45,258 nucleotides of DNA from Bacteroidales bacterium (lineage in GTDB: Bacteria > Bacteroidota > Bacteroidia > Bacteroidales > UBA10428): the NCBI GenBank assembly GCA_016936215.1, contig JAFGPL010000184.1, forward strand, positions 1-45,258, read 5' to 3'. Of this stretch, positions 1-45,258 are shown piece after piece. How positions within the stretch are numbered: the first letter of the stretch is position 1; each line of letters opens with the position of its first letter. A model generated the notes under the pieces. It had not been told where the DNA came from. It did no database searches and saw nothing but the letters and a program-made list of their open reading frames with translations. The position numbers and the translations under genes are program-made.

Positions 1-1155
1 ATTGGCTCAAGACTTGGGTACAAGTTACAGAAAAACAGTCAGTTTAAATTTCTCACCGTTTTTGCCGGTTCAGTAATCATGACATTGCTTGTATATCTCA
101 TCCTGGTTCCAATTCTTAAGTTATTCAATACAAATGGAACTGCTTATGTCGTTGATCTGCTTATTCATCGAGGTTTTATCCAGTATTTTACAGTATTCTT
201 TTTTTGGGTAATGATTGGCCTTTTAGTGGTCAACATTTTTAAAGTTCGTTTTGAACATCATGCTTTTCTGTTCGTAAAAACCGAATTGGATCTTTCTGAA
301 ACAATGGTATTCAGTGATTCTCAGTCAATATTAAAGAATATCTCTAATGAAAAATTTGATTATATCAAAGACAGTCTGATTGTCAGACGCATAAAACAAG
401 GTATGCAACGTCTTTTTAATACCCAGGATACCAATGCCTTGACAGAATATTTTAAACTTAGAAGCGAAATTGAATATGCAGAGATGGACTCTGGGTTTTC
501 GTCGGTTAAATATTTTAACTGGTTGATTCCAACCCTTGGTTTTATAGGCACTGTGCTGGGTATTGGGTTTGGAATGGCAGGTTTTGCCAATATTATTGAA
601 AATGCACAGAATTTTGCAGAGATTAAAAAATACCTCCCGAATGTTACCACCAGTCTTGGAGTAGCTTTCGATACTACTTTTCTGGCCTTGATCCTGAGCG
701 TAATCGGTATGTTCCTTACTTCTCATATTTCAAGAAAATATGGTAATTTCCTTGAAGAAATTGATTCGTACTGCCTTGATGATATCTCAAGCCGTTTTAA
801 ATTACATAGTACAATATCCGAAGATCTTAAGGATGTATTGAGGGAAATGAGGGTGGATATTGAAAATCTTCTCAATTCAAGTAGGATTGAATATGAAAAC
901 CGTCTTGAATCTATCATTATACAACTTAATGCGTTAAATACTGCAGCCGTTAGTATTAACAACAACAAAGTTGATCTTTCGGGAATAGTTTTGTTGATTA
1001 AACAACTCATTGAGAAAACCGAAACCGCCCGGGTACCAGATTTATCAGTGCACCTGAACGAATTGAATAAAGAACTCAAAAGATTCAATAACAGTTTGTC
1101 TGAAGAAAAGGAAAAAAAATCCGGAAAATCAAAGAATTCCGACATTACTGATTAA
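1..1155 (+). CDS. MotA/TolQ/ExbB-type proton-channel subunit, 5' end outside the window
   Basis: The reading frame is open from base 1, so the gene starts upstream; the ATG at 79 lies inside the first membrane segment and is unlikely to be the start. The visible 384 residues contain hydrophobic segments at about 16-38 and 60-80, a soluble stretch, and then the paired MotA/ExbB-type helices at about 172-197 (IPTLGFIGTVLGIGFG) and 210-240 (TTSLGVAFDTTFLALILSVIG). The last 130 residues are hydrophilic and helical, probably coiled coil. Known members form the ion-conducting stator subunit of flagellar, Tol, Exb and Zorya motors in the inner membrane. The next gene, 25 bases downstream, starts with an ExbD/MotB-like TM and is the natural partner. 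The gene belongs to the long co-directional run to 17032. Family assignment is confident; the specific role is inferred. Confidence 0.85.
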   Translation: MGSRLGYKLQKNSQFKFLTVFAGSVIMTLLVYLILVPILKLFNTNGTAYVVDLLIHRGFIQYFTVFFFWVMIGLLVVNIFKVRFEHHAFLFVKTELDLSETMVFSDSQSILKNISNEKFDYIKDSLIVRRIKQGMQRLFNTQDTNALTEYFKLRSEIEYAEMDSGFSSVKYFNWLIPTLGFIGTVLGIGFGMAGFANIIENAQNFAEIKKYLPNVTTSLGVAFDTTFLALILSVIGMFLTSHISRKYGNFLEEIDSYCLDDISSRFKLHSTISEDLKDVLREMRVDIENLLNSSRIEYENRLESIIIQLNALNTAAVSINNNKVDLSGIVLLIKQLIEKTETARVPDLSVHLNELNKELKRFNNSLSEEKEKKSGKSKNSDITD

Positions 1156-1180
1156 AAGTTAAGCAAAAAATTCTCCTGTC

Positions 1181-3349
1181 ATGGCACGAAGAAAAAGTGA
1201 AGAACAAAACGTATTCAGCCTGTCTTTTGTAGATGTTTTTGCTAATACCTTAGGGGGGCTTGCATTTATCCTGATGTTGGTAATATTGATGATCGGCATG
1301 AGATTTGGCATACCACGCATTAATACAGACAAACTTCCTGATGCATATGATGGGAGCCCATATGAAATATGGTTATCAGCCAATGACGGGGGTGGTCTTT
1401 ATAACTGGAAAATCGTAAAAGGAGAACTGCCCAGCGGATTAGAGATAATTAATACAAACAGTGGCCATATAAAGGGAGTACCAACCTTGAAGGACAAGTC
1501 TAAAGTTCAGGAAATATATAAATTCACAATAAAAGTTGATGTTGGTGATACTGCACTTGATAAAACAGATCTGAGGGAATATGAAATTGTGCTGAATTCC
1601 AGTCCATATGGGAATTTGAAAATCATGACCGGCAAAAAAATTCCAAAAGCTGTAATAGGATCTGAATATCCATTGGTGTTTTCTGTACAGGGAGGTAAAC
1701 TACCTTATACATGGAAAATTGATTGTCCTGGTTTAGCTGGAATTAAGATTGATGAAAACGGTAAACTAAATGGTAAAATAAACGGAGAACCTGGCAAACA
1801 AAAAATATCAGTGACAGTTCGTGATCAATATGGTAATAACGCTTCAAAAGAAGTGGAAATTGAAATTATTAAAATGCCGGAGATACCACCTCCACCGCCT
1901 AAACTTATAATTAAAACCGACTCATTGCCCAAAGCCATTAATGGACGAGGGTACAGGATAGCTTTGTCTGCAGAGGGGGGTGTTGCCCCATACAAGTGGT
2001 CGGGTTTAATAAACGGTACTAACTTGAAAATTGATGATAAAGGCTATATAACAGGGATACCTGATGCCACAGGTGAATATACTGCAAACTTTGAGGTTAC
2101 AGATAATAAAAACAATACCGTTTCAAAATCCGGAATTGAATTTACGGTATTGCCCTCCCCACGCGATAAAATTGAACCCCTTGAAATTCTTACGGAAAAT
2201 CCGCTTCCTGAAGCAATTTCGGGTAAAAATTATCAATTATTTCTTTCTGCCAGCGGAGGTACGCCTCCCTATTTTTGGAATCTTAATAAAAATCCTGAAA
2301 TCGCAGGTAGCCTAACTTTATCTGAAAATGGAAAACTATCTGCAGATTTTGAACATATAGGAGAATTCGAGATTTCTGCAATGGTGCATGACGCACTTAA
2401 AATCAGGGTTGAAAAAACCTTCAGAATAAAGGTCATCCCGTCAGTCCCTGAAATGAAAATCATGACAAATAAGCTGCCTGATGCTGTAAAAGGATTCCTG
2501 TTTGAAGGAGACCTGAGTGCTGAAGGAGGTTATCCTCCTTATGAATGGAATATTGACGGAGGACTACCAGATGGATTAATACTGGAAGGAAATAAGATTA
2601 AAGGGATACCAAAAAATGCATGGCAGGGTGAATTGGCTGTGACTATAAAGGACATTACTGGAGTAACTGCAAGAAAATCACTCGGATTCGAAATCCTTGA
2701 ATCTGGCGAAGGATCAATTGTTCATAAACTGGAAATACTTACTGATACTATGCCAACATTGCTAACTGGTTCAAATTATGATTTCTATATCGCAACTGAT
2801 GGCGGAGGTACTCCCAAAAACTGGCAAGTTGATGGCAAAATTCCCAAAGGTTTATCATTTGAAAACGGAAGGTTCTATGGCAGACCACAAAATAAAGGAA
2901 CCTATAAATTCTCTGTTAAAGTATCTGACCCTGCAGGACAGACGAAAGGTAAGGAGTATTCACTTATTGTGAGGTCGGTGGTAAATGCTTACTGGAGACC
3001 AATGGCCATAATTCTGGCAATAGCTTTAGCCTTTTTGCTTTTAATTCTTATCATAATGTTTATTCGTATCAGAAGGTCCAGAAAATTTAAATTAAGCGTA
3101 GTGACCCAATCCATCCCAAATGCTCGATGTTCATTCCCTTACAGGGTTTACCTGGCAGCAGAAGGAGGAACTCCCCCTTACAAATGGGCCCTTTCAGAAG
3201 GGAAGCTCCCCGATGGACTGGAATTAAAACCTGAGGGGATCATCCAGGGTGAACCACTTAAAGGGGTAAAACTTGATGATGTAAAAGAATATAGTTTCAA
3301 AATTACAGTTACTGATTCACTTGGCAATAGTGCCACACAACAATTATAA
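1181..3349 (+). CDS. Stator-partner-like membrane protein with seven Ig-like (He_PIG) repeats
   Basis: 722 residues. The N-terminus (about 12-40) holds SLSFVDVFANTLGG followed by a hydrophobic helix, resembling the single TM with a channel Asp (here Asp18) of ExbD/TolR/MotB/ZorB. Six repeats of about 90 residues follow, each with a 'LPxAxxGxxY...S/A-xGGxPPYxW...G.LPxGLxx...G.IxGxP' signature typical of putative Ig (He_PIG) domains. A second TM lies at about 603-630 (AIILAIALAFLLLILIIMF) with a basic flank, and a seventh repeat follows at about 637-722. If the N-terminus is inside, repeats 1-6 are periplasmic and repeat 7 is cytoplasmic. No OmpA-like peptidoglycan-binding domain is visible, unlike MotB or ZorB. 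The gene sits directly behind the MotA-like gene. The repeats are clear; the stator role is inferred. Confidence 0.8.
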   Translation: MARRKSEEQNVFSLSFVDVFANTLGGLAFILMLVILMIGMRFGIPRINTDKLPDAYDGSPYEIWLSANDGGGLYNWKIVKGELPSGLEIINTNSGHIKGVPTLKDKSKVQEIYKFTIKVDVGDTALDKTDLREYEIVLNSSPYGNLKIMTGKKIPKAVIGSEYPLVFSVQGGKLPYTWKIDCPGLAGIKIDENGKLNGKINGEPGKQKISVTVRDQYGNNASKEVEIEIIKMPEIPPPPPKLIIKTDSLPKAINGRGYRIALSAEGGVAPYKWSGLINGTNLKIDDKGYITGIPDATGEYTANFEVTDNKNNTVSKSGIEFTVLPSPRDKIEPLEILTENPLPEAISGKNYQLFLSASGGTPPYFWNLNKNPEIAGSLTLSENGKLSADFEHIGEFEISAMVHDALKIRVEKTFRIKVIPSVPEMKIMTNKLPDAVKGFLFEGDLSAEGGYPPYEWNIDGGLPDGLILEGNKIKGIPKNAWQGELAVTIKDITGVTARKSLGFEILESGEGSIVHKLEILTDTMPTLLTGSNYDFYIATDGGGTPKNWQVDGKIPKGLSFENGRFYGRPQNKGTYKFSVKVSDPAGQTKGKEYSLIVRSVVNAYWRPMAIILAIALAFLLLILIIMFIRIRRSRKFKLSVVTQSIPNARCSFPYRVYLAAEGGTPPYKWALSEGKLPDGLELKPEGIIQGEPLKGVKLDDVKEYSFKITVTDSLGNSATQQL

Positions 3350-3361
3350 TTTACAAATATT

Positions 3362-3745
3362 ATGGCAGTATGTGATATATGCAACAGCCCCGGTATGGGA
3401 ACATTAATAAGTGCAGAACAGATGAGATCGGCTGTTTTCCAGAAAGGATTCAATCCTTTTAAGTTGAAACTCGCCTCGAATTCTTATGCATTCATGGGTA
3501 TATCAGAGGATCAGACTTTTCAAAACTGGAAAAATACCATTGTGGCCCAGGATACTTCAGACTGGAATATTTGTAGCAAGTGTATGGGTGTATTGAAAAA
3601 CTATATGACATCAACCCCAAAGCCAACAGGGGTCGCCAATGCGACTGTTTCATCAAATCCTTTGATAGCAAATGCTAAAGCCCAAGAGGTTGAAAATAGT
3701 TTTAAAAAAATCGAAACAAATAAGTGGTGGCAATTCTGGAAATAG
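3362..3745 (+). CDS. Small cytoplasmic protein with two CxxC motifs
   Basis: 127 residues starting MAVCDICNSPGMG, 12 bases after the preceding stop. CDIC at the N-terminus and CSKC at about residues 74-77 form two CxxC knuckles that could hold one zinc ion. The C-terminus ends in an aromatic-basic tail (KWWQFWK) after a flexible linker, a pattern often seen in short peptides that dock on membranes or partners. No signal peptide or TM is present. The family is not recognised. Tight spacing to both neighbours places it in the operon, probably as an adaptor for the membrane complex. Confidence 0.7.
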   Translation: MAVCDICNSPGMGTLISAEQMRSAVFQKGFNPFKLKLASNSYAFMGISEDQTFQNWKNTIVAQDTSDWNICSKCMGVLKNYMTSTPKPTGVANATVSSNPLIANAKAQEVENSFKKIETNKWWQFWK

Positions 3746-3752
3746 CAGTGTT

Positions 3753-4076
3753 ATGAAAATTGAACCAAATACCGATATCGGGATGAAAGCAGTGAGTATC
3801 CTGATAAGCAATGGCAAAGTAGAACTTCTCGATGGTACCATAGTTACGGTCGAAGAATTAAACATTGAAAAAAATGCATTTTTAATTTTATGCTCTACCA
3901 TCGATCCGAATCTCAATTATATTAACGTATTAATGCCTGAACATAAAGATCAGGAAGTTTATTTTAAAGTCAGGGATATTGGCAAACAACAGGGAATTCA
4001 TGTTCAAAGCGTTACTTACCGTGCAGAAGAAGCCTGGAATTACTGGAAATTACATAAAGAATCTTACAAGAAATAA
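3753..4076 (+). CDS. Small hypothetical protein of the stator/kinase cluster
   Basis: 107 residues from the ATG at 3753 (MKIEPNTDIGMKAV), 7 bases after the previous stop. The same frame is open further upstream to 3672, but that extension overlaps the previous gene and looks like out-of-frame translation of it. The composition suggests a small alpha/beta soluble domain with no TM, no signal peptide and one Cys (residue 52, in LILCST). I do not recognise the family. Its position between the CxxC protein and the 776-aa membrane protein suggests a subunit of the same complex. Confidence 0.65.
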   Translation: MKIEPNTDIGMKAVSILISNGKVELLDGTIVTVEELNIEKNAFLILCSTIDPNLNYINVLMPEHKDQEVYFKVRDIGKQQGIHVQSVTYRAEEAWNYWKLHKESYKK

Positions 4077-4096
4077 TTTTCTAAAATTTATACGCA

Positions 4097-6427
4097 ATGA
4101 AGACAGATTTAATTGAAAAGATACTTAAATCAAGCAAAAAAATTAATGTTTTAAGTTTTCCCGTCGGGATTGAAATATATCTTCTTAATCCCTTCCGCAT
4201 TTGCAACATATCTCCGGATGGAGAATGGAGCAATCTGGGAATGAAACTAAAAACCGGTTTTAACAGGTTTATTGCTTTCTCCAAAATAAAAAAGATAGAA
4301 AAAGTCCCTATAGGACCTGACAAAGAATTCATTTTAAGCGACTTTATGCAGTCAGAATTCAATAAACTGAAAGGGAATATCGAAAAGCCCCATGCCAAAC
4401 TTATCTGGAAAATATTCTGGTTGAATCATTTACAGGAAAAATACGACAAACTACCCAGAGACCTTGAGGCACTAGAAATAAAAACCATGTCGAACCATGC
4501 CAAAGCAGTCGTATATCACTTCCTTGCCATCAACGATTCAATAAAAGTCCTCGATGATCCGAAGAATAAAATTAATATTTCTTTTTGGGAAAAAGCGCTT
4601 GAGTATTGGAGCCAAACCTTTCGTGATGAAAGTTTCACAGGTGAAATAGCGGCCATTATTGAACATGAAATAAAACAGGGAAATTTCGAATTCAGGGATT
4701 ATACCATTGAAAAACTGATTAACGAACTGGTTGACGCAATTTTCAATACGGTTACCTTTATTCCATTAAAACTAATCGAACAAGACCTTAGCAGCAGCGA
4801 AGCCAACCTCAAAAGCAGGAGTCAGTGTATTTCCAAGTTCCTCGGCCTGATTCTGAAATCAGACCTGGGGAGTGAAAAAATCAGGCATGAACTTGCCAAA
4901 CAACTAACAGAGAACAAAATATCTAAAGAAGTAACTTCCCTTTTTAAAGGTATCACTTTCAAACAATGGGCAGACAAAGGTGATTACCGCAACCTGTATG
5001 ATACAGGCATGAAATTTATTGACAAAATTCACGATGCCACCAATCAACTTAAAGACGACGCACATGATAAAAATATTCATACTTCAACTTTTCTAAATGA
5101 AGTACCAAAAATACCAAGCATACATGCCCGTGTAATTGCACCCTTGCTTGAAGGTGTTGAATCATTGGAGATAGTAAATTCCCAATATGTCAGCAGGGAA
5201 ATAAAGGATAAAACCTTTTTTACACAACTGATCTTGTGCTTGAGGGTATTATCCGAACTCAATGTGGATATCCCGACAAAAGGTTCCCTGATTAAAAATC
5301 TGAACGATATCAATAAAAGATTTCTGTTCAATAAGCTTAACAAAGAACAGATAAATCTCTTGAATATTGAAAAGAGAGCACTGCCTGATTTATATAATTG
5401 TGATATCTGCGACAAATATTATCTGGCACAATATTGTTATTTTCTCAATGGAGAATTTGCCGATCCGGATGCATCGCTTTACAAAACCTTTGAGACCAAT
5501 AAAGGAATAATCAAATTCACAAATTACACATTCATACCCAGGTCAAAACTGGCAGCGGATTATCACAATTCAAAAATTTCTCTGGATGATCTCTCTTTTC
5601 ATATAAGAAATAAAACAAACAGAGAAGACCTTACTTTAAACCTTGAAAATCTAAAATCTGCTAAACCTCAATTGATAAAAGGCATAGCTGATCTTGAGGA
5701 TAAACTGAAACCATTCACCAATGAAAAAAACAAAATTGATACATTGTACTATTTAAAAAGAAAAGAACTTGCAATAAACATAAACAAAGAAAAAGAAGAT
5801 TACAGGAAAAGTACCGCCTTCCTTACCAGGATAAGGCCTCTTGAAACGGAAAAAAACAAGATTCAAGACGAAATAGATATAATTCCTGAAAAGCAGGCTA
5901 TTACCGGGCTAACCAGAAAAAAAAGTCTTCAGAATAAAATCGGTGTAACACTTTTGGTACTCTCGGTGATTTACTTTTTTGGCAGTGTAATATCATTCCA
6001 TTTCTATGGTCTTCTTGGATTAATTATTATCGGATTCTTTGGTTTACTATTTATAGGTAATAGTGAAGAAACAGCCAAAAAAATAAAAGATCAGGAACCT
6101 AAGATACAGGATAAAACTGCGAAGTTGAATAAAGATATATTAAAAATAAACAAGGAGATTGAAAGAATAGAAAAAGAAGCCGATCAGGAAGTTGAAAAAA
6201 GTTTTCAAAATGAAACTGATAAAATAAATCGGGATGAAAATACTGATATAGAGCATTTTAAATCTGTTTATGATGTTGAGAATATAGAATTTGCTATGAA
6301 TGAAATGAATAATGAACTTGAAAGGGTCAACAATGAAATTGATTCAATATCCAATTTATTGAAAAATAAAGACTTAATTAAAAATCAGCAATCAGCTAAA
6401 AATCATCCTGTTGTTACATGCTGTTAA
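4097..6427 (+). CDS. Large coiled-coil protein with a C-terminal membrane hairpin
   Basis: 776 residues, family not recognised. The first 430 residues are mixed alpha/beta with no obvious motif. A cysteine cluster (CDICDKYYLAQYC) sits at about 434-446 and could bind metal. From about 505 on the protein is strongly charged and helical, interrupted by two closely spaced TM segments at about 614-655 (LLVLSVIYFFGSVISF and LLGLIIIGFFGLLFIG). A second charged helical stretch rich in Lys/Glu (about 660-760) follows, and the chain ends HPVVTCC. Both long coiled-coil arms should lie on the same side of the membrane, probably the cytoplasm. The gene begins 20 bases after its neighbour and ends 10 bases before the GrpE-like gene. 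A scaffold role is inference. Confidence 0.75.
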   Translation: MKTDLIEKILKSSKKINVLSFPVGIEIYLLNPFRICNISPDGEWSNLGMKLKTGFNRFIAFSKIKKIEKVPIGPDKEFILSDFMQSEFNKLKGNIEKPHAKLIWKIFWLNHLQEKYDKLPRDLEALEIKTMSNHAKAVVYHFLAINDSIKVLDDPKNKINISFWEKALEYWSQTFRDESFTGEIAAIIEHEIKQGNFEFRDYTIEKLINELVDAIFNTVTFIPLKLIEQDLSSSEANLKSRSQCISKFLGLILKSDLGSEKIRHELAKQLTENKISKEVTSLFKGITFKQWADKGDYRNLYDTGMKFIDKIHDATNQLKDDAHDKNIHTSTFLNEVPKIPSIHARVIAPLLEGVESLEIVNSQYVSREIKDKTFFTQLILCLRVLSELNVDIPTKGSLIKNLNDINKRFLFNKLNKEQINLLNIEKRALPDLYNCDICDKYYLAQYCYFLNGEFADPDASLYKTFETNKGIIKFTNYTFIPRSKLAADYHNSKISLDDLSFHIRNKTNREDLTLNLENLKSAKPQLIKGIADLEDKLKPFTNEKNKIDTLYYLKRKELAININKEKEDYRKSTAFLTRIRPLETEKNKIQDEIDIIPEKQAITGLTRKKSLQNKIGVTLLVLSVIYFFGSVISFHFYGLLGLIIIGFFGLLFIGNSEETAKKIKDQEPKIQDKTAKLNKDILKINKEIERIEKEADQEVEKSFQNETDKINRDENTDIEHFKSVYDVENIEFAMNEMNNELERVNNEIDSISNLLKNKDLIKNQQSAKNHPVVTCC

Positions 6428-6437
6428 TTTTTACCAT

Positions 6438-6917
6438 ATGATACTTTATCAGAACGTTGCAGAATTCAGGTTACCTAAATCATCGGTAACCGGTTATTTC
6501 GAAGTGTTAAACCTGACACTTGAAATGGTAGAAGAATTATCGTCATTAATAAAACCAGAACGGGTTGATATTCAGGGTGATTTTTCAAATGAAGAGGTTA
6601 TAAACCTTGCTTCTAACCTTTATGCAGTAGAATCTGCAATAGGAATTGCCAGTAAAGACCCTGCGCGGTTTGATTCTTATGCACGGACGATGAATTTGAA
6701 GCTGAAAAAGCTTTATGAAATGTTTAAAAAACGTGAGATTGAAATTATAAACCATACCGGTGAGCCATATTACGACTCCATGAAAGTGGAAGTGCTTAGT
6801 TTTGACATCTCACCGATAATAAACAGGCCTACCATAACAGAAACCATTGAACCTACTGTTTATTATAAAGGTGCAATGATTAAGATAGGTAAAGTAATAG
6901 TAACTAAAAGCAATTAA
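6438..6917 (+). CDS. GrpE-like putative nucleotide exchange factor for the adjacent Hsp70
   Basis: 159 residues from the ATG at 6438 (MILYQNVAEF); an in-frame upstream start would overlap the previous gene. The middle of the protein is helical. The C-terminal 60 residues follow the plan of the GrpE beta domain: 'EIINHTGEPYYDSMKVEV' resembles GrpE's '..GEPFDPxxHEAV..', then 'TITETIEPTVYYKG' and 'IKIGKVIVTK' resemble '..GTVVEVLQKGYxLxGRVLRPAMVxV'. The match is by eye and weak in identity, but the gene lies only 4 bases before an Hsp70 gene, which makes a dedicated exchange factor plausible. It is shorter than GrpE (about 190 residues), chiefly in the N-terminal helix. Alternative: an unrelated small subunit. 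Confidence 0.55.
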   Translation: MILYQNVAEFRLPKSSVTGYFEVLNLTLEMVEELSSLIKPERVDIQGDFSNEEVINLASNLYAVESAIGIASKDPARFDSYARTMNLKLKKLYEMFKKREIEIINHTGEPYYDSMKVEVLSFDISPIINRPTITETIEPTVYYKGAMIKIGKVIVTKSN

Positions 6918-6921
6918 GAAA

Positions 6922-9816
6922 ATGAAATTAAACCTTAGAAATTACCAGGCAGGTATTGATCTGGGAACAACAAACTCAGCTATTTCAATAGTGGACCATG
7001 AAGGAATAAAAACGCTCGAGATTTCAGGCGGACAATCGCTTCTTCCTTCCTGTGTATTTTTTGGAGATGATGGTACCAGATATACAGGGGTGGAGGCAAT
7101 AAATAAACTGATCAACGATCCTAAAACTAACGGCCATCAATGGTTTAAAAGAAAAATGGGAAAAGATATCCCTTTCCCTATTCAATCATTAAAAACCACA
7201 TTGCTGGCAGAGGAACTTTCAGGAATTATACTTCAGAAATTACAACAGGTATACAGCATGCATTTTGCCGAAGACCTTCGCACTGTAATAGTTACAGTTC
7301 CTGCACGTTTCGACCTTAAAGCCGTTGATGCCACAAGAATAGCTGCAATGGGCAATTACAGGTTAAACGGTACTGGCAGGGTAAAGCCAAAAAAAGAGAG
7401 CATTTACTATGCAGACTTTATTCAGGTCGAAACCCTTATGGAACCTATTGCAGCATCACTTGCCTATGGTATGGACAGAAATGTAAAAGATAATGGATCC
7501 TGGCTGGTATACGATTTAGGTGGGGGTACTTTCGATGCTGCCGTAGTTAATTATCGCGACGGCCATATGGATGTGAAATTCCATGCAGGCGATATGTCAC
7601 TTGGCGGCCACGACTTCGACAGAAGGATGTTGCATTATATTGTTAAAAAACTTAATGAACAGTATGACCTGACCAATTTAGAAACATCTGAAAAATACAG
7701 GAATATCTGCAATTATCTTCTTTACGAAATAGAGCGTCTGAAAATTGAACTTTCGAAAGAAAAAGAGGTAATATTGAATATTCCGAACCCGGAATTTACC
7801 GATAACAAAGGCAGAGCTGTTAAAGCCCAAATCGTTATTACCAGGGAGGACTATAACCGGGAAGTTGGCCCTGTTTTTCAACGCTCGATAGAGATTTGCC
7901 TCAACCTTTTCAAAGAAAACAAGATCAAACCCTCAGAGCTTGACCGGGTATTGCTTGTGGGAGGTCCAACTCAATATCCGTTCTTTAGGGAACAAATAAA
8001 AGACCAACTAAAAATAGACTTTGATACCAGTGTTAACCCGATGAAAGCCGTAACCGTGGGGGCAGCTATTTTTGGTTCAACAAGAGATATCCCTGAAGAG
8101 GTAAAACCCGAAATAATTGAAATAATCTCAAAAACACCGGCAGACTGTCGTCTTGAAATTCATTGTCCTAATCAATCCTTCCAGGACTCAGAGATGATAA
8201 CCGGGAAAATATTATTAGAAGATAACAATTACGCTGTTGTCGAATCGGTTTCGATTTCAAGGGCTGATAAAGGCTGGGATAGCGGAGACATTCCGGTTGA
8301 TCCTACCGATGGTACCTTTGTAACAGAAGTATTTCTGAAGAAAAAGCAACCAAACACCTTTAAAGCAATTGTAAACGGAAAGGGGGGGCAACGTTTTGTT
8401 GTTTCTTCTGATGAATTTACCATCCTTCATGGTATCGGCGGCTCCATTGACCATGCCCCTTATTCTTTGAATATTACCATTAAAGGTCAAAAATGTACCA
8501 GGATCATTGCAAAAGATGCTGAATTACCAGCCGAAGGAATGAAAACTTTTTACACAGCCCGTGAAATCAGAAAGGGATCGGGTGATGACCAGGGAATTTT
8601 ATATGTTGAGCTTACCGAAGGTGAAAGTGAAAATCCTTCCGATAACATATATATCGGCACCCTTAAAATCCCCAACGATGAGTTAAGAAGAGACCTGCCG
8701 GTTGATACCGAACTGGAAATATTTGTAATGGCAAAAGCTGACAGGACGATCGTTGCAAATTGTTCCATTCCATTTACCGGACAAAGTTTTGAAGCAATTA
8801 TTGAAGTAGCCAGGACATCAGACAACAAAGATATAGTATCAAAAGAGTTAGACAACCTTAAATCAGATTATTACAGGATTAAAGAAGAAGTTGATGAAAT
8901 TGCCGATATGCAGATTGAAGCTAAATTCAACGACCTGAATGTAGATAAAGATATTGACAATATTGCAAAATTATCAGGAGAAATAATCAACAATGGAGAC
9001 AACCACCTTATGATCTCAGATATTTTGCTTAAGGTTAATGCCATGCTGACAGAAACCAAACTGAAACTCGAAAACTTTGAAAAGGAGTTTGTCTTTATAT
9101 ATACCAGGGAAAAAATTGCCAAAATGAAGCAAAACCTTGACGATAATGATGGTGAACTTGCAAATAAAATCAACCAGTTGGAAGACCAGCTTAATGCTGC
9201 TGAAACAGAAACCTCGGTTAGTAAGACAAAGGCCATTAACAAAGAGCTGTTTAAATATGACCAGAAAGGATTGGGCACTTTGTTTTTATATTATTTATAC
9301 TGCTATTGCCTTACAAAGATAAATGGCTTTGCAATCAATCTGAATGAATTAAAAGCAGAATTCGTAAAGAACTATAATCTTTTTCAGCATGCGCTTAAAA
9401 TTCAGATCATCATTGATGGATGGAATAAAGAAATTAATAATCCGTCAATCAAATGTCCCAAGCTAGGCAAATTTTTTAATCAGTTAGATCCTACGCTTCA
9501 AAACATTTATAATGAACATATTGAAAACAAAGAAAATTTCCCGATTTCAGACTATGACCTGATTGCGGAAATATTCAACCGCAACGCTATCGTATTTAAT
9601 CTTTCAATAATTGATGATATTTCAACAATTAAATATGCAAAGAAAGAGGTAATGAAGAAAGCTGTGGAGTTTGCAAAAATATATCAGCAAGGCAAGATAG
9701 ACGTTATTGACAAAAAACTCGACGAATTTTCAGGATTGTATATGATAGACCCATCGGTAAGAGGCAGTGTTGATTTGGGAGGTATGCCCGGAGGGCCGGA
9801 TATCATTTCAAGATAA
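6922..9816 (+). CDS. Hsp70 (DnaK-like) chaperone with long extra regions
   Basis: 964 residues compared with about 640 for housekeeping DnaK. The ATPase domain is intact: phosphate-1 motif AGIDLGTTNSA (about 10-20), phosphate-2 DLGGGTFDAAV (about 198-208) and the adenosine motif VLLVGGPTQYP (about 341-351). Between the ATPase domain and the substrate-binding beta domain there is an additional domain of roughly 120 residues (about 400-515). The beta domain is recognisable around 530-620 (ELPAEGMKTFYTA ... GILYVELTEGE ... IYIGTLKIP). A long helical tail of about 330 residues follows, ending GGMPGGPDIISR, which recalls the glycine-rich DnaK C-terminus. The GrpE-like gene is directly upstream and no J-domain HPD motif was seen in any neighbour. 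This is a cluster-specific chaperone, not the genome's main dnaK. Confidence 0.9.
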   Translation: MKLNLRNYQAGIDLGTTNSAISIVDHEGIKTLEISGGQSLLPSCVFFGDDGTRYTGVEAINKLINDPKTNGHQWFKRKMGKDIPFPIQSLKTTLLAEELSGIILQKLQQVYSMHFAEDLRTVIVTVPARFDLKAVDATRIAAMGNYRLNGTGRVKPKKESIYYADFIQVETLMEPIAASLAYGMDRNVKDNGSWLVYDLGGGTFDAAVVNYRDGHMDVKFHAGDMSLGGHDFDRRMLHYIVKKLNEQYDLTNLETSEKYRNICNYLLYEIERLKIELSKEKEVILNIPNPEFTDNKGRAVKAQIVITREDYNREVGPVFQRSIEICLNLFKENKIKPSELDRVLLVGGPTQYPFFREQIKDQLKIDFDTSVNPMKAVTVGAAIFGSTRDIPEEVKPEIIEIISKTPADCRLEIHCPNQSFQDSEMITGKILLEDNNYAVVESVSISRADKGWDSGDIPVDPTDGTFVTEVFLKKKQPNTFKAIVNGKGGQRFVVSSDEFTILHGIGGSIDHAPYSLNITIKGQKCTRIIAKDAELPAEGMKTFYTAREIRKGSGDDQGILYVELTEGESENPSDNIYIGTLKIPNDELRRDLPVDTELEIFVMAKADRTIVANCSIPFTGQSFEAIIEVARTSDNKDIVSKELDNLKSDYYRIKEEVDEIADMQIEAKFNDLNVDKDIDNIAKLSGEIINNGDNHLMISDILLKVNAMLTETKLKLENFEKEFVFIYTREKIAKMKQNLDDNDGELANKINQLEDQLNAAETETSVSKTKAINKELFKYDQKGLGTLFLYYLYCYCLTKINGFAINLNELKAEFVKNYNLFQHALKIQIIIDGWNKEINNPSIKCPKLGKFFNQLDPTLQNIYNEHIENKENFPISDYDLIAEIFNRNAIVFNLSIIDDISTIKYAKKEVMKKAVEFAKIYQQGKIDVIDKKLDEFSGLYMIDPSVRGSVDLGGMPGGPDIISR

Positions 9817-9838
9817 ACAATAATTTTAACAACAAAAA

Positions 9839-10501
9839 ATGGAAAATAAAATAAGCAATAACCTTCAGGGTCTTCTGTATTACCAGAAAGCACTGGACCT
9901 TGCCAATGATAATTTTTTAGATAAGGCACTGGTAAACATTGATAAAGCAATTGATATTGACCCAAAATCAATTTACCTTTTAACAAAGGGAAAAATTCTT
10001 GCACAAAAAGGATTATTTGCGGAAGCGAAAAAGATTTTAAATCTAGTTCCTTCCGACAGTGAAGATTTTGAAGAATCAGAAATAATAAAGCAAAAAATTG
10101 CCAGGTTAAAAAAACCGGTAAACAGGCTTTTATACAGGTTTACTTTGAAAAGTCTTAACAATCCGGCCATAATCATTCTGCTGATGCTAACTGTCTTGCT
10201 GTCAGTTCTGTATATTACAGAAATTAGAAAAAATAAAGTAACTGAAAACCTTGTTGAGATTTATCACAAAACTGAATCAATTTCTGCTGATATTGACAAG
10301 TTAACTAATCTTATGAACTCTAAAGATCTGGCAGAAATTGAAGACCTTGAAATTCTAAAATCAAAAATGGTTGACAGCCTTAATAAAGAATTTACCTTGA
10401 TTAGCAACCGAATTAACAAGGTTAGTAAAAACATATCTGCTTTAAATAAAAATCTTGAAATAGTTATGACCAGTCTGGATGCAGAAAAAATTGAACAATA
10501 A
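9839..10501 (+). CDS. TPR protein with one TM and a coiled-coil tail
   Basis: 220 residues. The N-terminal 90 residues contain two TPR-like helix pairs (LLYYQKALDLANDNFLDKAL and ALVNIDKAIDIDPKSIYLL, then a GKILAQKGLFAEAKKIL unit). A basic stretch precedes a single TM at about 110-129 (AIIILLMLTVLLSVLYI), and the remaining 90 residues form a predicted coiled coil (leucine/isoleucine spaced, ISADIDKLTNLMNS ... ISALNKNLEIV). The likely topology is cytoplasmic TPR with a periplasmic coil, so the protein could link the Hsp70 inside to an envelope structure outside. It starts 23 bases after the Hsp70 gene. The family is otherwise unknown. Confidence 0.75.
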   Translation: MENKISNNLQGLLYYQKALDLANDNFLDKALVNIDKAIDIDPKSIYLLTKGKILAQKGLFAEAKKILNLVPSDSEDFEESEIIKQKIARLKKPVNRLLYRFTLKSLNNPAIIILLMLTVLLSVLYITEIRKNKVTENLVEIYHKTESISADIDKLTNLMNSKDLAEIEDLEILKSKMVDSLNKEFTLISNRINKVSKNISALNKNLEIVMTSLDAEKIEQ

Positions 10502-10526
10502 TCTGATTCATCTGAAACATTCAATT

Positions 10527-12101
10527 ATGAAAACCTCAAAAATTCTTCTTTGCATGGTTATTATATGCCTTACCCTTCCTGATCTGATTTTGGCCATTGC
10601 AACACCTGCAAAAAATATCCTTGTGCTGGTGGATAATTCAGGTAGCATGAAAAAGAATGATCCGGAATTTCTGGTAAAGAAAGCCATTATTAAGCTTGTG
10701 AGTTCGCTTGACAGCTCTACCCGGTTAGGTATTTACCTCTTTGATGAAAAGCTTTCTAAGGTAATGCCTTTAACATTGCTTGATAACGGGCAGAACAGGA
10801 ATAAATGCATCGGGAGCCTTGACCTTATCAACTATCGGGGAGCGATGACTGATCTGCCTGCTGCAATGGAAAGGGCTTTGTATGAACTTAAACATAATTC
10901 TGATTCAAGAAGTTTTAAGTCAATTATATTTATAACGGATGGATTTATTGATTTAGGCGATAAGACCAAGGATGCAGAAAACCGTAAATGGCTTATCGAA
11001 AATTTTGCAGATGATGCCAAAAAATCAGGCATTATAATATTTGGGGTGGCATTTACAGAAAATGCAGATTTTCAGCTTATTCAAAGTTTAACTACCAAAA
11101 CCGATGGCGAATATTATCGTGCCTTAAATAATTCAGACATCGAACCTGTTTTTGATAAGATACTTCAATCAATAAATTCGCCAAAAACCGAAACCGTTAA
11201 TGAAGATATTCCTTCTGTAGTGATTATTAATCCCGAAGATGGAACCGGTATCAATTATAAAATGGTATTTTTAATACTGGGGGGCACACTTGCTTTACTT
11301 CTTGTCTTCTTTTTATTAATTAAAAAATCACATAAGTCCAAAGTTGAACAAGGTTATAACAGGCAAAAACCAAACAAATACATACCCCAGGCAAAACTTA
11401 TTGATCTAGACAGGATTTCGGGTAAAGATGAGATTATTATTGCAGATGAAATCACCACAATCGGCCGGGCAGAAGGCAATACCTTATGCCTTTTGAAAGC
11501 TGAAAAAAACGTTTCAGGCTTAAGTCATGCGCAGATTGTTTTCAAAGATAATCTATTCTTTTTAAAAGACTTATCAACCAATTATACAAAGCTGAACGAT
11601 GAAAAACTGGGTAAAAAAGAATATTACCGGTTAAAAAATGGAGACATCATCGGAATAATGAAATACAGATTTCAGTTTTTCATGCCGGAAACAATTGGAC
11701 AAACAGAAATTTTTACAGAACAGGGTTCGGGAATCCGCAAATCGGAAACTACAATCGAATCACAAGGTGAGGAAGAAAAATCACTGCAAAATATGGCGGA
11801 TTCAAACAAAGAGATCGGTTTACAGAATAATAAAAAAACTGACGAGAAGGATACCGGGAAACCTTCCGGATTAAAGGTTGTGAAGAATAAGTCTTCGATC
11901 ATGGACGAAGACCGGCAGCCAGAAAAAAAAGACAAGGAAAATGAAGCTACACTGGTAAAACCCGATTGTTGCCCGAACCATCCCGACAAAAAACCAACAG
12001 ATATATGCATGGAATGCTTTAAACCATTCTGTAATGAATGTTTGCAGGTAATAGACAATAAACTTATTTGCAAAGAATGTGCAGCTAAACATGCCAAATA
12101 A
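10527..12101 (+). CDS. Exported VWA domain - TM - FHA domain - zinc-binding tail protein
   Basis: 524 residues from ATG 10527, which gives a proper signal sequence (MKTSKILLCMVIICLTLPDL...). An upstream in-frame ATG at 10479 would overlap the previous gene. A von Willebrand A domain follows at about 30-230 with the complete MIDAS set: DNSGS, a Thr in the GAMTDL loop, and TDG. After a TM at about 248-270 (FLILGGTLALLLVFFLLI) comes an FHA domain at about 290-390 (TTIGRAEGN ... GLSHAQI ... LSTNYTKLND). An acidic linker and a B-box-like zinc motif close the chain (CCPNHPDKKPTDICMECF ... FCNECL ... CKEC). The VWA domain should face the periplasm and the FHA domain the cytoplasm, where it would read phosphothreonine made by the kinases downstream. 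Confidence 0.85.
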   Translation: MKTSKILLCMVIICLTLPDLILAIATPAKNILVLVDNSGSMKKNDPEFLVKKAIIKLVSSLDSSTRLGIYLFDEKLSKVMPLTLLDNGQNRNKCIGSLDLINYRGAMTDLPAAMERALYELKHNSDSRSFKSIIFITDGFIDLGDKTKDAENRKWLIENFADDAKKSGIIIFGVAFTENADFQLIQSLTTKTDGEYYRALNNSDIEPVFDKILQSINSPKTETVNEDIPSVVIINPEDGTGINYKMVFLILGGTLALLLVFFLLIKKSHKSKVEQGYNRQKPNKYIPQAKLIDLDRISGKDEIIIADEITTIGRAEGNTLCLLKAEKNVSGLSHAQIVFKDNLFFLKDLSTNYTKLNDEKLGKKEYYRLKNGDIIGIMKYRFQFFMPETIGQTEIFTEQGSGIRKSETTIESQGEEEKSLQNMADSNKEIGLQNNKKTDEKDTGKPSGLKVVKNKSSIMDEDRQPEKKDKENEATLVKPDCCPNHPDKKPTDICMECFKPFCNECLQVIDNKLICKECAAKHAK

Positions 12102-12112
12102 CAAACACTATC

Positions 12113-13600
12113 TTGAAAATTACGGTTGAAATATCAGCGGGACCTGATGCGGGAAAAGTCTTCACATTCGAACAACCTGCCAATCTTTTAATCGGAAGAT
12201 CAAAGGATGCACTTATTCAAACCGGTTCAAATGACAGGTATGTATCCAGAAATCATTGCATTCTGGAAATATCCCCGCCTAAATGCGTGATGCACCATTT
12301 AAGCACAACAAGTGAGACCAGGGTTAATGATGTTGTCGTTCAGGAAATTGATATAAATGATAATGATATAATCCGAATCGGTTATACTTCTCTTAAAATA
12401 CATATTGAAAAAGATATACAAACAAAAGAGGTAATTTGTAAAAAATGTGGAGCAGAAATAAAAGTTCTTGACTGTAACAGCACCATTGATTTATGTGATG
12501 AATGTAACTCGGTTTTTCAAAAAAAAGATGATGAACAGGTCGTTGCAAAAAAGTATGAATGTGAAAAATGTGGAAAAGATTTAACTCATTTTGCCAACTC
12601 AGACAATAAAGCAAAACTTCTCTCTGACAGGGTTACTTATCTGTGCGAAGATTGTCTGCCCCATAGAGAATATTTAAAAGGCGATTGTATTGGTAATTTT
12701 GAACTTATTAAATTCCTTGATCATGGAGGAATGGGTGCAGTTTATATAGTATATGACCCGCTAACTGCCCGTATGATGGTGCTGAAAAAGATTGAAGGAC
12801 TTAATACCAACGAATTGGTTATTAAACATTTTATACGTGAAATCAATGTGCATAAATCTTTAAGACACGAGAATATTATTCAGTTTATTGACAGCGGTAT
12901 TCATTCCTCAATTCCATTTCTGGTGATGGAATACGCCAACTCAGGCTCACTTGAAAACCTGATTGAAGAAATGAACGGTGCAATTCCCGTCAGAGACTGC
13001 TGCAAATTCATGATTCAAAGCCTCAAAGGCCTGAAATATCTGCATGACAACAATTTCATTCACCGCGATATAAAACCTGGTAATATTTTACTTCAGAAAA
13101 AAAATGGTGAAAGAATTGCCAGGTTAACCGATTTTGGATTGGCAAAGCCATACAAAAATGCATCAGGTACAGTATTAACTAAAGTCGGCGAACGGAAAGG
13201 AAGCCTGCTATTTATGCCTCCCGAACAGATAGCAAATACAAAAGATGTAGATTTCAGGGCAGATATTTATTCAATGGGAATTACATTTTATTACCTGTTA
13301 ACATCAGGATTACCTTTCCATTACCCTTCTTGTTTTGAACTCAACTCTCTGAAAAAAAAATATGGAAGAAACAGGGAAAAACTTTTAAGGGAACTCAATA
13401 AACTAGGATTCAATAATAATGTCTTAAATATAATTCTGTCTGAGAGTTTTATACCCGTGGAACAGAAATTACCGGGAATAGACCCACACCTGGCTGCAAT
13501 AATAAATAAATCTGTTTGTAAAGAAATTGATAAAAGATACCAGAAAGTAGAAGATTTTTTGATGGATTTGGAAAAATTAAAAGACATATCAAAAGGCTGA
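12113..13600 (+). CDS. FHA - zinc ribbon - Ser/Thr protein kinase
   Basis: 495 residues starting at TTG 12113 (MKITVEISAG), 11 bases after the VWA gene; no ATG fits the FHA start. The order is an FHA domain at about 1-100 (LLIGRSKDA, YVSRNHC, then TRVND), two paired-cysteine zinc elements at about 105-185 (CKKCG...CDEC and CEKCG...CEDC), and a complete Hanks-type kinase at about 195-480. Kinase motifs are a glycine loop HGGMGAVY, the lysine in MVLKKIEG, HRDIKPGN near 317, DFGLA near 340 and MPPEQI as the APE equivalent. No TM is present, so the enzyme is cytoplasmic. Its FHA domain may bind its own or a partner's phosphothreonine. It resembles PknB-like and T6SS PpkA-type regulators; the pair with the following PP2C gene supports a reversible phosphorylation circuit. 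Confidence 0.9.
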   Translation: MKITVEISAGPDAGKVFTFEQPANLLIGRSKDALIQTGSNDRYVSRNHCILEISPPKCVMHHLSTTSETRVNDVVVQEIDINDNDIIRIGYTSLKIHIEKDIQTKEVICKKCGAEIKVLDCNSTIDLCDECNSVFQKKDDEQVVAKKYECEKCGKDLTHFANSDNKAKLLSDRVTYLCEDCLPHREYLKGDCIGNFELIKFLDHGGMGAVYIVYDPLTARMMVLKKIEGLNTNELVIKHFIREINVHKSLRHENIIQFIDSGIHSSIPFLVMEYANSGSLENLIEEMNGAIPVRDCCKFMIQSLKGLKYLHDNNFIHRDIKPGNILLQKKNGERIARLTDFGLAKPYKNASGTVLTKVGERKGSLLFMPPEQIANTKDVDFRADIYSMGITFYYLLTSGLPFHYPSCFELNSLKKKYGRNREKLLRELNKLGFNNNVLNIILSESFIPVEQKLPGIDPHLAAIINKSVCKEIDKRYQKVEDFLMDLEKLKDISKG

Positions 13601-13708
13601 GGCAAAAGCCAGGGTCACCTTTACAAATTCTTATGCATTAAACGTATCTGAATTTTAAAAGTTAGATTGAACGGGCAAGGTTAGAAGACAAATTAAAAAA
13701 CAAACAAA

Positions 13709-14455
13709 ATGCGACTATTCAAAAAAAAGTATTCAGAAAAATCTTATGGCATAACCCACAAGGGCAAGATAAGAAATAACAACGAAGATTATATTTATTA
13801 TAGCTATAAAAACAGATATTTTATTCTGGCAGATGGAATGGGTGGTCACAATGCAGGTGAAGTTGCAAGTAAAGAAACCGTTTTATTTATAAAAAATCAG
13901 TTAAGTAGTTTTTCTGCTGCCGAGATCATAGAGAATGGTTCAAGACTAATACCGGAACTTTTTATAAAAGCTCATGAACATCTAATTGAATTAGCCAGAA
14001 ATAATTCAGAATACCGAGGTATGGGCTGCACATTATGTCTGGTGTATATGCATGATAATAAGATGCATGCCTGCCATGTAGGTGATTCCAGAGTATATGT
14101 TATAAATCATAATGTAATAGAGCAAATTGGCACAGACCATTCGGTAGTTGCACAAGCTGTAAGAAATGGCCATATGACCGCAGAACAGGCGAAAGACAGC
14201 AACATCAGAAATAAACTCACAATGGCAATAGGTGCCCCTGTTGAAGTAATACCTGAATATTCCTCCACGGAATTAACAGGAAATGAAACAATACTCATTT
14301 GTTCTGATGGGCTTTGGGATATGGTGCCCGATGCAGATATTCATAGAATAATAATTTCTAAAACTGATGCTAAAGAGATAGCGGAAGATTTGATGAAAGC
14401 AGCTATGGAAGCTGGAGGCTCGGATAATATTTCAATTATTATTATAAAACTTTAA
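13709..14455 (+). CDS. PP2C-family Ser/Thr protein phosphatase
   Basis: 248 residues, the usual length of bacterial PrpC/Stp phosphatases. Metal and catalytic motifs are all visible: NNEDYIYYS near the start, ADGMGGHNAGE (about 40-50), GMGCTLCL, HVGDSRVYV, GTDHSVVAQAVRNGHMT, CSDGLWDMV and the terminal GGSDNISIII. No TM or extra domain is present, so the enzyme is cytoplasmic. It would reverse phosphorylation by the kinases on either side. The 108-base gap before it is the largest on the plus strand so far, but no clear promoter or terminator was seen there. The next gene starts 12 bases after the stop. Confidence 0.93.
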   Translation: MRLFKKKYSEKSYGITHKGKIRNNNEDYIYYSYKNRYFILADGMGGHNAGEVASKETVLFIKNQLSSFSAAEIIENGSRLIPELFIKAHEHLIELARNNSEYRGMGCTLCLVYMHDNKMHACHVGDSRVYVINHNVIEQIGTDHSVVAQAVRNGHMTAEQAKDSNIRNKLTMAIGAPVEVIPEYSSTELTGNETILICSDGLWDMVPDADIHRIIISKTDAKEIAEDLMKAAMEAGGSDNISIIIIKL

Positions 14456-14467
14456 AAGCACTACGAT

Positions 14468-16420
14468 ATGATCACCAGAACCGGATATTCCAGGTATGAA
14501 AAAAAAGACAGGATAAAAGATTTTATTGAAGTGACTGACATATTCGAAGGCGGACTTGGAAGGGTTTATATAGGATTCTGTTATAAAAGAATGAAAAAGA
14601 TTGTAGTAAAAACGATCAAAGAAGTAATCTGGGACAGATATAAACTTTCTGAAAGTTGGGATTTTTTAAAAGACTCTATTATTGAAAATGCAATTGACGA
14701 AACAAAAATTGTTCAGCTTGGAGATTATATATTACTTGCACTTTTCAGGGAAGCAAGGCTCTCATGTCAGCTAACGGGTCATATGAATCTTGTCAGCGGA
14801 CTGGATTTCTGGTGGACTGAGACAGGACAGATTTTCTATGAATGTGAGTATATCGAGAATAGCATTGATCTTGAAAAGAAATTCCAGGATATTTCAGGAA
14901 AAACTGGTAAACAGACAATCGGAGTATTTCAATCACTTCATGTAGCAATTAGTTTTGCCAATGCATTCATTTATATTAATGATGAAATAATTAAGGCATA
15001 TAACCGCTCAATTGCAAGCAATACCCAGAGAGCAATAAGCTTTGTACATAGGGACATTAAACCTGAAAATATACTTTTAACAGGTAAAAATATTCCTAAA
15101 ATAATAGACCTTGGATTATCAAAGTTTATTCTGGCCGGAGGTTCCTATTCCAATTTTATGGCTACTCCACCCAAAGCCGGGACATTCGACTATATGTCGC
15201 CCGAACAGAAAATACATTTTGATAATGTCATCCCTTCATCTGATATATATTCATTTGGAGCTACATTATACCGGATTTTGGGAGGCAACCTGCCTTCGTT
15301 AAGTCATCGCAGCAACGAAAAAAATATTGAATCCCTTCAGGGTGTTCCCGAAGAATATATGCAAATAATTAATAAATGTCTGCAGGTTAGTCCTCACAAT
15401 CGTTATCAGAATTTCAGCGAGTTGAAGAAAGATTTGGTCTGCCTGATCGCAAAAATCACGAAAGAGAAAGTTAAAATCACAGAAAACCTGCGCTGCAAAA
15501 TATGCGGATGCATACATAATACGAAAGGACGTAAGTCATCAATAGGTTTGTCCAGATCAAAATCAAAAAATGACCATCACTTTGTTACTATACCCGCAGG
15601 TGATTTTTACAAGGGATGCAAAAAAGAACACACAGATCTTTTAATAAGCAAATTCAGCCAGTATATAAGCAAATCAGGATTTAAGGAGCAATATGAAAAG
15701 GTTTTTCTTAAAGAGTTTGAAATAGACATCTACCCCGTTACCAATGCACAGTACCTGAATTTTGTCAAATCAACAGGTTACAGCCCTATTCCCGACCATT
15801 GGAACAGGGACCTGAACAATGCTTTTGATGAATCAATCGCAAACCATCCTGTAGTTTATGTATCTTATGACGATGCCCAGGCTTATTGTTCCTGGTTAGG
15901 ATGCCGTCTGCCCAACGGCGAGGAATGGGAGAAATCAGCCCGTGGTATTTCAGGCAATCTTTACCCCTGGGGCGATGTGTACTCATCGGCATATTGCAAT
16001 TCTGCAGAATCGGGACACAGAGGAACAGTTGCAGTTGGCGAATATGAGAACGGTAAAAGCCCTTATGGATGCCATCATATGGTAGGCAATGTTTCTGAAT
16101 GGGTAAATGAATCTCATCCGGATAAAAATAGTTACAAATACCTTCGTGGCGGATGCTGGGGAGATTCCTGTGAATTATTTGGGTTGCCCTTTGTACACGA
16201 TCTGGCAGTTAACTGCAATCAAAGGCATAACACATTTGGGTTCAGGATAGCGCGTGATGTAGAAAATAAATCTTCCTTAATCCTTACCGAAATAGTCCAG
16301 GAGAATGAGAGATGCCCTGTTTGCAATGGTGAACTGGAGGTATTTGATGTGTCTGAACTGAAAATTCCTGAAAATAATGTTTTTACATGGATCGGTTTCT
16401 TTGACACCAATAGTGTATAA
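14468..16420 (+). CDS. Protein kinase fused to a formylglycine-generating-enzyme-like (FGE-sulfatase) domain
   Basis: 650 residues. Kinase domain at about 15-325: glycine loop EGGLGRVYIG, lysine in IVVKTIKE, HRDIKPEN at about 195, DLG (not DFG) at about 215 and GTFDYMSPEQ. A cysteine pair (CKICGC) near 343 leads to an FGE-sulfatase domain at about 370-605 with VTIPAGDFYKGC, IDIYPVTNAQYLNF, YVSYDDAQAYCSWLGCRLPNGEEWEKSARG, YPWGD, MVGNVSEW and GFRIARD. A last CPVCNGEL knuckle lies near the C-terminus. FGE-like domains in bacteria are either true oxidases acting on cysteine or binding modules (as in DGR variable proteins and kinase fusions). Here the Cys pair typical of true FGE cannot be confirmed by eye. 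It could modify or sense a partner. Confidence 0.88.
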   Translation: MITRTGYSRYEKKDRIKDFIEVTDIFEGGLGRVYIGFCYKRMKKIVVKTIKEVIWDRYKLSESWDFLKDSIIENAIDETKIVQLGDYILLALFREARLSCQLTGHMNLVSGLDFWWTETGQIFYECEYIENSIDLEKKFQDISGKTGKQTIGVFQSLHVAISFANAFIYINDEIIKAYNRSIASNTQRAISFVHRDIKPENILLTGKNIPKIIDLGLSKFILAGGSYSNFMATPPKAGTFDYMSPEQKIHFDNVIPSSDIYSFGATLYRILGGNLPSLSHRSNEKNIESLQGVPEEYMQIINKCLQVSPHNRYQNFSELKKDLVCLIAKITKEKVKITENLRCKICGCIHNTKGRKSSIGLSRSKSKNDHHFVTIPAGDFYKGCKKEHTDLLISKFSQYISKSGFKEQYEKVFLKEFEIDIYPVTNAQYLNFVKSTGYSPIPDHWNRDLNNAFDESIANHPVVYVSYDDAQAYCSWLGCRLPNGEEWEKSARGISGNLYPWGDVYSSAYCNSAESGHRGTVAVGEYENGKSPYGCHHMVGNVSEWVNESHPDKNSYKYLRGGCWGDSCELFGLPFVHDLAVNCNQRHNTFGFRIARDVENKSSLILTEIVQENERCPVCNGELEVFDVSELKIPENNVFTWIGFFDTNSV

Positions 16421-16485
16421 AGTCAAAACCGTCAAGTATTATAAGGTTAATTATAACTATGTTAAACAATTCATTTAAAACAAAT

Positions 16486-16491
16486 TGGAGG
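16486..16491 (+). promoter_or_regulatory. Strong Shine-Dalgarno sequence (TGGAGG)
   Basis: TGGAGG lies 7 bases before the ATG at 16499. Most starts in this window have no such purine-rich core, as is usual in Bacteroidota, so this site suggests that the 177-aa protein is made in larger amounts than the rest of the cluster. Confidence 0.6.
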
Positions 16492-16498
16492 CAAAACT

Positions 16499-17032
16499 AT
16501 GTCTTTGAACACAAAACATTTCAAATCGAAGAATGGGTCAACTGTTGTAAACATTATCAATAACGGAGGACCTATGGTAAAAATTATTGATTTTGCAGCT
16601 CTCGAAAGGGATGGATACCTTAACGGTTCTTCTGAAAGTAAAAAATCTCATCTTATTTTGGTACAACTAAGTGAAAAAGATTTAAATACACTGGATGTTA
16701 TAAAGGTGGGAAATAATCAAATTTATGCATTAAGCAGCAATAATGAAGAATGCGAAGCAATGGGAGTGGTTTATCCGGCCGTAATGCCTCCATCCTATCC
16801 GGGTGGTAGTCCGGTAAAACAAACAGTTGTTGTGGCAAAAACTGCTGAAATTAAAAAGGATGGCAATGTTACCATTAAACAGGGCGGATTGGCTCATTAT
16901 GCACAAGATGGCTACAACGGTCCTGTAACGACTTTCTCAATAAACAGTATCAGCCTGGCCATTGCATTTCCTGTAAATATAGAGTTAAATGAAATTAAAA
17001 GCCTGGTAATAAATGGAATTGAATTTAACTGA
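16499..17032 (+). CDS. Soluble 177-aa protein of unknown fold, last plus-strand gene before the inverted gene
   Basis: 177 residues (MSLNTKHFKSKNGST...), with no signal peptide, no TM and a single cysteine. The sequence is rich in Val, Ile, Asn and Gly with alternating hydrophobic residues (KQTVVVAKTAEIKKDGNVTIKQ; SISLAIAFPVNIELNEIKSLVING), which suggests a beta-rich fold. A Pro/Gly-rich link (AVMPPSYPGGSPV) divides it into two halves. The family is not recognised. The strong ribosome binding site and its position at the end of the kinase/phosphatase run suggest an abundant component, for example a structural subunit or a client of the chaperone and unfoldase. That role is inferred from position alone. 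Confidence 0.7.
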   Translation: MSLNTKHFKSKNGSTVVNIINNGGPMVKIIDFAALERDGYLNGSSESKKSHLILVQLSEKDLNTLDVIKVGNNQIYALSSNNEECEAMGVVYPAVMPPSYPGGSPVKQTVVVAKTAEIKKDGNVTIKQGGLAHYAQDGYNGPVTTFSINSISLAIAFPVNIELNEIKSLVINGIEFN

Positions 17033-17077
17033 TTTTATGGCAGGTAATAAAAAATAAAATTTTAGAAAAAATTGCTC

Positions 17078-17137
17078 AAATCCTGGTCAGGAAAAAATCA
17101 AGATTAAAATTTTTCTACCTCGGCCAGGATTTTTTTG
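17078..17137. terminator. Hairpin with T-run between convergent genes
   Basis: AAATCCTGG (17078-17086) pairs with CCAGGATTT (17124-17132), followed by further T residues. Inner bases also pair (AGG/CCT and a GAAAAA/TTTTTC stretch), so the 37-base gap is not a free loop. It would end the plus-strand operon after 17032 and may also serve the minus gene, whose last codons it includes. Confidence 0.5.
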
Positions 17138-18549
17138 TTTAAAACATCAATTTCCTCAGAACTAATTGAAATCGTAGTGTTTCCATTTTCAAAACGACAC
17201 AAATTTTTTGCAGTTTGAATGTTTTCGAGAGCTATGGTAAGAAACTGATTCCGGTAATATTCCGTATTTCCTGCATGAAGCTTCACTGTTCTGAAGTGTT
17301 GCGATTTACCTATTAATTTAACCTGGGACTTCACTAAATCAATCACCTTATCCAGCATTTCAATTTCCTGCCGGGCATTGTAAATCTTTTCCTTCAAAAC
17401 GTTGCCCGGAAACACAGAATCCGGAATTGAGCTTACTTTAAGAAGTTCATCTACCGGCTGACCTGAAAATGACAGAATTGATCCACCTGATGCAATGCTG
17501 TCAAACAGGGGTAAAGCGCTTCCAACAATTGAATCAGCATAGAGTTGACGAATATTTGAATCAAGTGTTGAAGTAATATTTTTTACATCCAGTCTGATTA
17601 GGCTTTTTTCAACCGAAAAACCATCATCTTTCAATCTGGTATCAGCTTCGTTATTAAATGATGTGGTTACATTATTGAGTTTTTCTATTATTTTGTTTGT
17701 TTCAATAAAATAGTTGTAGGGTAATTCTACATTTTTCGACCATTCCTTAACCATAATTCCGTAGTCTTCCAGTAACCTGTTCAGTTCATCCACTTTATCG
17801 GCAAGTTCAAGCTTCCTGTCAGCCCATTGTATTTTTAAAACAATAAAGGCCGATTTCTCCCTGAGTTCTCCCTGTTTCCTGATATCCAGATAATCCCACC
17901 GGCCCTGGAATTCTCTTGTTTTTTTTGAGAATATTGACTCAAGATGAATTTTTTCTACCAGGATTTTTTTAATCAATTCCCTGAAACTATCCAGGTCAAC
18001 AATGGTCGGATAGAACTCCTTTAACAGGTTGTACATATCTTCAAAATCCCTGAAATCCCTGAGATCAAGCTTGAATTTTATTCTGTCTATATCACTCAGG
18101 TAAAAATCTGTGACCTGATCAATCGTTTCATTGGCAAACAACATCTTTGCAACATTGTCAATATTGGTATCAGGAAGGTTTAGTATTTCTTTTTCAAAAG
18201 ATGTTTTCAGGCATAATATAACCGTCTGCAAAATATTTAAATGAAAAAACTCACTGCACCTTAAAATGATTATAGCCGATGGCCAGCCCGATGTTTCAAG
18301 ATATTTCTTGACTGCAGACCATTTCCCGTCAAATACCGCATTATCATCATACCCGTCTTCGGCTAAAAGCCTTATAAAATTTTCATGATCAATTGCCAGT
18401 TGCTGTTGCCTGAGTTTCCTGTTGGCAGGCCAGTATTTTTTCTGACCTGTTGTAACATAAAACCTCCAGTCATCGAGGAACTTTTCATCTTTTTTTGAAA
18501 TATCCCAGAATTCACATAAATGTTTTATATCGTGCTGAAAAAGTACCAT
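17104..18549 (-). CDS. Hypothetical helical protein encoded against the cluster
   Basis: 481 residues (MVLFQHDIKHLCEFWDISKKDEKFL...). No signal peptide or TM is seen. The sequence is mostly helical, with a hydrophobic patch near 90-115 (SAIIILRCSEFFHLNILQTVIL) and several long charged helices (VDELNRLLEDYGIMVKEW; AEVEKF at the end). Trp and Asp/Lys are frequent near the start. I do not recognise the family. It is the only minus-strand gene in the first 27 kb, convergent with the 177-aa gene and divergent from the Clp-like gene across 113 bases. Inserted here, it may be an independently controlled part of the same system. Confidence 0.7.
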   Translation of the reverse strand: MVLFQHDIKHLCEFWDISKKDEKFLDDWRFYVTTGQKKYWPANRKLRQQQLAIDHENFIRLLAEDGYDDNAVFDGKWSAVKKYLETSGWPSAIIILRCSEFFHLNILQTVILCLKTSFEKEILNLPDTNIDNVAKMLFANETIDQVTDFYLSDIDRIKFKLDLRDFRDFEDMYNLLKEFYPTIVDLDSFRELIKKILVEKIHLESIFSKKTREFQGRWDYLDIRKQGELREKSAFIVLKIQWADRKLELADKVDELNRLLEDYGIMVKEWSKNVELPYNYFIETNKIIEKLNNVTTSFNNEADTRLKDDGFSVEKSLIRLDVKNITSTLDSNIRQLYADSIVGSALPLFDSIASGGSILSFSGQPVDELLKVSSIPDSVFPGNVLKEKIYNARQEIEMLDKVIDLVKSQVKLIGKSQHFRTVKLHAGNTEYYRNQFLTIALENIQTAKNLCRFENGNTTISISSEEIDVLNKKILAEVEKF

Positions 18550-18613
18550 ACTTATAAATATTTTGTATTTAATTTCTTTAATTCAAATAGAATGATTATT
18601 TTGAACCTTGTAA

Positions 18614-18621
18614 CAAATATA
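18614..18621 (-). promoter_or_regulatory. Candidate -7 box for the minus-strand 481-aa gene
   Basis: On the minus strand these bases read TATATTTG, matching the Bacteroidota sigma-ABfr -7 consensus TAnnTTTG. They lie 65 bases before the start codon in the divergent spacer. No convincing -33 TTG is seen at the right distance. Confidence 0.35.
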
Positions 18622-18662
18622 GTTAGTTGATTGATAATATGGTAAAATAACATCTAGAACTT

Positions 18663-21011
18663 ATGGACACTATTTCAATAGGTATAAACTGGGCATGGAT
18701 TATTGCTGCAAATGAGGCTGTTTTTTGTAAAAGTACATTAATTGAACCCGAACATCTGCTGCTTGGTATTTTTAAAATCACCGATGCATCAAAAGATCTG
18801 GACAAATATATACCAGATTTGGAACAGAATGAAAAAACCCGGATTATTGCCGAGACCAAACCTTTATTGTACATACTCGAGCAGGAAAACAAAATCAGGT
18901 TGACCGAGCTTCGCAGAAGTATACGGCTTGTAATTCAGAAACAGGGAAATCAGCCCGCTAAGGAGCAGGTTAACCGGTCGGAAGAAACCAAAAAAGTGTT
19001 TGATAAGTTTTCCAACTATATTGATTTTAAAGGAGTGCCCCCTACCCTGAATCTTTTTCTTCTGGTAATATTTACAGAATATTTCAAACGTTTTAATGAA
19101 TTATTATCCCCTTACAATATTGACATCAATAAAATAATAAATGATCTTAAAAAGGGAGGAAACCAGCCGGAATCGAAAACCAAACCTGCAGGAAAAGATT
19201 TTTCTCAATTTGGAAGAAACCTTACGCAACTGGCACTGGAAAATAAACTTTCGGAAGCCATAGGACGGGATACTGAAATCAGGGAGCTTGGCAGGATTTT
19301 ATTGCAGAAAACAAAGCCGAATGCTTTGATAATCGGTGAAGCCGGAGTCGGAAAAACAGCCATTGTGGAATCGTTTGCAATCATGTGCGCCAAAGGCAAT
19401 GTGCCTGAAGGTTTGAAGAACAGAACGATTTTCGAACTTTCCATCTCCTCTTTAATAGCTGGAGCAAAATACCGGGGTGACTTCGAAGACAGGTTAAATA
19501 CTATACTTCAGAATGCCATCCAGAATAACATTATCCTTTTTATTGATGAGTTTCACAATATTATGGGGGCAGGAGGCGGTAGCGACGGGTTAATGGATGC
19601 CTCGAATATTTTAAAACCGTTTCTGGCCCGAGGCGATATCCAGTTAATTGGTGCAACCACCATAACCGAATATCGCAAATATGTGGAAAAAGATGCAGCT
19701 ATTGAAAGAAGATTTCAACTGGTTCATATTAATGAGCCAGATGTTTCCCAGACCATCAGCATATTAAAAAGACTTATCCCGGATTACGAAAATCACTATA
19801 AAGTAAAAATTTCACAAGAGGCAATAGACGCGTCTGTTAAACTTTCCATTACCTATCTTCCTGCTCTTCGTTTGCCTGACAAAGCAATCAGTATTCTTGA
19901 AAGCGCCTGTTCAAGAAAACTTTTTCCCTCGGTAATAATCGGCCAGGATGACGATGAAGGTATAATGTTTAAAGCTATCGAAACAGAAGTAACAGAAGAT
20001 GATGTTTTTAAAGTTATATCAAAAAGATGTAATATCCCTGTTGAGATTTTGAATAGTAAAAATTCTAATAAATTTCTTGAAATAGAGAAACTCCTAAAGT
20101 CAGATATAATTGGCCAGGATCAGGTTATGGATGAAATTGGAGAAACAATAAGAATGATAGAAGCAGGTCTGGGTGATCCGGGAAAACCAAAAGCTGTATT
20201 TTTATTTGTCGGGCCTACAGGGGTTGGTAAAACAGCTACTGCAATTTCGCTTGCCAGACACTATTTCGGAAGCGAAAACAATCTTTTAAGGTTTGATATG
20301 TCGGAGTATCATGAAAAGCACCATATTGACAAATTCATTGGCGCACCTCCCGGGTACATTGGCTCTGAAGATGAAGGATTATTGATTAAAAAGGTCAGGA
20401 CAAATCCGACCAGTGTTGTTCTTTTTGACGAAATCGAAAAAGCACATCACGAAGTTCAGGATATTTTTCTCCAGATTTTGGATAATGGCATTTTGACTGC
20501 TTCAAATGGCAGAACTGCCAGCTTCAAAGACTGCGTAATTATTTTCACCAGCAATCTTGGTACAGTTAATAAAAAACAACCAAAAAAAGTTGGATTTAAT
20601 ATCGTTGATGAAGCAAAAAAAGGCCATAATATCTCTGAATCTGACACAGGATATATAAGTGCTGTAAACTCTTACTTCAAACCAGAATTTATTAACCGTC
20701 TTAATAAAATTTTAATATTTAAAAGGATAGGTAAAAATGAAATAGGGATAATTATTGATAAACTTATTAACGAATTGAACCGGAGATTATTAAAAGACAA
20801 AATATCAGTTGTTTTAAATGAAAATGCAAAAGACTTTATCATCGAAAATGGATATAATGAAGAATACGGAGTAAGACACCTTTCAAGAACCATTGATAAA
20901 GAAATAGCTGCACCTATAAGTAAAATAATTCTTGTAAAGAAAATTAAGAATACAATTATTAAAATAAATCTGGTGAATAAAATATTGAATTTTGAGACAG
21001 AGCCAATTTAA
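18663..21011 (+). CDS. ClpA/ClpC-like double AAA+ unfoldase
   Basis: 782 residues. The N-terminal part contains a Clp_N-like stretch ([11 protein letters not shown]). AAA-1 has Walker A GEAGVGKT at about 224-231, Walker [10 protein letters not shown] near 291 and the arginine-finger region [11 protein letters not shown]-2 has Walker A GPTGVGKT near 516, Walker [11 protein letters not shown] near 585 and sensor segment IFTSNLG, followed by a D2-small domain. No long ClpB-type middle coiled coil lies between the two ATPases. A VGF tripeptide at about 643-645, where ClpC and ClpA carry their ClpP-docking [IVL]-G-[FL] loop, suggests coupling to ClpP, not ClpB/ClpV-like disaggregation alone. It is divergently arranged from the minus gene. 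Housekeeping clpC is possible but the low similarity and position make a dedicated unfoldase likely. Confidence 0.9.
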
Positions 21012-21065
21012 AATAGAATGAAGTAAGAATGTTATCTTGTTCAAAAACAAATATTTTAATCTAAT

Positions 21066-21659
21066 ATGAATATGAAAATTACAAATCAAATCAGGCTGGC
21101 AGTAATATTTTGTGCGGCAATTCTCATACTTTCACAACTTGCTTATATCATTGACTCAGTCTTCAATCTGCCTTCTTTTAAAGAGAATGAAAAACTGGTA
21201 AATAATTTAATTTTATTTTTTTGCGGAAGTTTTATTATATATGTTTTTTCAGTGTACTCACGTATGAAGGGTATCAAAAACCTGGCTAATGTTTTCCTGG
21301 TACTTTTGGCATTGAATATAATCACTGTTTTATTCAATATGTTTATTGCCAGTAAATTAGAATTGAACCCAAAATTAATCGTTACAGTTTATAAGCTAAT
21401 TAACCTTGTCAAAATTATTTTATTGGTGACAATAATTGTCAACGCTTCTCAAAGTTTCACTTCTCTTGTAAAGGGTTTGCAAAGTATAAAAGGGTATGCT
21501 ATTACATTATTAATTGCAAATTTAGTGGGTTTATTAGTCTCTCTGGTTACTTTTAAATCTGGGGCATCAATTTACTTAGTGATATTTCCAATACTTTTTA
21601 TCATACCATATATTTTTGTTATTATATTCGGAACACAGATAAAGGAAGACACTATTTAA
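21066..21659 (+). CDS. Small multi-pass membrane protein
   Basis: 197 residues with about six hydrophobic segments: 10-30 (AVIFCAAILILSQLAYII), 46-63 (LILFFCGSFIIYVFSVY), 74-96 (LANVFLVLLALNIITVLFNMFI), 104-125 (VYKLINLVKIILLVTIIVN), 140-165 (GYAITLLIANLVGLLVSLVTF) and 169-190 (SIYLVIFPILFIIPYIFVIIFG). Only short loops and a charged tail lie between. The family is not recognised and no catalytic motif is visible. It begins 54 bases after the Clp gene and could be the last member of the cluster or unrelated. Confidence 0.65.
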   Translation: MNMKITNQIRLAVIFCAAILILSQLAYIIDSVFNLPSFKENEKLVNNLILFFCGSFIIYVFSVYSRMKGIKNLANVFLVLLALNIITVLFNMFIASKLELNPKLIVTVYKLINLVKIILLVTIIVNASQSFTSLVKGLQSIKGYAITLLIANLVGLLVSLVTFKSGASIYLVIFPILFIIPYIFVIIFGTQIKEDTI

Positions 21660-21741
21660 AGAATCAGTCCATTACGTGTATCTATATTTAGTAACCGAAT
21701 TTCGGTGATTGAATTGTCTTAAGGAAAGGTTTAAAATATAA

Positions 21742-21757
21742 CGTGCAATATTGCACG
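21742..21757. promoter_or_regulatory. Perfect 16-bp palindrome upstream of the fermentation operon
   Basis: CGTGCAATATTGCACG is a perfect two-fold palindrome without a loop, which favours a protein-binding operator over a hairpin. It lies 167 bases before the pta start. TAAC and GTTA flank it and extend the symmetry imperfectly. The regulator is unknown. Confidence 0.5.
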
Positions 21758-21831
21758 GAGTTAAATTTTTCCATAATTTTAATGCAATTGGTACTAAGCA
21801 GAAACCCGGCTGTTGAAGTCAAGTTTAAAAC

Positions 21832-21845
21832 ATGATATAAATCAT
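21832..21845. promoter_or_regulatory. FNR/CRP-type site with downstream -7-like box
   Basis: ATGATATAAATCAT has the core TGAT-N4-ATCA of the FNR consensus TTGAT-N4-ATCAA, with the outer bases exchanged. A near-consensus -7 box (AATATTTG, 21861-21868) follows, which would put the site's centre at about -36 if the start point is near 21875. That position suits activation of a fermentation operon under anaerobiosis; this is inference. Confidence 0.4.
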
Positions 21846-21923
21846 CCCGTATAAGGGATTAATATTTGGATTTTTATCTATTTTTATGTTCTTAAAATAA
21901 CAATCTTAATTTACTGATAATCA

Positions 21924-22937
21924 ATGCATCTACTCGAAATCATTAAAGATAATGCGAAAAAAAACAGGCAACGTATTGTATTGCCCGAAGGCTATGAAGA
22001 AAGAACCATAAAAGCCGCGGATATAATCCTGTCAGAGGGAATTGCCGACATCATCCTTTTGGGAAATAAAGAGTTGATTCAAAAAAATTCTGCCAGTTTA
22101 GGGTTGGCCCATATTAACAAAGCTACAGTTATTGACCCGGAAACTTCCGAAAAAAGAGAAGCGTACGCCGACCTGATGGTTGAAATAAGAAAATCGAAAG
22201 GCTTAAAAAAAGATGAGGCGCTTAAACTCCTGAACAACCCGTTATGTTATTCAACAGTTATGATTAAGAGCGGTGATGCCGACGGTGAAGTTGCCGGCGC
22301 CGATAATGCCACGGGCGATGTGCTGCGCCCGGCTTTCCAATATGTCAAAACCCTGCCGGGTATTTCGGTAGTATCAGGGGCTTTCCTTATGTTTCTGAAA
22401 GACAGTGCATTTGGCGATAACGGATTGATGGTCTTTGCCGATTGTGCCGTACATCCGAATCCCACCGCGGCAGAACTGGCCCAGATAGCTGTCTCAACAG
22501 CCAGGACTACCCGAGCCATCGCAAAAATAGAACCACGCATTGCAATGCTTAGCTTTTCAACCAAAGGCAGCGCAAAACACGAAATGGTGGATAAAGTGGC
22601 TGAAGCCACCAGGATTGCAAAAGAGATGGAGCCTTCACTAAAAATAGATGGCGAACTTCAGGCCGATGCTGCCATAATCGAAGCAGTTGGCAGGAAGAAA
22701 GCTCCCGGAAGCGAAATTGCAGGCAGGGCCAATGTACTTATTTTCCCAACACTTGAAACAGGAAACATTGCATACAAACTTGTTGAAAGAATGGCCCACG
22801 CCCAGGCTATCGGCCCTATACTTCAAGGCATGGCTGCCCCTATTAACGATCTTTCCAGGGGCTGTTCCGTAAGCGATATCGTAAATCTTGTGGCTATTAC
22901 AGCCAACCAGGCTATTGACAATAAAAACAATAAATAA
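21924..22937 (+). CDS. pta: Phosphate acetyltransferase
   Basis: 337 residues, the length of the short Pta type. The enzyme converts acetyl-CoA and phosphate to acetyl phosphate plus CoA in the cytoplasm. Recognisable segments are IVLPEGYEERTIKAAD, SGDADGEVAGADNAT, the ISVVSGAFLM strand, FADCAVHPNPTA, FSTKGSAKHEMV and GPILQGMAAPINDLSRGCS near the C-terminus. It heads a five-gene operon and is separated by 12 bases from the dehydrogenase gene. Together with ackA it gives the acetate branch with substrate-level ATP formation. Confidence 0.95.
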   Translation: MHLLEIIKDNAKKNRQRIVLPEGYEERTIKAADIILSEGIADIILLGNKELIQKNSASLGLAHINKATVIDPETSEKREAYADLMVEIRKSKGLKKDEALKLLNNPLCYSTVMIKSGDADGEVAGADNATGDVLRPAFQYVKTLPGISVVSGAFLMFLKDSAFGDNGLMVFADCAVHPNPTAAELAQIAVSTARTTRAIAKIEPRIAMLSFSTKGSAKHEMVDKVAEATRIAKEMEPSLKIDGELQADAAIIEAVGRKKAPGSEIAGRANVLIFPTLETGNIAYKLVERMAHAQAIGPILQGMAAPINDLSRGCSVSDIVNLVAITANQAIDNKNNK

Positions 22938-22949
22938 TCGCAATAAATT

Positions 22950-23900
22950 ATGTCAGATATAATTATAGAATCTATTGAGGAATATGGATTAAGCAAAAAA
23001 GACCGTCCGAAACAACTCTTCTCGAAAGTAGGCTTGGTAGGTTGCGGCATTGTGGGTCAAAACATTGCCCTTATGATAAGCTCGAAAGAACTCGAAGTGG
23101 CATTTATTGAATTGTCTGAAGAAAAAATAGAACAGGCAATTTTCAGGATAGAAAACGAGCTCGACCACATGATTGACCACTGGGGCATGACTCCCGGTGA
23201 AAAGCGTGCCATCCTGTCGCGCATACATGGATTCGTTGGTTATGAAAACCTGAAAGGGTGCGACCTCGTAATTGAGGCAATAAGGTCGAAATCGCGCGAG
23301 CAACGTGTTTCCTGCCGCAAAGAAGTATTCAAAAATATTGAAAAATATGTTTCACCCGAGGCCATTATTGCCACAAATTCCACCACTATTGCAATCACTG
23401 AGCTTTCTTCAGAACTTGAAAATAAGCATCGTTGTGTAAGCCTTCATTTTTTAACCACATCGCCAGGTGCCAAAATGATAGAAGTGGTAAGGGGATTGTA
23501 CACTTCTGATGAAGCCTATGACAGGGTGTGTAAGTTTGTTCGCATGCTTGGAAAAGAAGTGATCCCTGTTGAGGAGTCCCCCGGTCTTATCAGCGTAAGG
23601 CTCTTTGTAGCCCTTGTAAACGAGGCCTGTGAAGTTCTTATGGAAGGTGTCGGCACAAAAGAAGATATTGACAAAACAATGCGTATCGGGCTTGGTTTGA
23701 CTTTAGGCCCGCTGGAACTGGCTGATAAAGTTGGACTTGACAAAGTCGTGCGGTGGATGGATAACCTCTACCACGAATTTGGCGATATCAAATACAAAGC
23801 CTCACCGGTAATTAAAAAGCTGGTAAGGGCCCTGCAATACGGAAGAATATCAGGACAGGGATTTTATAAATACGACGAAAAAGGTAAAAAAATATCATAA
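22950..23900 (+). CDS. 3-hydroxyacyl-CoA dehydrogenase family protein (3-hydroxybutyryl-CoA dehydrogenase-like)
   Basis: 316 residues, about 30 longer than typical Hbd because of an N-terminal extension. The NAD-binding fold starts at KVGLVGCGIVGQNIA, and ATNSTT and LHFLTTSP (His166) correspond to the catalytic Ser and His segments. In Hbd the latter reads HFFNP, so the Asn is replaced here. The conserved PGFxxNR motif reads PGLISVRL, with Val216 in place of the active-site Asn. GLTLGPLELADKVGLD and the terminal GQGFYKYDEKGK are typical. Its place between pta and ackA-ptb-buk suggests the acetoacetyl-CoA to 3-hydroxybutyryl-CoA step of butyrate formation, but the two substitutions make altered activity or substrate possible. 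Confidence 0.85.
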   Translation: MSDIIIESIEEYGLSKKDRPKQLFSKVGLVGCGIVGQNIALMISSKELEVAFIELSEEKIEQAIFRIENELDHMIDHWGMTPGEKRAILSRIHGFVGYENLKGCDLVIEAIRSKSREQRVSCRKEVFKNIEKYVSPEAIIATNSTTIAITELSSELENKHRCVSLHFLTTSPGAKMIEVVRGLYTSDEAYDRVCKFVRMLGKEVIPVEESPGLISVRLFVALVNEACEVLMEGVGTKEDIDKTMRIGLGLTLGPLELADKVGLDKVVRWMDNLYHEFGDIKYKASPVIKKLVRALQYGRISGQGFYKYDEKGKKIS

Positions 23901-23920
23901 AACAATAATATAAGTTATCC

Positions 23921-25141
23921 ATGAAAATTCTGGTTTTAAACTGCGGCAGTTCTTCAATAAAATTTCAATTGTTTGACATGAAGAAAAAAACTGTTATGTC
24001 GAAGGGTGTTGCCGAAAAAGTCGGGCTTAAAGGTTCGTTTGTAAAGCTTGAAAAAGAAAACGGGGAAAAAGTAAAATTTGAAGGTGAAATACTCGACCAC
24101 CTTATTGGTATTGAATATATTCTAGGTATAATTACAAGCAAAAAACACGGTTGCATAAAAAACCTTGACGAAATTGATGCAGTTGGCCACCGTGTTGTAA
24201 ACGGCGGTGAAAAATTTGCACACAGCACATTTATTGATGACGAGGTACAGGCTTCCATTGAGAAATATTGCGAAATTGCACCTTTGCACAATCCTGCCAA
24301 TTTAAAAGGGATTAATGCAGTAAGATTGCTGATGCCCGGCAAACCGCAGGTTGCTGTTTTCGACACTGCTTTCCACCAGACTTTGCCCGAATATGCTTAC
24401 ATGTATGCCATCCCCTACTCGCTTTACAATAAATATGGTATCAGAAAGTATGGTTTTCATGGCACCAGCCATTATTATATCAGTCGCAGGGCATCTGAAA
24501 TTCTCAATGTAGACATTACAACAAAAAGAATAATTACGTGCCACCTGGGCAACGGCGCTTCAATGGCGGCTGTGTTCAATGGTAAATCAATTGATACAAC
24601 AATGGGGTTCACCCCGCTTGAAGGCCTTATCATGGGTACCCGTTCCGGGGATGTTGACCTCGGGGTTATGAATTTCATTATGGACAAAGAAGAGATAGGG
24701 CTTTCGCAGGCCAATACGCTCTTTAACAAGCAAAGCGGCATGCTTGGTATTACAGGCGTTTCATCAGATATGCGTGAAATTGAAGATGCTGCCTGGAAAA
24801 ATAACAATTCCCGTGCTCAGTTAGGGCTTGATATGTACCATTATCGCATTAAGAAATACATAGGCTCCTACGCCGCTGCAATGGGCGGGGTTGACATTCT
24901 TATTTTTACAGGGGGTATTGGTGAAAACGGACCTGAAACACGCGAAGAAGTTTGTAAAGGACTTGAATTTATGGGAATAGAGTTTTCACCTGAAAAAAAC
25001 AAAGGCAAACGAGGAAAAGAAGTGATCATCTCTGCAGACAATTCAAAGGTAACCGTAATGGTTGTTCCTACAAATGAAGAACTTGTAATTGCAGAAGATA
25101 CACTAAGAATTGTGCAGGCGATGAAAGAAAAGGTAAAATGA
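23921..25141 (+). CDS. ackA: Acetate kinase
   Basis: 406 residues, full length. The enzyme transfers phosphate from acetyl phosphate to ADP. Signature segments are VLNCGSSSIKFQLFD at the N-terminus, GHRVVNGGEKF, FDTAFHQTLPEYAYMYAIP, KYGFHGTSH, CHLGNGAS, GFTPLEGLIMGTRSGDVD and FTGGIGENGPETR. It starts 20 bases after the dehydrogenase gene, and its TGA is followed immediately by the ATG of ptb, so the two are likely translationally coupled. Confidence 0.96.
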   Translation: MKILVLNCGSSSIKFQLFDMKKKTVMSKGVAEKVGLKGSFVKLEKENGEKVKFEGEILDHLIGIEYILGIITSKKHGCIKNLDEIDAVGHRVVNGGEKFAHSTFIDDEVQASIEKYCEIAPLHNPANLKGINAVRLLMPGKPQVAVFDTAFHQTLPEYAYMYAIPYSLYNKYGIRKYGFHGTSHYYISRRASEILNVDITTKRIITCHLGNGASMAAVFNGKSIDTTMGFTPLEGLIMGTRSGDVDLGVMNFIMDKEEIGLSQANTLFNKQSGMLGITGVSSDMREIEDAAWKNNNSRAQLGLDMYHYRIKKYIGSYAAAMGGVDILIFTGGIGENGPETREEVCKGLEFMGIEFSPEKNKGKRGKEVIISADNSKVTVMVVPTNEELVIAEDTLRIVQAMKEKVK

Positions 25142-26047
25142 ATGCACCGGATTAATAATTTAAATGACCTTTTAAAAGCGGCCAGAAAAAAACACCCGAA
25201 AAGAATGGTTGTTGTCTGTGCCGCACACAAAGAAGTAATGCAGGCTGTTATGCATGCCTGCGATGAAAAAATTATTGAACCCATTCTGATCGGAAACCGG
25301 GAGGAAATTGAAAAGACAGCCTCTGCCATTGGTTTCAGCCTTAACAAAGCCAATGTGCTTGATGTACGTTGCCCTGAAGAGGCCTGTCAGCAAGCAGTAA
25401 ACCTTATTAAAAGGAATGAAGCTGAAATCCTTATGAAGGGAATGATTAGCACATCTGCTTTTTTAAAACCTATCGTAAACAAGGATAACGGCCTGACAAA
25501 CAACAAACTATTAAGCCATTTTGCACTTTTTGAAACGCCATACTACCATAAACTTTTGGGGATTGCCGATGTTGCCATTAATATCTCACCCGATTTCTCC
25601 GATAAGACGGACATCCTGAAAAACTCTGTCGAGATTTTTCATAAGCTAGGGGTAAAATTACCCAAAGTGGCTGTAATTGCAGCTGTTGAAACTGTAAATT
25701 TAAAAATGGAAGCCACTGTTCATGCCGCCATGTTAACCATGATGAATAAAAGAAACCAGATAACCGGGTGTATTATTGAAGGGCCTTTTGCCATTGACAA
25801 TGCCATCTCGAAGCTGGCAGCCAACAGCAAAGATATTGAAAGTGAGGTGGCGGGTGATGCAGACTTCCTGCTTGTTCCCGACCTGAACAGCGGCAATATC
25901 CTATATAAAGCGCTTAATTTTCTTGGCGGGGCAAAATCTGCATCAATAGTTGCCGGGGCTTCAGTCCCGGTTGTTTTAACTTCAAGGGCCGATTCAGCAG
26001 CAAGCAGGCTGATGTCTATAGCCCTTGCTGCAATTACGGCAAATTGA
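25142..26047 (+). CDS. ptb: Phosphate butyryltransferase
   Basis: 301 residues, typical for Ptb. It converts butyryl-CoA and phosphate to butyryl phosphate and CoA. It has the PTA/PTB fold, with VVCAAHKEVMQAVMHA near the start, LMKGMISTSAFLKPI, LLSHFALFETPYYHKLL, IIEGPFAIDNAIS, GDADFLLVPDLNSGNILYK and PVVLTSRADSAASRLMSIALA. It starts with zero bases between the ackA stop and its ATG. With buk it completes a butyrate branch. Paralogues acting on other short acyl-CoAs cannot be excluded. Confidence 0.93.
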   Translation: MHRINNLNDLLKAARKKHPKRMVVVCAAHKEVMQAVMHACDEKIIEPILIGNREEIEKTASAIGFSLNKANVLDVRCPEEACQQAVNLIKRNEAEILMKGMISTSAFLKPIVNKDNGLTNNKLLSHFALFETPYYHKLLGIADVAINISPDFSDKTDILKNSVEIFHKLGVKLPKVAVIAAVETVNLKMEATVHAAMLTMMNKRNQITGCIIEGPFAIDNAISKLAANSKDIESEVAGDADFLLVPDLNSGNILYKALNFLGGAKSASIVAGASVPVVLTSRADSAASRLMSIALAAITAN

Positions 26048-26068
26048 AATACCTGTAAATCCAACCTT

Positions 26069-27175
26069 ATGGAACATAAGATATTAGCCATAAACCCAGG
26101 TTCAACATCCACCAAAATTGCTGTTTATCTCAACAACAAACCTGTCTTCCTTAAAAATATCCGCCACGACCATGATGAACTCTGCAAATTCAATAAAATA
26201 AGCGAACAGTTTAAATACCGTAAAGAAATAATACTCAAAGAGCTTAAAGACTCTCATATTGATATCAGGCGTATTGAAGCTGTAATTGGCAGGGGTGGCC
26301 TTGTTCAACCCATCGAGTCGGGGGTTTATCATATTAATGCGCGGCTCAAAAAAGATCTTTTGGAAGGTGCATTAGGTGAACATGCCAGTAACCTGGGAGG
26401 CCTTATTGCCGATGATATCGCAGGTGAGATACCTGATTGCAGGGCATTTATTGCCGATCCGGTGGTAGTTGATGAACTTCAGGACGTGGCAAGGTTTACC
26501 GGTCATCCAAAATTCAAGAGAATCTCTATCTTTCACGCACTCAACCAAAAAGCAACAGCACGGGCATATGCCAGGCTGCTGAACAAAAAGTACGAAGATT
26601 TAAACCTGGTGATAGCCCATATGGGGGGCGGCATTTCGGTGGGTGCACACCGTGAAGGCCGTGTAGTAGATGTAAACCAGGCCCTCGACGGCGAAGGCCC
26701 CTTTTCACCCGAAAGATCAGGCACACTTCCTGCCGCAGACCTGGTGAGATTATGTTTCGAAGGAAAATACACACAGGATGATATCCTTAAAATGATTACC
26801 GGTGAAGGCGGACTTGTAGCCTATATGGGAACCAACAGCGCCTACGAGATAGAATTGCTCGCACAGGATGGTGATGAACGCGCCCGGCTTATCCAGGACG
26901 CTATGGCCTATCAGATAGGTAAAGAGATTGGCGCAATGTGCGCAGTACTGCAAGGTGAGGTAGATGCTATTATACTTACCGGGGGTATTTCACACAACCC
27001 CATGATTGTTGAATATGTAAAAAGAATGGTCTCTTTTATAGCCCCTGTTATTATCTACCCCGGTGAAGATGAAATGCATGCCCTGGCTATGAACGGATTG
27101 CTGGTCTTAAAAGGCCAGATTAAGGTCAAAGAATATGACGATTCGGCAATGATAAAACCACACCTTTTTGATTGA
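26069..27175 (+). CDS. buk: Butyrate kinase
   Basis: 368 residues, in the usual range. It forms butyrate and ATP from butyryl phosphate and ADP. Acetokinase-family segments are ILAINPGSTSTKIAVY, GRGGLVQPIESGVYHIN, the phosphate-binding HMGGGISVGAHREGRVVDVN, LDGEGPFSPERSGTLP and ILTGGISHNPM. It starts 21 bases after ptb and is the last gene of the operon. Related branched-chain carboxylate kinases look similar, but the ptb partner favours butyrate. Confidence 0.94.
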   Translation: MEHKILAINPGSTSTKIAVYLNNKPVFLKNIRHDHDELCKFNKISEQFKYRKEIILKELKDSHIDIRRIEAVIGRGGLVQPIESGVYHINARLKKDLLEGALGEHASNLGGLIADDIAGEIPDCRAFIADPVVVDELQDVARFTGHPKFKRISIFHALNQKATARAYARLLNKKYEDLNLVIAHMGGGISVGAHREGRVVDVNQALDGEGPFSPERSGTLPAADLVRLCFEGKYTQDDILKMITGEGGLVAYMGTNSAYEIELLAQDGDERARLIQDAMAYQIGKEIGAMCAVLQGEVDAIILTGGISHNPMIVEYVKRMVSFIAPVIIYPGEDEMHALAMNGLLVLKGQIKVKEYDDSAMIKPHLFD

Positions 27176-27194
27176 TCCCTGAAATTGTTTTTTA

Positions 27195-27908
27195 TTAAGG
27201 ATTTGACAATGCCACCGGAATTATTTTTCCGTTGAAATACCGGTGGCCTTTTAAACAAAATTCCCCGATAAATTCAGCCATCTCTGAAGCTGTAACCGGC
27301 GCCATATAGCCAGGGAAAGCATTTTTCAACATCTCAGTTTGCGCTGCACCAAGTGCAAGACAATTAACCGAAATATTTTTATCACTGAACTCACCGGCCA
27401 GGCATTCGGTCATAACAGCCAATGCAGCCTTGCTCGCACTGTAATAAGACAAGCCCGGATATTTCGTGCTGCCCTGAAACCCTCCCATACTCGAGATGTT
27501 TACAATGTGTGTATGTTGGCGATCCCCCATCAGGGACAACAAATTCCTGATGAGAAATGAAGGGGCAAAAAAATTGGTGTCAAAAACCATTCTTGCCTCT
27601 TCCCCGGTTGTATCAATAAAAGATTTGTTAATTAGGCTTCCGGCATTATTAACAAGTATATCAATATGGCTGCAAATACGGGAAATATCATGCGGTAACT
27701 TTGCATTCAAAATATCTGTTTCTGAAAGGTCTGCCGAAATAGCAATAACTTCTGATTTTTTGTTTATCCGTGCACATTCTTTTTTCAACCTGTCGAGTAA
27801 TTCCTCTTTTCGCGAAATAGCAATAATCAAATGGTTGCCTTTCAAAGCAAAAAACTTTACCAGTTCATATCCAATTCCACTGCTTGCGCCGGTAATAATA
27901 ATATTCAC
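27195..27908 (-). CDS. Short-chain dehydrogenase/reductase (SDR)
   Basis: 237 residues, convergent with buk (19 bases between the stops). Classical SDR motifs are TGASSGIG at the N-terminus (cofactor binding), NNAG in LVNNAG, the catalytic Ser in NISSMGG and YSASK. The arginine after the second strand (AISRKEEL) suggests NADP preference. The substrate cannot be inferred. An inverted repeat lies near its 3' end (see rejected items). Confidence 0.88.
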   Translation of the reverse strand: MNIIITGASSGIGYELVKFFALKGNHLIIAISRKEELLDRLKKECARINKKSEVIAISADLSETDILNAKLPHDISRICSHIDILVNNAGSLINKSFIDTTGEEARMVFDTNFFAPSFLIRNLLSLMGDRQHTHIVNISSMGGFQGSTKYPGLSYYSASKAALAVMTECLAGEFSDKNISVNCLALGAAQTEMLKNAFPGYMAPVTASEMAEFIGEFCLKGHRYFNGKIIPVALSNP

Positions 27909-27970
27909 TTTTTAATATTTTTTGGTTTTTTTATTAGCTAATCTGTTTATAATATTACAAAAAAATAATT

Positions 27971-27978
27971 CAAAGTTA
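27971..27978 (-). promoter_or_regulatory. Candidate -7 box for the SDR gene
   Basis: The minus strand reads TAACTTTG, an exact fit to TAnnTTTG, 63 bases upstream of the SDR start codon. No clear -33 element was found; the upstream part would lie in the first codons of the divergent gene. Confidence 0.4.
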
Positions 27979-27991
27979 AACCATTGGCTAA

Positions 27992-28564
27992 ATGATAAAA
28001 GTTTTAAAATTCGGAATATTGGTTTTACTTGCTATAACAGTTTCAACCCTAAGTTATTCACAAGAAACCGAACCGATGAAATTTCGTGACCGGATTTACT
28101 TTGGAGGCGATTTTTCGCTTCAGTTCGGCACGATGACATTTATTGAACTTTCTCCAATCATTGGTTATTATATCACCCCCAGGTTGTCCTCGGGTGTCGG
28201 GGTAATATACCAGTTTTACCGTGAGAAAGTAGTTCTACTGGATACGGTGTTTAAAGCCCATAATTACGGGGGCAGGTTTTTTGCCAAATACCTGCTTGTT
28301 GATAATATAGGCAAATACATCCCCATACAAATAAACGGAGGCTTAACGGGTTATTGTGAATATGAATTTCTGAACATGGATGGGGGTTTCAGCCGTTACC
28401 TGAATCCCGGAAGGTTTTGGTTGAATAATTTTTATCTTGGCGGCGGCATGGAGTTCCCAATAGGCCGCAGGAGCAAAATGAATTTCCTTGTTTTGTGGAA
28501 CCTTAATGACACCGGGGAATCGCCATATTCAAATCCGGCCGTAAGAATAGGGGTGACATTTTAA
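27992..28564 (+). CDS. Small outer-membrane beta-barrel protein
   Basis: 190 residues with a signal peptide (FGILVLLAITVSTLSYSQ) cleaved near residue 24. The mature part has alternating hydrophobic and polar residues, many Gly and aromatic residues (YFGGDFSLQFGTMTF, GYYITPRLSSGVGVIYQFY, FYLGGGMEFPIG), and a C-terminal strand ending in Phe (VRIGVTF), as in outer-membrane barrels. It is divergent from the SDR gene. The specific family was not identified. Confidence 0.75.
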   Translation: MIKVLKFGILVLLAITVSTLSYSQETEPMKFRDRIYFGGDFSLQFGTMTFIELSPIIGYYITPRLSSGVGVIYQFYREKVVLLDTVFKAHNYGGRFFAKYLLVDNIGKYIPIQINGGLTGYCEYEFLNMDGGFSRYLNPGRFWLNNFYLGGGMEFPIGRRSKMNFLVLWNLNDTGESPYSNPAVRIGVTF

Positions 28565-28571
28565 AAAAAAA

Positions 28572-28600
28572 GCTGTCTGAAAAACATTGTTTCAAACAGC
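28572..28600 (-). terminator. Rho-independent terminator of the DUF6588-like gene
   Basis: GCTGTCTGAAA (28572-28582) pairs with TTTCAAACAGC (28590-28600) with one mismatch and a 7-base loop. On the minus strand the stem is followed by a run of T (the A-run 28563-28571), so it ends transcription of the gene at 28624-29685. It may also slow transcription from the plus side. Confidence 0.8.
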
Positions 28601-28623
28601 CTCCTTACATCATCATTTCTTTA

Positions 28624-29685
28624 TTATCTGAAGCTGATACCTAATCCTGCTGTTACATTTGAATAGTTGGCCTTTGTGTAATCACCGTGTATGGTAATGA
28701 TACCGAGTTTCAATCTCAATCCGATGTTAAACCTGGGCTTTGTAGGTGAACCATCATTGTTTTTTATGTTCATCGAAATGGGGTCCGGGTCACCTACGCT
28801 TGCATCGGTAACAGTTCCTGTTGCATCGGGTATAGGATAATAACCTTTAAGCCCGAGTTCAGTATTTGTGGTGGCAAACCCGGCGCCACCATAAAAACTT
28901 ATAACGGGCAGGTTTACCGAGACCAGCAGGTTCCCTGTAAAACTGGTAACAGTCATATCTACAGCCTGTGTGGTAAAATCAACAGCATCGGTGGTAGCAT
29001 CAGAAAGCCCCAAAGTTGTCGGGTTAACAGATATACCTGCATTAGCATTTAATTTGGTATAACCGCCAAGTATTGAGACATTCAGGGCAGGCACCCTTTT
29101 AGCCAGTGGCAGCCATTGCAATACGTCATGTTTAAGTCCAACGCCCCAAAGACTAACAGACCCACCCTTTCCTATTTTTACTTCGGGAAGGTAACGTCCG
29201 ATCACCTCTGTGCCTTTCACAAGCCCTACACCAATCTGCGCCATGGGTGTGGGGATAAAACTCAATCCTGTCCCTTTAGGGGTCTCATATCCTACCAATC
29301 CTCCCAGGTACCTAAGTTCCGGTCCACTCTCATTTTTACCGGCAGCAGAAGGTGCCATATGATCGTTTGCATCATATTCTGCCTCCAGGTTAAGGTTATC
29401 AAGATCAAATGTTTTATCAGATTTGGGAACAAAACCCATGTTGAAAGTAAATGTCAGGTCAAAACCACCAAGCTTATGAGCTTTAGCTGTATTGTACCAT
29501 CCGCCGCTAAGACTTGTCCCAAGGGCATTGGCCCAAGGGGTTAAATATGCCTCGGTAAGTTTGGCAGCATCATTTACACCACCTGCCGTAAATTTACCAA
29601 TTTCTTTGAATTGCCCGTATGTTATGGACAGCGCAAAGGAAAGCACCGCGCAAATTAAAATGGTTAAAATTTTATTCCTCTTCAT
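28624..29685 (-). CDS. DUF6588-like exported outer-membrane protein
   Basis: 353 residues. A signal peptide is clear (MKRNKILTILICAVLSFALSITYGQ). The mature sequence begins with FKEIGKFTAGGVNDAAKLTEAYLTPWANALGTSL and SGGWYNTAKAHKLGGFDLTF, typical of DUF6588 proteins of Bacteroidota, and ends in a terminal beta-strand with Phe-Arg (VTAGLGISFR). Alternating beta-strands suggest a beta-barrel. The function is unknown. It is monocistronic, with its own terminator. Confidence 0.8.
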   Translation of the reverse strand: MKRNKILTILICAVLSFALSITYGQFKEIGKFTAGGVNDAAKLTEAYLTPWANALGTSLSGGWYNTAKAHKLGGFDLTFTFNMGFVPKSDKTFDLDNLNLEAEYDANDHMAPSAAGKNESGPELRYLGGLVGYETPKGTGLSFIPTPMAQIGVGLVKGTEVIGRYLPEVKIGKGGSVSLWGVGLKHDVLQWLPLAKRVPALNVSILGGYTKLNANAGISVNPTTLGLSDATTDAVDFTTQAVDMTVTSFTGNLLVSVNLPVISFYGGAGFATTNTELGLKGYYPIPDATGTVTDASVGDPDPISMNIKNNDGSPTKPRFNIGLRLKLGIITIHGDYTKANYSNVTAGLGISFR

Positions 29686-29882
29686 ATGTTATTGGTTTAG
29701 AGTATTAAACAACATTAAAATATGACTTTAAATAATAAAAAGCCAATGAATATTACGTATTTTATCAACAAAGGTTATATATACAAAAAAAATACTCCTT
29801 TGAAAAACAATATTTTGCAGTGTAAATTGATTCATTTTTAAAAAAAAAAGACCAAAATTATTTAATAAAATAAATAAGATAT

Positions 29883-29890
29883 TATCTTTG
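29883..29890 (+). promoter_or_regulatory. Candidate -7 promoter box for the tRNA-Lys gene
   Basis: TATCTTTG matches the Bacteroidota -7 consensus TAnnTTTG exactly, in an A+T-rich stretch 95 bases before the tRNA. No good -33 TTG is visible. The region to the left up to 29686 holds no other recognisable feature. Confidence 0.55.
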
Positions 29891-29984
29891 CACTTCTGTT
29901 ATAACAACGTACTAAGGTTAGTGAGGCCTGAATTTACAGGTTATTTCAACAAAAAAGTGCTTGTACGGATAATAAAAAGTTTTA

Positions 29985-30057
29985 GATCCAGTAGCTCAGT
30001 AGGTAGAGCACATCCCTTTTAAGGATGGGGTCCTGGGTTCGAATCCCAGCTGGATCA
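29985..30057 (+). tRNA. tRNA-Lys (anticodon TTT)
   Basis: 73 bases fold into a cloverleaf: acceptor GATCCAG (29985-29991) with CTGGATC (30050-30056), D-arm GCTC/GAGC, anticodon stem CATCC/GGATG with loop CTTTTAA (anticodon TTT at 30018-30020), and T-arm CTGGG/CCCAG with loop TTCGAAT. The discriminator base is A (30057). CCA is not encoded (CAA follows), so it must be added after transcription. Confidence 0.95.
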
Positions 30058-30084
30058 CAAAAATCAGTAGGGAGTGTGAGTTTT

Positions 30085-30115
30085 GAGCAGAAGCAAAAAT
30101 CATGCTCCTTTTTTT
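30085..30115 (+). terminator. Possible terminator after tRNA-Lys
   Basis: GAGCA (30085-30089) can pair with TGCTC (30103-30107), followed by CTTTTTTT. The stem has only 5 pairs and the loop 13 bases, so the call is weak. Confidence 0.35.
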
Positions 30116-30394
30116 GTTCCCATAATTCAATACTTATTCTATCAATCAGAAAGTCATTTTTGGGGGAGAGATAGGCTTTATGCTTTAGGCCTTTAGGGAG
30201 GAGAAAAGAGTTGCAGGTTCTATGTTCCGGGTTAAACATATAGTAATGAATATGGAATAATCGAGCATAGATAGAAGATAAGACAAGTAGGGATTAACAA
30301 ACTTTAATTAAAGCACTAAAACCAGAAACCCTCCGCTTTGCCAACAATCATTTTCTCAAACCGAAATTTTTATGCTTTGGGTTCAATAATATAA

Positions 30395-30425
30395 GGGGCC
30401 GAAAACCTAAAAGGTAATCGACCCC
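30395..30425 (-). terminator. Likely terminator of the uxaE-uxaC operon
   Basis: GGGGCCGA (30395-30402) pairs with TCGACCCC (30418-30425) with one mismatch, and ACCT/AGGT inside extends the hairpin. It lies 34 bases past the uxaC stop. The T-rich stretch on the minus-strand side is TTATATTATT, not a pure T-run. Confidence 0.45.
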
Positions 30426-30458
30426 CTTTTCTGATAATATTAAAGTCAGGTGTTTTTT

Positions 30459-31880
30459 TTAAATTTTCACTTCGTTAAAGCTGAAATAGTTCTTGGCGTT
30501 GTTGTAACAAATATTTTCAACCATATTGCCGAGAAGTTCCATATCATCAGGTATTTCACCGTTTTCAACATCATTTCCCAGCAGGTTGCACAATATTCGC
30601 CTGAAATATTCATGGCGCGGGTAAGATAGAAAACTTCTTGAATCGGTAAGCATACCAACAAACCTGCTAAGCAACCCGAGGTTCGACAAAGCATTCATCT
30701 GTTTTATCATGCCGTCTTTCTGATCGAGGAACCACCAGCCTGAACCGTATTGAATCTTTCCTGGTACAGAGCCGTCCTGGAAATTTCCGATCATGGTAGC
30801 TATCAGTTCATTGTCTCGCGGGTTAAGATTATAGAGAATCGTTTTTGCCAGCTTATTTGTGGTATCCAGACGGTCTAAAAGTTTTGACATGGGGATGGCC
30901 ATGTTCCAATCACCAATAGAATCGAAGCCTGTATCAGGACCAAGCAGGTTAAACAACCTGGTATTGTTGTTTCTGAGCGCCCCGACATGAAATTGTTGCA
31001 CCCAGCCCCTCTTGTGGTCCAGAATGCCCAGTTCGTAAAGCAGCGCTGACTTTATTTTAGATATTTCTACATGGTCAAGCATGGCGCCGCCCCTTATCTT
31101 GTTAAAAATACCTTTCACTTCGGTATCGGTATAATCATCTGCATACATGGTTTCAAGGCCATGGTCTGAAAGACGGCATCCGTTTTTATGAAAAAACTCA
31201 TGTCTGATTTCGAGGGCATCGAGCAGGTCGTTATAAGTACCAATATTTTTACCCGAAACCTGCGCAAGCTGATCGAGGTATGTATTAAATTTCACAGGGC
31301 TTTCAACTGCCATAGCTTTATCCGGACGCCATGCAGGCAATACTTTTACTTCAAATCCATCACTCCATATTTTTTTATGATGTTCAAGCGAATCAACAGG
31401 ATCATCAGTGGTGCATACTACCTCTACTTTGTATTTTCGCAGTATATTTCGCGTGGAATAATCATTGGTTTTTAACTTTTCAGATGCTTCCTCATATATT
31501 TCCCGCGCGGTTTTGGGCCCCAGAATTTTTTCAATACCGAAGGCAGTCTTGAGTTCAAGGTGTGTCCAATGGTACAGGGGATTTCGAATGGTATGGGGAA
31601 CTGTTTCAGCCCATTTTTCAAATTTTTCCCAGTCTGATTTTTTCCCGGTACAATAAGCTTCATCTACCCCATTGGTACGCATTGCCCTCCATTTATAATG
31701 GTCGCCGTACAACCATATCTGGGTTAGGTTTTCAAATTTCTTATCATCTGCAACCTCTTTGGGGTTAAGGTGGCAATGATAATCAATGATGGGCATGTGT
31801 TTGGCATGCTCATGGTATAATGTTTGTGCAGTTTTGGTCTGCAAAATGAAATTATCGTCAAGAAACTTCTTCATAAGCAT
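30459..31880 (-). CDS. uxaC: Uronate (glucuronate/galacturonate) isomerase
   Basis: 473 residues, the family length. It isomerises D-glucuronate to D-fructuronate and D-galacturonate to D-tagaturonate in the cytoplasm. The amidohydrolase-fold metal motif DYHCHLNPKE lies near residue 33. Further family segments are IWLYGDHYKWRAMRTNGV, VCTTDDPVDSLEHH, VLPAWRPDKAM, HVGALRNNNTR, the STQ-type region LYNLNPRDNELIATMIGNFQDG, IQYGSGWWFLDQKDGM and GMLTDSRSFLSYPRHEYFRRILC. The start may instead be the ATG two codons later (31874, MKKFLDDNF), common in this family. It lies 23 bases after uxaE in the same transcript. Confidence 0.96.
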   Translation of the reverse strand: MLMKKFLDDNFILQTKTAQTLYHEHAKHMPIIDYHCHLNPKEVADDKKFENLTQIWLYGDHYKWRAMRTNGVDEAYCTGKKSDWEKFEKWAETVPHTIRNPLYHWTHLELKTAFGIEKILGPKTAREIYEEASEKLKTNDYSTRNILRKYKVEVVCTTDDPVDSLEHHKKIWSDGFEVKVLPAWRPDKAMAVESPVKFNTYLDQLAQVSGKNIGTYNDLLDALEIRHEFFHKNGCRLSDHGLETMYADDYTDTEVKGIFNKIRGGAMLDHVEISKIKSALLYELGILDHKRGWVQQFHVGALRNNNTRLFNLLGPDTGFDSIGDWNMAIPMSKLLDRLDTTNKLAKTILYNLNPRDNELIATMIGNFQDGSVPGKIQYGSGWWFLDQKDGMIKQMNALSNLGLLSRFVGMLTDSRSFLSYPRHEYFRRILCNLLGNDVENGEIPDDMELLGNMVENICYNNAKNYFSFNEVKI

Positions 31881-31903
31881 AGATTTATATTAGACATATG
31901 AAT

Positions 31904-33151
31904 TTATAAGGCAAACAACCTGGCAATATGCCTGTTAAAGATATTTTCAAATACCTGTTGCCCTACCAGGTCGGCATTTGCATTAATGTGGTGGATATAG
32001 ATATTACCATATTCTGCTGCTACTTTGTAACCCACATGTATAAGCTGCCTGAAGTTTGGATCGTAATCTGCATGTCCGGGAATATGCCTTAGTGCATTGG
32101 CAAATTTTTCACTCGACCAGGTCTTTACCACGTCAGGTGACGGGAGTTCATCAAAATCAATATCAATAACCGTGGCATACGGGCCACACAGCTCATCTCT
32201 ACGGTCGAAAGCCTTTGCATAGATAGATTTGGCAAGGTCAAGCGCTTCACCATCGGCAAGGGCAAGACCAATAACTTCTTCGAGCCATGTAGTTCCTGCT
32301 GTTTTCACATGGATACCTTTGTCATGTTTTTTTATGAGGTCGCCCATTATCGGGTAGATACTAAATTTATCGCTTCCCGAATGAACACTGAGTTTAAGGT
32401 TTTTCGGAAGGCCAAATTCTTTTATAGCAAAATCAATCACCAACAGGTCTTCCTCAAATTCTCGTGCAAATTGTTTGATATCACCTGCATAATCTACACC
32501 CTTATTAAAACGCCCGGTAAATTTCGGCGCAATAGTCTGTACAGGCACTTTATAATGAGCAAGGGCACTTAGTATAAAGAACATTTCAACCGGTGTCTGC
32601 GGAGAGTTTACCTCATCCATTGACACCTCCGGTATAAAATTATCTGCCCCTTTTCTTTCTGCAATGAAGTTATAGATTTTTGAAGCCTCTTTGATGGCAT
32701 AGAGAAATTTCTCAGCAATCTTTTTCAACAGGCTGTCTGTAACATTAAATGGTTGATCAATTCCGGGAATAAACAACTGGCCGATGTATTTCCTGTTCAG
32801 TTCGAGAAACTTCTTTATCTCGTCGTCTGCGGCTACCTTGCCAATATAATCGGCCACATCAAGCGTAAAAAAATCAGAAGATTTAATATACTTCTCAACA
32901 TTGCCCAGGTTGATATGGTCTGCATCAACCAGGTATTGTCCCTGCCAGCCTGATTTTTTTACGGCATTGTCAGCCTCAGTTCTAACATCGTCAGGCTCTG
33001 TATGAACAATGGTATGCTCTCTGTTGGATTTGTTCCAGACCGGGGTAATATTTATCCCTGCCTCTTTAGCTTTAAGAATAGCTTTTAGCTGATAGATACC
33101 CTGTTGTCCAAACCTGTCACCTAATCCGAATGAATACTTTTCAATTTTCAT
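31904..33151 (-). CDS. uxaE: Tagaturonate epimerase (UxaE family)
   Basis: 415 residues from the ATG at 33151 (MKIEKYSFGLGDRFGQQG). A longer in-frame form starting at 33199 would run through the operator at 33177-33190 and is rejected. Segments typical of the UxaE family include SFGLGDRFGQQGIYQLKAI, TPVWNKSNREHT, SMDEVNSPQTP, LSVHSGSDKFSIYP and GTTWLEEVIGLALADGEALD. UxaE interconverts D-tagaturonate and D-fructuronate, so galacturonate and glucuronate enter one pathway. It is the first gene of the minus-strand operon with uxaC and is divergent from the LacI gene. Confidence 0.8.
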   Translation of the reverse strand: MKIEKYSFGLGDRFGQQGIYQLKAILKAKEAGINITPVWNKSNREHTIVHTEPDDVRTEADNAVKKSGWQGQYLVDADHINLGNVEKYIKSSDFFTLDVADYIGKVAADDEIKKFLELNRKYIGQLFIPGIDQPFNVTDSLLKKIAEKFLYAIKEASKIYNFIAERKGADNFIPEVSMDEVNSPQTPVEMFFILSALAHYKVPVQTIAPKFTGRFNKGVDYAGDIKQFAREFEEDLLVIDFAIKEFGLPKNLKLSVHSGSDKFSIYPIMGDLIKKHDKGIHVKTAGTTWLEEVIGLALADGEALDLAKSIYAKAFDRRDELCGPYATVIDIDFDELPSPDVVKTWSSEKFANALRHIPGHADYDPNFRQLIHVGYKVAAEYGNIYIHHINANADLVGQQVFENIFNRHIARLFAL

Positions 33152-33176
33152 TATGTGTGTTTTTAAATTTATATTC

Positions 33177-33190
33177 CGTGTACGCACACG
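33177..33190. promoter_or_regulatory. LacI-type operator 1 (uxaE side)
   Basis: CGTGTACGCACACG is a near-perfect palindrome with one mismatched pair, 25 bases before the uxaE start codon. On the minus strand a -7-like element TACTTTCG (33189-33196) overlaps its edge, so a bound repressor would cover the start point. It is the sister of the site at 33246-33259. Confidence 0.7.
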
Positions 33191-33229
33191 AAAGTACAAA
33201 ATTTTTATTCATTTTTTCAAATTTTTACT

Positions 33230-33237
33230 TATTTTTG
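33230..33237 (+). promoter_or_regulatory. Candidate -7 box for the LacI gene
   Basis: TATTTTTG fits TAnnTTTG exactly and ends 8 bases before operator 2, so transcription would start at the operator's edge. This predicts autorepression. No clear -33 TTG was seen. Confidence 0.5.
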
Positions 33238-33245
33238 TCAAAAAA

Positions 33246-33259
33246 CGTGTACGTACACG
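33246..33259. promoter_or_regulatory. LacI-type operator 2 (regulator side)
   Basis: CGTGTACGTACACG is a perfect 14-bp palindrome with a central CG, as expected for LacI-family dimers. Its centre is 69 bases from that of operator 1, which would allow a loop between the two divergent promoters. Confidence 0.75.
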
Positions 33260-33302
33260 GCAATAAGTGAAGTATTAGTTTTCTAATAAAGAATACGATA
33301 TA

Positions 33303-34361
33303 ATTGAAAGGAAGAAAATAACCATTACCGATATTGCCAGGCTTGCAGGCGTATCCATAGGTACAGTTGACCGTGTAATACACGATCGGGGACAGGTTTC
33401 TCACGATACAAGGGAAAAAATCCTGAAAATTGTTCAGGAGGTCAATTTCAGCCCCGATATCCTTGCAAGCATGCTTGCTTCAAAAAAAACTTACAAATTC
33501 ATTATTTTAATTCCAGAATACCAGGAAGACAGCAGTTTTTGGAAATCTCCGCTTGCAGGAATGAAAAGGGCACTTGCTGAAATAGGACATTATGGCATAA
33601 GTGCAGAATACTTCTTTTTCGATCAGTTTGATACGGAATCTTTCAGGACCAAAGCAGAAAAGATCATCGCCTTAAAACCCGACGGACTTTTGTTTGCACC
33701 GGTCCAATACGATCAGGCTACTGAGTTGGTGCATCTGTGTGAAGAAAGCAATATCCCTTTTGTATTTATTAATTCCAACATCGAAGAGCTTAATTATTTA
33801 TCCTATATAGGCCAGAATTCTGTGCAAAGCGGTTACCTCGCGGCAAAGCTTATGAGTATGGGTTTTATTCCCGGTTCTGAGGTACTGGTCATAAATATTT
33901 CCAGGCAAATCGCGAACCATCGGCATATTATCAAACGAAACAAAGGTTTTGAAGATTTCTTTCACGACCATCCCGACATACAAATAAGCCTCCATACCCT
34001 GAATATCGAGAACACTTGCCAGGAGTCGGTAAATAAATACCTTGGCGATGCCTTTAGGCAGTATAAAAATATTTTTGGTATTTATGTGCCCAGTTCACGT
34101 GTTTATAAAGTAGCTAAGTATTTAGATGATAAGAATATAAACAGGAGGTTAATAGGGTACGACCTGATAGAAGAAAATATCTCATATCTCAAAAACGGGA
34201 TCATTGATTTTCTTATCAGCCAAAAACCTGTTGAACAGGGATACCATGGCATTATGGCGCTGTTCAATCACCTGGTGCTGAAAAAGGGTTATAAAAAGAA
34301 CCTTTATCTTCCGATTGACATCATAACCAGTGAAAATTTAAGCTATTATCTTGAATATTAA
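33303..34361 (+). CDS. LacI-family regulator of the uronate locus; 5' end irregular
   Basis: The LacI-type helix-turn-helix is intact from about 33318 (ITITDIARLAGVSIGTVDRVIHDRG), followed by the hinge segment and a periplasmic-binding-protein-like sensor domain (KFIILIPEYQEDSSFWKSPLAGM ... GYDLIEEN). The ATG at 33471 is too far in, as it would cut off the DNA-binding domain. No ATG, GTG or TTG exists in frame between the stop at 33276 and the HTH. A TTG at 33304 in the +1 frame would give MKGRKITITDIARL if one A were added to the A-run 33315-33318. The start is therefore an ATT-type codon near 33303, a sequencing indel, or a real frameshift. It binds the two operators upstream, by inference, and probably senses a uronate or intermediate. 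Confidence 0.75.
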   Translation: MERKKITITDIARLAGVSIGTVDRVIHDRGQVSHDTREKILKIVQEVNFSPDILASMLASKKTYKFIILIPEYQEDSSFWKSPLAGMKRALAEIGHYGISAEYFFFDQFDTESFRTKAEKIIALKPDGLLFAPVQYDQATELVHLCEESNIPFVFINSNIEELNYLSYIGQNSVQSGYLAAKLMSMGFIPGSEVLVINISRQIANHRHIIKRNKGFEDFFHDHPDIQISLHTLNIENTCQESVNKYLGDAFRQYKNIFGIYVPSSRVYKVAKYLDDKNINRRLIGYDLIEENISYLKNGIIDFLISQKPVEQGYHGIMALFNHLVLKKGYKKNLYLPIDIITSENLSYYLEY

Positions 34362-34377
34362 ACATAAATAATAAATT

Positions 34378-35229
34378 ATGAAGAAACTATCTTTTGACGA
34401 TCTTAACGGAAAAGTATGTGCCATTACCGGTGGCGCAGGAGTAATAGGAAAGGCACTCGTACAGGGACTTGTATCGGTTGGCGTAAAAGTAGCCATCCTC
34501 GACATCAACAAAGAGATGGCCGACAAAATGGCTGCCGAAATTGAAAAAGAGTCGGGTGTAAAATGCATTGGTGTGGAAGCCAACGTGCTTGATAAAGCTT
34601 CTCTTGATAAAGCTAAATCTGAAATAAATGAAAAAATAGGCAAAATAGATATCCTGATCAATGGTGCAGGAGGCAACCATCCTTCAGCTACCACCAAACA
34701 GGAGCAGATGGAGAGCAATAAGGTAAGTGCACTCGAAGAAACGTTTTATGGGTTGCAACTTGAAGGCTTCCAAAAGGTTTTTGACCTGAATTTCATGGGG
34801 ACCCTCCTCCCTACCCTCGTTTTATCAAAAGATATGCTTGAAATGGGCAAAGGGGCCATTTTAAATATCTCTTCAATGAATTCATACAAACCATTAACCA
34901 AAATTCCGGCTTACTCTGCTGCTAAAGCTGCCATCAATAATTTCACCATGTGGCTTTCGGTACACTTTGCAAAAACAGGCATTCGCGTGAATGCAGTCGC
35001 ACCTGGTTTCTTCCTTACCAATCAGAACAGGTTTCTGCTTATTGACGAAAAAACCGGTGAAGCTACCGCCCGCGGTAAAAAAATAATCAGTAACACACCT
35101 ATGGGCAGGTACGGGGAAGTGGAAGAACTTCAGGGTACAACACTCTTCCTTTTGTCTGATGTATCTAAATTCATTACCGGAGTGGTTATCCCTGTTGATG
35201 GCGGATACAGCGCTTTCGGCGGTGTGTAA
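34378..35229 (+). CDS. SDR oxidoreductase, probable fructuronate reductase (D-mannonate oxidoreductase)
   Basis: 283 residues of the classical SDR fold: cofactor motif TGGAGVIG near 20, DIN after the second strand (acidic residue, so NAD preferred), NGAGGNHPSATT, catalytic Ser in NISSMNS, YSAAKAA and a C-terminal PVDGGYSAFGGV. Bacteroidota relatives beside uxaC are annotated as D-mannonate oxidoreductases, unrelated to the long-chain UxuB of E. coli. It lies 16 bases after the LacI gene and would reduce fructuronate to mannonate. Substrate assignment rests on context. Confidence 0.7.
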   Translation: MKKLSFDDLNGKVCAITGGAGVIGKALVQGLVSVGVKVAILDINKEMADKMAAEIEKESGVKCIGVEANVLDKASLDKAKSEINEKIGKIDILINGAGGNHPSATTKQEQMESNKVSALEETFYGLQLEGFQKVFDLNFMGTLLPTLVLSKDMLEMGKGAILNISSMNSYKPLTKIPAYSAAKAAINNFTMWLSVHFAKTGIRVNAVAPGFFLTNQNRFLLIDEKTGEATARGKKIISNTPMGRYGEVEELQGTTLFLLSDVSKFITGVVIPVDGGYSAFGGV

Positions 35230-35272
35230 TTTTTTGATTAACAGAACATAAAGAGAACCAAAACTAAACAAT

Positions 35273-36301
35273 ATGACTGATAAACAATGGACAGAACTTG
35301 TCAATATAATAAATGGTAAAAAGCCGGAAAAAATCCCGGTTGGGTTTATCATTGACAGTCCCTGGCTTCCAAACTGGTTTGGCATTAATATACTTGATTA
35401 TTATACCAGTGACGAACTATGGTTTAAAGCCAATATGAAAGCCCTGGAGACATTCCCCGATATATGGTTTCTCCCGGGTTTCTGGAGCGAATACGGTATG
35501 TGTACAGAGCCTTCTGCATTTGGCGCAAAATGCCGGTTTTACGAAAATGAGTTTCCGTTTGCCGATAAGACCATTCTTACCACAGACGATATTGACAAAG
35601 TGGTAAAACCCGATCCTGCAACAGACGGGTTGCTGCCCTTTATGCTTAACAGGTTGAAAACCATTCAGCCTCAGATTGAAAAAGCCGGACACCATATCAA
35701 ATTTTCGGTGTCAAGGGGACCGCTAAACATAGCAACGTTCCTTATGGGTGTCAGTGAATTTATGATGGCCTGCATGATGGAACCCGAACGCATCCATAAG
35801 CTGCTTGGTATTATTACCGAATTTCTTATAGAATGGCACGAGATGCAGCGCAAGGTATTTCCTTCTATTGACGGTATCCTGGTACTTGACGACATTGTCG
35901 GGTTTATTGGCACCGAAGAGTTTAAAGAATTTGGACTGCCTTATCTGAAAAAAATTTACGATACACCGGCAACGGTAAAGTTCTTTCACAACGATGCAGA
36001 GTGCGAAGCTTCAGTCTCTTTTTATCCTGAAATAGGTATAAACCTTTATAACCCGGGAATCTATACGCCTGTAAATAAAATCAAAGAACTTACCGGTAAT
36101 AAAATGGCAATACTCGGCAGCATCCCGCCCCGTGATGTTCTTGCTTCAGGAACAAGTGAGCAGGTAATGGAGGCTGTTGAAAAACAGGTCACGGAGTTGT
36201 ATACCACTGAGAGGTTTATCCTTTCGTGTGCCGGGGGAATGCCTCCGGGAGTGAGCACAGGGAACATAAAGGCATTCTGTGAAATGAACAAGAAAATGTA
36301 A
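35273..36301 (+). CDS. Uroporphyrinogen decarboxylase (UroD)-family protein, probably not a true HemE
   Basis: 342 residues. UroD/cobalamin-methyltransferase fold segments are visible: KKPEKIPVGFIID, FLPGFWSEYGMCTEPSAFGAK, GPLNIATFLMGVSEFMM, ILVLDDIVGFIGTEEFKEFGLPYLKKIYD, FFHNDAECEAS, ILGSIPPRDVLASGT and ILSCAGGMPPGVSTGNI. HemE's N-terminal PxWxMRQAGR motif is missing, so porphyrin synthesis is unlikely. Such paralogues often occur in sugar or methoxyl-compound loci as corrinoid-related methyltransferases or of unknown role. It lies 43 bases after the SDR gene. Its contribution to uronate use is unknown. Confidence 0.75.
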   Translation: MTDKQWTELVNIINGKKPEKIPVGFIIDSPWLPNWFGINILDYYTSDELWFKANMKALETFPDIWFLPGFWSEYGMCTEPSAFGAKCRFYENEFPFADKTILTTDDIDKVVKPDPATDGLLPFMLNRLKTIQPQIEKAGHHIKFSVSRGPLNIATFLMGVSEFMMACMMEPERIHKLLGIITEFLIEWHEMQRKVFPSIDGILVLDDIVGFIGTEEFKEFGLPYLKKIYDTPATVKFFHNDAECEASVSFYPEIGINLYNPGIYTPVNKIKELTGNKMAILGSIPPRDVLASGTSEQVMEAVEKQVTELYTTERFILSCAGGMPPGVSTGNIKAFCEMNKKM

Positions 36302-36326
36302 AATCTAAAGATAAATACATTTAACC

Positions 36327-36734
36327 TTGAATAAAGGAACACTGATAAATATAGCATTTTGGACCTGGCTTCTTACCGTTATTATACTATCGGTTATCCC
36401 CAAAACACCGGACGTTAAATTTTCCGGATGGGGGTTGGAGTTCCGCCTCGACTATGCAGAACATTTTGTTGTCTACCTGGTTCTTGGTATGCTGTTTATC
36501 AAAAAACGAAAAACACTTAAACGAAGCGGTTACACTGCAGGAATATTTTACTATACGATTTGGATCTTATTTGCCGCTTTGGCCGAACTCGTGCAAAAAT
36601 ATATTCCAGGCAGGAGTTTTAACCCAAATGATATGTACTATAACATTGGTGGTATCATGGCAGGGTTATCCATAACAGGGTTTTATTTCAGAAAAGCTGA
36701 AGAAACCACGAAGAACGAAAATATGAACCATTAA
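36327..36734 (+). CDS. VanZ-like membrane protein
   Basis: 135 residues from TTG at 36327 (MNKGTLINIAFWTWLLTVIIL). Three to four TM segments. VanZ-family residues are visible: DYAEHFVVYLVLGMLF, AALAELVQKYIPGRSFNPNDMYYNIGGIMAG. The family often appears in envelope or carbohydrate loci and its reaction is unknown. It is embedded between the UroD-like and LarA-like genes (11 bases before the latter), in the middle of the transcription unit. Confidence 0.75.
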   Translation: MNKGTLINIAFWTWLLTVIILSVIPKTPDVKFSGWGLEFRLDYAEHFVVYLVLGMLFIKKRKTLKRSGYTAGIFYYTIWILFAALAELVQKYIPGRSFNPNDMYYNIGGIMAGLSITGFYFRKAEETTKNENMNH

Positions 36735-36745
36735 AAATTAAAGAT

Positions 36746-38017
36746 ATGTTATTATACAGCAGAGGATCAGAAAATGATGTGTTAGGACCCGATGACCTTA
36801 AAAACGGCCTTATTGAAGCTTTGAACAAACTGGGCAACAGAAAAAAAGTACTGGCCATACCTCCCGATATTACCCGTATGCATTCGCGTGCCGGAGAACT
36901 TACAAGGTATGCATGGGAGTATTACGGCGACACGCTTACAGATATTTTACCAGCCATCGGAACACATTTTCCTATGACCTACAATGAAATAAGTGAAATG
37001 TTTGGCACTGTACCTTCATCTCTTTTTCGTGAGCACAACTGGCGGAGCGACCTTACCAAACTCGGGGAAGTGCCTGCTGACTTTATATATGAAGTTTCGG
37101 GGGGTAAAGCCAATTTTACATGGCCTGCACAGGTAAACAGCCTGCTGGTGAATGGCAACTTCGACCTTATCCTTTCAATCGGACAGGTTGTGCCACACGA
37201 AGTTATCGGGATGGCCAATTATAACAAAAATATTTTTGTCGGTGCCGGCGGTTCAGAGGGCATCAACAAAAGCCATTACCTGGGCGCTGTATATGGCATG
37301 GAACGGATTATGGGAAGGGCAGATAACCCTGTGAGAAAGGTACTAAACTATGCTTCGGAGCATTTTGCCACCAACCTTCCGGTTATCTATGTACAGACTG
37401 TTGTTGGCCGCGGAGAAGATGGAAAACTCAAAACCCGTGGTATGTATATCGGCGACGATATTGAATGTTTTAACAAAGCCGCCGAACTTTCGCTAAAGGT
37501 GAATTTCCAGATGCTCGATGAAGAACTTACCAAAGTAGTTGTTTACCTTGATCCTTCGGAGTTCAAAAGCACCTGGCTTGGCAACAAAAGCGTTTATCGC
37601 ACCAGGATGGCCATTGCCGACGGCGGCGAGCTTATCGTGCTTGCTCCCGGTTTGAGGGAATTCGGTGAGGATAAAGAAATTGATAAGCTTATACGTAAAT
37701 ACGGGTATCTTACCACCCCCGAAATTCTGAAAAATGTTGATGATAACGAAGACCTGCGGAATAACCTTAGTGCCGCGGCTCATCTTATCCACGGATCATC
37801 TGAAGACAGGTTTAAAATTACCTATTGTCCCGGTAAACTAACAAAAGAAGAGATAGAAAGTGTAAATTTTAGTTACGCCGACCTCGATGAAATGAAGAAA
37901 AAATACGATCCCCAGATATTGAAAGACGGTTACAATATGGTAGATGGCGAAAAGATATTTTACATTTCAAATCCTGCCATTGGCCTCTGGGCATACAAAA
38001 AACGGTTTACAGAATAG
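36746..38017 (+). CDS. LarA-superfamily nickel-dependent hydroxyacid racemase/epimerase (possible mannonate/gluconate 2-epimerase)
   Basis: 423 residues, equal to Lactobacillus LarA. The catalytic residues are preserved: a THFPMT His (His74), PHEVIG (His151), NYNKNIF (Lys161, the cofactor-anchoring lysine) and NKSHYLG (His177). The spacings 151-161-177 equal LarA's 174-184-200. The superfamily includes D-gluconate 2-epimerases besides lactate and malate racemases. D-mannonate and D-gluconate are C2 epimers, and mannonate is the expected product of the neighbouring SDR, while gnd (6-phosphogluconate dehydrogenase) lies two genes downstream. The nickel-pincer cofactor genes larBCE are not in the window. 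The stop is 2 bases before pdxB. Confidence 0.85.
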   Translation: MLLYSRGSENDVLGPDDLKNGLIEALNKLGNRKKVLAIPPDITRMHSRAGELTRYAWEYYGDTLTDILPAIGTHFPMTYNEISEMFGTVPSSLFREHNWRSDLTKLGEVPADFIYEVSGGKANFTWPAQVNSLLVNGNFDLILSIGQVVPHEVIGMANYNKNIFVGAGGSEGINKSHYLGAVYGMERIMGRADNPVRKVLNYASEHFATNLPVIYVQTVVGRGEDGKLKTRGMYIGDDIECFNKAAELSLKVNFQMLDEELTKVVVYLDPSEFKSTWLGNKSVYRTRMAIADGGELIVLAPGLREFGEDKEIDKLIRKYGYLTTPEILKNVDDNEDLRNNLSAAAHLIHGSSEDRFKITYCPGKLTKEEIESVNFSYADLDEMKKKYDPQILKDGYNMVDGEKIFYISNPAIGLWAYKKRFTE

Positions 38018-38019
38018 GT

Positions 38020-39165
38020 ATGGTAATTATTGCAGACAATAAAATCCCTTTCCTTAATGGTGCGCTTGAGCCCTTTGCCGACGTGGTTTATGCTTCAGGT
38101 AAAGACATAACCAATGAACTGATCAGGCAAACAGATGCTGAAGCCCTGATTATCCGCACAAGGACTAAATGCAACCATGAATTGCTGAGAGAAACCAAAG
38201 TGAGTTTTATAGCCACAGCCACCATTGGTTATGATCATATTGACACCGACTATTGCAATAAAAACGGTATTTTCTGGACCAATGCCCCCGGGTGCAATTC
38301 ATCATCGGTACAGCAATATATCGCCTCTGCACTTGTTACATTAGCAAATAATATGAATTTTAACCTCAGGGATAAAACACTGGGGGTAGTTGGCGTAGGC
38401 AATGTAGGTTCGAAAGTGGTACGCCTTGCTGAAGCCCTTAACATGACAGTTATTATGAACGATCCCCCAAGGCAAAGAAAAGAAAACCATTGCCAGATGA
38501 GGTCGCTTGATACGGTTCTGATAGAATGTGATATTATTACCTTTCATGTGCCATTGAACCTTGAAGGGACTGATAAAACCTTTCATATGGCCGATACATC
38601 ATTTTTTGAGCAGGTTCGCAGCGGAACAATCATTATCAATAGTTCCAGGGGTGAAGTGATTGAAAGTACTGCCCTTAAACAGGCTGTTAAATCGGGGAAG
38701 ATAGCTGCCGCCGTGCTCGATGTATGGGAAAATGAACCTGTTATTGACAAAGAGCTCATGTCCCTTGCATCAATTGCTACTCCTCATATTGCAGGTTATT
38801 CTGCCGACGGTAAAGCCAATGGCACCACCATGAGTGTAAGGGCTCTAAGCAGATTTTTCAACCTGGGGATTGACGACTGGGTACCGGCTGAAATACCTGT
38901 TCCTTCAAAAACAACCATCCACCTCAAAAGCAGGGGAAAAAGCGACGATGCCATTATCCGCGAAGCAATTATGGCTACCTATAACATTATGGATGATGAT
39001 GCCAGGTTGCGCGGCTCTGTCGAAACATTTGAAAAACAAAGGGGCAGCTATCCTCTCAGAAGAGAGTTTCATGTATACGATGTCTTTCTTTCTGATGAGA
39101 GGCCTGACACAATAAAAAGACTTAAGAAACTGGGATTTAAAGTAAATAATAATCTAAATACTTAA
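38020..39165 (+). CDS. pdxB: Erythronate-4-phosphate dehydrogenase
   Basis: 381 residues, the family length. PdxB oxidises 4-phosphoerythronate in pyridoxal phosphate synthesis. Its N-terminus (VIIADNKIPFLNGALEPFADV), TIGYDHIDTDYC, APGCNSSSVQQYIASAL, the NAD fold GVVGVGNVGSKVVRLAE, IINSSRGEVIES, AAAVLDVWENEP and TPHIAGYSADGKANGT are PdxB-type, as is the C-terminal dimerisation region. It starts 2 bases after the LarA-like gene, so it is probably coupled to it. A sugar-acid dehydrogenase role is conceivable, but the PdxB pattern is strong. Confidence 0.9.
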   Translation: MVIIADNKIPFLNGALEPFADVVYASGKDITNELIRQTDAEALIIRTRTKCNHELLRETKVSFIATATIGYDHIDTDYCNKNGIFWTNAPGCNSSSVQQYIASALVTLANNMNFNLRDKTLGVVGVGNVGSKVVRLAEALNMTVIMNDPPRQRKENHCQMRSLDTVLIECDIITFHVPLNLEGTDKTFHMADTSFFEQVRSGTIIINSSRGEVIESTALKQAVKSGKIAAAVLDVWENEPVIDKELMSLASIATPHIAGYSADGKANGTTMSVRALSRFFNLGIDDWVPAEIPVPSKTTIHLKSRGKSDDAIIREAIMATYNIMDDDARLRGSVETFEKQRGSYPLRREFHVYDVFLSDERPDTIKRLKKLGFKVNNNLNT

Positions 39166-39183
39166 TAAACAAACAAATTGAAT

Positions 39184-40638
39184 ATGGAAAAATTAGCAGA
39201 CATTGGATTGATAGGACTGGCCGTAATGGGCGAAAACCTTGTGCTGAACATGGAAAGCAAAGGATTTACCGTTGCTGTGTTCAACCGTACGGTAGAAAAG
39301 GTAGACAAATTTGTTAACGGACGGGGTAAAGGCAAAAACTTTATCGGTGCCCACTCTATCGAAGAGCTGGTAAAATCGCTGAAACGCCCGCGTAAAGTGA
39401 TGATGCTTGTGAAAGCAGGTCAGGCTGTTGATGACTTTATCGAATTGCTGATACCACACCTCGAAGCAGGTGATATTATCATTGACGGGGGTAATTCACA
39501 TTTTCCCGACACCATACGCAGGACAAAATATGTTGAAAGCAAAGGATTGCTCTATATCGGCACCGGCGTATCAGGCGGTGAAGAGGGTGCATTGCTCGGG
39601 CCGTCTATTATGCCCGGAGGATCGAATAGTGCCTGGCCGCATGTTAAATCCATCTTTCAGGCCATATCTGCCAAGGTAGAAGACGGCTCGCCATGTTGCG
39701 ACTGGGTTGGGGAAAACGGCGCCGGCCATTTTGTGAAAATGGTTCATAATGGTATTGAATATGGCGACATGCAGCTTATCTGCGAAGCATACCAGATCAT
39801 GAAAGAACTGCTCGGAATGACACCGGACGAAATGCACGAAGTATTTAAAGAATGGAACAAAGGTGAGCTCGACAGTTACCTGATAGAAATCACACGCGAC
39901 ATACTGGCCTTCAAAGATGAAGACGGAAAACCTCTTGTTGAAAAGATTCTTGATACAGCCGGGCAAAAAGGAACCGGTAAATGGACTGCCGTTGCAGCCC
40001 TCGACCAGGGTGTACCCCTCACACTAATAGGCGAAGCAGTATTCGCACGCTGCCTCTCTGCACAAAAAGACGAACGTGTACGTGCCTCGAAAGTGCTTAC
40101 TGGCCCTGCAAAAAAATTCACCGGCGATAAAAAAGCATTCATCGAAGATATCAAACAGGCGCTTTTTGCTTCCAAACTGGTATCATATGCCCAGGGTTAT
40201 GTGCTGATGCGCGCTGCAGCCGCGGAATACGGCTGGAACCTCAATAACGGCGGCATCGCCCTGATGTGGCGCGGTGGATGTATCATCCGCTCGGTATTCC
40301 TCAGCAAGATCAAAGAAGCATTCGATAAAAACCCCAACCTTGAAAACCTGTTGCTTGACCCATATTTCAAAGGAAAAGTGGTCGCAGCACAGGATGGCTG
40401 GAGAAGAGTGGTTGCAGCAGCCGCTATGCAGGGTATTCCCGTACCGGCATTTGCAACTGCCCTGGCATATTTCGATGGTTACCGTTCAGAAAGACTGCCC
40501 GCTAACCTTTTGCAGGCCCAGCGCGACTATTTTGGCGCCCATACCTACGAAAGAGTGGACAAACCCCGTGGAGAATTCTATCACACCAACTGGACAGGCA
40601 GAGGCGGTGAAACAGCCTCTTCTACATACACTGTCTGA
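39184..40638 (+). CDS. gnd: 6-phosphogluconate dehydrogenase (decarboxylating)
   Basis: 484 residues from ATG 39184 ([22 protein letters not shown]), with a TTG two codons earlier. It oxidises 6-phosphogluconate to ribulose 5-phosphate and CO2. NADP-binding GLAVMGENL and [26 protein letters not shown] (catalytic Lys and His region), [10 protein letters not shown] and the tail [19 protein letters not shown] are family-typical. It is the last gene before a strong terminator. A gluconate or 6-phosphogluconate supply from the uronate route would feed it. Confidence 0.97.
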
Positions 40639-40669
40639 TTCACTTTCACTTAACAGTTTTGGTTCATCG

Positions 40670-40700
40670 CCGCAAAGCCTTCATGGCTTTGCGGTTTTTT
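40670..40700 (+). terminator. Rho-independent terminator after gnd
   Basis: CCGCAAAGCC (40670-40679) pairs perfectly with GGCTTTGCGG (40685-40694) over a 5-base loop and is followed by TTTTTT. It ends the run that begins with the LacI gene. Confidence 0.93.
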
Positions 40701-40763
40701 AATTTTCAAAGATTCTGTATTAAATAGAAAATTGAATATTTTTATAAAATATTTAGCCGGTGA

Positions 40764-40934
40764 ATGAAAAAACCAGGGAATAATACCAGTTATTATAAAC
40801 TATGCCTGTCAATGTCGCCTGTTGATAGGTTGAAAAAATCATTTGAATTAACACAAAGGGCTAAAAAGCTTAGCCGGCACTACAACCTTGAACTTAAAAG
40901 AAGAATGAAAGGTTTTTACCTTCTGAAACCCTGA
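40764..40934 (+). CDS. Possible small basic protein (56 residues)
   Basis: ATG 40764 opens a 56-residue frame with TGA at 40932-40934 (starts MKKPGNNTSYYKLC). It is Lys/Arg-rich, with SPVDRLKKSFELTQRAKKLS, a pattern seen in small helical hypothetical proteins. There is no signal peptide and no clear ribosome binding site. It lies in the 378-base spacer between gnd and the glucuronidase gene, whose other parts hold only the terminator. Coding status is uncertain. Confidence 0.35.
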   Translation: MKKPGNNTSYYKLCLSMSPVDRLKKSFELTQRAKKLSRHYNLELKRRMKGFYLLKP

Positions 40935-41016
40935 TGATAAATAAAATTCAAATAATATTGCTTTTATTATGATGATGTGGATTACATTATACCCTAATAA
41001 TTTAAATGAAAAAAGG

Positions 41017-42846
41017 ATGAAAAGATTAATTATTATTGCCTCCATTTTGATTTTCGGTTTACAGGCTTTTACCAGCGAACCTTTGGATTTAAACATATTC
41101 AACCGGCAGGTCTTTTCGCTCAACGGCAAATGGAATTATATCGTAGACCCTTATGAAACAGGTTATTACGATTACCGATACCTTCCATTCGACCGGAACC
41201 CCAATCCCTGGGGCGGTTTTTTTCTCGACAGGGAACAGGAAAATAAATCACAGTTAATCGAGTACTCTTTTGACAAATCCCCTACCCTCTGGGTGCCGGG
41301 TGACTGGAACTCGCAGGATGACAGGCTGCTATATTACGAAGGCACCATCTGGTACAGGAAAAAATTCGATTACCTGGTTCAAAATCCAGGCAACAGGGTA
41401 TTCGTCCATTTCGGCGCGGTGAATTATGAAGCCGATGTTTACCTTAACGGCAAAAAATTGGGGAAACATATCGGGGGTTTTACACCCTTTCATTACGAAA
41501 TCACCTCTTTGCTGAAGGAAAAGGATAATTCGCTCGTGGTAAAGGTTGACAATAAAAGAAAAAGAGAGGGGGTCCCCACCCTCAACACCGACTGGTGGAA
41601 CTATGGCGGAATAACCAGGGACGTCACAGTGGTGGAAGTTCCCGGCACCTTCATTTCAGATTATAAAATTCAACTCGCAAAAGGGTCAGCAAACAGGATA
41701 TCTGGCTATGTGCAGCTTGACGGCCCCGACCGGGCACAAAAAATAACTGTTGAAATACCGGGTATAAAACTGAAATATGAAGCCGGCACCGATGAATCCG
41801 GTAAGGCTGTTTTTACCATTGATACCAAAAACCTTAAACTATGGTCGCCTGAAAGCCCCTACCTTTATGGTGTTAAAATCGCATGCACTGCCGATGCTGT
41901 AACCGAAAAAATAGGGTTTCGAAGTATTGAAACAAAAGACACCGATATTTTGCTCAACGGCAAACCGGTTTTCCTGCGCGGTATATGCATCCACGAGGAG
42001 AATGCCCTACGTGGCGGCAGGGCTTACTCGGCAGAAGACGCCCGCATGCTGCTGAACTGGGCCAAAGAGCTGAACTGTAACTATGTCCGCCTTGCACACT
42101 ACCCGCACAACGAGTACATGGTGAGGCTTGCCGATGAAATGGGAATACTGGTATGGGAAGAAATACCGGTTTACTGGACCATTCTTTGGGAAAACGAAGA
42201 GACCCTGAACAATGCCAAGCAACAACTCACAGAGATCGTGCAGCGCGACAGGAACCGGGCAAGCATCATCATCTGGTCTATGGCGAATGAAACACCGGTG
42301 AGTGAAGCCAGAAACAAATTTTTAAAGAGCCTGGCCGACCATACCCGTATGCTCGACAACACCCGGCTGATATCGGCAGCACTGGAGGTACATGGCGAAA
42401 AAGACAATCCCAACCTGCGTATCGTTGAAGACCCGTTTGCCGAACACGTGGATATTGTAAACTTCAACCAGTATATCGGCTGGTACGACGGACTGCCCGA
42501 AAAATGCGACCGCATTGAATGGCGGATCAAATACAACAAACCGGTGATGATAAGTGAATTCGGCGCAGGGGCGCTGCAGGGGCTGCATGGCGACAGCCTG
42601 ACACGCTGGACAGAAGAATACCAGGAAAACCTTTATAAACACACACTGCCAATGCTTGCGCGCATACCTCAGTTTCGCGGAGTTACCCCCTGGATATTGT
42701 GTGATTTCAGGTCGCCAAAACGTCTACTGCCCAACATCCAGGACGGCTGGAACCGCAAAGGGGTAATCGCCCAGAACGGGACAAAAAAGAAAGCTTTTTT
42801 CGTACTGAAAAACTTCTATGATGAAATAGAGAGGAAGTGGAGGTAA
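41017..42846 (+). CDS. Exported GH2 beta-glucuronidase
   Basis: 609 residues from ATG 41017, preceded by AAAAGG; an upstream in-frame ATG (40969) would hide the signal peptide (MKRLIIIASILIFGLQAFT). Domains are a jelly-roll sugar-binding region (about 30-200), an Ig-like domain (about 200-300) and a TIM barrel (about 300-600). The acid/base is Glu425 in WSMANETP and the nucleophile Glu514 in MISEFGAG. The N-x-K motif that holds the glucuronate carboxylate in beta-glucuronidases is NRK at 579-581, and FNQYIGWYDG and the SEFG..TEEYQ pattern also fit. It releases glucuronic acid outside the cytoplasm, feeding uxaC. It follows the gnd terminator and needs its own promoter. Confidence 0.9.
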   Translation: MKRLIIIASILIFGLQAFTSEPLDLNIFNRQVFSLNGKWNYIVDPYETGYYDYRYLPFDRNPNPWGGFFLDREQENKSQLIEYSFDKSPTLWVPGDWNSQDDRLLYYEGTIWYRKKFDYLVQNPGNRVFVHFGAVNYEADVYLNGKKLGKHIGGFTPFHYEITSLLKEKDNSLVVKVDNKRKREGVPTLNTDWWNYGGITRDVTVVEVPGTFISDYKIQLAKGSANRISGYVQLDGPDRAQKITVEIPGIKLKYEAGTDESGKAVFTIDTKNLKLWSPESPYLYGVKIACTADAVTEKIGFRSIETKDTDILLNGKPVFLRGICIHEENALRGGRAYSAEDARMLLNWAKELNCNYVRLAHYPHNEYMVRLADEMGILVWEEIPVYWTILWENEETLNNAKQQLTEIVQRDRNRASIIIWSMANETPVSEARNKFLKSLADHTRMLDNTRLISAALEVHGEKDNPNLRIVEDPFAEHVDIVNFNQYIGWYDGLPEKCDRIEWRIKYNKPVMISEFGAGALQGLHGDSLTRWTEEYQENLYKHTLPMLARIPQFRGVTPWILCDFRSPKRLLPNIQDGWNRKGVIAQNGTKKKAFFVLKNFYDEIERKWR

Positions 42847-43016
42847 ATAGCTTTTTGTGATTAATGGTGTTTAAAAGATTACAGATGATTTACATTTTAT
42901 GGATTAAAACCAAAGTATATGACAATGACATGATCAGTGTTTTTAAATAACCCAGATTGACCAATCCACTTATTGAAAATAATTCAATTTCTTATAAGTT
43001 AAATAAATGTGGAAAT

Positions 43017-43748
43017 ATGAGAAAAGTGTTTTCATATCTTATTATTTCATTGTTACCTTTTTTGTTGAAAGGACAGGCAGATTCAGTTTTTTTAAATTCT
43101 TTAACCAGGGCTAACCTGGGCATTATTGCAGATCCTGATAATTATTCCATTGTTAGGGCCTACCCGGATATTCATTCCGACTCAGTAAATTATATTGCAA
43201 ATGATGAATTCTTTGATTTTATTCCTGATCCATCATCAGACTGGCTTGCTGTATATAAACATTGGAATACGTTTGGTTATGTCCATAAAAGCAGAATTAT
43301 TGGTATATCGAGCCTGTCTGACGCCAAAATCATATCCCTCAGTTATAAAATTATTAAAGAACAGTTAAGAATCGCAAAGGAATTTGATAGAATCAGTTTT
43401 AACGAAAGGGAAAGATTTGATAGTATTGGCTCTGTTTATAACAATTATCATGACTCTTACTTCAGGCCATTTCTAAACTATGCTGTTGACTTTATGATAA
43501 AATCAGGAGATACTGATTTAATAAAACTTCTCGTGAATGTAATATACTACTCAACAGGCTCTGCCGATGAAACACAAAGTTTTGAGTTTGCGAGGTTAGT
43601 TGTTGCCAAACCGGAACTTTTATTGAACTGCATTAATGAATATAAATCAGTGTCTTTGAATGAATATACGCTTGGTTCTGTTGATTTTTATGCATCGCAC
43701 GGCTTTGACATTGATGAAAAGGTTCGAAAAATGCTAAGAGCAAAATAA
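43017..43748 (+). CDS. Exported hypothetical protein with an SH3-like N-terminal part
   Basis: 243 residues from ATG 43017 (MRKVFSYLIISLLPFLLKGQA, signal peptide with cleavage near residue 21-23); a longer TTG start at 42957 would bury it. The mature N-terminus (NYSIVRAYPDIHSDSVNYIANDEFFDFIPD ... DWLAVYKHWNTFGYVHKSRI) looks like a bacterial SH3-type beta barrel, as used for binding peptidoglycan or peptides. The C-terminal half is helical. The function is unknown. Confidence 0.7.
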   Translation: MRKVFSYLIISLLPFLLKGQADSVFLNSLTRANLGIIADPDNYSIVRAYPDIHSDSVNYIANDEFFDFIPDPSSDWLAVYKHWNTFGYVHKSRIIGISSLSDAKIISLSYKIIKEQLRIAKEFDRISFNERERFDSIGSVYNNYHDSYFRPFLNYAVDFMIKSGDTDLIKLLVNVIYYSTGSADETQSFEFARLVVAKPELLLNCINEYKSVSLNEYTLGSVDFYASHGFDIDEKVRKMLRAK

Positions 43749-43823
43749 AGCCTATTCTATAAAACTATCTTTCTATTCAAAGAAATTTAAAAGTGTAAGT
43801 TTTTAACTTAAATAATTTAAACA

Positions 43824-44456
43824 ATGAAAAATAAAATATTCTGGCATGTATTCATCAGCTTATTGCTTTTATTTTCATGTTCCGGCAACAAAACAAAAAA
43901 TGACACTCAGGCTATTGCAGAACAAACACCCGATGTGTTGGTCAATACAAAAACTGAAATATCTTCACTTACAAAAAGATATTCTTCAGATATCATACAA
44001 AATTTATTTAGTGAAGCTGTCGGCAAAGACCCGGAATTAAAGGATTTATCAGACCGAATAAATACCATTTCAAAACTGAAAAATGACAGTCTGGCAACCT
44101 TTAGGGAATATGACAATAACAACAGTGCATATTTTACGGTGGCAAACAATTACATGAACCAGTTAAACGACTCAGTGTTAAGAGATGAGTTTAAAGAAAT
44201 CTTCAATGTTATGGAAGCTAAGTACCGGAACAGCATTTCGCAACACGATTCTGCCATAAAAAACCTTGACCATAAAACTGAAATACTTAACGATTGGGAT
44301 ATCATATTGAAATTATCCGTCACTGCCCCTATGATCATAAATTATCAAAAAAATGAATTACCGGACCTTAATACATTGAATAACATAAACACGATGTATG
44401 ATACCCTAATTAAAGAAACCAGAACATTTTCAAAACCATTAAAAACCGCGCATTGA
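43824..44456 (+). CDS. Predicted lipoprotein, helical
   Basis: 210 residues with a lipoprotein signal (FISLLLLFSCSG, lipidated Cys19). The mature part is helical and rich in Asn, Ser and Lys (LSDRINTISKLKNDSLATFREYDNN...). The family is not recognised. It lies 75 bases after the SH3-like gene and 28 bases before the next lipoprotein gene, so the three may be co-transcribed. Confidence 0.7.
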   Translation: MKNKIFWHVFISLLLLFSCSGNKTKNDTQAIAEQTPDVLVNTKTEISSLTKRYSSDIIQNLFSEAVGKDPELKDLSDRINTISKLKNDSLATFREYDNNNSAYFTVANNYMNQLNDSVLRDEFKEIFNVMEAKYRNSISQHDSAIKNLDHKTEILNDWDIILKLSVTAPMIINYQKNELPDLNTLNNINTMYDTLIKETRTFSKPLKTAH

Positions 44457-44484
44457 TTATTATAAGGTATATTAATATATCTGT

Positions 44485-45258
44485 ATGCATAAAGTCAAGG
44501 AATTATTTTATCTGATATTTTTTTTGATATCCCTGGGTTGTTCTCAAATAAACCAAAACAGCAATGGACAGCCGGGGAATGAAAAAGCGCTGTTTAATCC
44601 GGAAGGAAGCACGATAACTGAAAGGTTTTCGCCACCTGCAGGATTTAAAAGACCGGATTACGACCCAGGTTCTTTTGGTTATTACCTTTCAAACCTGAGC
44701 CTTAAACCGCATGGTTATAAAGTAAAGCTTTACAATGGGATCATCAAGCCCAGGTTTTGGGTTTATGCTGCAGTGGTGGATATGGATATTGGTAACCGCG
44801 ACCTGCAGCAATGTGCCGATGCCGTTATGAGGCTAAAAGGGGAATATTTGTTTGAAACAAAACAATTTGACAAAATACATTTCAACTTTACAAATGGATT
44901 CCGGGCTGATTATTCAAAGTGGATGCAGGGCAGCAGGATTGTTGTAAAAGGGAATGATGTATCTTGGGTTAAATCAGCCTTACCCTCAAATACCTACAGC
45001 GATTTCAGAAAATACATGGACGTGGTATTTTCATATGCCGGCACGCTTTCTTTGTCAAAAGAAATGGAGAACATACCAATTAATACGATAAAAACAGGAG
45101 ACGTATTTATCCAGGGAGGAAGTCCCGGCCATGCTGTTATTGTTGTAGATATTGCCTATGATTCAAAAAACAATAAAGTTTTCTTGCTGGCACAAAGTTA
45201 TATGCCGGCCCAGGATATACAGATTTTAAAAAACCCAAATGACAAATCAATCAGTCCG
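44485..45258 (+). CDS. DUF4846 family lipoprotein, cut by the window end
   Basis: 258 codons are visible from ATG 44485 with no stop. The signal ends in the lipobox SLGC (Cys19). The mature sequence (FSPPAGFKRPDYDPGSFGYYLSNLSLKPHG, VVDMDIGNRDLQQCADAVMRLKGEYLF, FNFTNGFRADYSKWMQGSR, GDVFIQGGSPGHAVIVVDIA) matches DUF4846 in pattern. These envelope proteins of Bacteroidota have a putative cysteine/histidine hydrolase-like fold, but the role is not established. The true C-terminus lies outside the window. Confidence 0.8.
   Translation, partial: MHKVKELFYLIFFLISLGCSQINQNSNGQPGNEKALFNPEGSTITERFSPPAGFKRPDYDPGSFGYYLSNLSLKPHGYKVKLYNGIIKPRFWVYAAVVDMDIGNRDLQQCADAVMRLKGEYLFETKQFDKIHFNFTNGFRADYSKWMQGSRIVVKGNDVSWVKSALPSNTYSDFRKYMDVVFSYAGTLSLSKEMENIPINTIKTGDVFIQGGSPGHAVIVVDIAYDSKNNKVFLLAQSYMPAQDIQILKNPNDKSISP

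Follow-up and report, generated by a model that had tools for sequence, protein, structure and literature searches.

What do the tightly packed genes at one end of this window (the whole stretch of DNA analysed, 45,258 nucleotides) do, and do they work as one machine? An earlier note, made from the letters alone, had proposed a system serving either defence or the cell envelope, in which an ion channel, phosphorylation genes, a dedicated Hsp70 and a Clp unfoldase act together. The cluster of parts that it named is real. Positions 1-21,659 (~22 kb) hold 16 plausible genes, 15 on the plus strand and one on the minus strand (17104-18549), and Pfam confirmed the domains. Intergenic gaps are 4-113 bp where the genes do not slightly overlap. 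All genes described below lie on the plus strand, except g14.

The block is a genomic island. Its GC content is 35.7%, compared to 41.3% in both flanks, and it separates two housekeeping genes of this Bacteroidota bacterium that are direct neighbours in three relatives (G012, G007 and G005), where 217-237 bp and nothing else lies in between. Given this GC contrast and the adjacency of the flanking genes in the three relatives, the grouping is not due to chance. The island's own flanks encode core metabolism rather than a defence island, and no direct repeats of at least 10 bases were found at the insertion site. Upstream of base 1 lies only the start of the first gene: its start codon was found 18 bases further, on a contig (C105) whose last 87 bases are identical to window positions 1-87. 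No cluster gene is absent on that side, because a divergent FAD oxidase gene follows 400 bp beyond this start.

The first two genes encode an ion-motor pair, as the earlier note had claimed from a MotA/ExbB channel and an Ig-repeat partner. g01 (1-1155) is a MotA/TolQ/ExbB-type stator A subunit with four predicted transmembrane (TM) helices and a C-terminal helical tail (Pfam MotA_ExbB, 6.5e-9; PADLOC ZorA2, 6.4e-9). g02 (1181-3349), the B subunit, comprises an N-terminal TM helix, periplasmic Ig repeats (Pfam He_PIG, 3e-42), a second TM helix and a cytoplasmic Ig domain, the two helices being predicted at residues 26-44 and 610-628. In its N-terminal TM region, Asp18 and Gly25 are invariant in 10/10 B subunits aligned; a profile of this region retrieved nothing meaningful from the PDB. 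We refer to a MotA-like gene near a B subunit with an SxxD...G TM signature as a signature stator, a definition that fits the island pair.

The signalling genes follow one another. g09 (10479-12101) carries a signal peptide, a VWA domain with a DxSGS motif (3.5e-17), a TM helix predicted at residues 263-281, an FHA domain (1.1e-11) and a C-terminal Cys-rich finger. g10 (12113-13600) joins an FHA domain (5.4e-9) to a Ser/Thr kinase (Pkinase, 9.8e-48) through a Cys-rich linker; its CxxC pairs lie between the two domains, and no ribbon was found after the kinase. g11 (13709-14455) is a PP2C phosphatase (1.3e-18), and g12 (14468-16420) is a Ser/Thr kinase (5.2e-20) fused to an FGE-sulfatase-like domain (1.1e-39; all Pfam).

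Three genes encode chaperones or an unfoldase. The Hsp70 (g07, 6922-9816, 964 aa; Pfam HSP70, 2.5e-62) shares about 30% identity over residues 9-760 with ~830-aa Hsp70s found in Bacteroidota and on plasmids. Its GrpE-like partner (g06, 6411-6917) matches Pfam GrpE below the cut-off (2.1e-4), and a profile built from the GrpE-like partners of related Hsp70 loci at 1.7e-9 (hhalign, 93.8%). g15 (18663-21011) is a ClpA/C-type unfoldase with two Clp AAA domains (Pfam AAA_2, 4.5e-54, and ClpB_D2-small) and a ClpP-docking loop: in the alignment, its residues 643-645 (VGF) fall on the AGF loop of ClpC, at a position where ClpB is gapped.

The other genes are mostly orphans. g03 (3362-3745) encodes a small protein whose sequence shows a Cys-rich CxxC...CxxC pattern, and g13 (16499-17032) a protein of 177 aa; both lack a Pfam match and a relative on plasmids. 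g04 (3672-4076), also small and without a Pfam match, possibly starts within the open reading frame. g05 (4097-6427) is a helical protein of 776 aa with one TM helix near the C-terminus between coiled coils, and no cluster-type relative of it was found among 99 genomes, plasmids or viral contigs. Weak matches to LMBR1 and influenza HA2 involved only its coils and TM helix and were rejected; kinship with the 'NPFR' proteins that precede GrpE-like/Hsp70 genes elsewhere was likewise discarded, the position being colinear but the hhalign P 0.03 (probability 1.7%) and the HMM giving no support. g08 (9839-10501) has a TPR-like N-terminus (weak TPR matches), a TM helix at 103-121 and a coiled coil. 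g14 (17104-18549, minus strand), the sole reversed gene, directly precedes the Clp gene; it encodes a helical protein of 481 aa with no match in Pfam, NCBIfam or the PDB and no relative on plasmids. Single-sequence structure models of g13 and g14 were uninformative (pLDDT 38 for each). The last gene of the island, g16 (21066-21659), encodes a predicted six-TM protein without a Pfam match.

We then examined which of these genes stay together in other genomes. On an unrelated contig (L061), five of them form one operon: PP2C, MotA, Ig-bearing B subunit, FHA kinase and kinase-FGE, with identities to the island of 50% over the full length for g12, 40% for g10 and 40% over 141 aa for g11. Moreover, signature-stator loci encode PP2C in 7/10 cases and both PP2C and a kinase in 6/10, compared to 0/107 comparison loci. 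Most of the verrucomicrobial and deltaproteobacterial MotA matches, with PP2C plus kinase in 0/71, were set aside. Unnamed operons found here (L040-L044 and L169) likewise bring this stator family together with kinases, PP2C, FHA and VWA. These findings support a recurring association between the stator and phospho-signalling.

The claim that all parts make one machine was not supported. The earlier note had counted neighbourhoods with only fragments of the cluster against it, and this is partly what we observed: the five-gene core stays together in L061, the full set was found nowhere else, and no other locus was seen to combine Hsp70/GrpE, Clp or VWA-FHA with the core. No second full copy emerged when g05 and kinase-FGE were sought in relatives, the order, the class, a second phylum, plasmids and viral contigs, one of these searches having run without a positive control; kinase-FGE was found in 0/323 other genomes of the order and 0/324 of the class. 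The island might be composite, the five-gene core being one system and Hsp70/GrpE, the Clp unfoldase and some orphans separate cassettes that entered at the same site. L061 indeed has no Hsp70, GrpE or Clp gene, although the contig breaks off on either side of the core, and no Hsp70 or VWA-FHA match was found in its bin. The Hsp70 and GrpE-like pair also occurs as a separate unit: several Bacteroidota have it, a Shewanella plasmid carries it beside a Tn7-like element, and on a plasmid of Haliscomenobacter it adjoins BREX and TerB. However, g01 to g13 are co-directional with tiny gaps or overlaps, Hsp70/GrpE lies between the stator and signalling genes, and GC content is fairly even over the island. 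We consider a composite origin the foremost of the alternatives, although a rather doubtful one.

Regarding function, the neighbourhoods of stator relatives are informative. A tblastn search with g01 against 72,556 plasmids returned exactly three records, all in defence neighbourhoods: in Anabaena, the stator follows a type III-B CRISPR operon at a distance of 79 bp, with viperin nearby; in Rhizobium, the stator operon is near full-length GajA/GajB (Gabija) and MkoB (Mokosh); in Microcystis, the stator sits in a helicase/methylase island with a 2TM effector. Large plasmids often bear defence genes, so that three matches out of three are suggestive rather than proof. A chromosomal cyanobacterial stator locus (L103) has Cas10b, Cmr4 and two Csx1-type genes, and the Bacteroidota operon L040 is flanked by Ppl (6.5e-161) and PDC-S15. 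No clear defence neighbours appeared within the stretches scanned at L043, L044 and L045, nor did CRISPR genes adjoin the stator at the cyanobacterial loci L094, L108 and L114, and the defence-linked stators share only 27-32% identity with g01. The stator family is thus linked to defence loci as well as to PP2C and kinases.

The earlier note had left the choice between defence and an envelope machine undecided, and these neighbourhoods favour the former. A physiological envelope system, in which the motor and the VWA and Ig domains would monitor or power a surface structure or cell-wall process under phospho-control, with the chaperones as quality control, seems unlikely. Flagella, gliding, Ton uptake and type 9 secretion do run on ion motors of this superfamily (PMC11890865), adhesion would be a fitting role for Ig and VWA domains, and stand-alone signature stators exist (L074 and L085). 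Nevertheless, no surface-structure, secretion or cell-wall gene was detected in the island with Pfam, its distribution is sporadic, it is inserted at an otherwise empty junction, and the plasmid stator relatives all lie in defence neighbourhoods.

Since motor relatives on plasmids adjoin anti-virus systems, the island probably represents a motor-linked defence system not described before. More specifically, we read its sequence as that of a mobile, horizontally acquired and phosphorylation-gated conflict system, most likely anti-phage, built around the stator-phosphorylation core, a reading whose chances appear evenly balanced. Together, g01 and g02 would make up an ion channel of the MotAB/ZorAB type in the inner membrane, and the Ig loops of g02 together with the periplasmic VWA of g09 may detect a disturbed envelope or take hold of it. 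The g01 tail and the cytoplasmic Ig and FHA domains could then pass ion flow or torque on to the cytoplasm, where the two kinases (g10 and g12) would be switched on, to be reset by the PP2C (g11). Hsp70/GrpE and the ClpC-type unfoldase, for which the earlier note had proposed a role in assembly or disassembly, would remodel marked proteins or pass them to host ClpP. Neither a nuclease nor any other known effector was recognised in the island, and the candidate effector would be one of the orphans g05, g13, g14 or the six-TM g16.

Zorya is the well-studied example of a flagellar-type motor serving immunity; if the present stator family serves defence too, immunity would make more general use of motors, as a module whose periplasmic sensors (Ig, VWA or other beta domains) and cytoplasmic outputs (kinase/phosphatase relays or CRISPR type III) can both be exchanged. 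It would also provide a concrete candidate, an ion-driven membrane sensor, for the input of the kinase, PP2C, FHA and VWA genes of defence islands. We put forward only tentatively that this is a new class of immune system, in which Ser/Thr phosphorylation gates an ion-driven membrane motor that is coupled with its own Hsp70 and with an unfoldase docking onto ClpP, and whose stator family is common to phospho-signalling islands of Bacteroidota and Rhizobium and to cyanobacterial type III-B CRISPR loci.

As the earlier note had stated, the combination fits no named system: Pfam, PADLOC and NCBIfam scans left defining parts missing in each case, and no description of it was found in the literature searched, which was mostly open-access. 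As in Zorya, the A subunit (g01) is of the MotA type and carries a helical tail in the cytoplasm, and g02 has an invariant N-terminal membrane Asp, comparable to D24/D21 of ZorB; Zorya defence requires Asp24 of ZorB (PMC11890865). Unlike ZorB with its peptidoglycan-binding (OmpA-like) domain, g02 bears Ig repeats between two TM helices, and neither an OmpA-like domain nor a ZorB model match was found in it (Pfam, PADLOC). Kinases, a phosphatase, Hsp70 and Clp stand in place of ZorC/D/E, for which there was no Pfam match in any island protein and none in a PADLOC scan of ten of them, the scan covering all but six small or orphan proteins.

The TerY-P triad likewise encodes VWA, PP2C and a Ser/Thr kinase together (PMC11090510), here g09, g11 and g10. 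In the island, however, the VWA is membrane-anchored, predicted on the periplasmic side and accompanied by FHA, the Cys-rich linker precedes the g10 kinase instead of a zinc ribbon (or OB-fold) at the C-terminus, and a stator and a second kinase (kinase-FGE) are added. The threonine-phosphorylation control of T6SS (kinase, PP2C, FHA, ClpV) resembles the island in its kinase, PP2C, FHA protein and Clp-family ATPase; yet g15 is of the ClpA/C type and has a ClpP loop, a feature absent from ClpB, and no sheath, baseplate or membrane-complex gene was matched in the island by Pfam or NCBIfam. The GAP1-N2 GTPase-centred conflict systems share the HSP70+GrpE and kinase+PP2C+vWA themes in the parts of Kaur et al. 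2020 consulted (PMC7159879), which mention no stator; conversely, no TRAFAC GTPase or GAP1 family was found in the island (Pfam, E<=0.05). A divergent member of any of these four systems is therefore very improbable and already largely refuted, despite the ZorA2 match of g01 and the shared themes, given the absence of an OmpA-like ZorB domain, ZorC/D/E, a kinase with a C-terminal Zn-ribbon, T6SS structural genes, a GTPase and GAP1. Finally, the L040-L044 and L169 operons differ from the island in the periplasmic part of the B subunit, a VWA or other beta domain, and no Hsp70 or Clp gene occurs in the stretches examined, but they share with it the same stator family accompanied by PP2C, FHA and kinases.

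Gene calling placed 16 plausible genes in the block at positions 1-21659, 15 on the forward strand and one on the reverse, with intergenic gaps of 4-113 bp or else short overlaps; together with Pfam scans, it recovered every domain named in the earlier note. The window's first 87 bases are also the 3' end of another contig of the same genome (C105), on which the start codon of the MotA-like gene g01 lies 18 bases upstream of the window and a non-coding stretch of 400 bp separates that gene from a divergent FAD oxidase gene. The look upstream of base 1 that the note had advised thus indicates that the cluster begins with the MotA-like gene. A Ptb/Hbd/Ack operon lies downstream of the block's end.

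The oxidase gene and Ptb are directly adjacent, 217–237 bp apart, in three family relatives (G012, G007 and G005), where they are 62–64% and 74–80% identical, respectively, to those of the window's genome; the latter has about 22.3 kb of DNA in between. Four further relatives carry different genes at or near this junction. The mean GC content is 35.7% in the block, where it is fairly uniform, and 41.3% in each flank, and no direct repeats of at least 10 bases were found at the block ends. A search for the kinase-FGE gene in 323 other genomes of the order and 324 others of the class found it in none. The block is sporadic and was acquired laterally. The flanking genes at 21924-27175 encode phosphate butyryl/acetyl-transferase (two of Ptb type), 3-hydroxyacyl-CoA dehydrogenase and acetate/butyrate kinase (two of Ack type), and the junction upstream of them is a variable spot within the family.

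As indicated by Pfam and TM prediction, g01 combines a MotA/ExbB domain, four TM segments and a helical tail, and its B subunit g02 consists of a TM segment with Asp18, Ig repeats, a second TM segment and an Ig domain. The repeats would thus be periplasmic and the final Ig domain cytoplasmic. Asp18 and Gly25 are invariant across ten aligned B subunits, and we call B subunits with this feature signature B subunits; in the aligned ones the periplasmic part is made of Ig repeats in the window and at loci L061, L074, L085 and L045, of a VWA domain in L040-L042, and of another domain in L043 and L044. Zorya defence requires the ZorB Asp (D24/D21), which is packed against the ZorA ring (PMC11890865); judging by its position, Asp18 may be its counterpart. 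At L045 (1456-5198), a signature stator pair that has a single Ig domain adjoins a CHAT-protease/FGE fusion, possibly a minimal sensor plus effector protease.

Searching 395 Bacteroidota genomes with g01 (E<=1e-8) matched six besides its own. In five of them the match lies in an operon that also encodes PP2C, FHA proteins and VWA or trypsin-like proteins, four having kinases as well within the sequence covered; in the sixth it adjoins a CHAT-FGE protein. With the window excluded, seven of ten signature-B-subunit loci carry PP2C and six carry PP2C plus kinase, compared with PP2C in 0 of 107 comparison loci (8 cyanobacterial stator, 71 other MotA from the same scan, 8 Ptb and 20 Hsp70), an association rather than a clean-null test since the groups were sampled differently.

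A MotA alignment was used to scan 84,980 genomes, and re-annotation of the loci revealed one clear relative of the core among the matches listed. This 6.2-kb contig (L061), whose operon is cut by the contig end on both sides, has the order PP2C (40% identical to the window's), MotA (27%), B-Ig (42% over the best Ig stretch), FHA kinase (40%) and kinase-FGE (50%). The core is therefore conserved. Neither the Hsp70 nor the VWA-FHA protein of the window had a match in the genome bin of L061, so that the recurrence evidence covers the core and not the extra modules; the note had asked whether the genes stay together elsewhere, and to that extent they do. L061 (JAMOPD010000382.1) is labelled as a Thermococcaceae archaeon MAG, a doubtful label given that its genes resemble bacterial ones, and is probably a misbinned bacterial contig.

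The note had left open a defence or an envelope machine. Plasmid and chromosomal neighbourhoods make defence the best-supported function, a reading that we consider about evenly balanced. In 72,556 plasmid records, g01 matched three (tblastn, E<=1e-6). On Anabaena pANACY.03, 79 bp separate the start of the MotA gene from a gene that comes after a type III-B Cmr operon; a viperin-family gene lies about 5 kb further on. The Rhizobium leguminosarum conjugative megaplasmid pRlBT01d (NZ_CP125637.1) carries kinase, PP2C, FHA, MotA, signature B subunit and kinase genes, with full-length MkoB, GajA and GajB (Gabija) 9–13 kb upstream of MotA, and on Microcystis p1 MotA follows N6-methylase, 2TM effector and helicase genes. 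The chromosomal cyanobacterial locus L103 shows the same CRISPR arrangement (Cas10b at 1.2e-274, Cmr4, two Csx1-type genes), as does L122 judged by sequence, and the flanks of the Bacteroidota locus L040 include genes for Ppl (full length) and PDC-S15. Against a defence link, the window island is flanked by core genes on both sides and the plasmid relatives of g01 are just 27–29% identical; L043-L045 had no clear defence neighbours among the proteins scanned.

Within pRlBT01d (L169, 494-25405), the stator is accompanied by PP2C, FHA and kinase genes, two of each. In pANACY.03 (L170, 8402-14550), L103 (1-12503) and L122 (1-12533), a MotA/TolQ/ExbB gene and two small membrane proteins (153 and 231–236 aa, the second with a SFLDILTNTVGVL TM signature) directly follow the type III-B Cmr/Csx1-type genes. 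This trio is a candidate accessory module of type III-B CRISPR, not described so far; it also occurs without CRISPR in L094, L108 and L114.

The window Hsp70 shares about 30% identity with ~830-aa Hsp70s of a family in which many loci have a GrpE-like gene directly upstream. Some members lie in mobile or defence settings, adjoining BREX on a Haliscomenobacter plasmid and a Tn7-like element, but others occupy ordinary chromosomal sites, so that these Hsp70s alone do not show defence. A recurring cassette (L014 8345-15870, L015 14621-25950, L007 7565-16472, L046, L047 and L048) comprises an 'NPFR' helical protein, a GrpE-like protein and the ~830-aa Hsp70. A kinase, which in L007 is fused to AAA, and a TerB-like protein frequently accompany these, and plasmid copies of the cassette adjoin BREX genes and a Tn7-like element. 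In two genomes (L160 8697-14706, L162 8590-14607), the long Hsp70 gene and a GrpE-like gene of 97 aa adjoin, by eye, gldL/gldM/gldN-like genes of the gliding/T9SS motor type.

The AGF loop of ClpC docks ClpP. The window Clp protein has an insertion whose VGF tripeptide aligns to this loop, a stretch that is gapped in ClpB. Partnering a protease is thus a likelier role for it than disaggregation of the ClpB type, and, judging from its position, it may serve the stator core.

Given that predicted topology puts sensing and signalling parts on opposite sides, we propose that the g02 Ig loops and the VWA domain of g09 would sense in the periplasm, that FHA proteins, kinases, PP2C, the g01 tail and the cytoplasmic Ig domain would signal on the cytoplasmic side, and that the ion-conducting pair would bridge the two. 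The orphans g05, g13, g14 and g16 are candidate effectors, since no other protein is obviously equipped to kill or block.

PADLOC and NCBIfam have no model of the cluster, matching it only generically (kinase, PP2C, Clp/AAA, Hsp70, ZorA-type). In the literature, incompletely covered, we found no description of a stator combined with HSP70+GrpE and kinase+PP2C+vWA modules. Kaur et al. 2020 (PMC7159879) present these modules as distinct themes in GTPase-centred conflict systems; for their mixing, this is the closest published precedent that we found. The block is real and unnamed. As the note had held, its combination fits no named system: Zorya, TerY-P, T6SS phospho-control and GAP1-N2 systems each have parts in common with the block, but at least one defining feature of each is absent from it.
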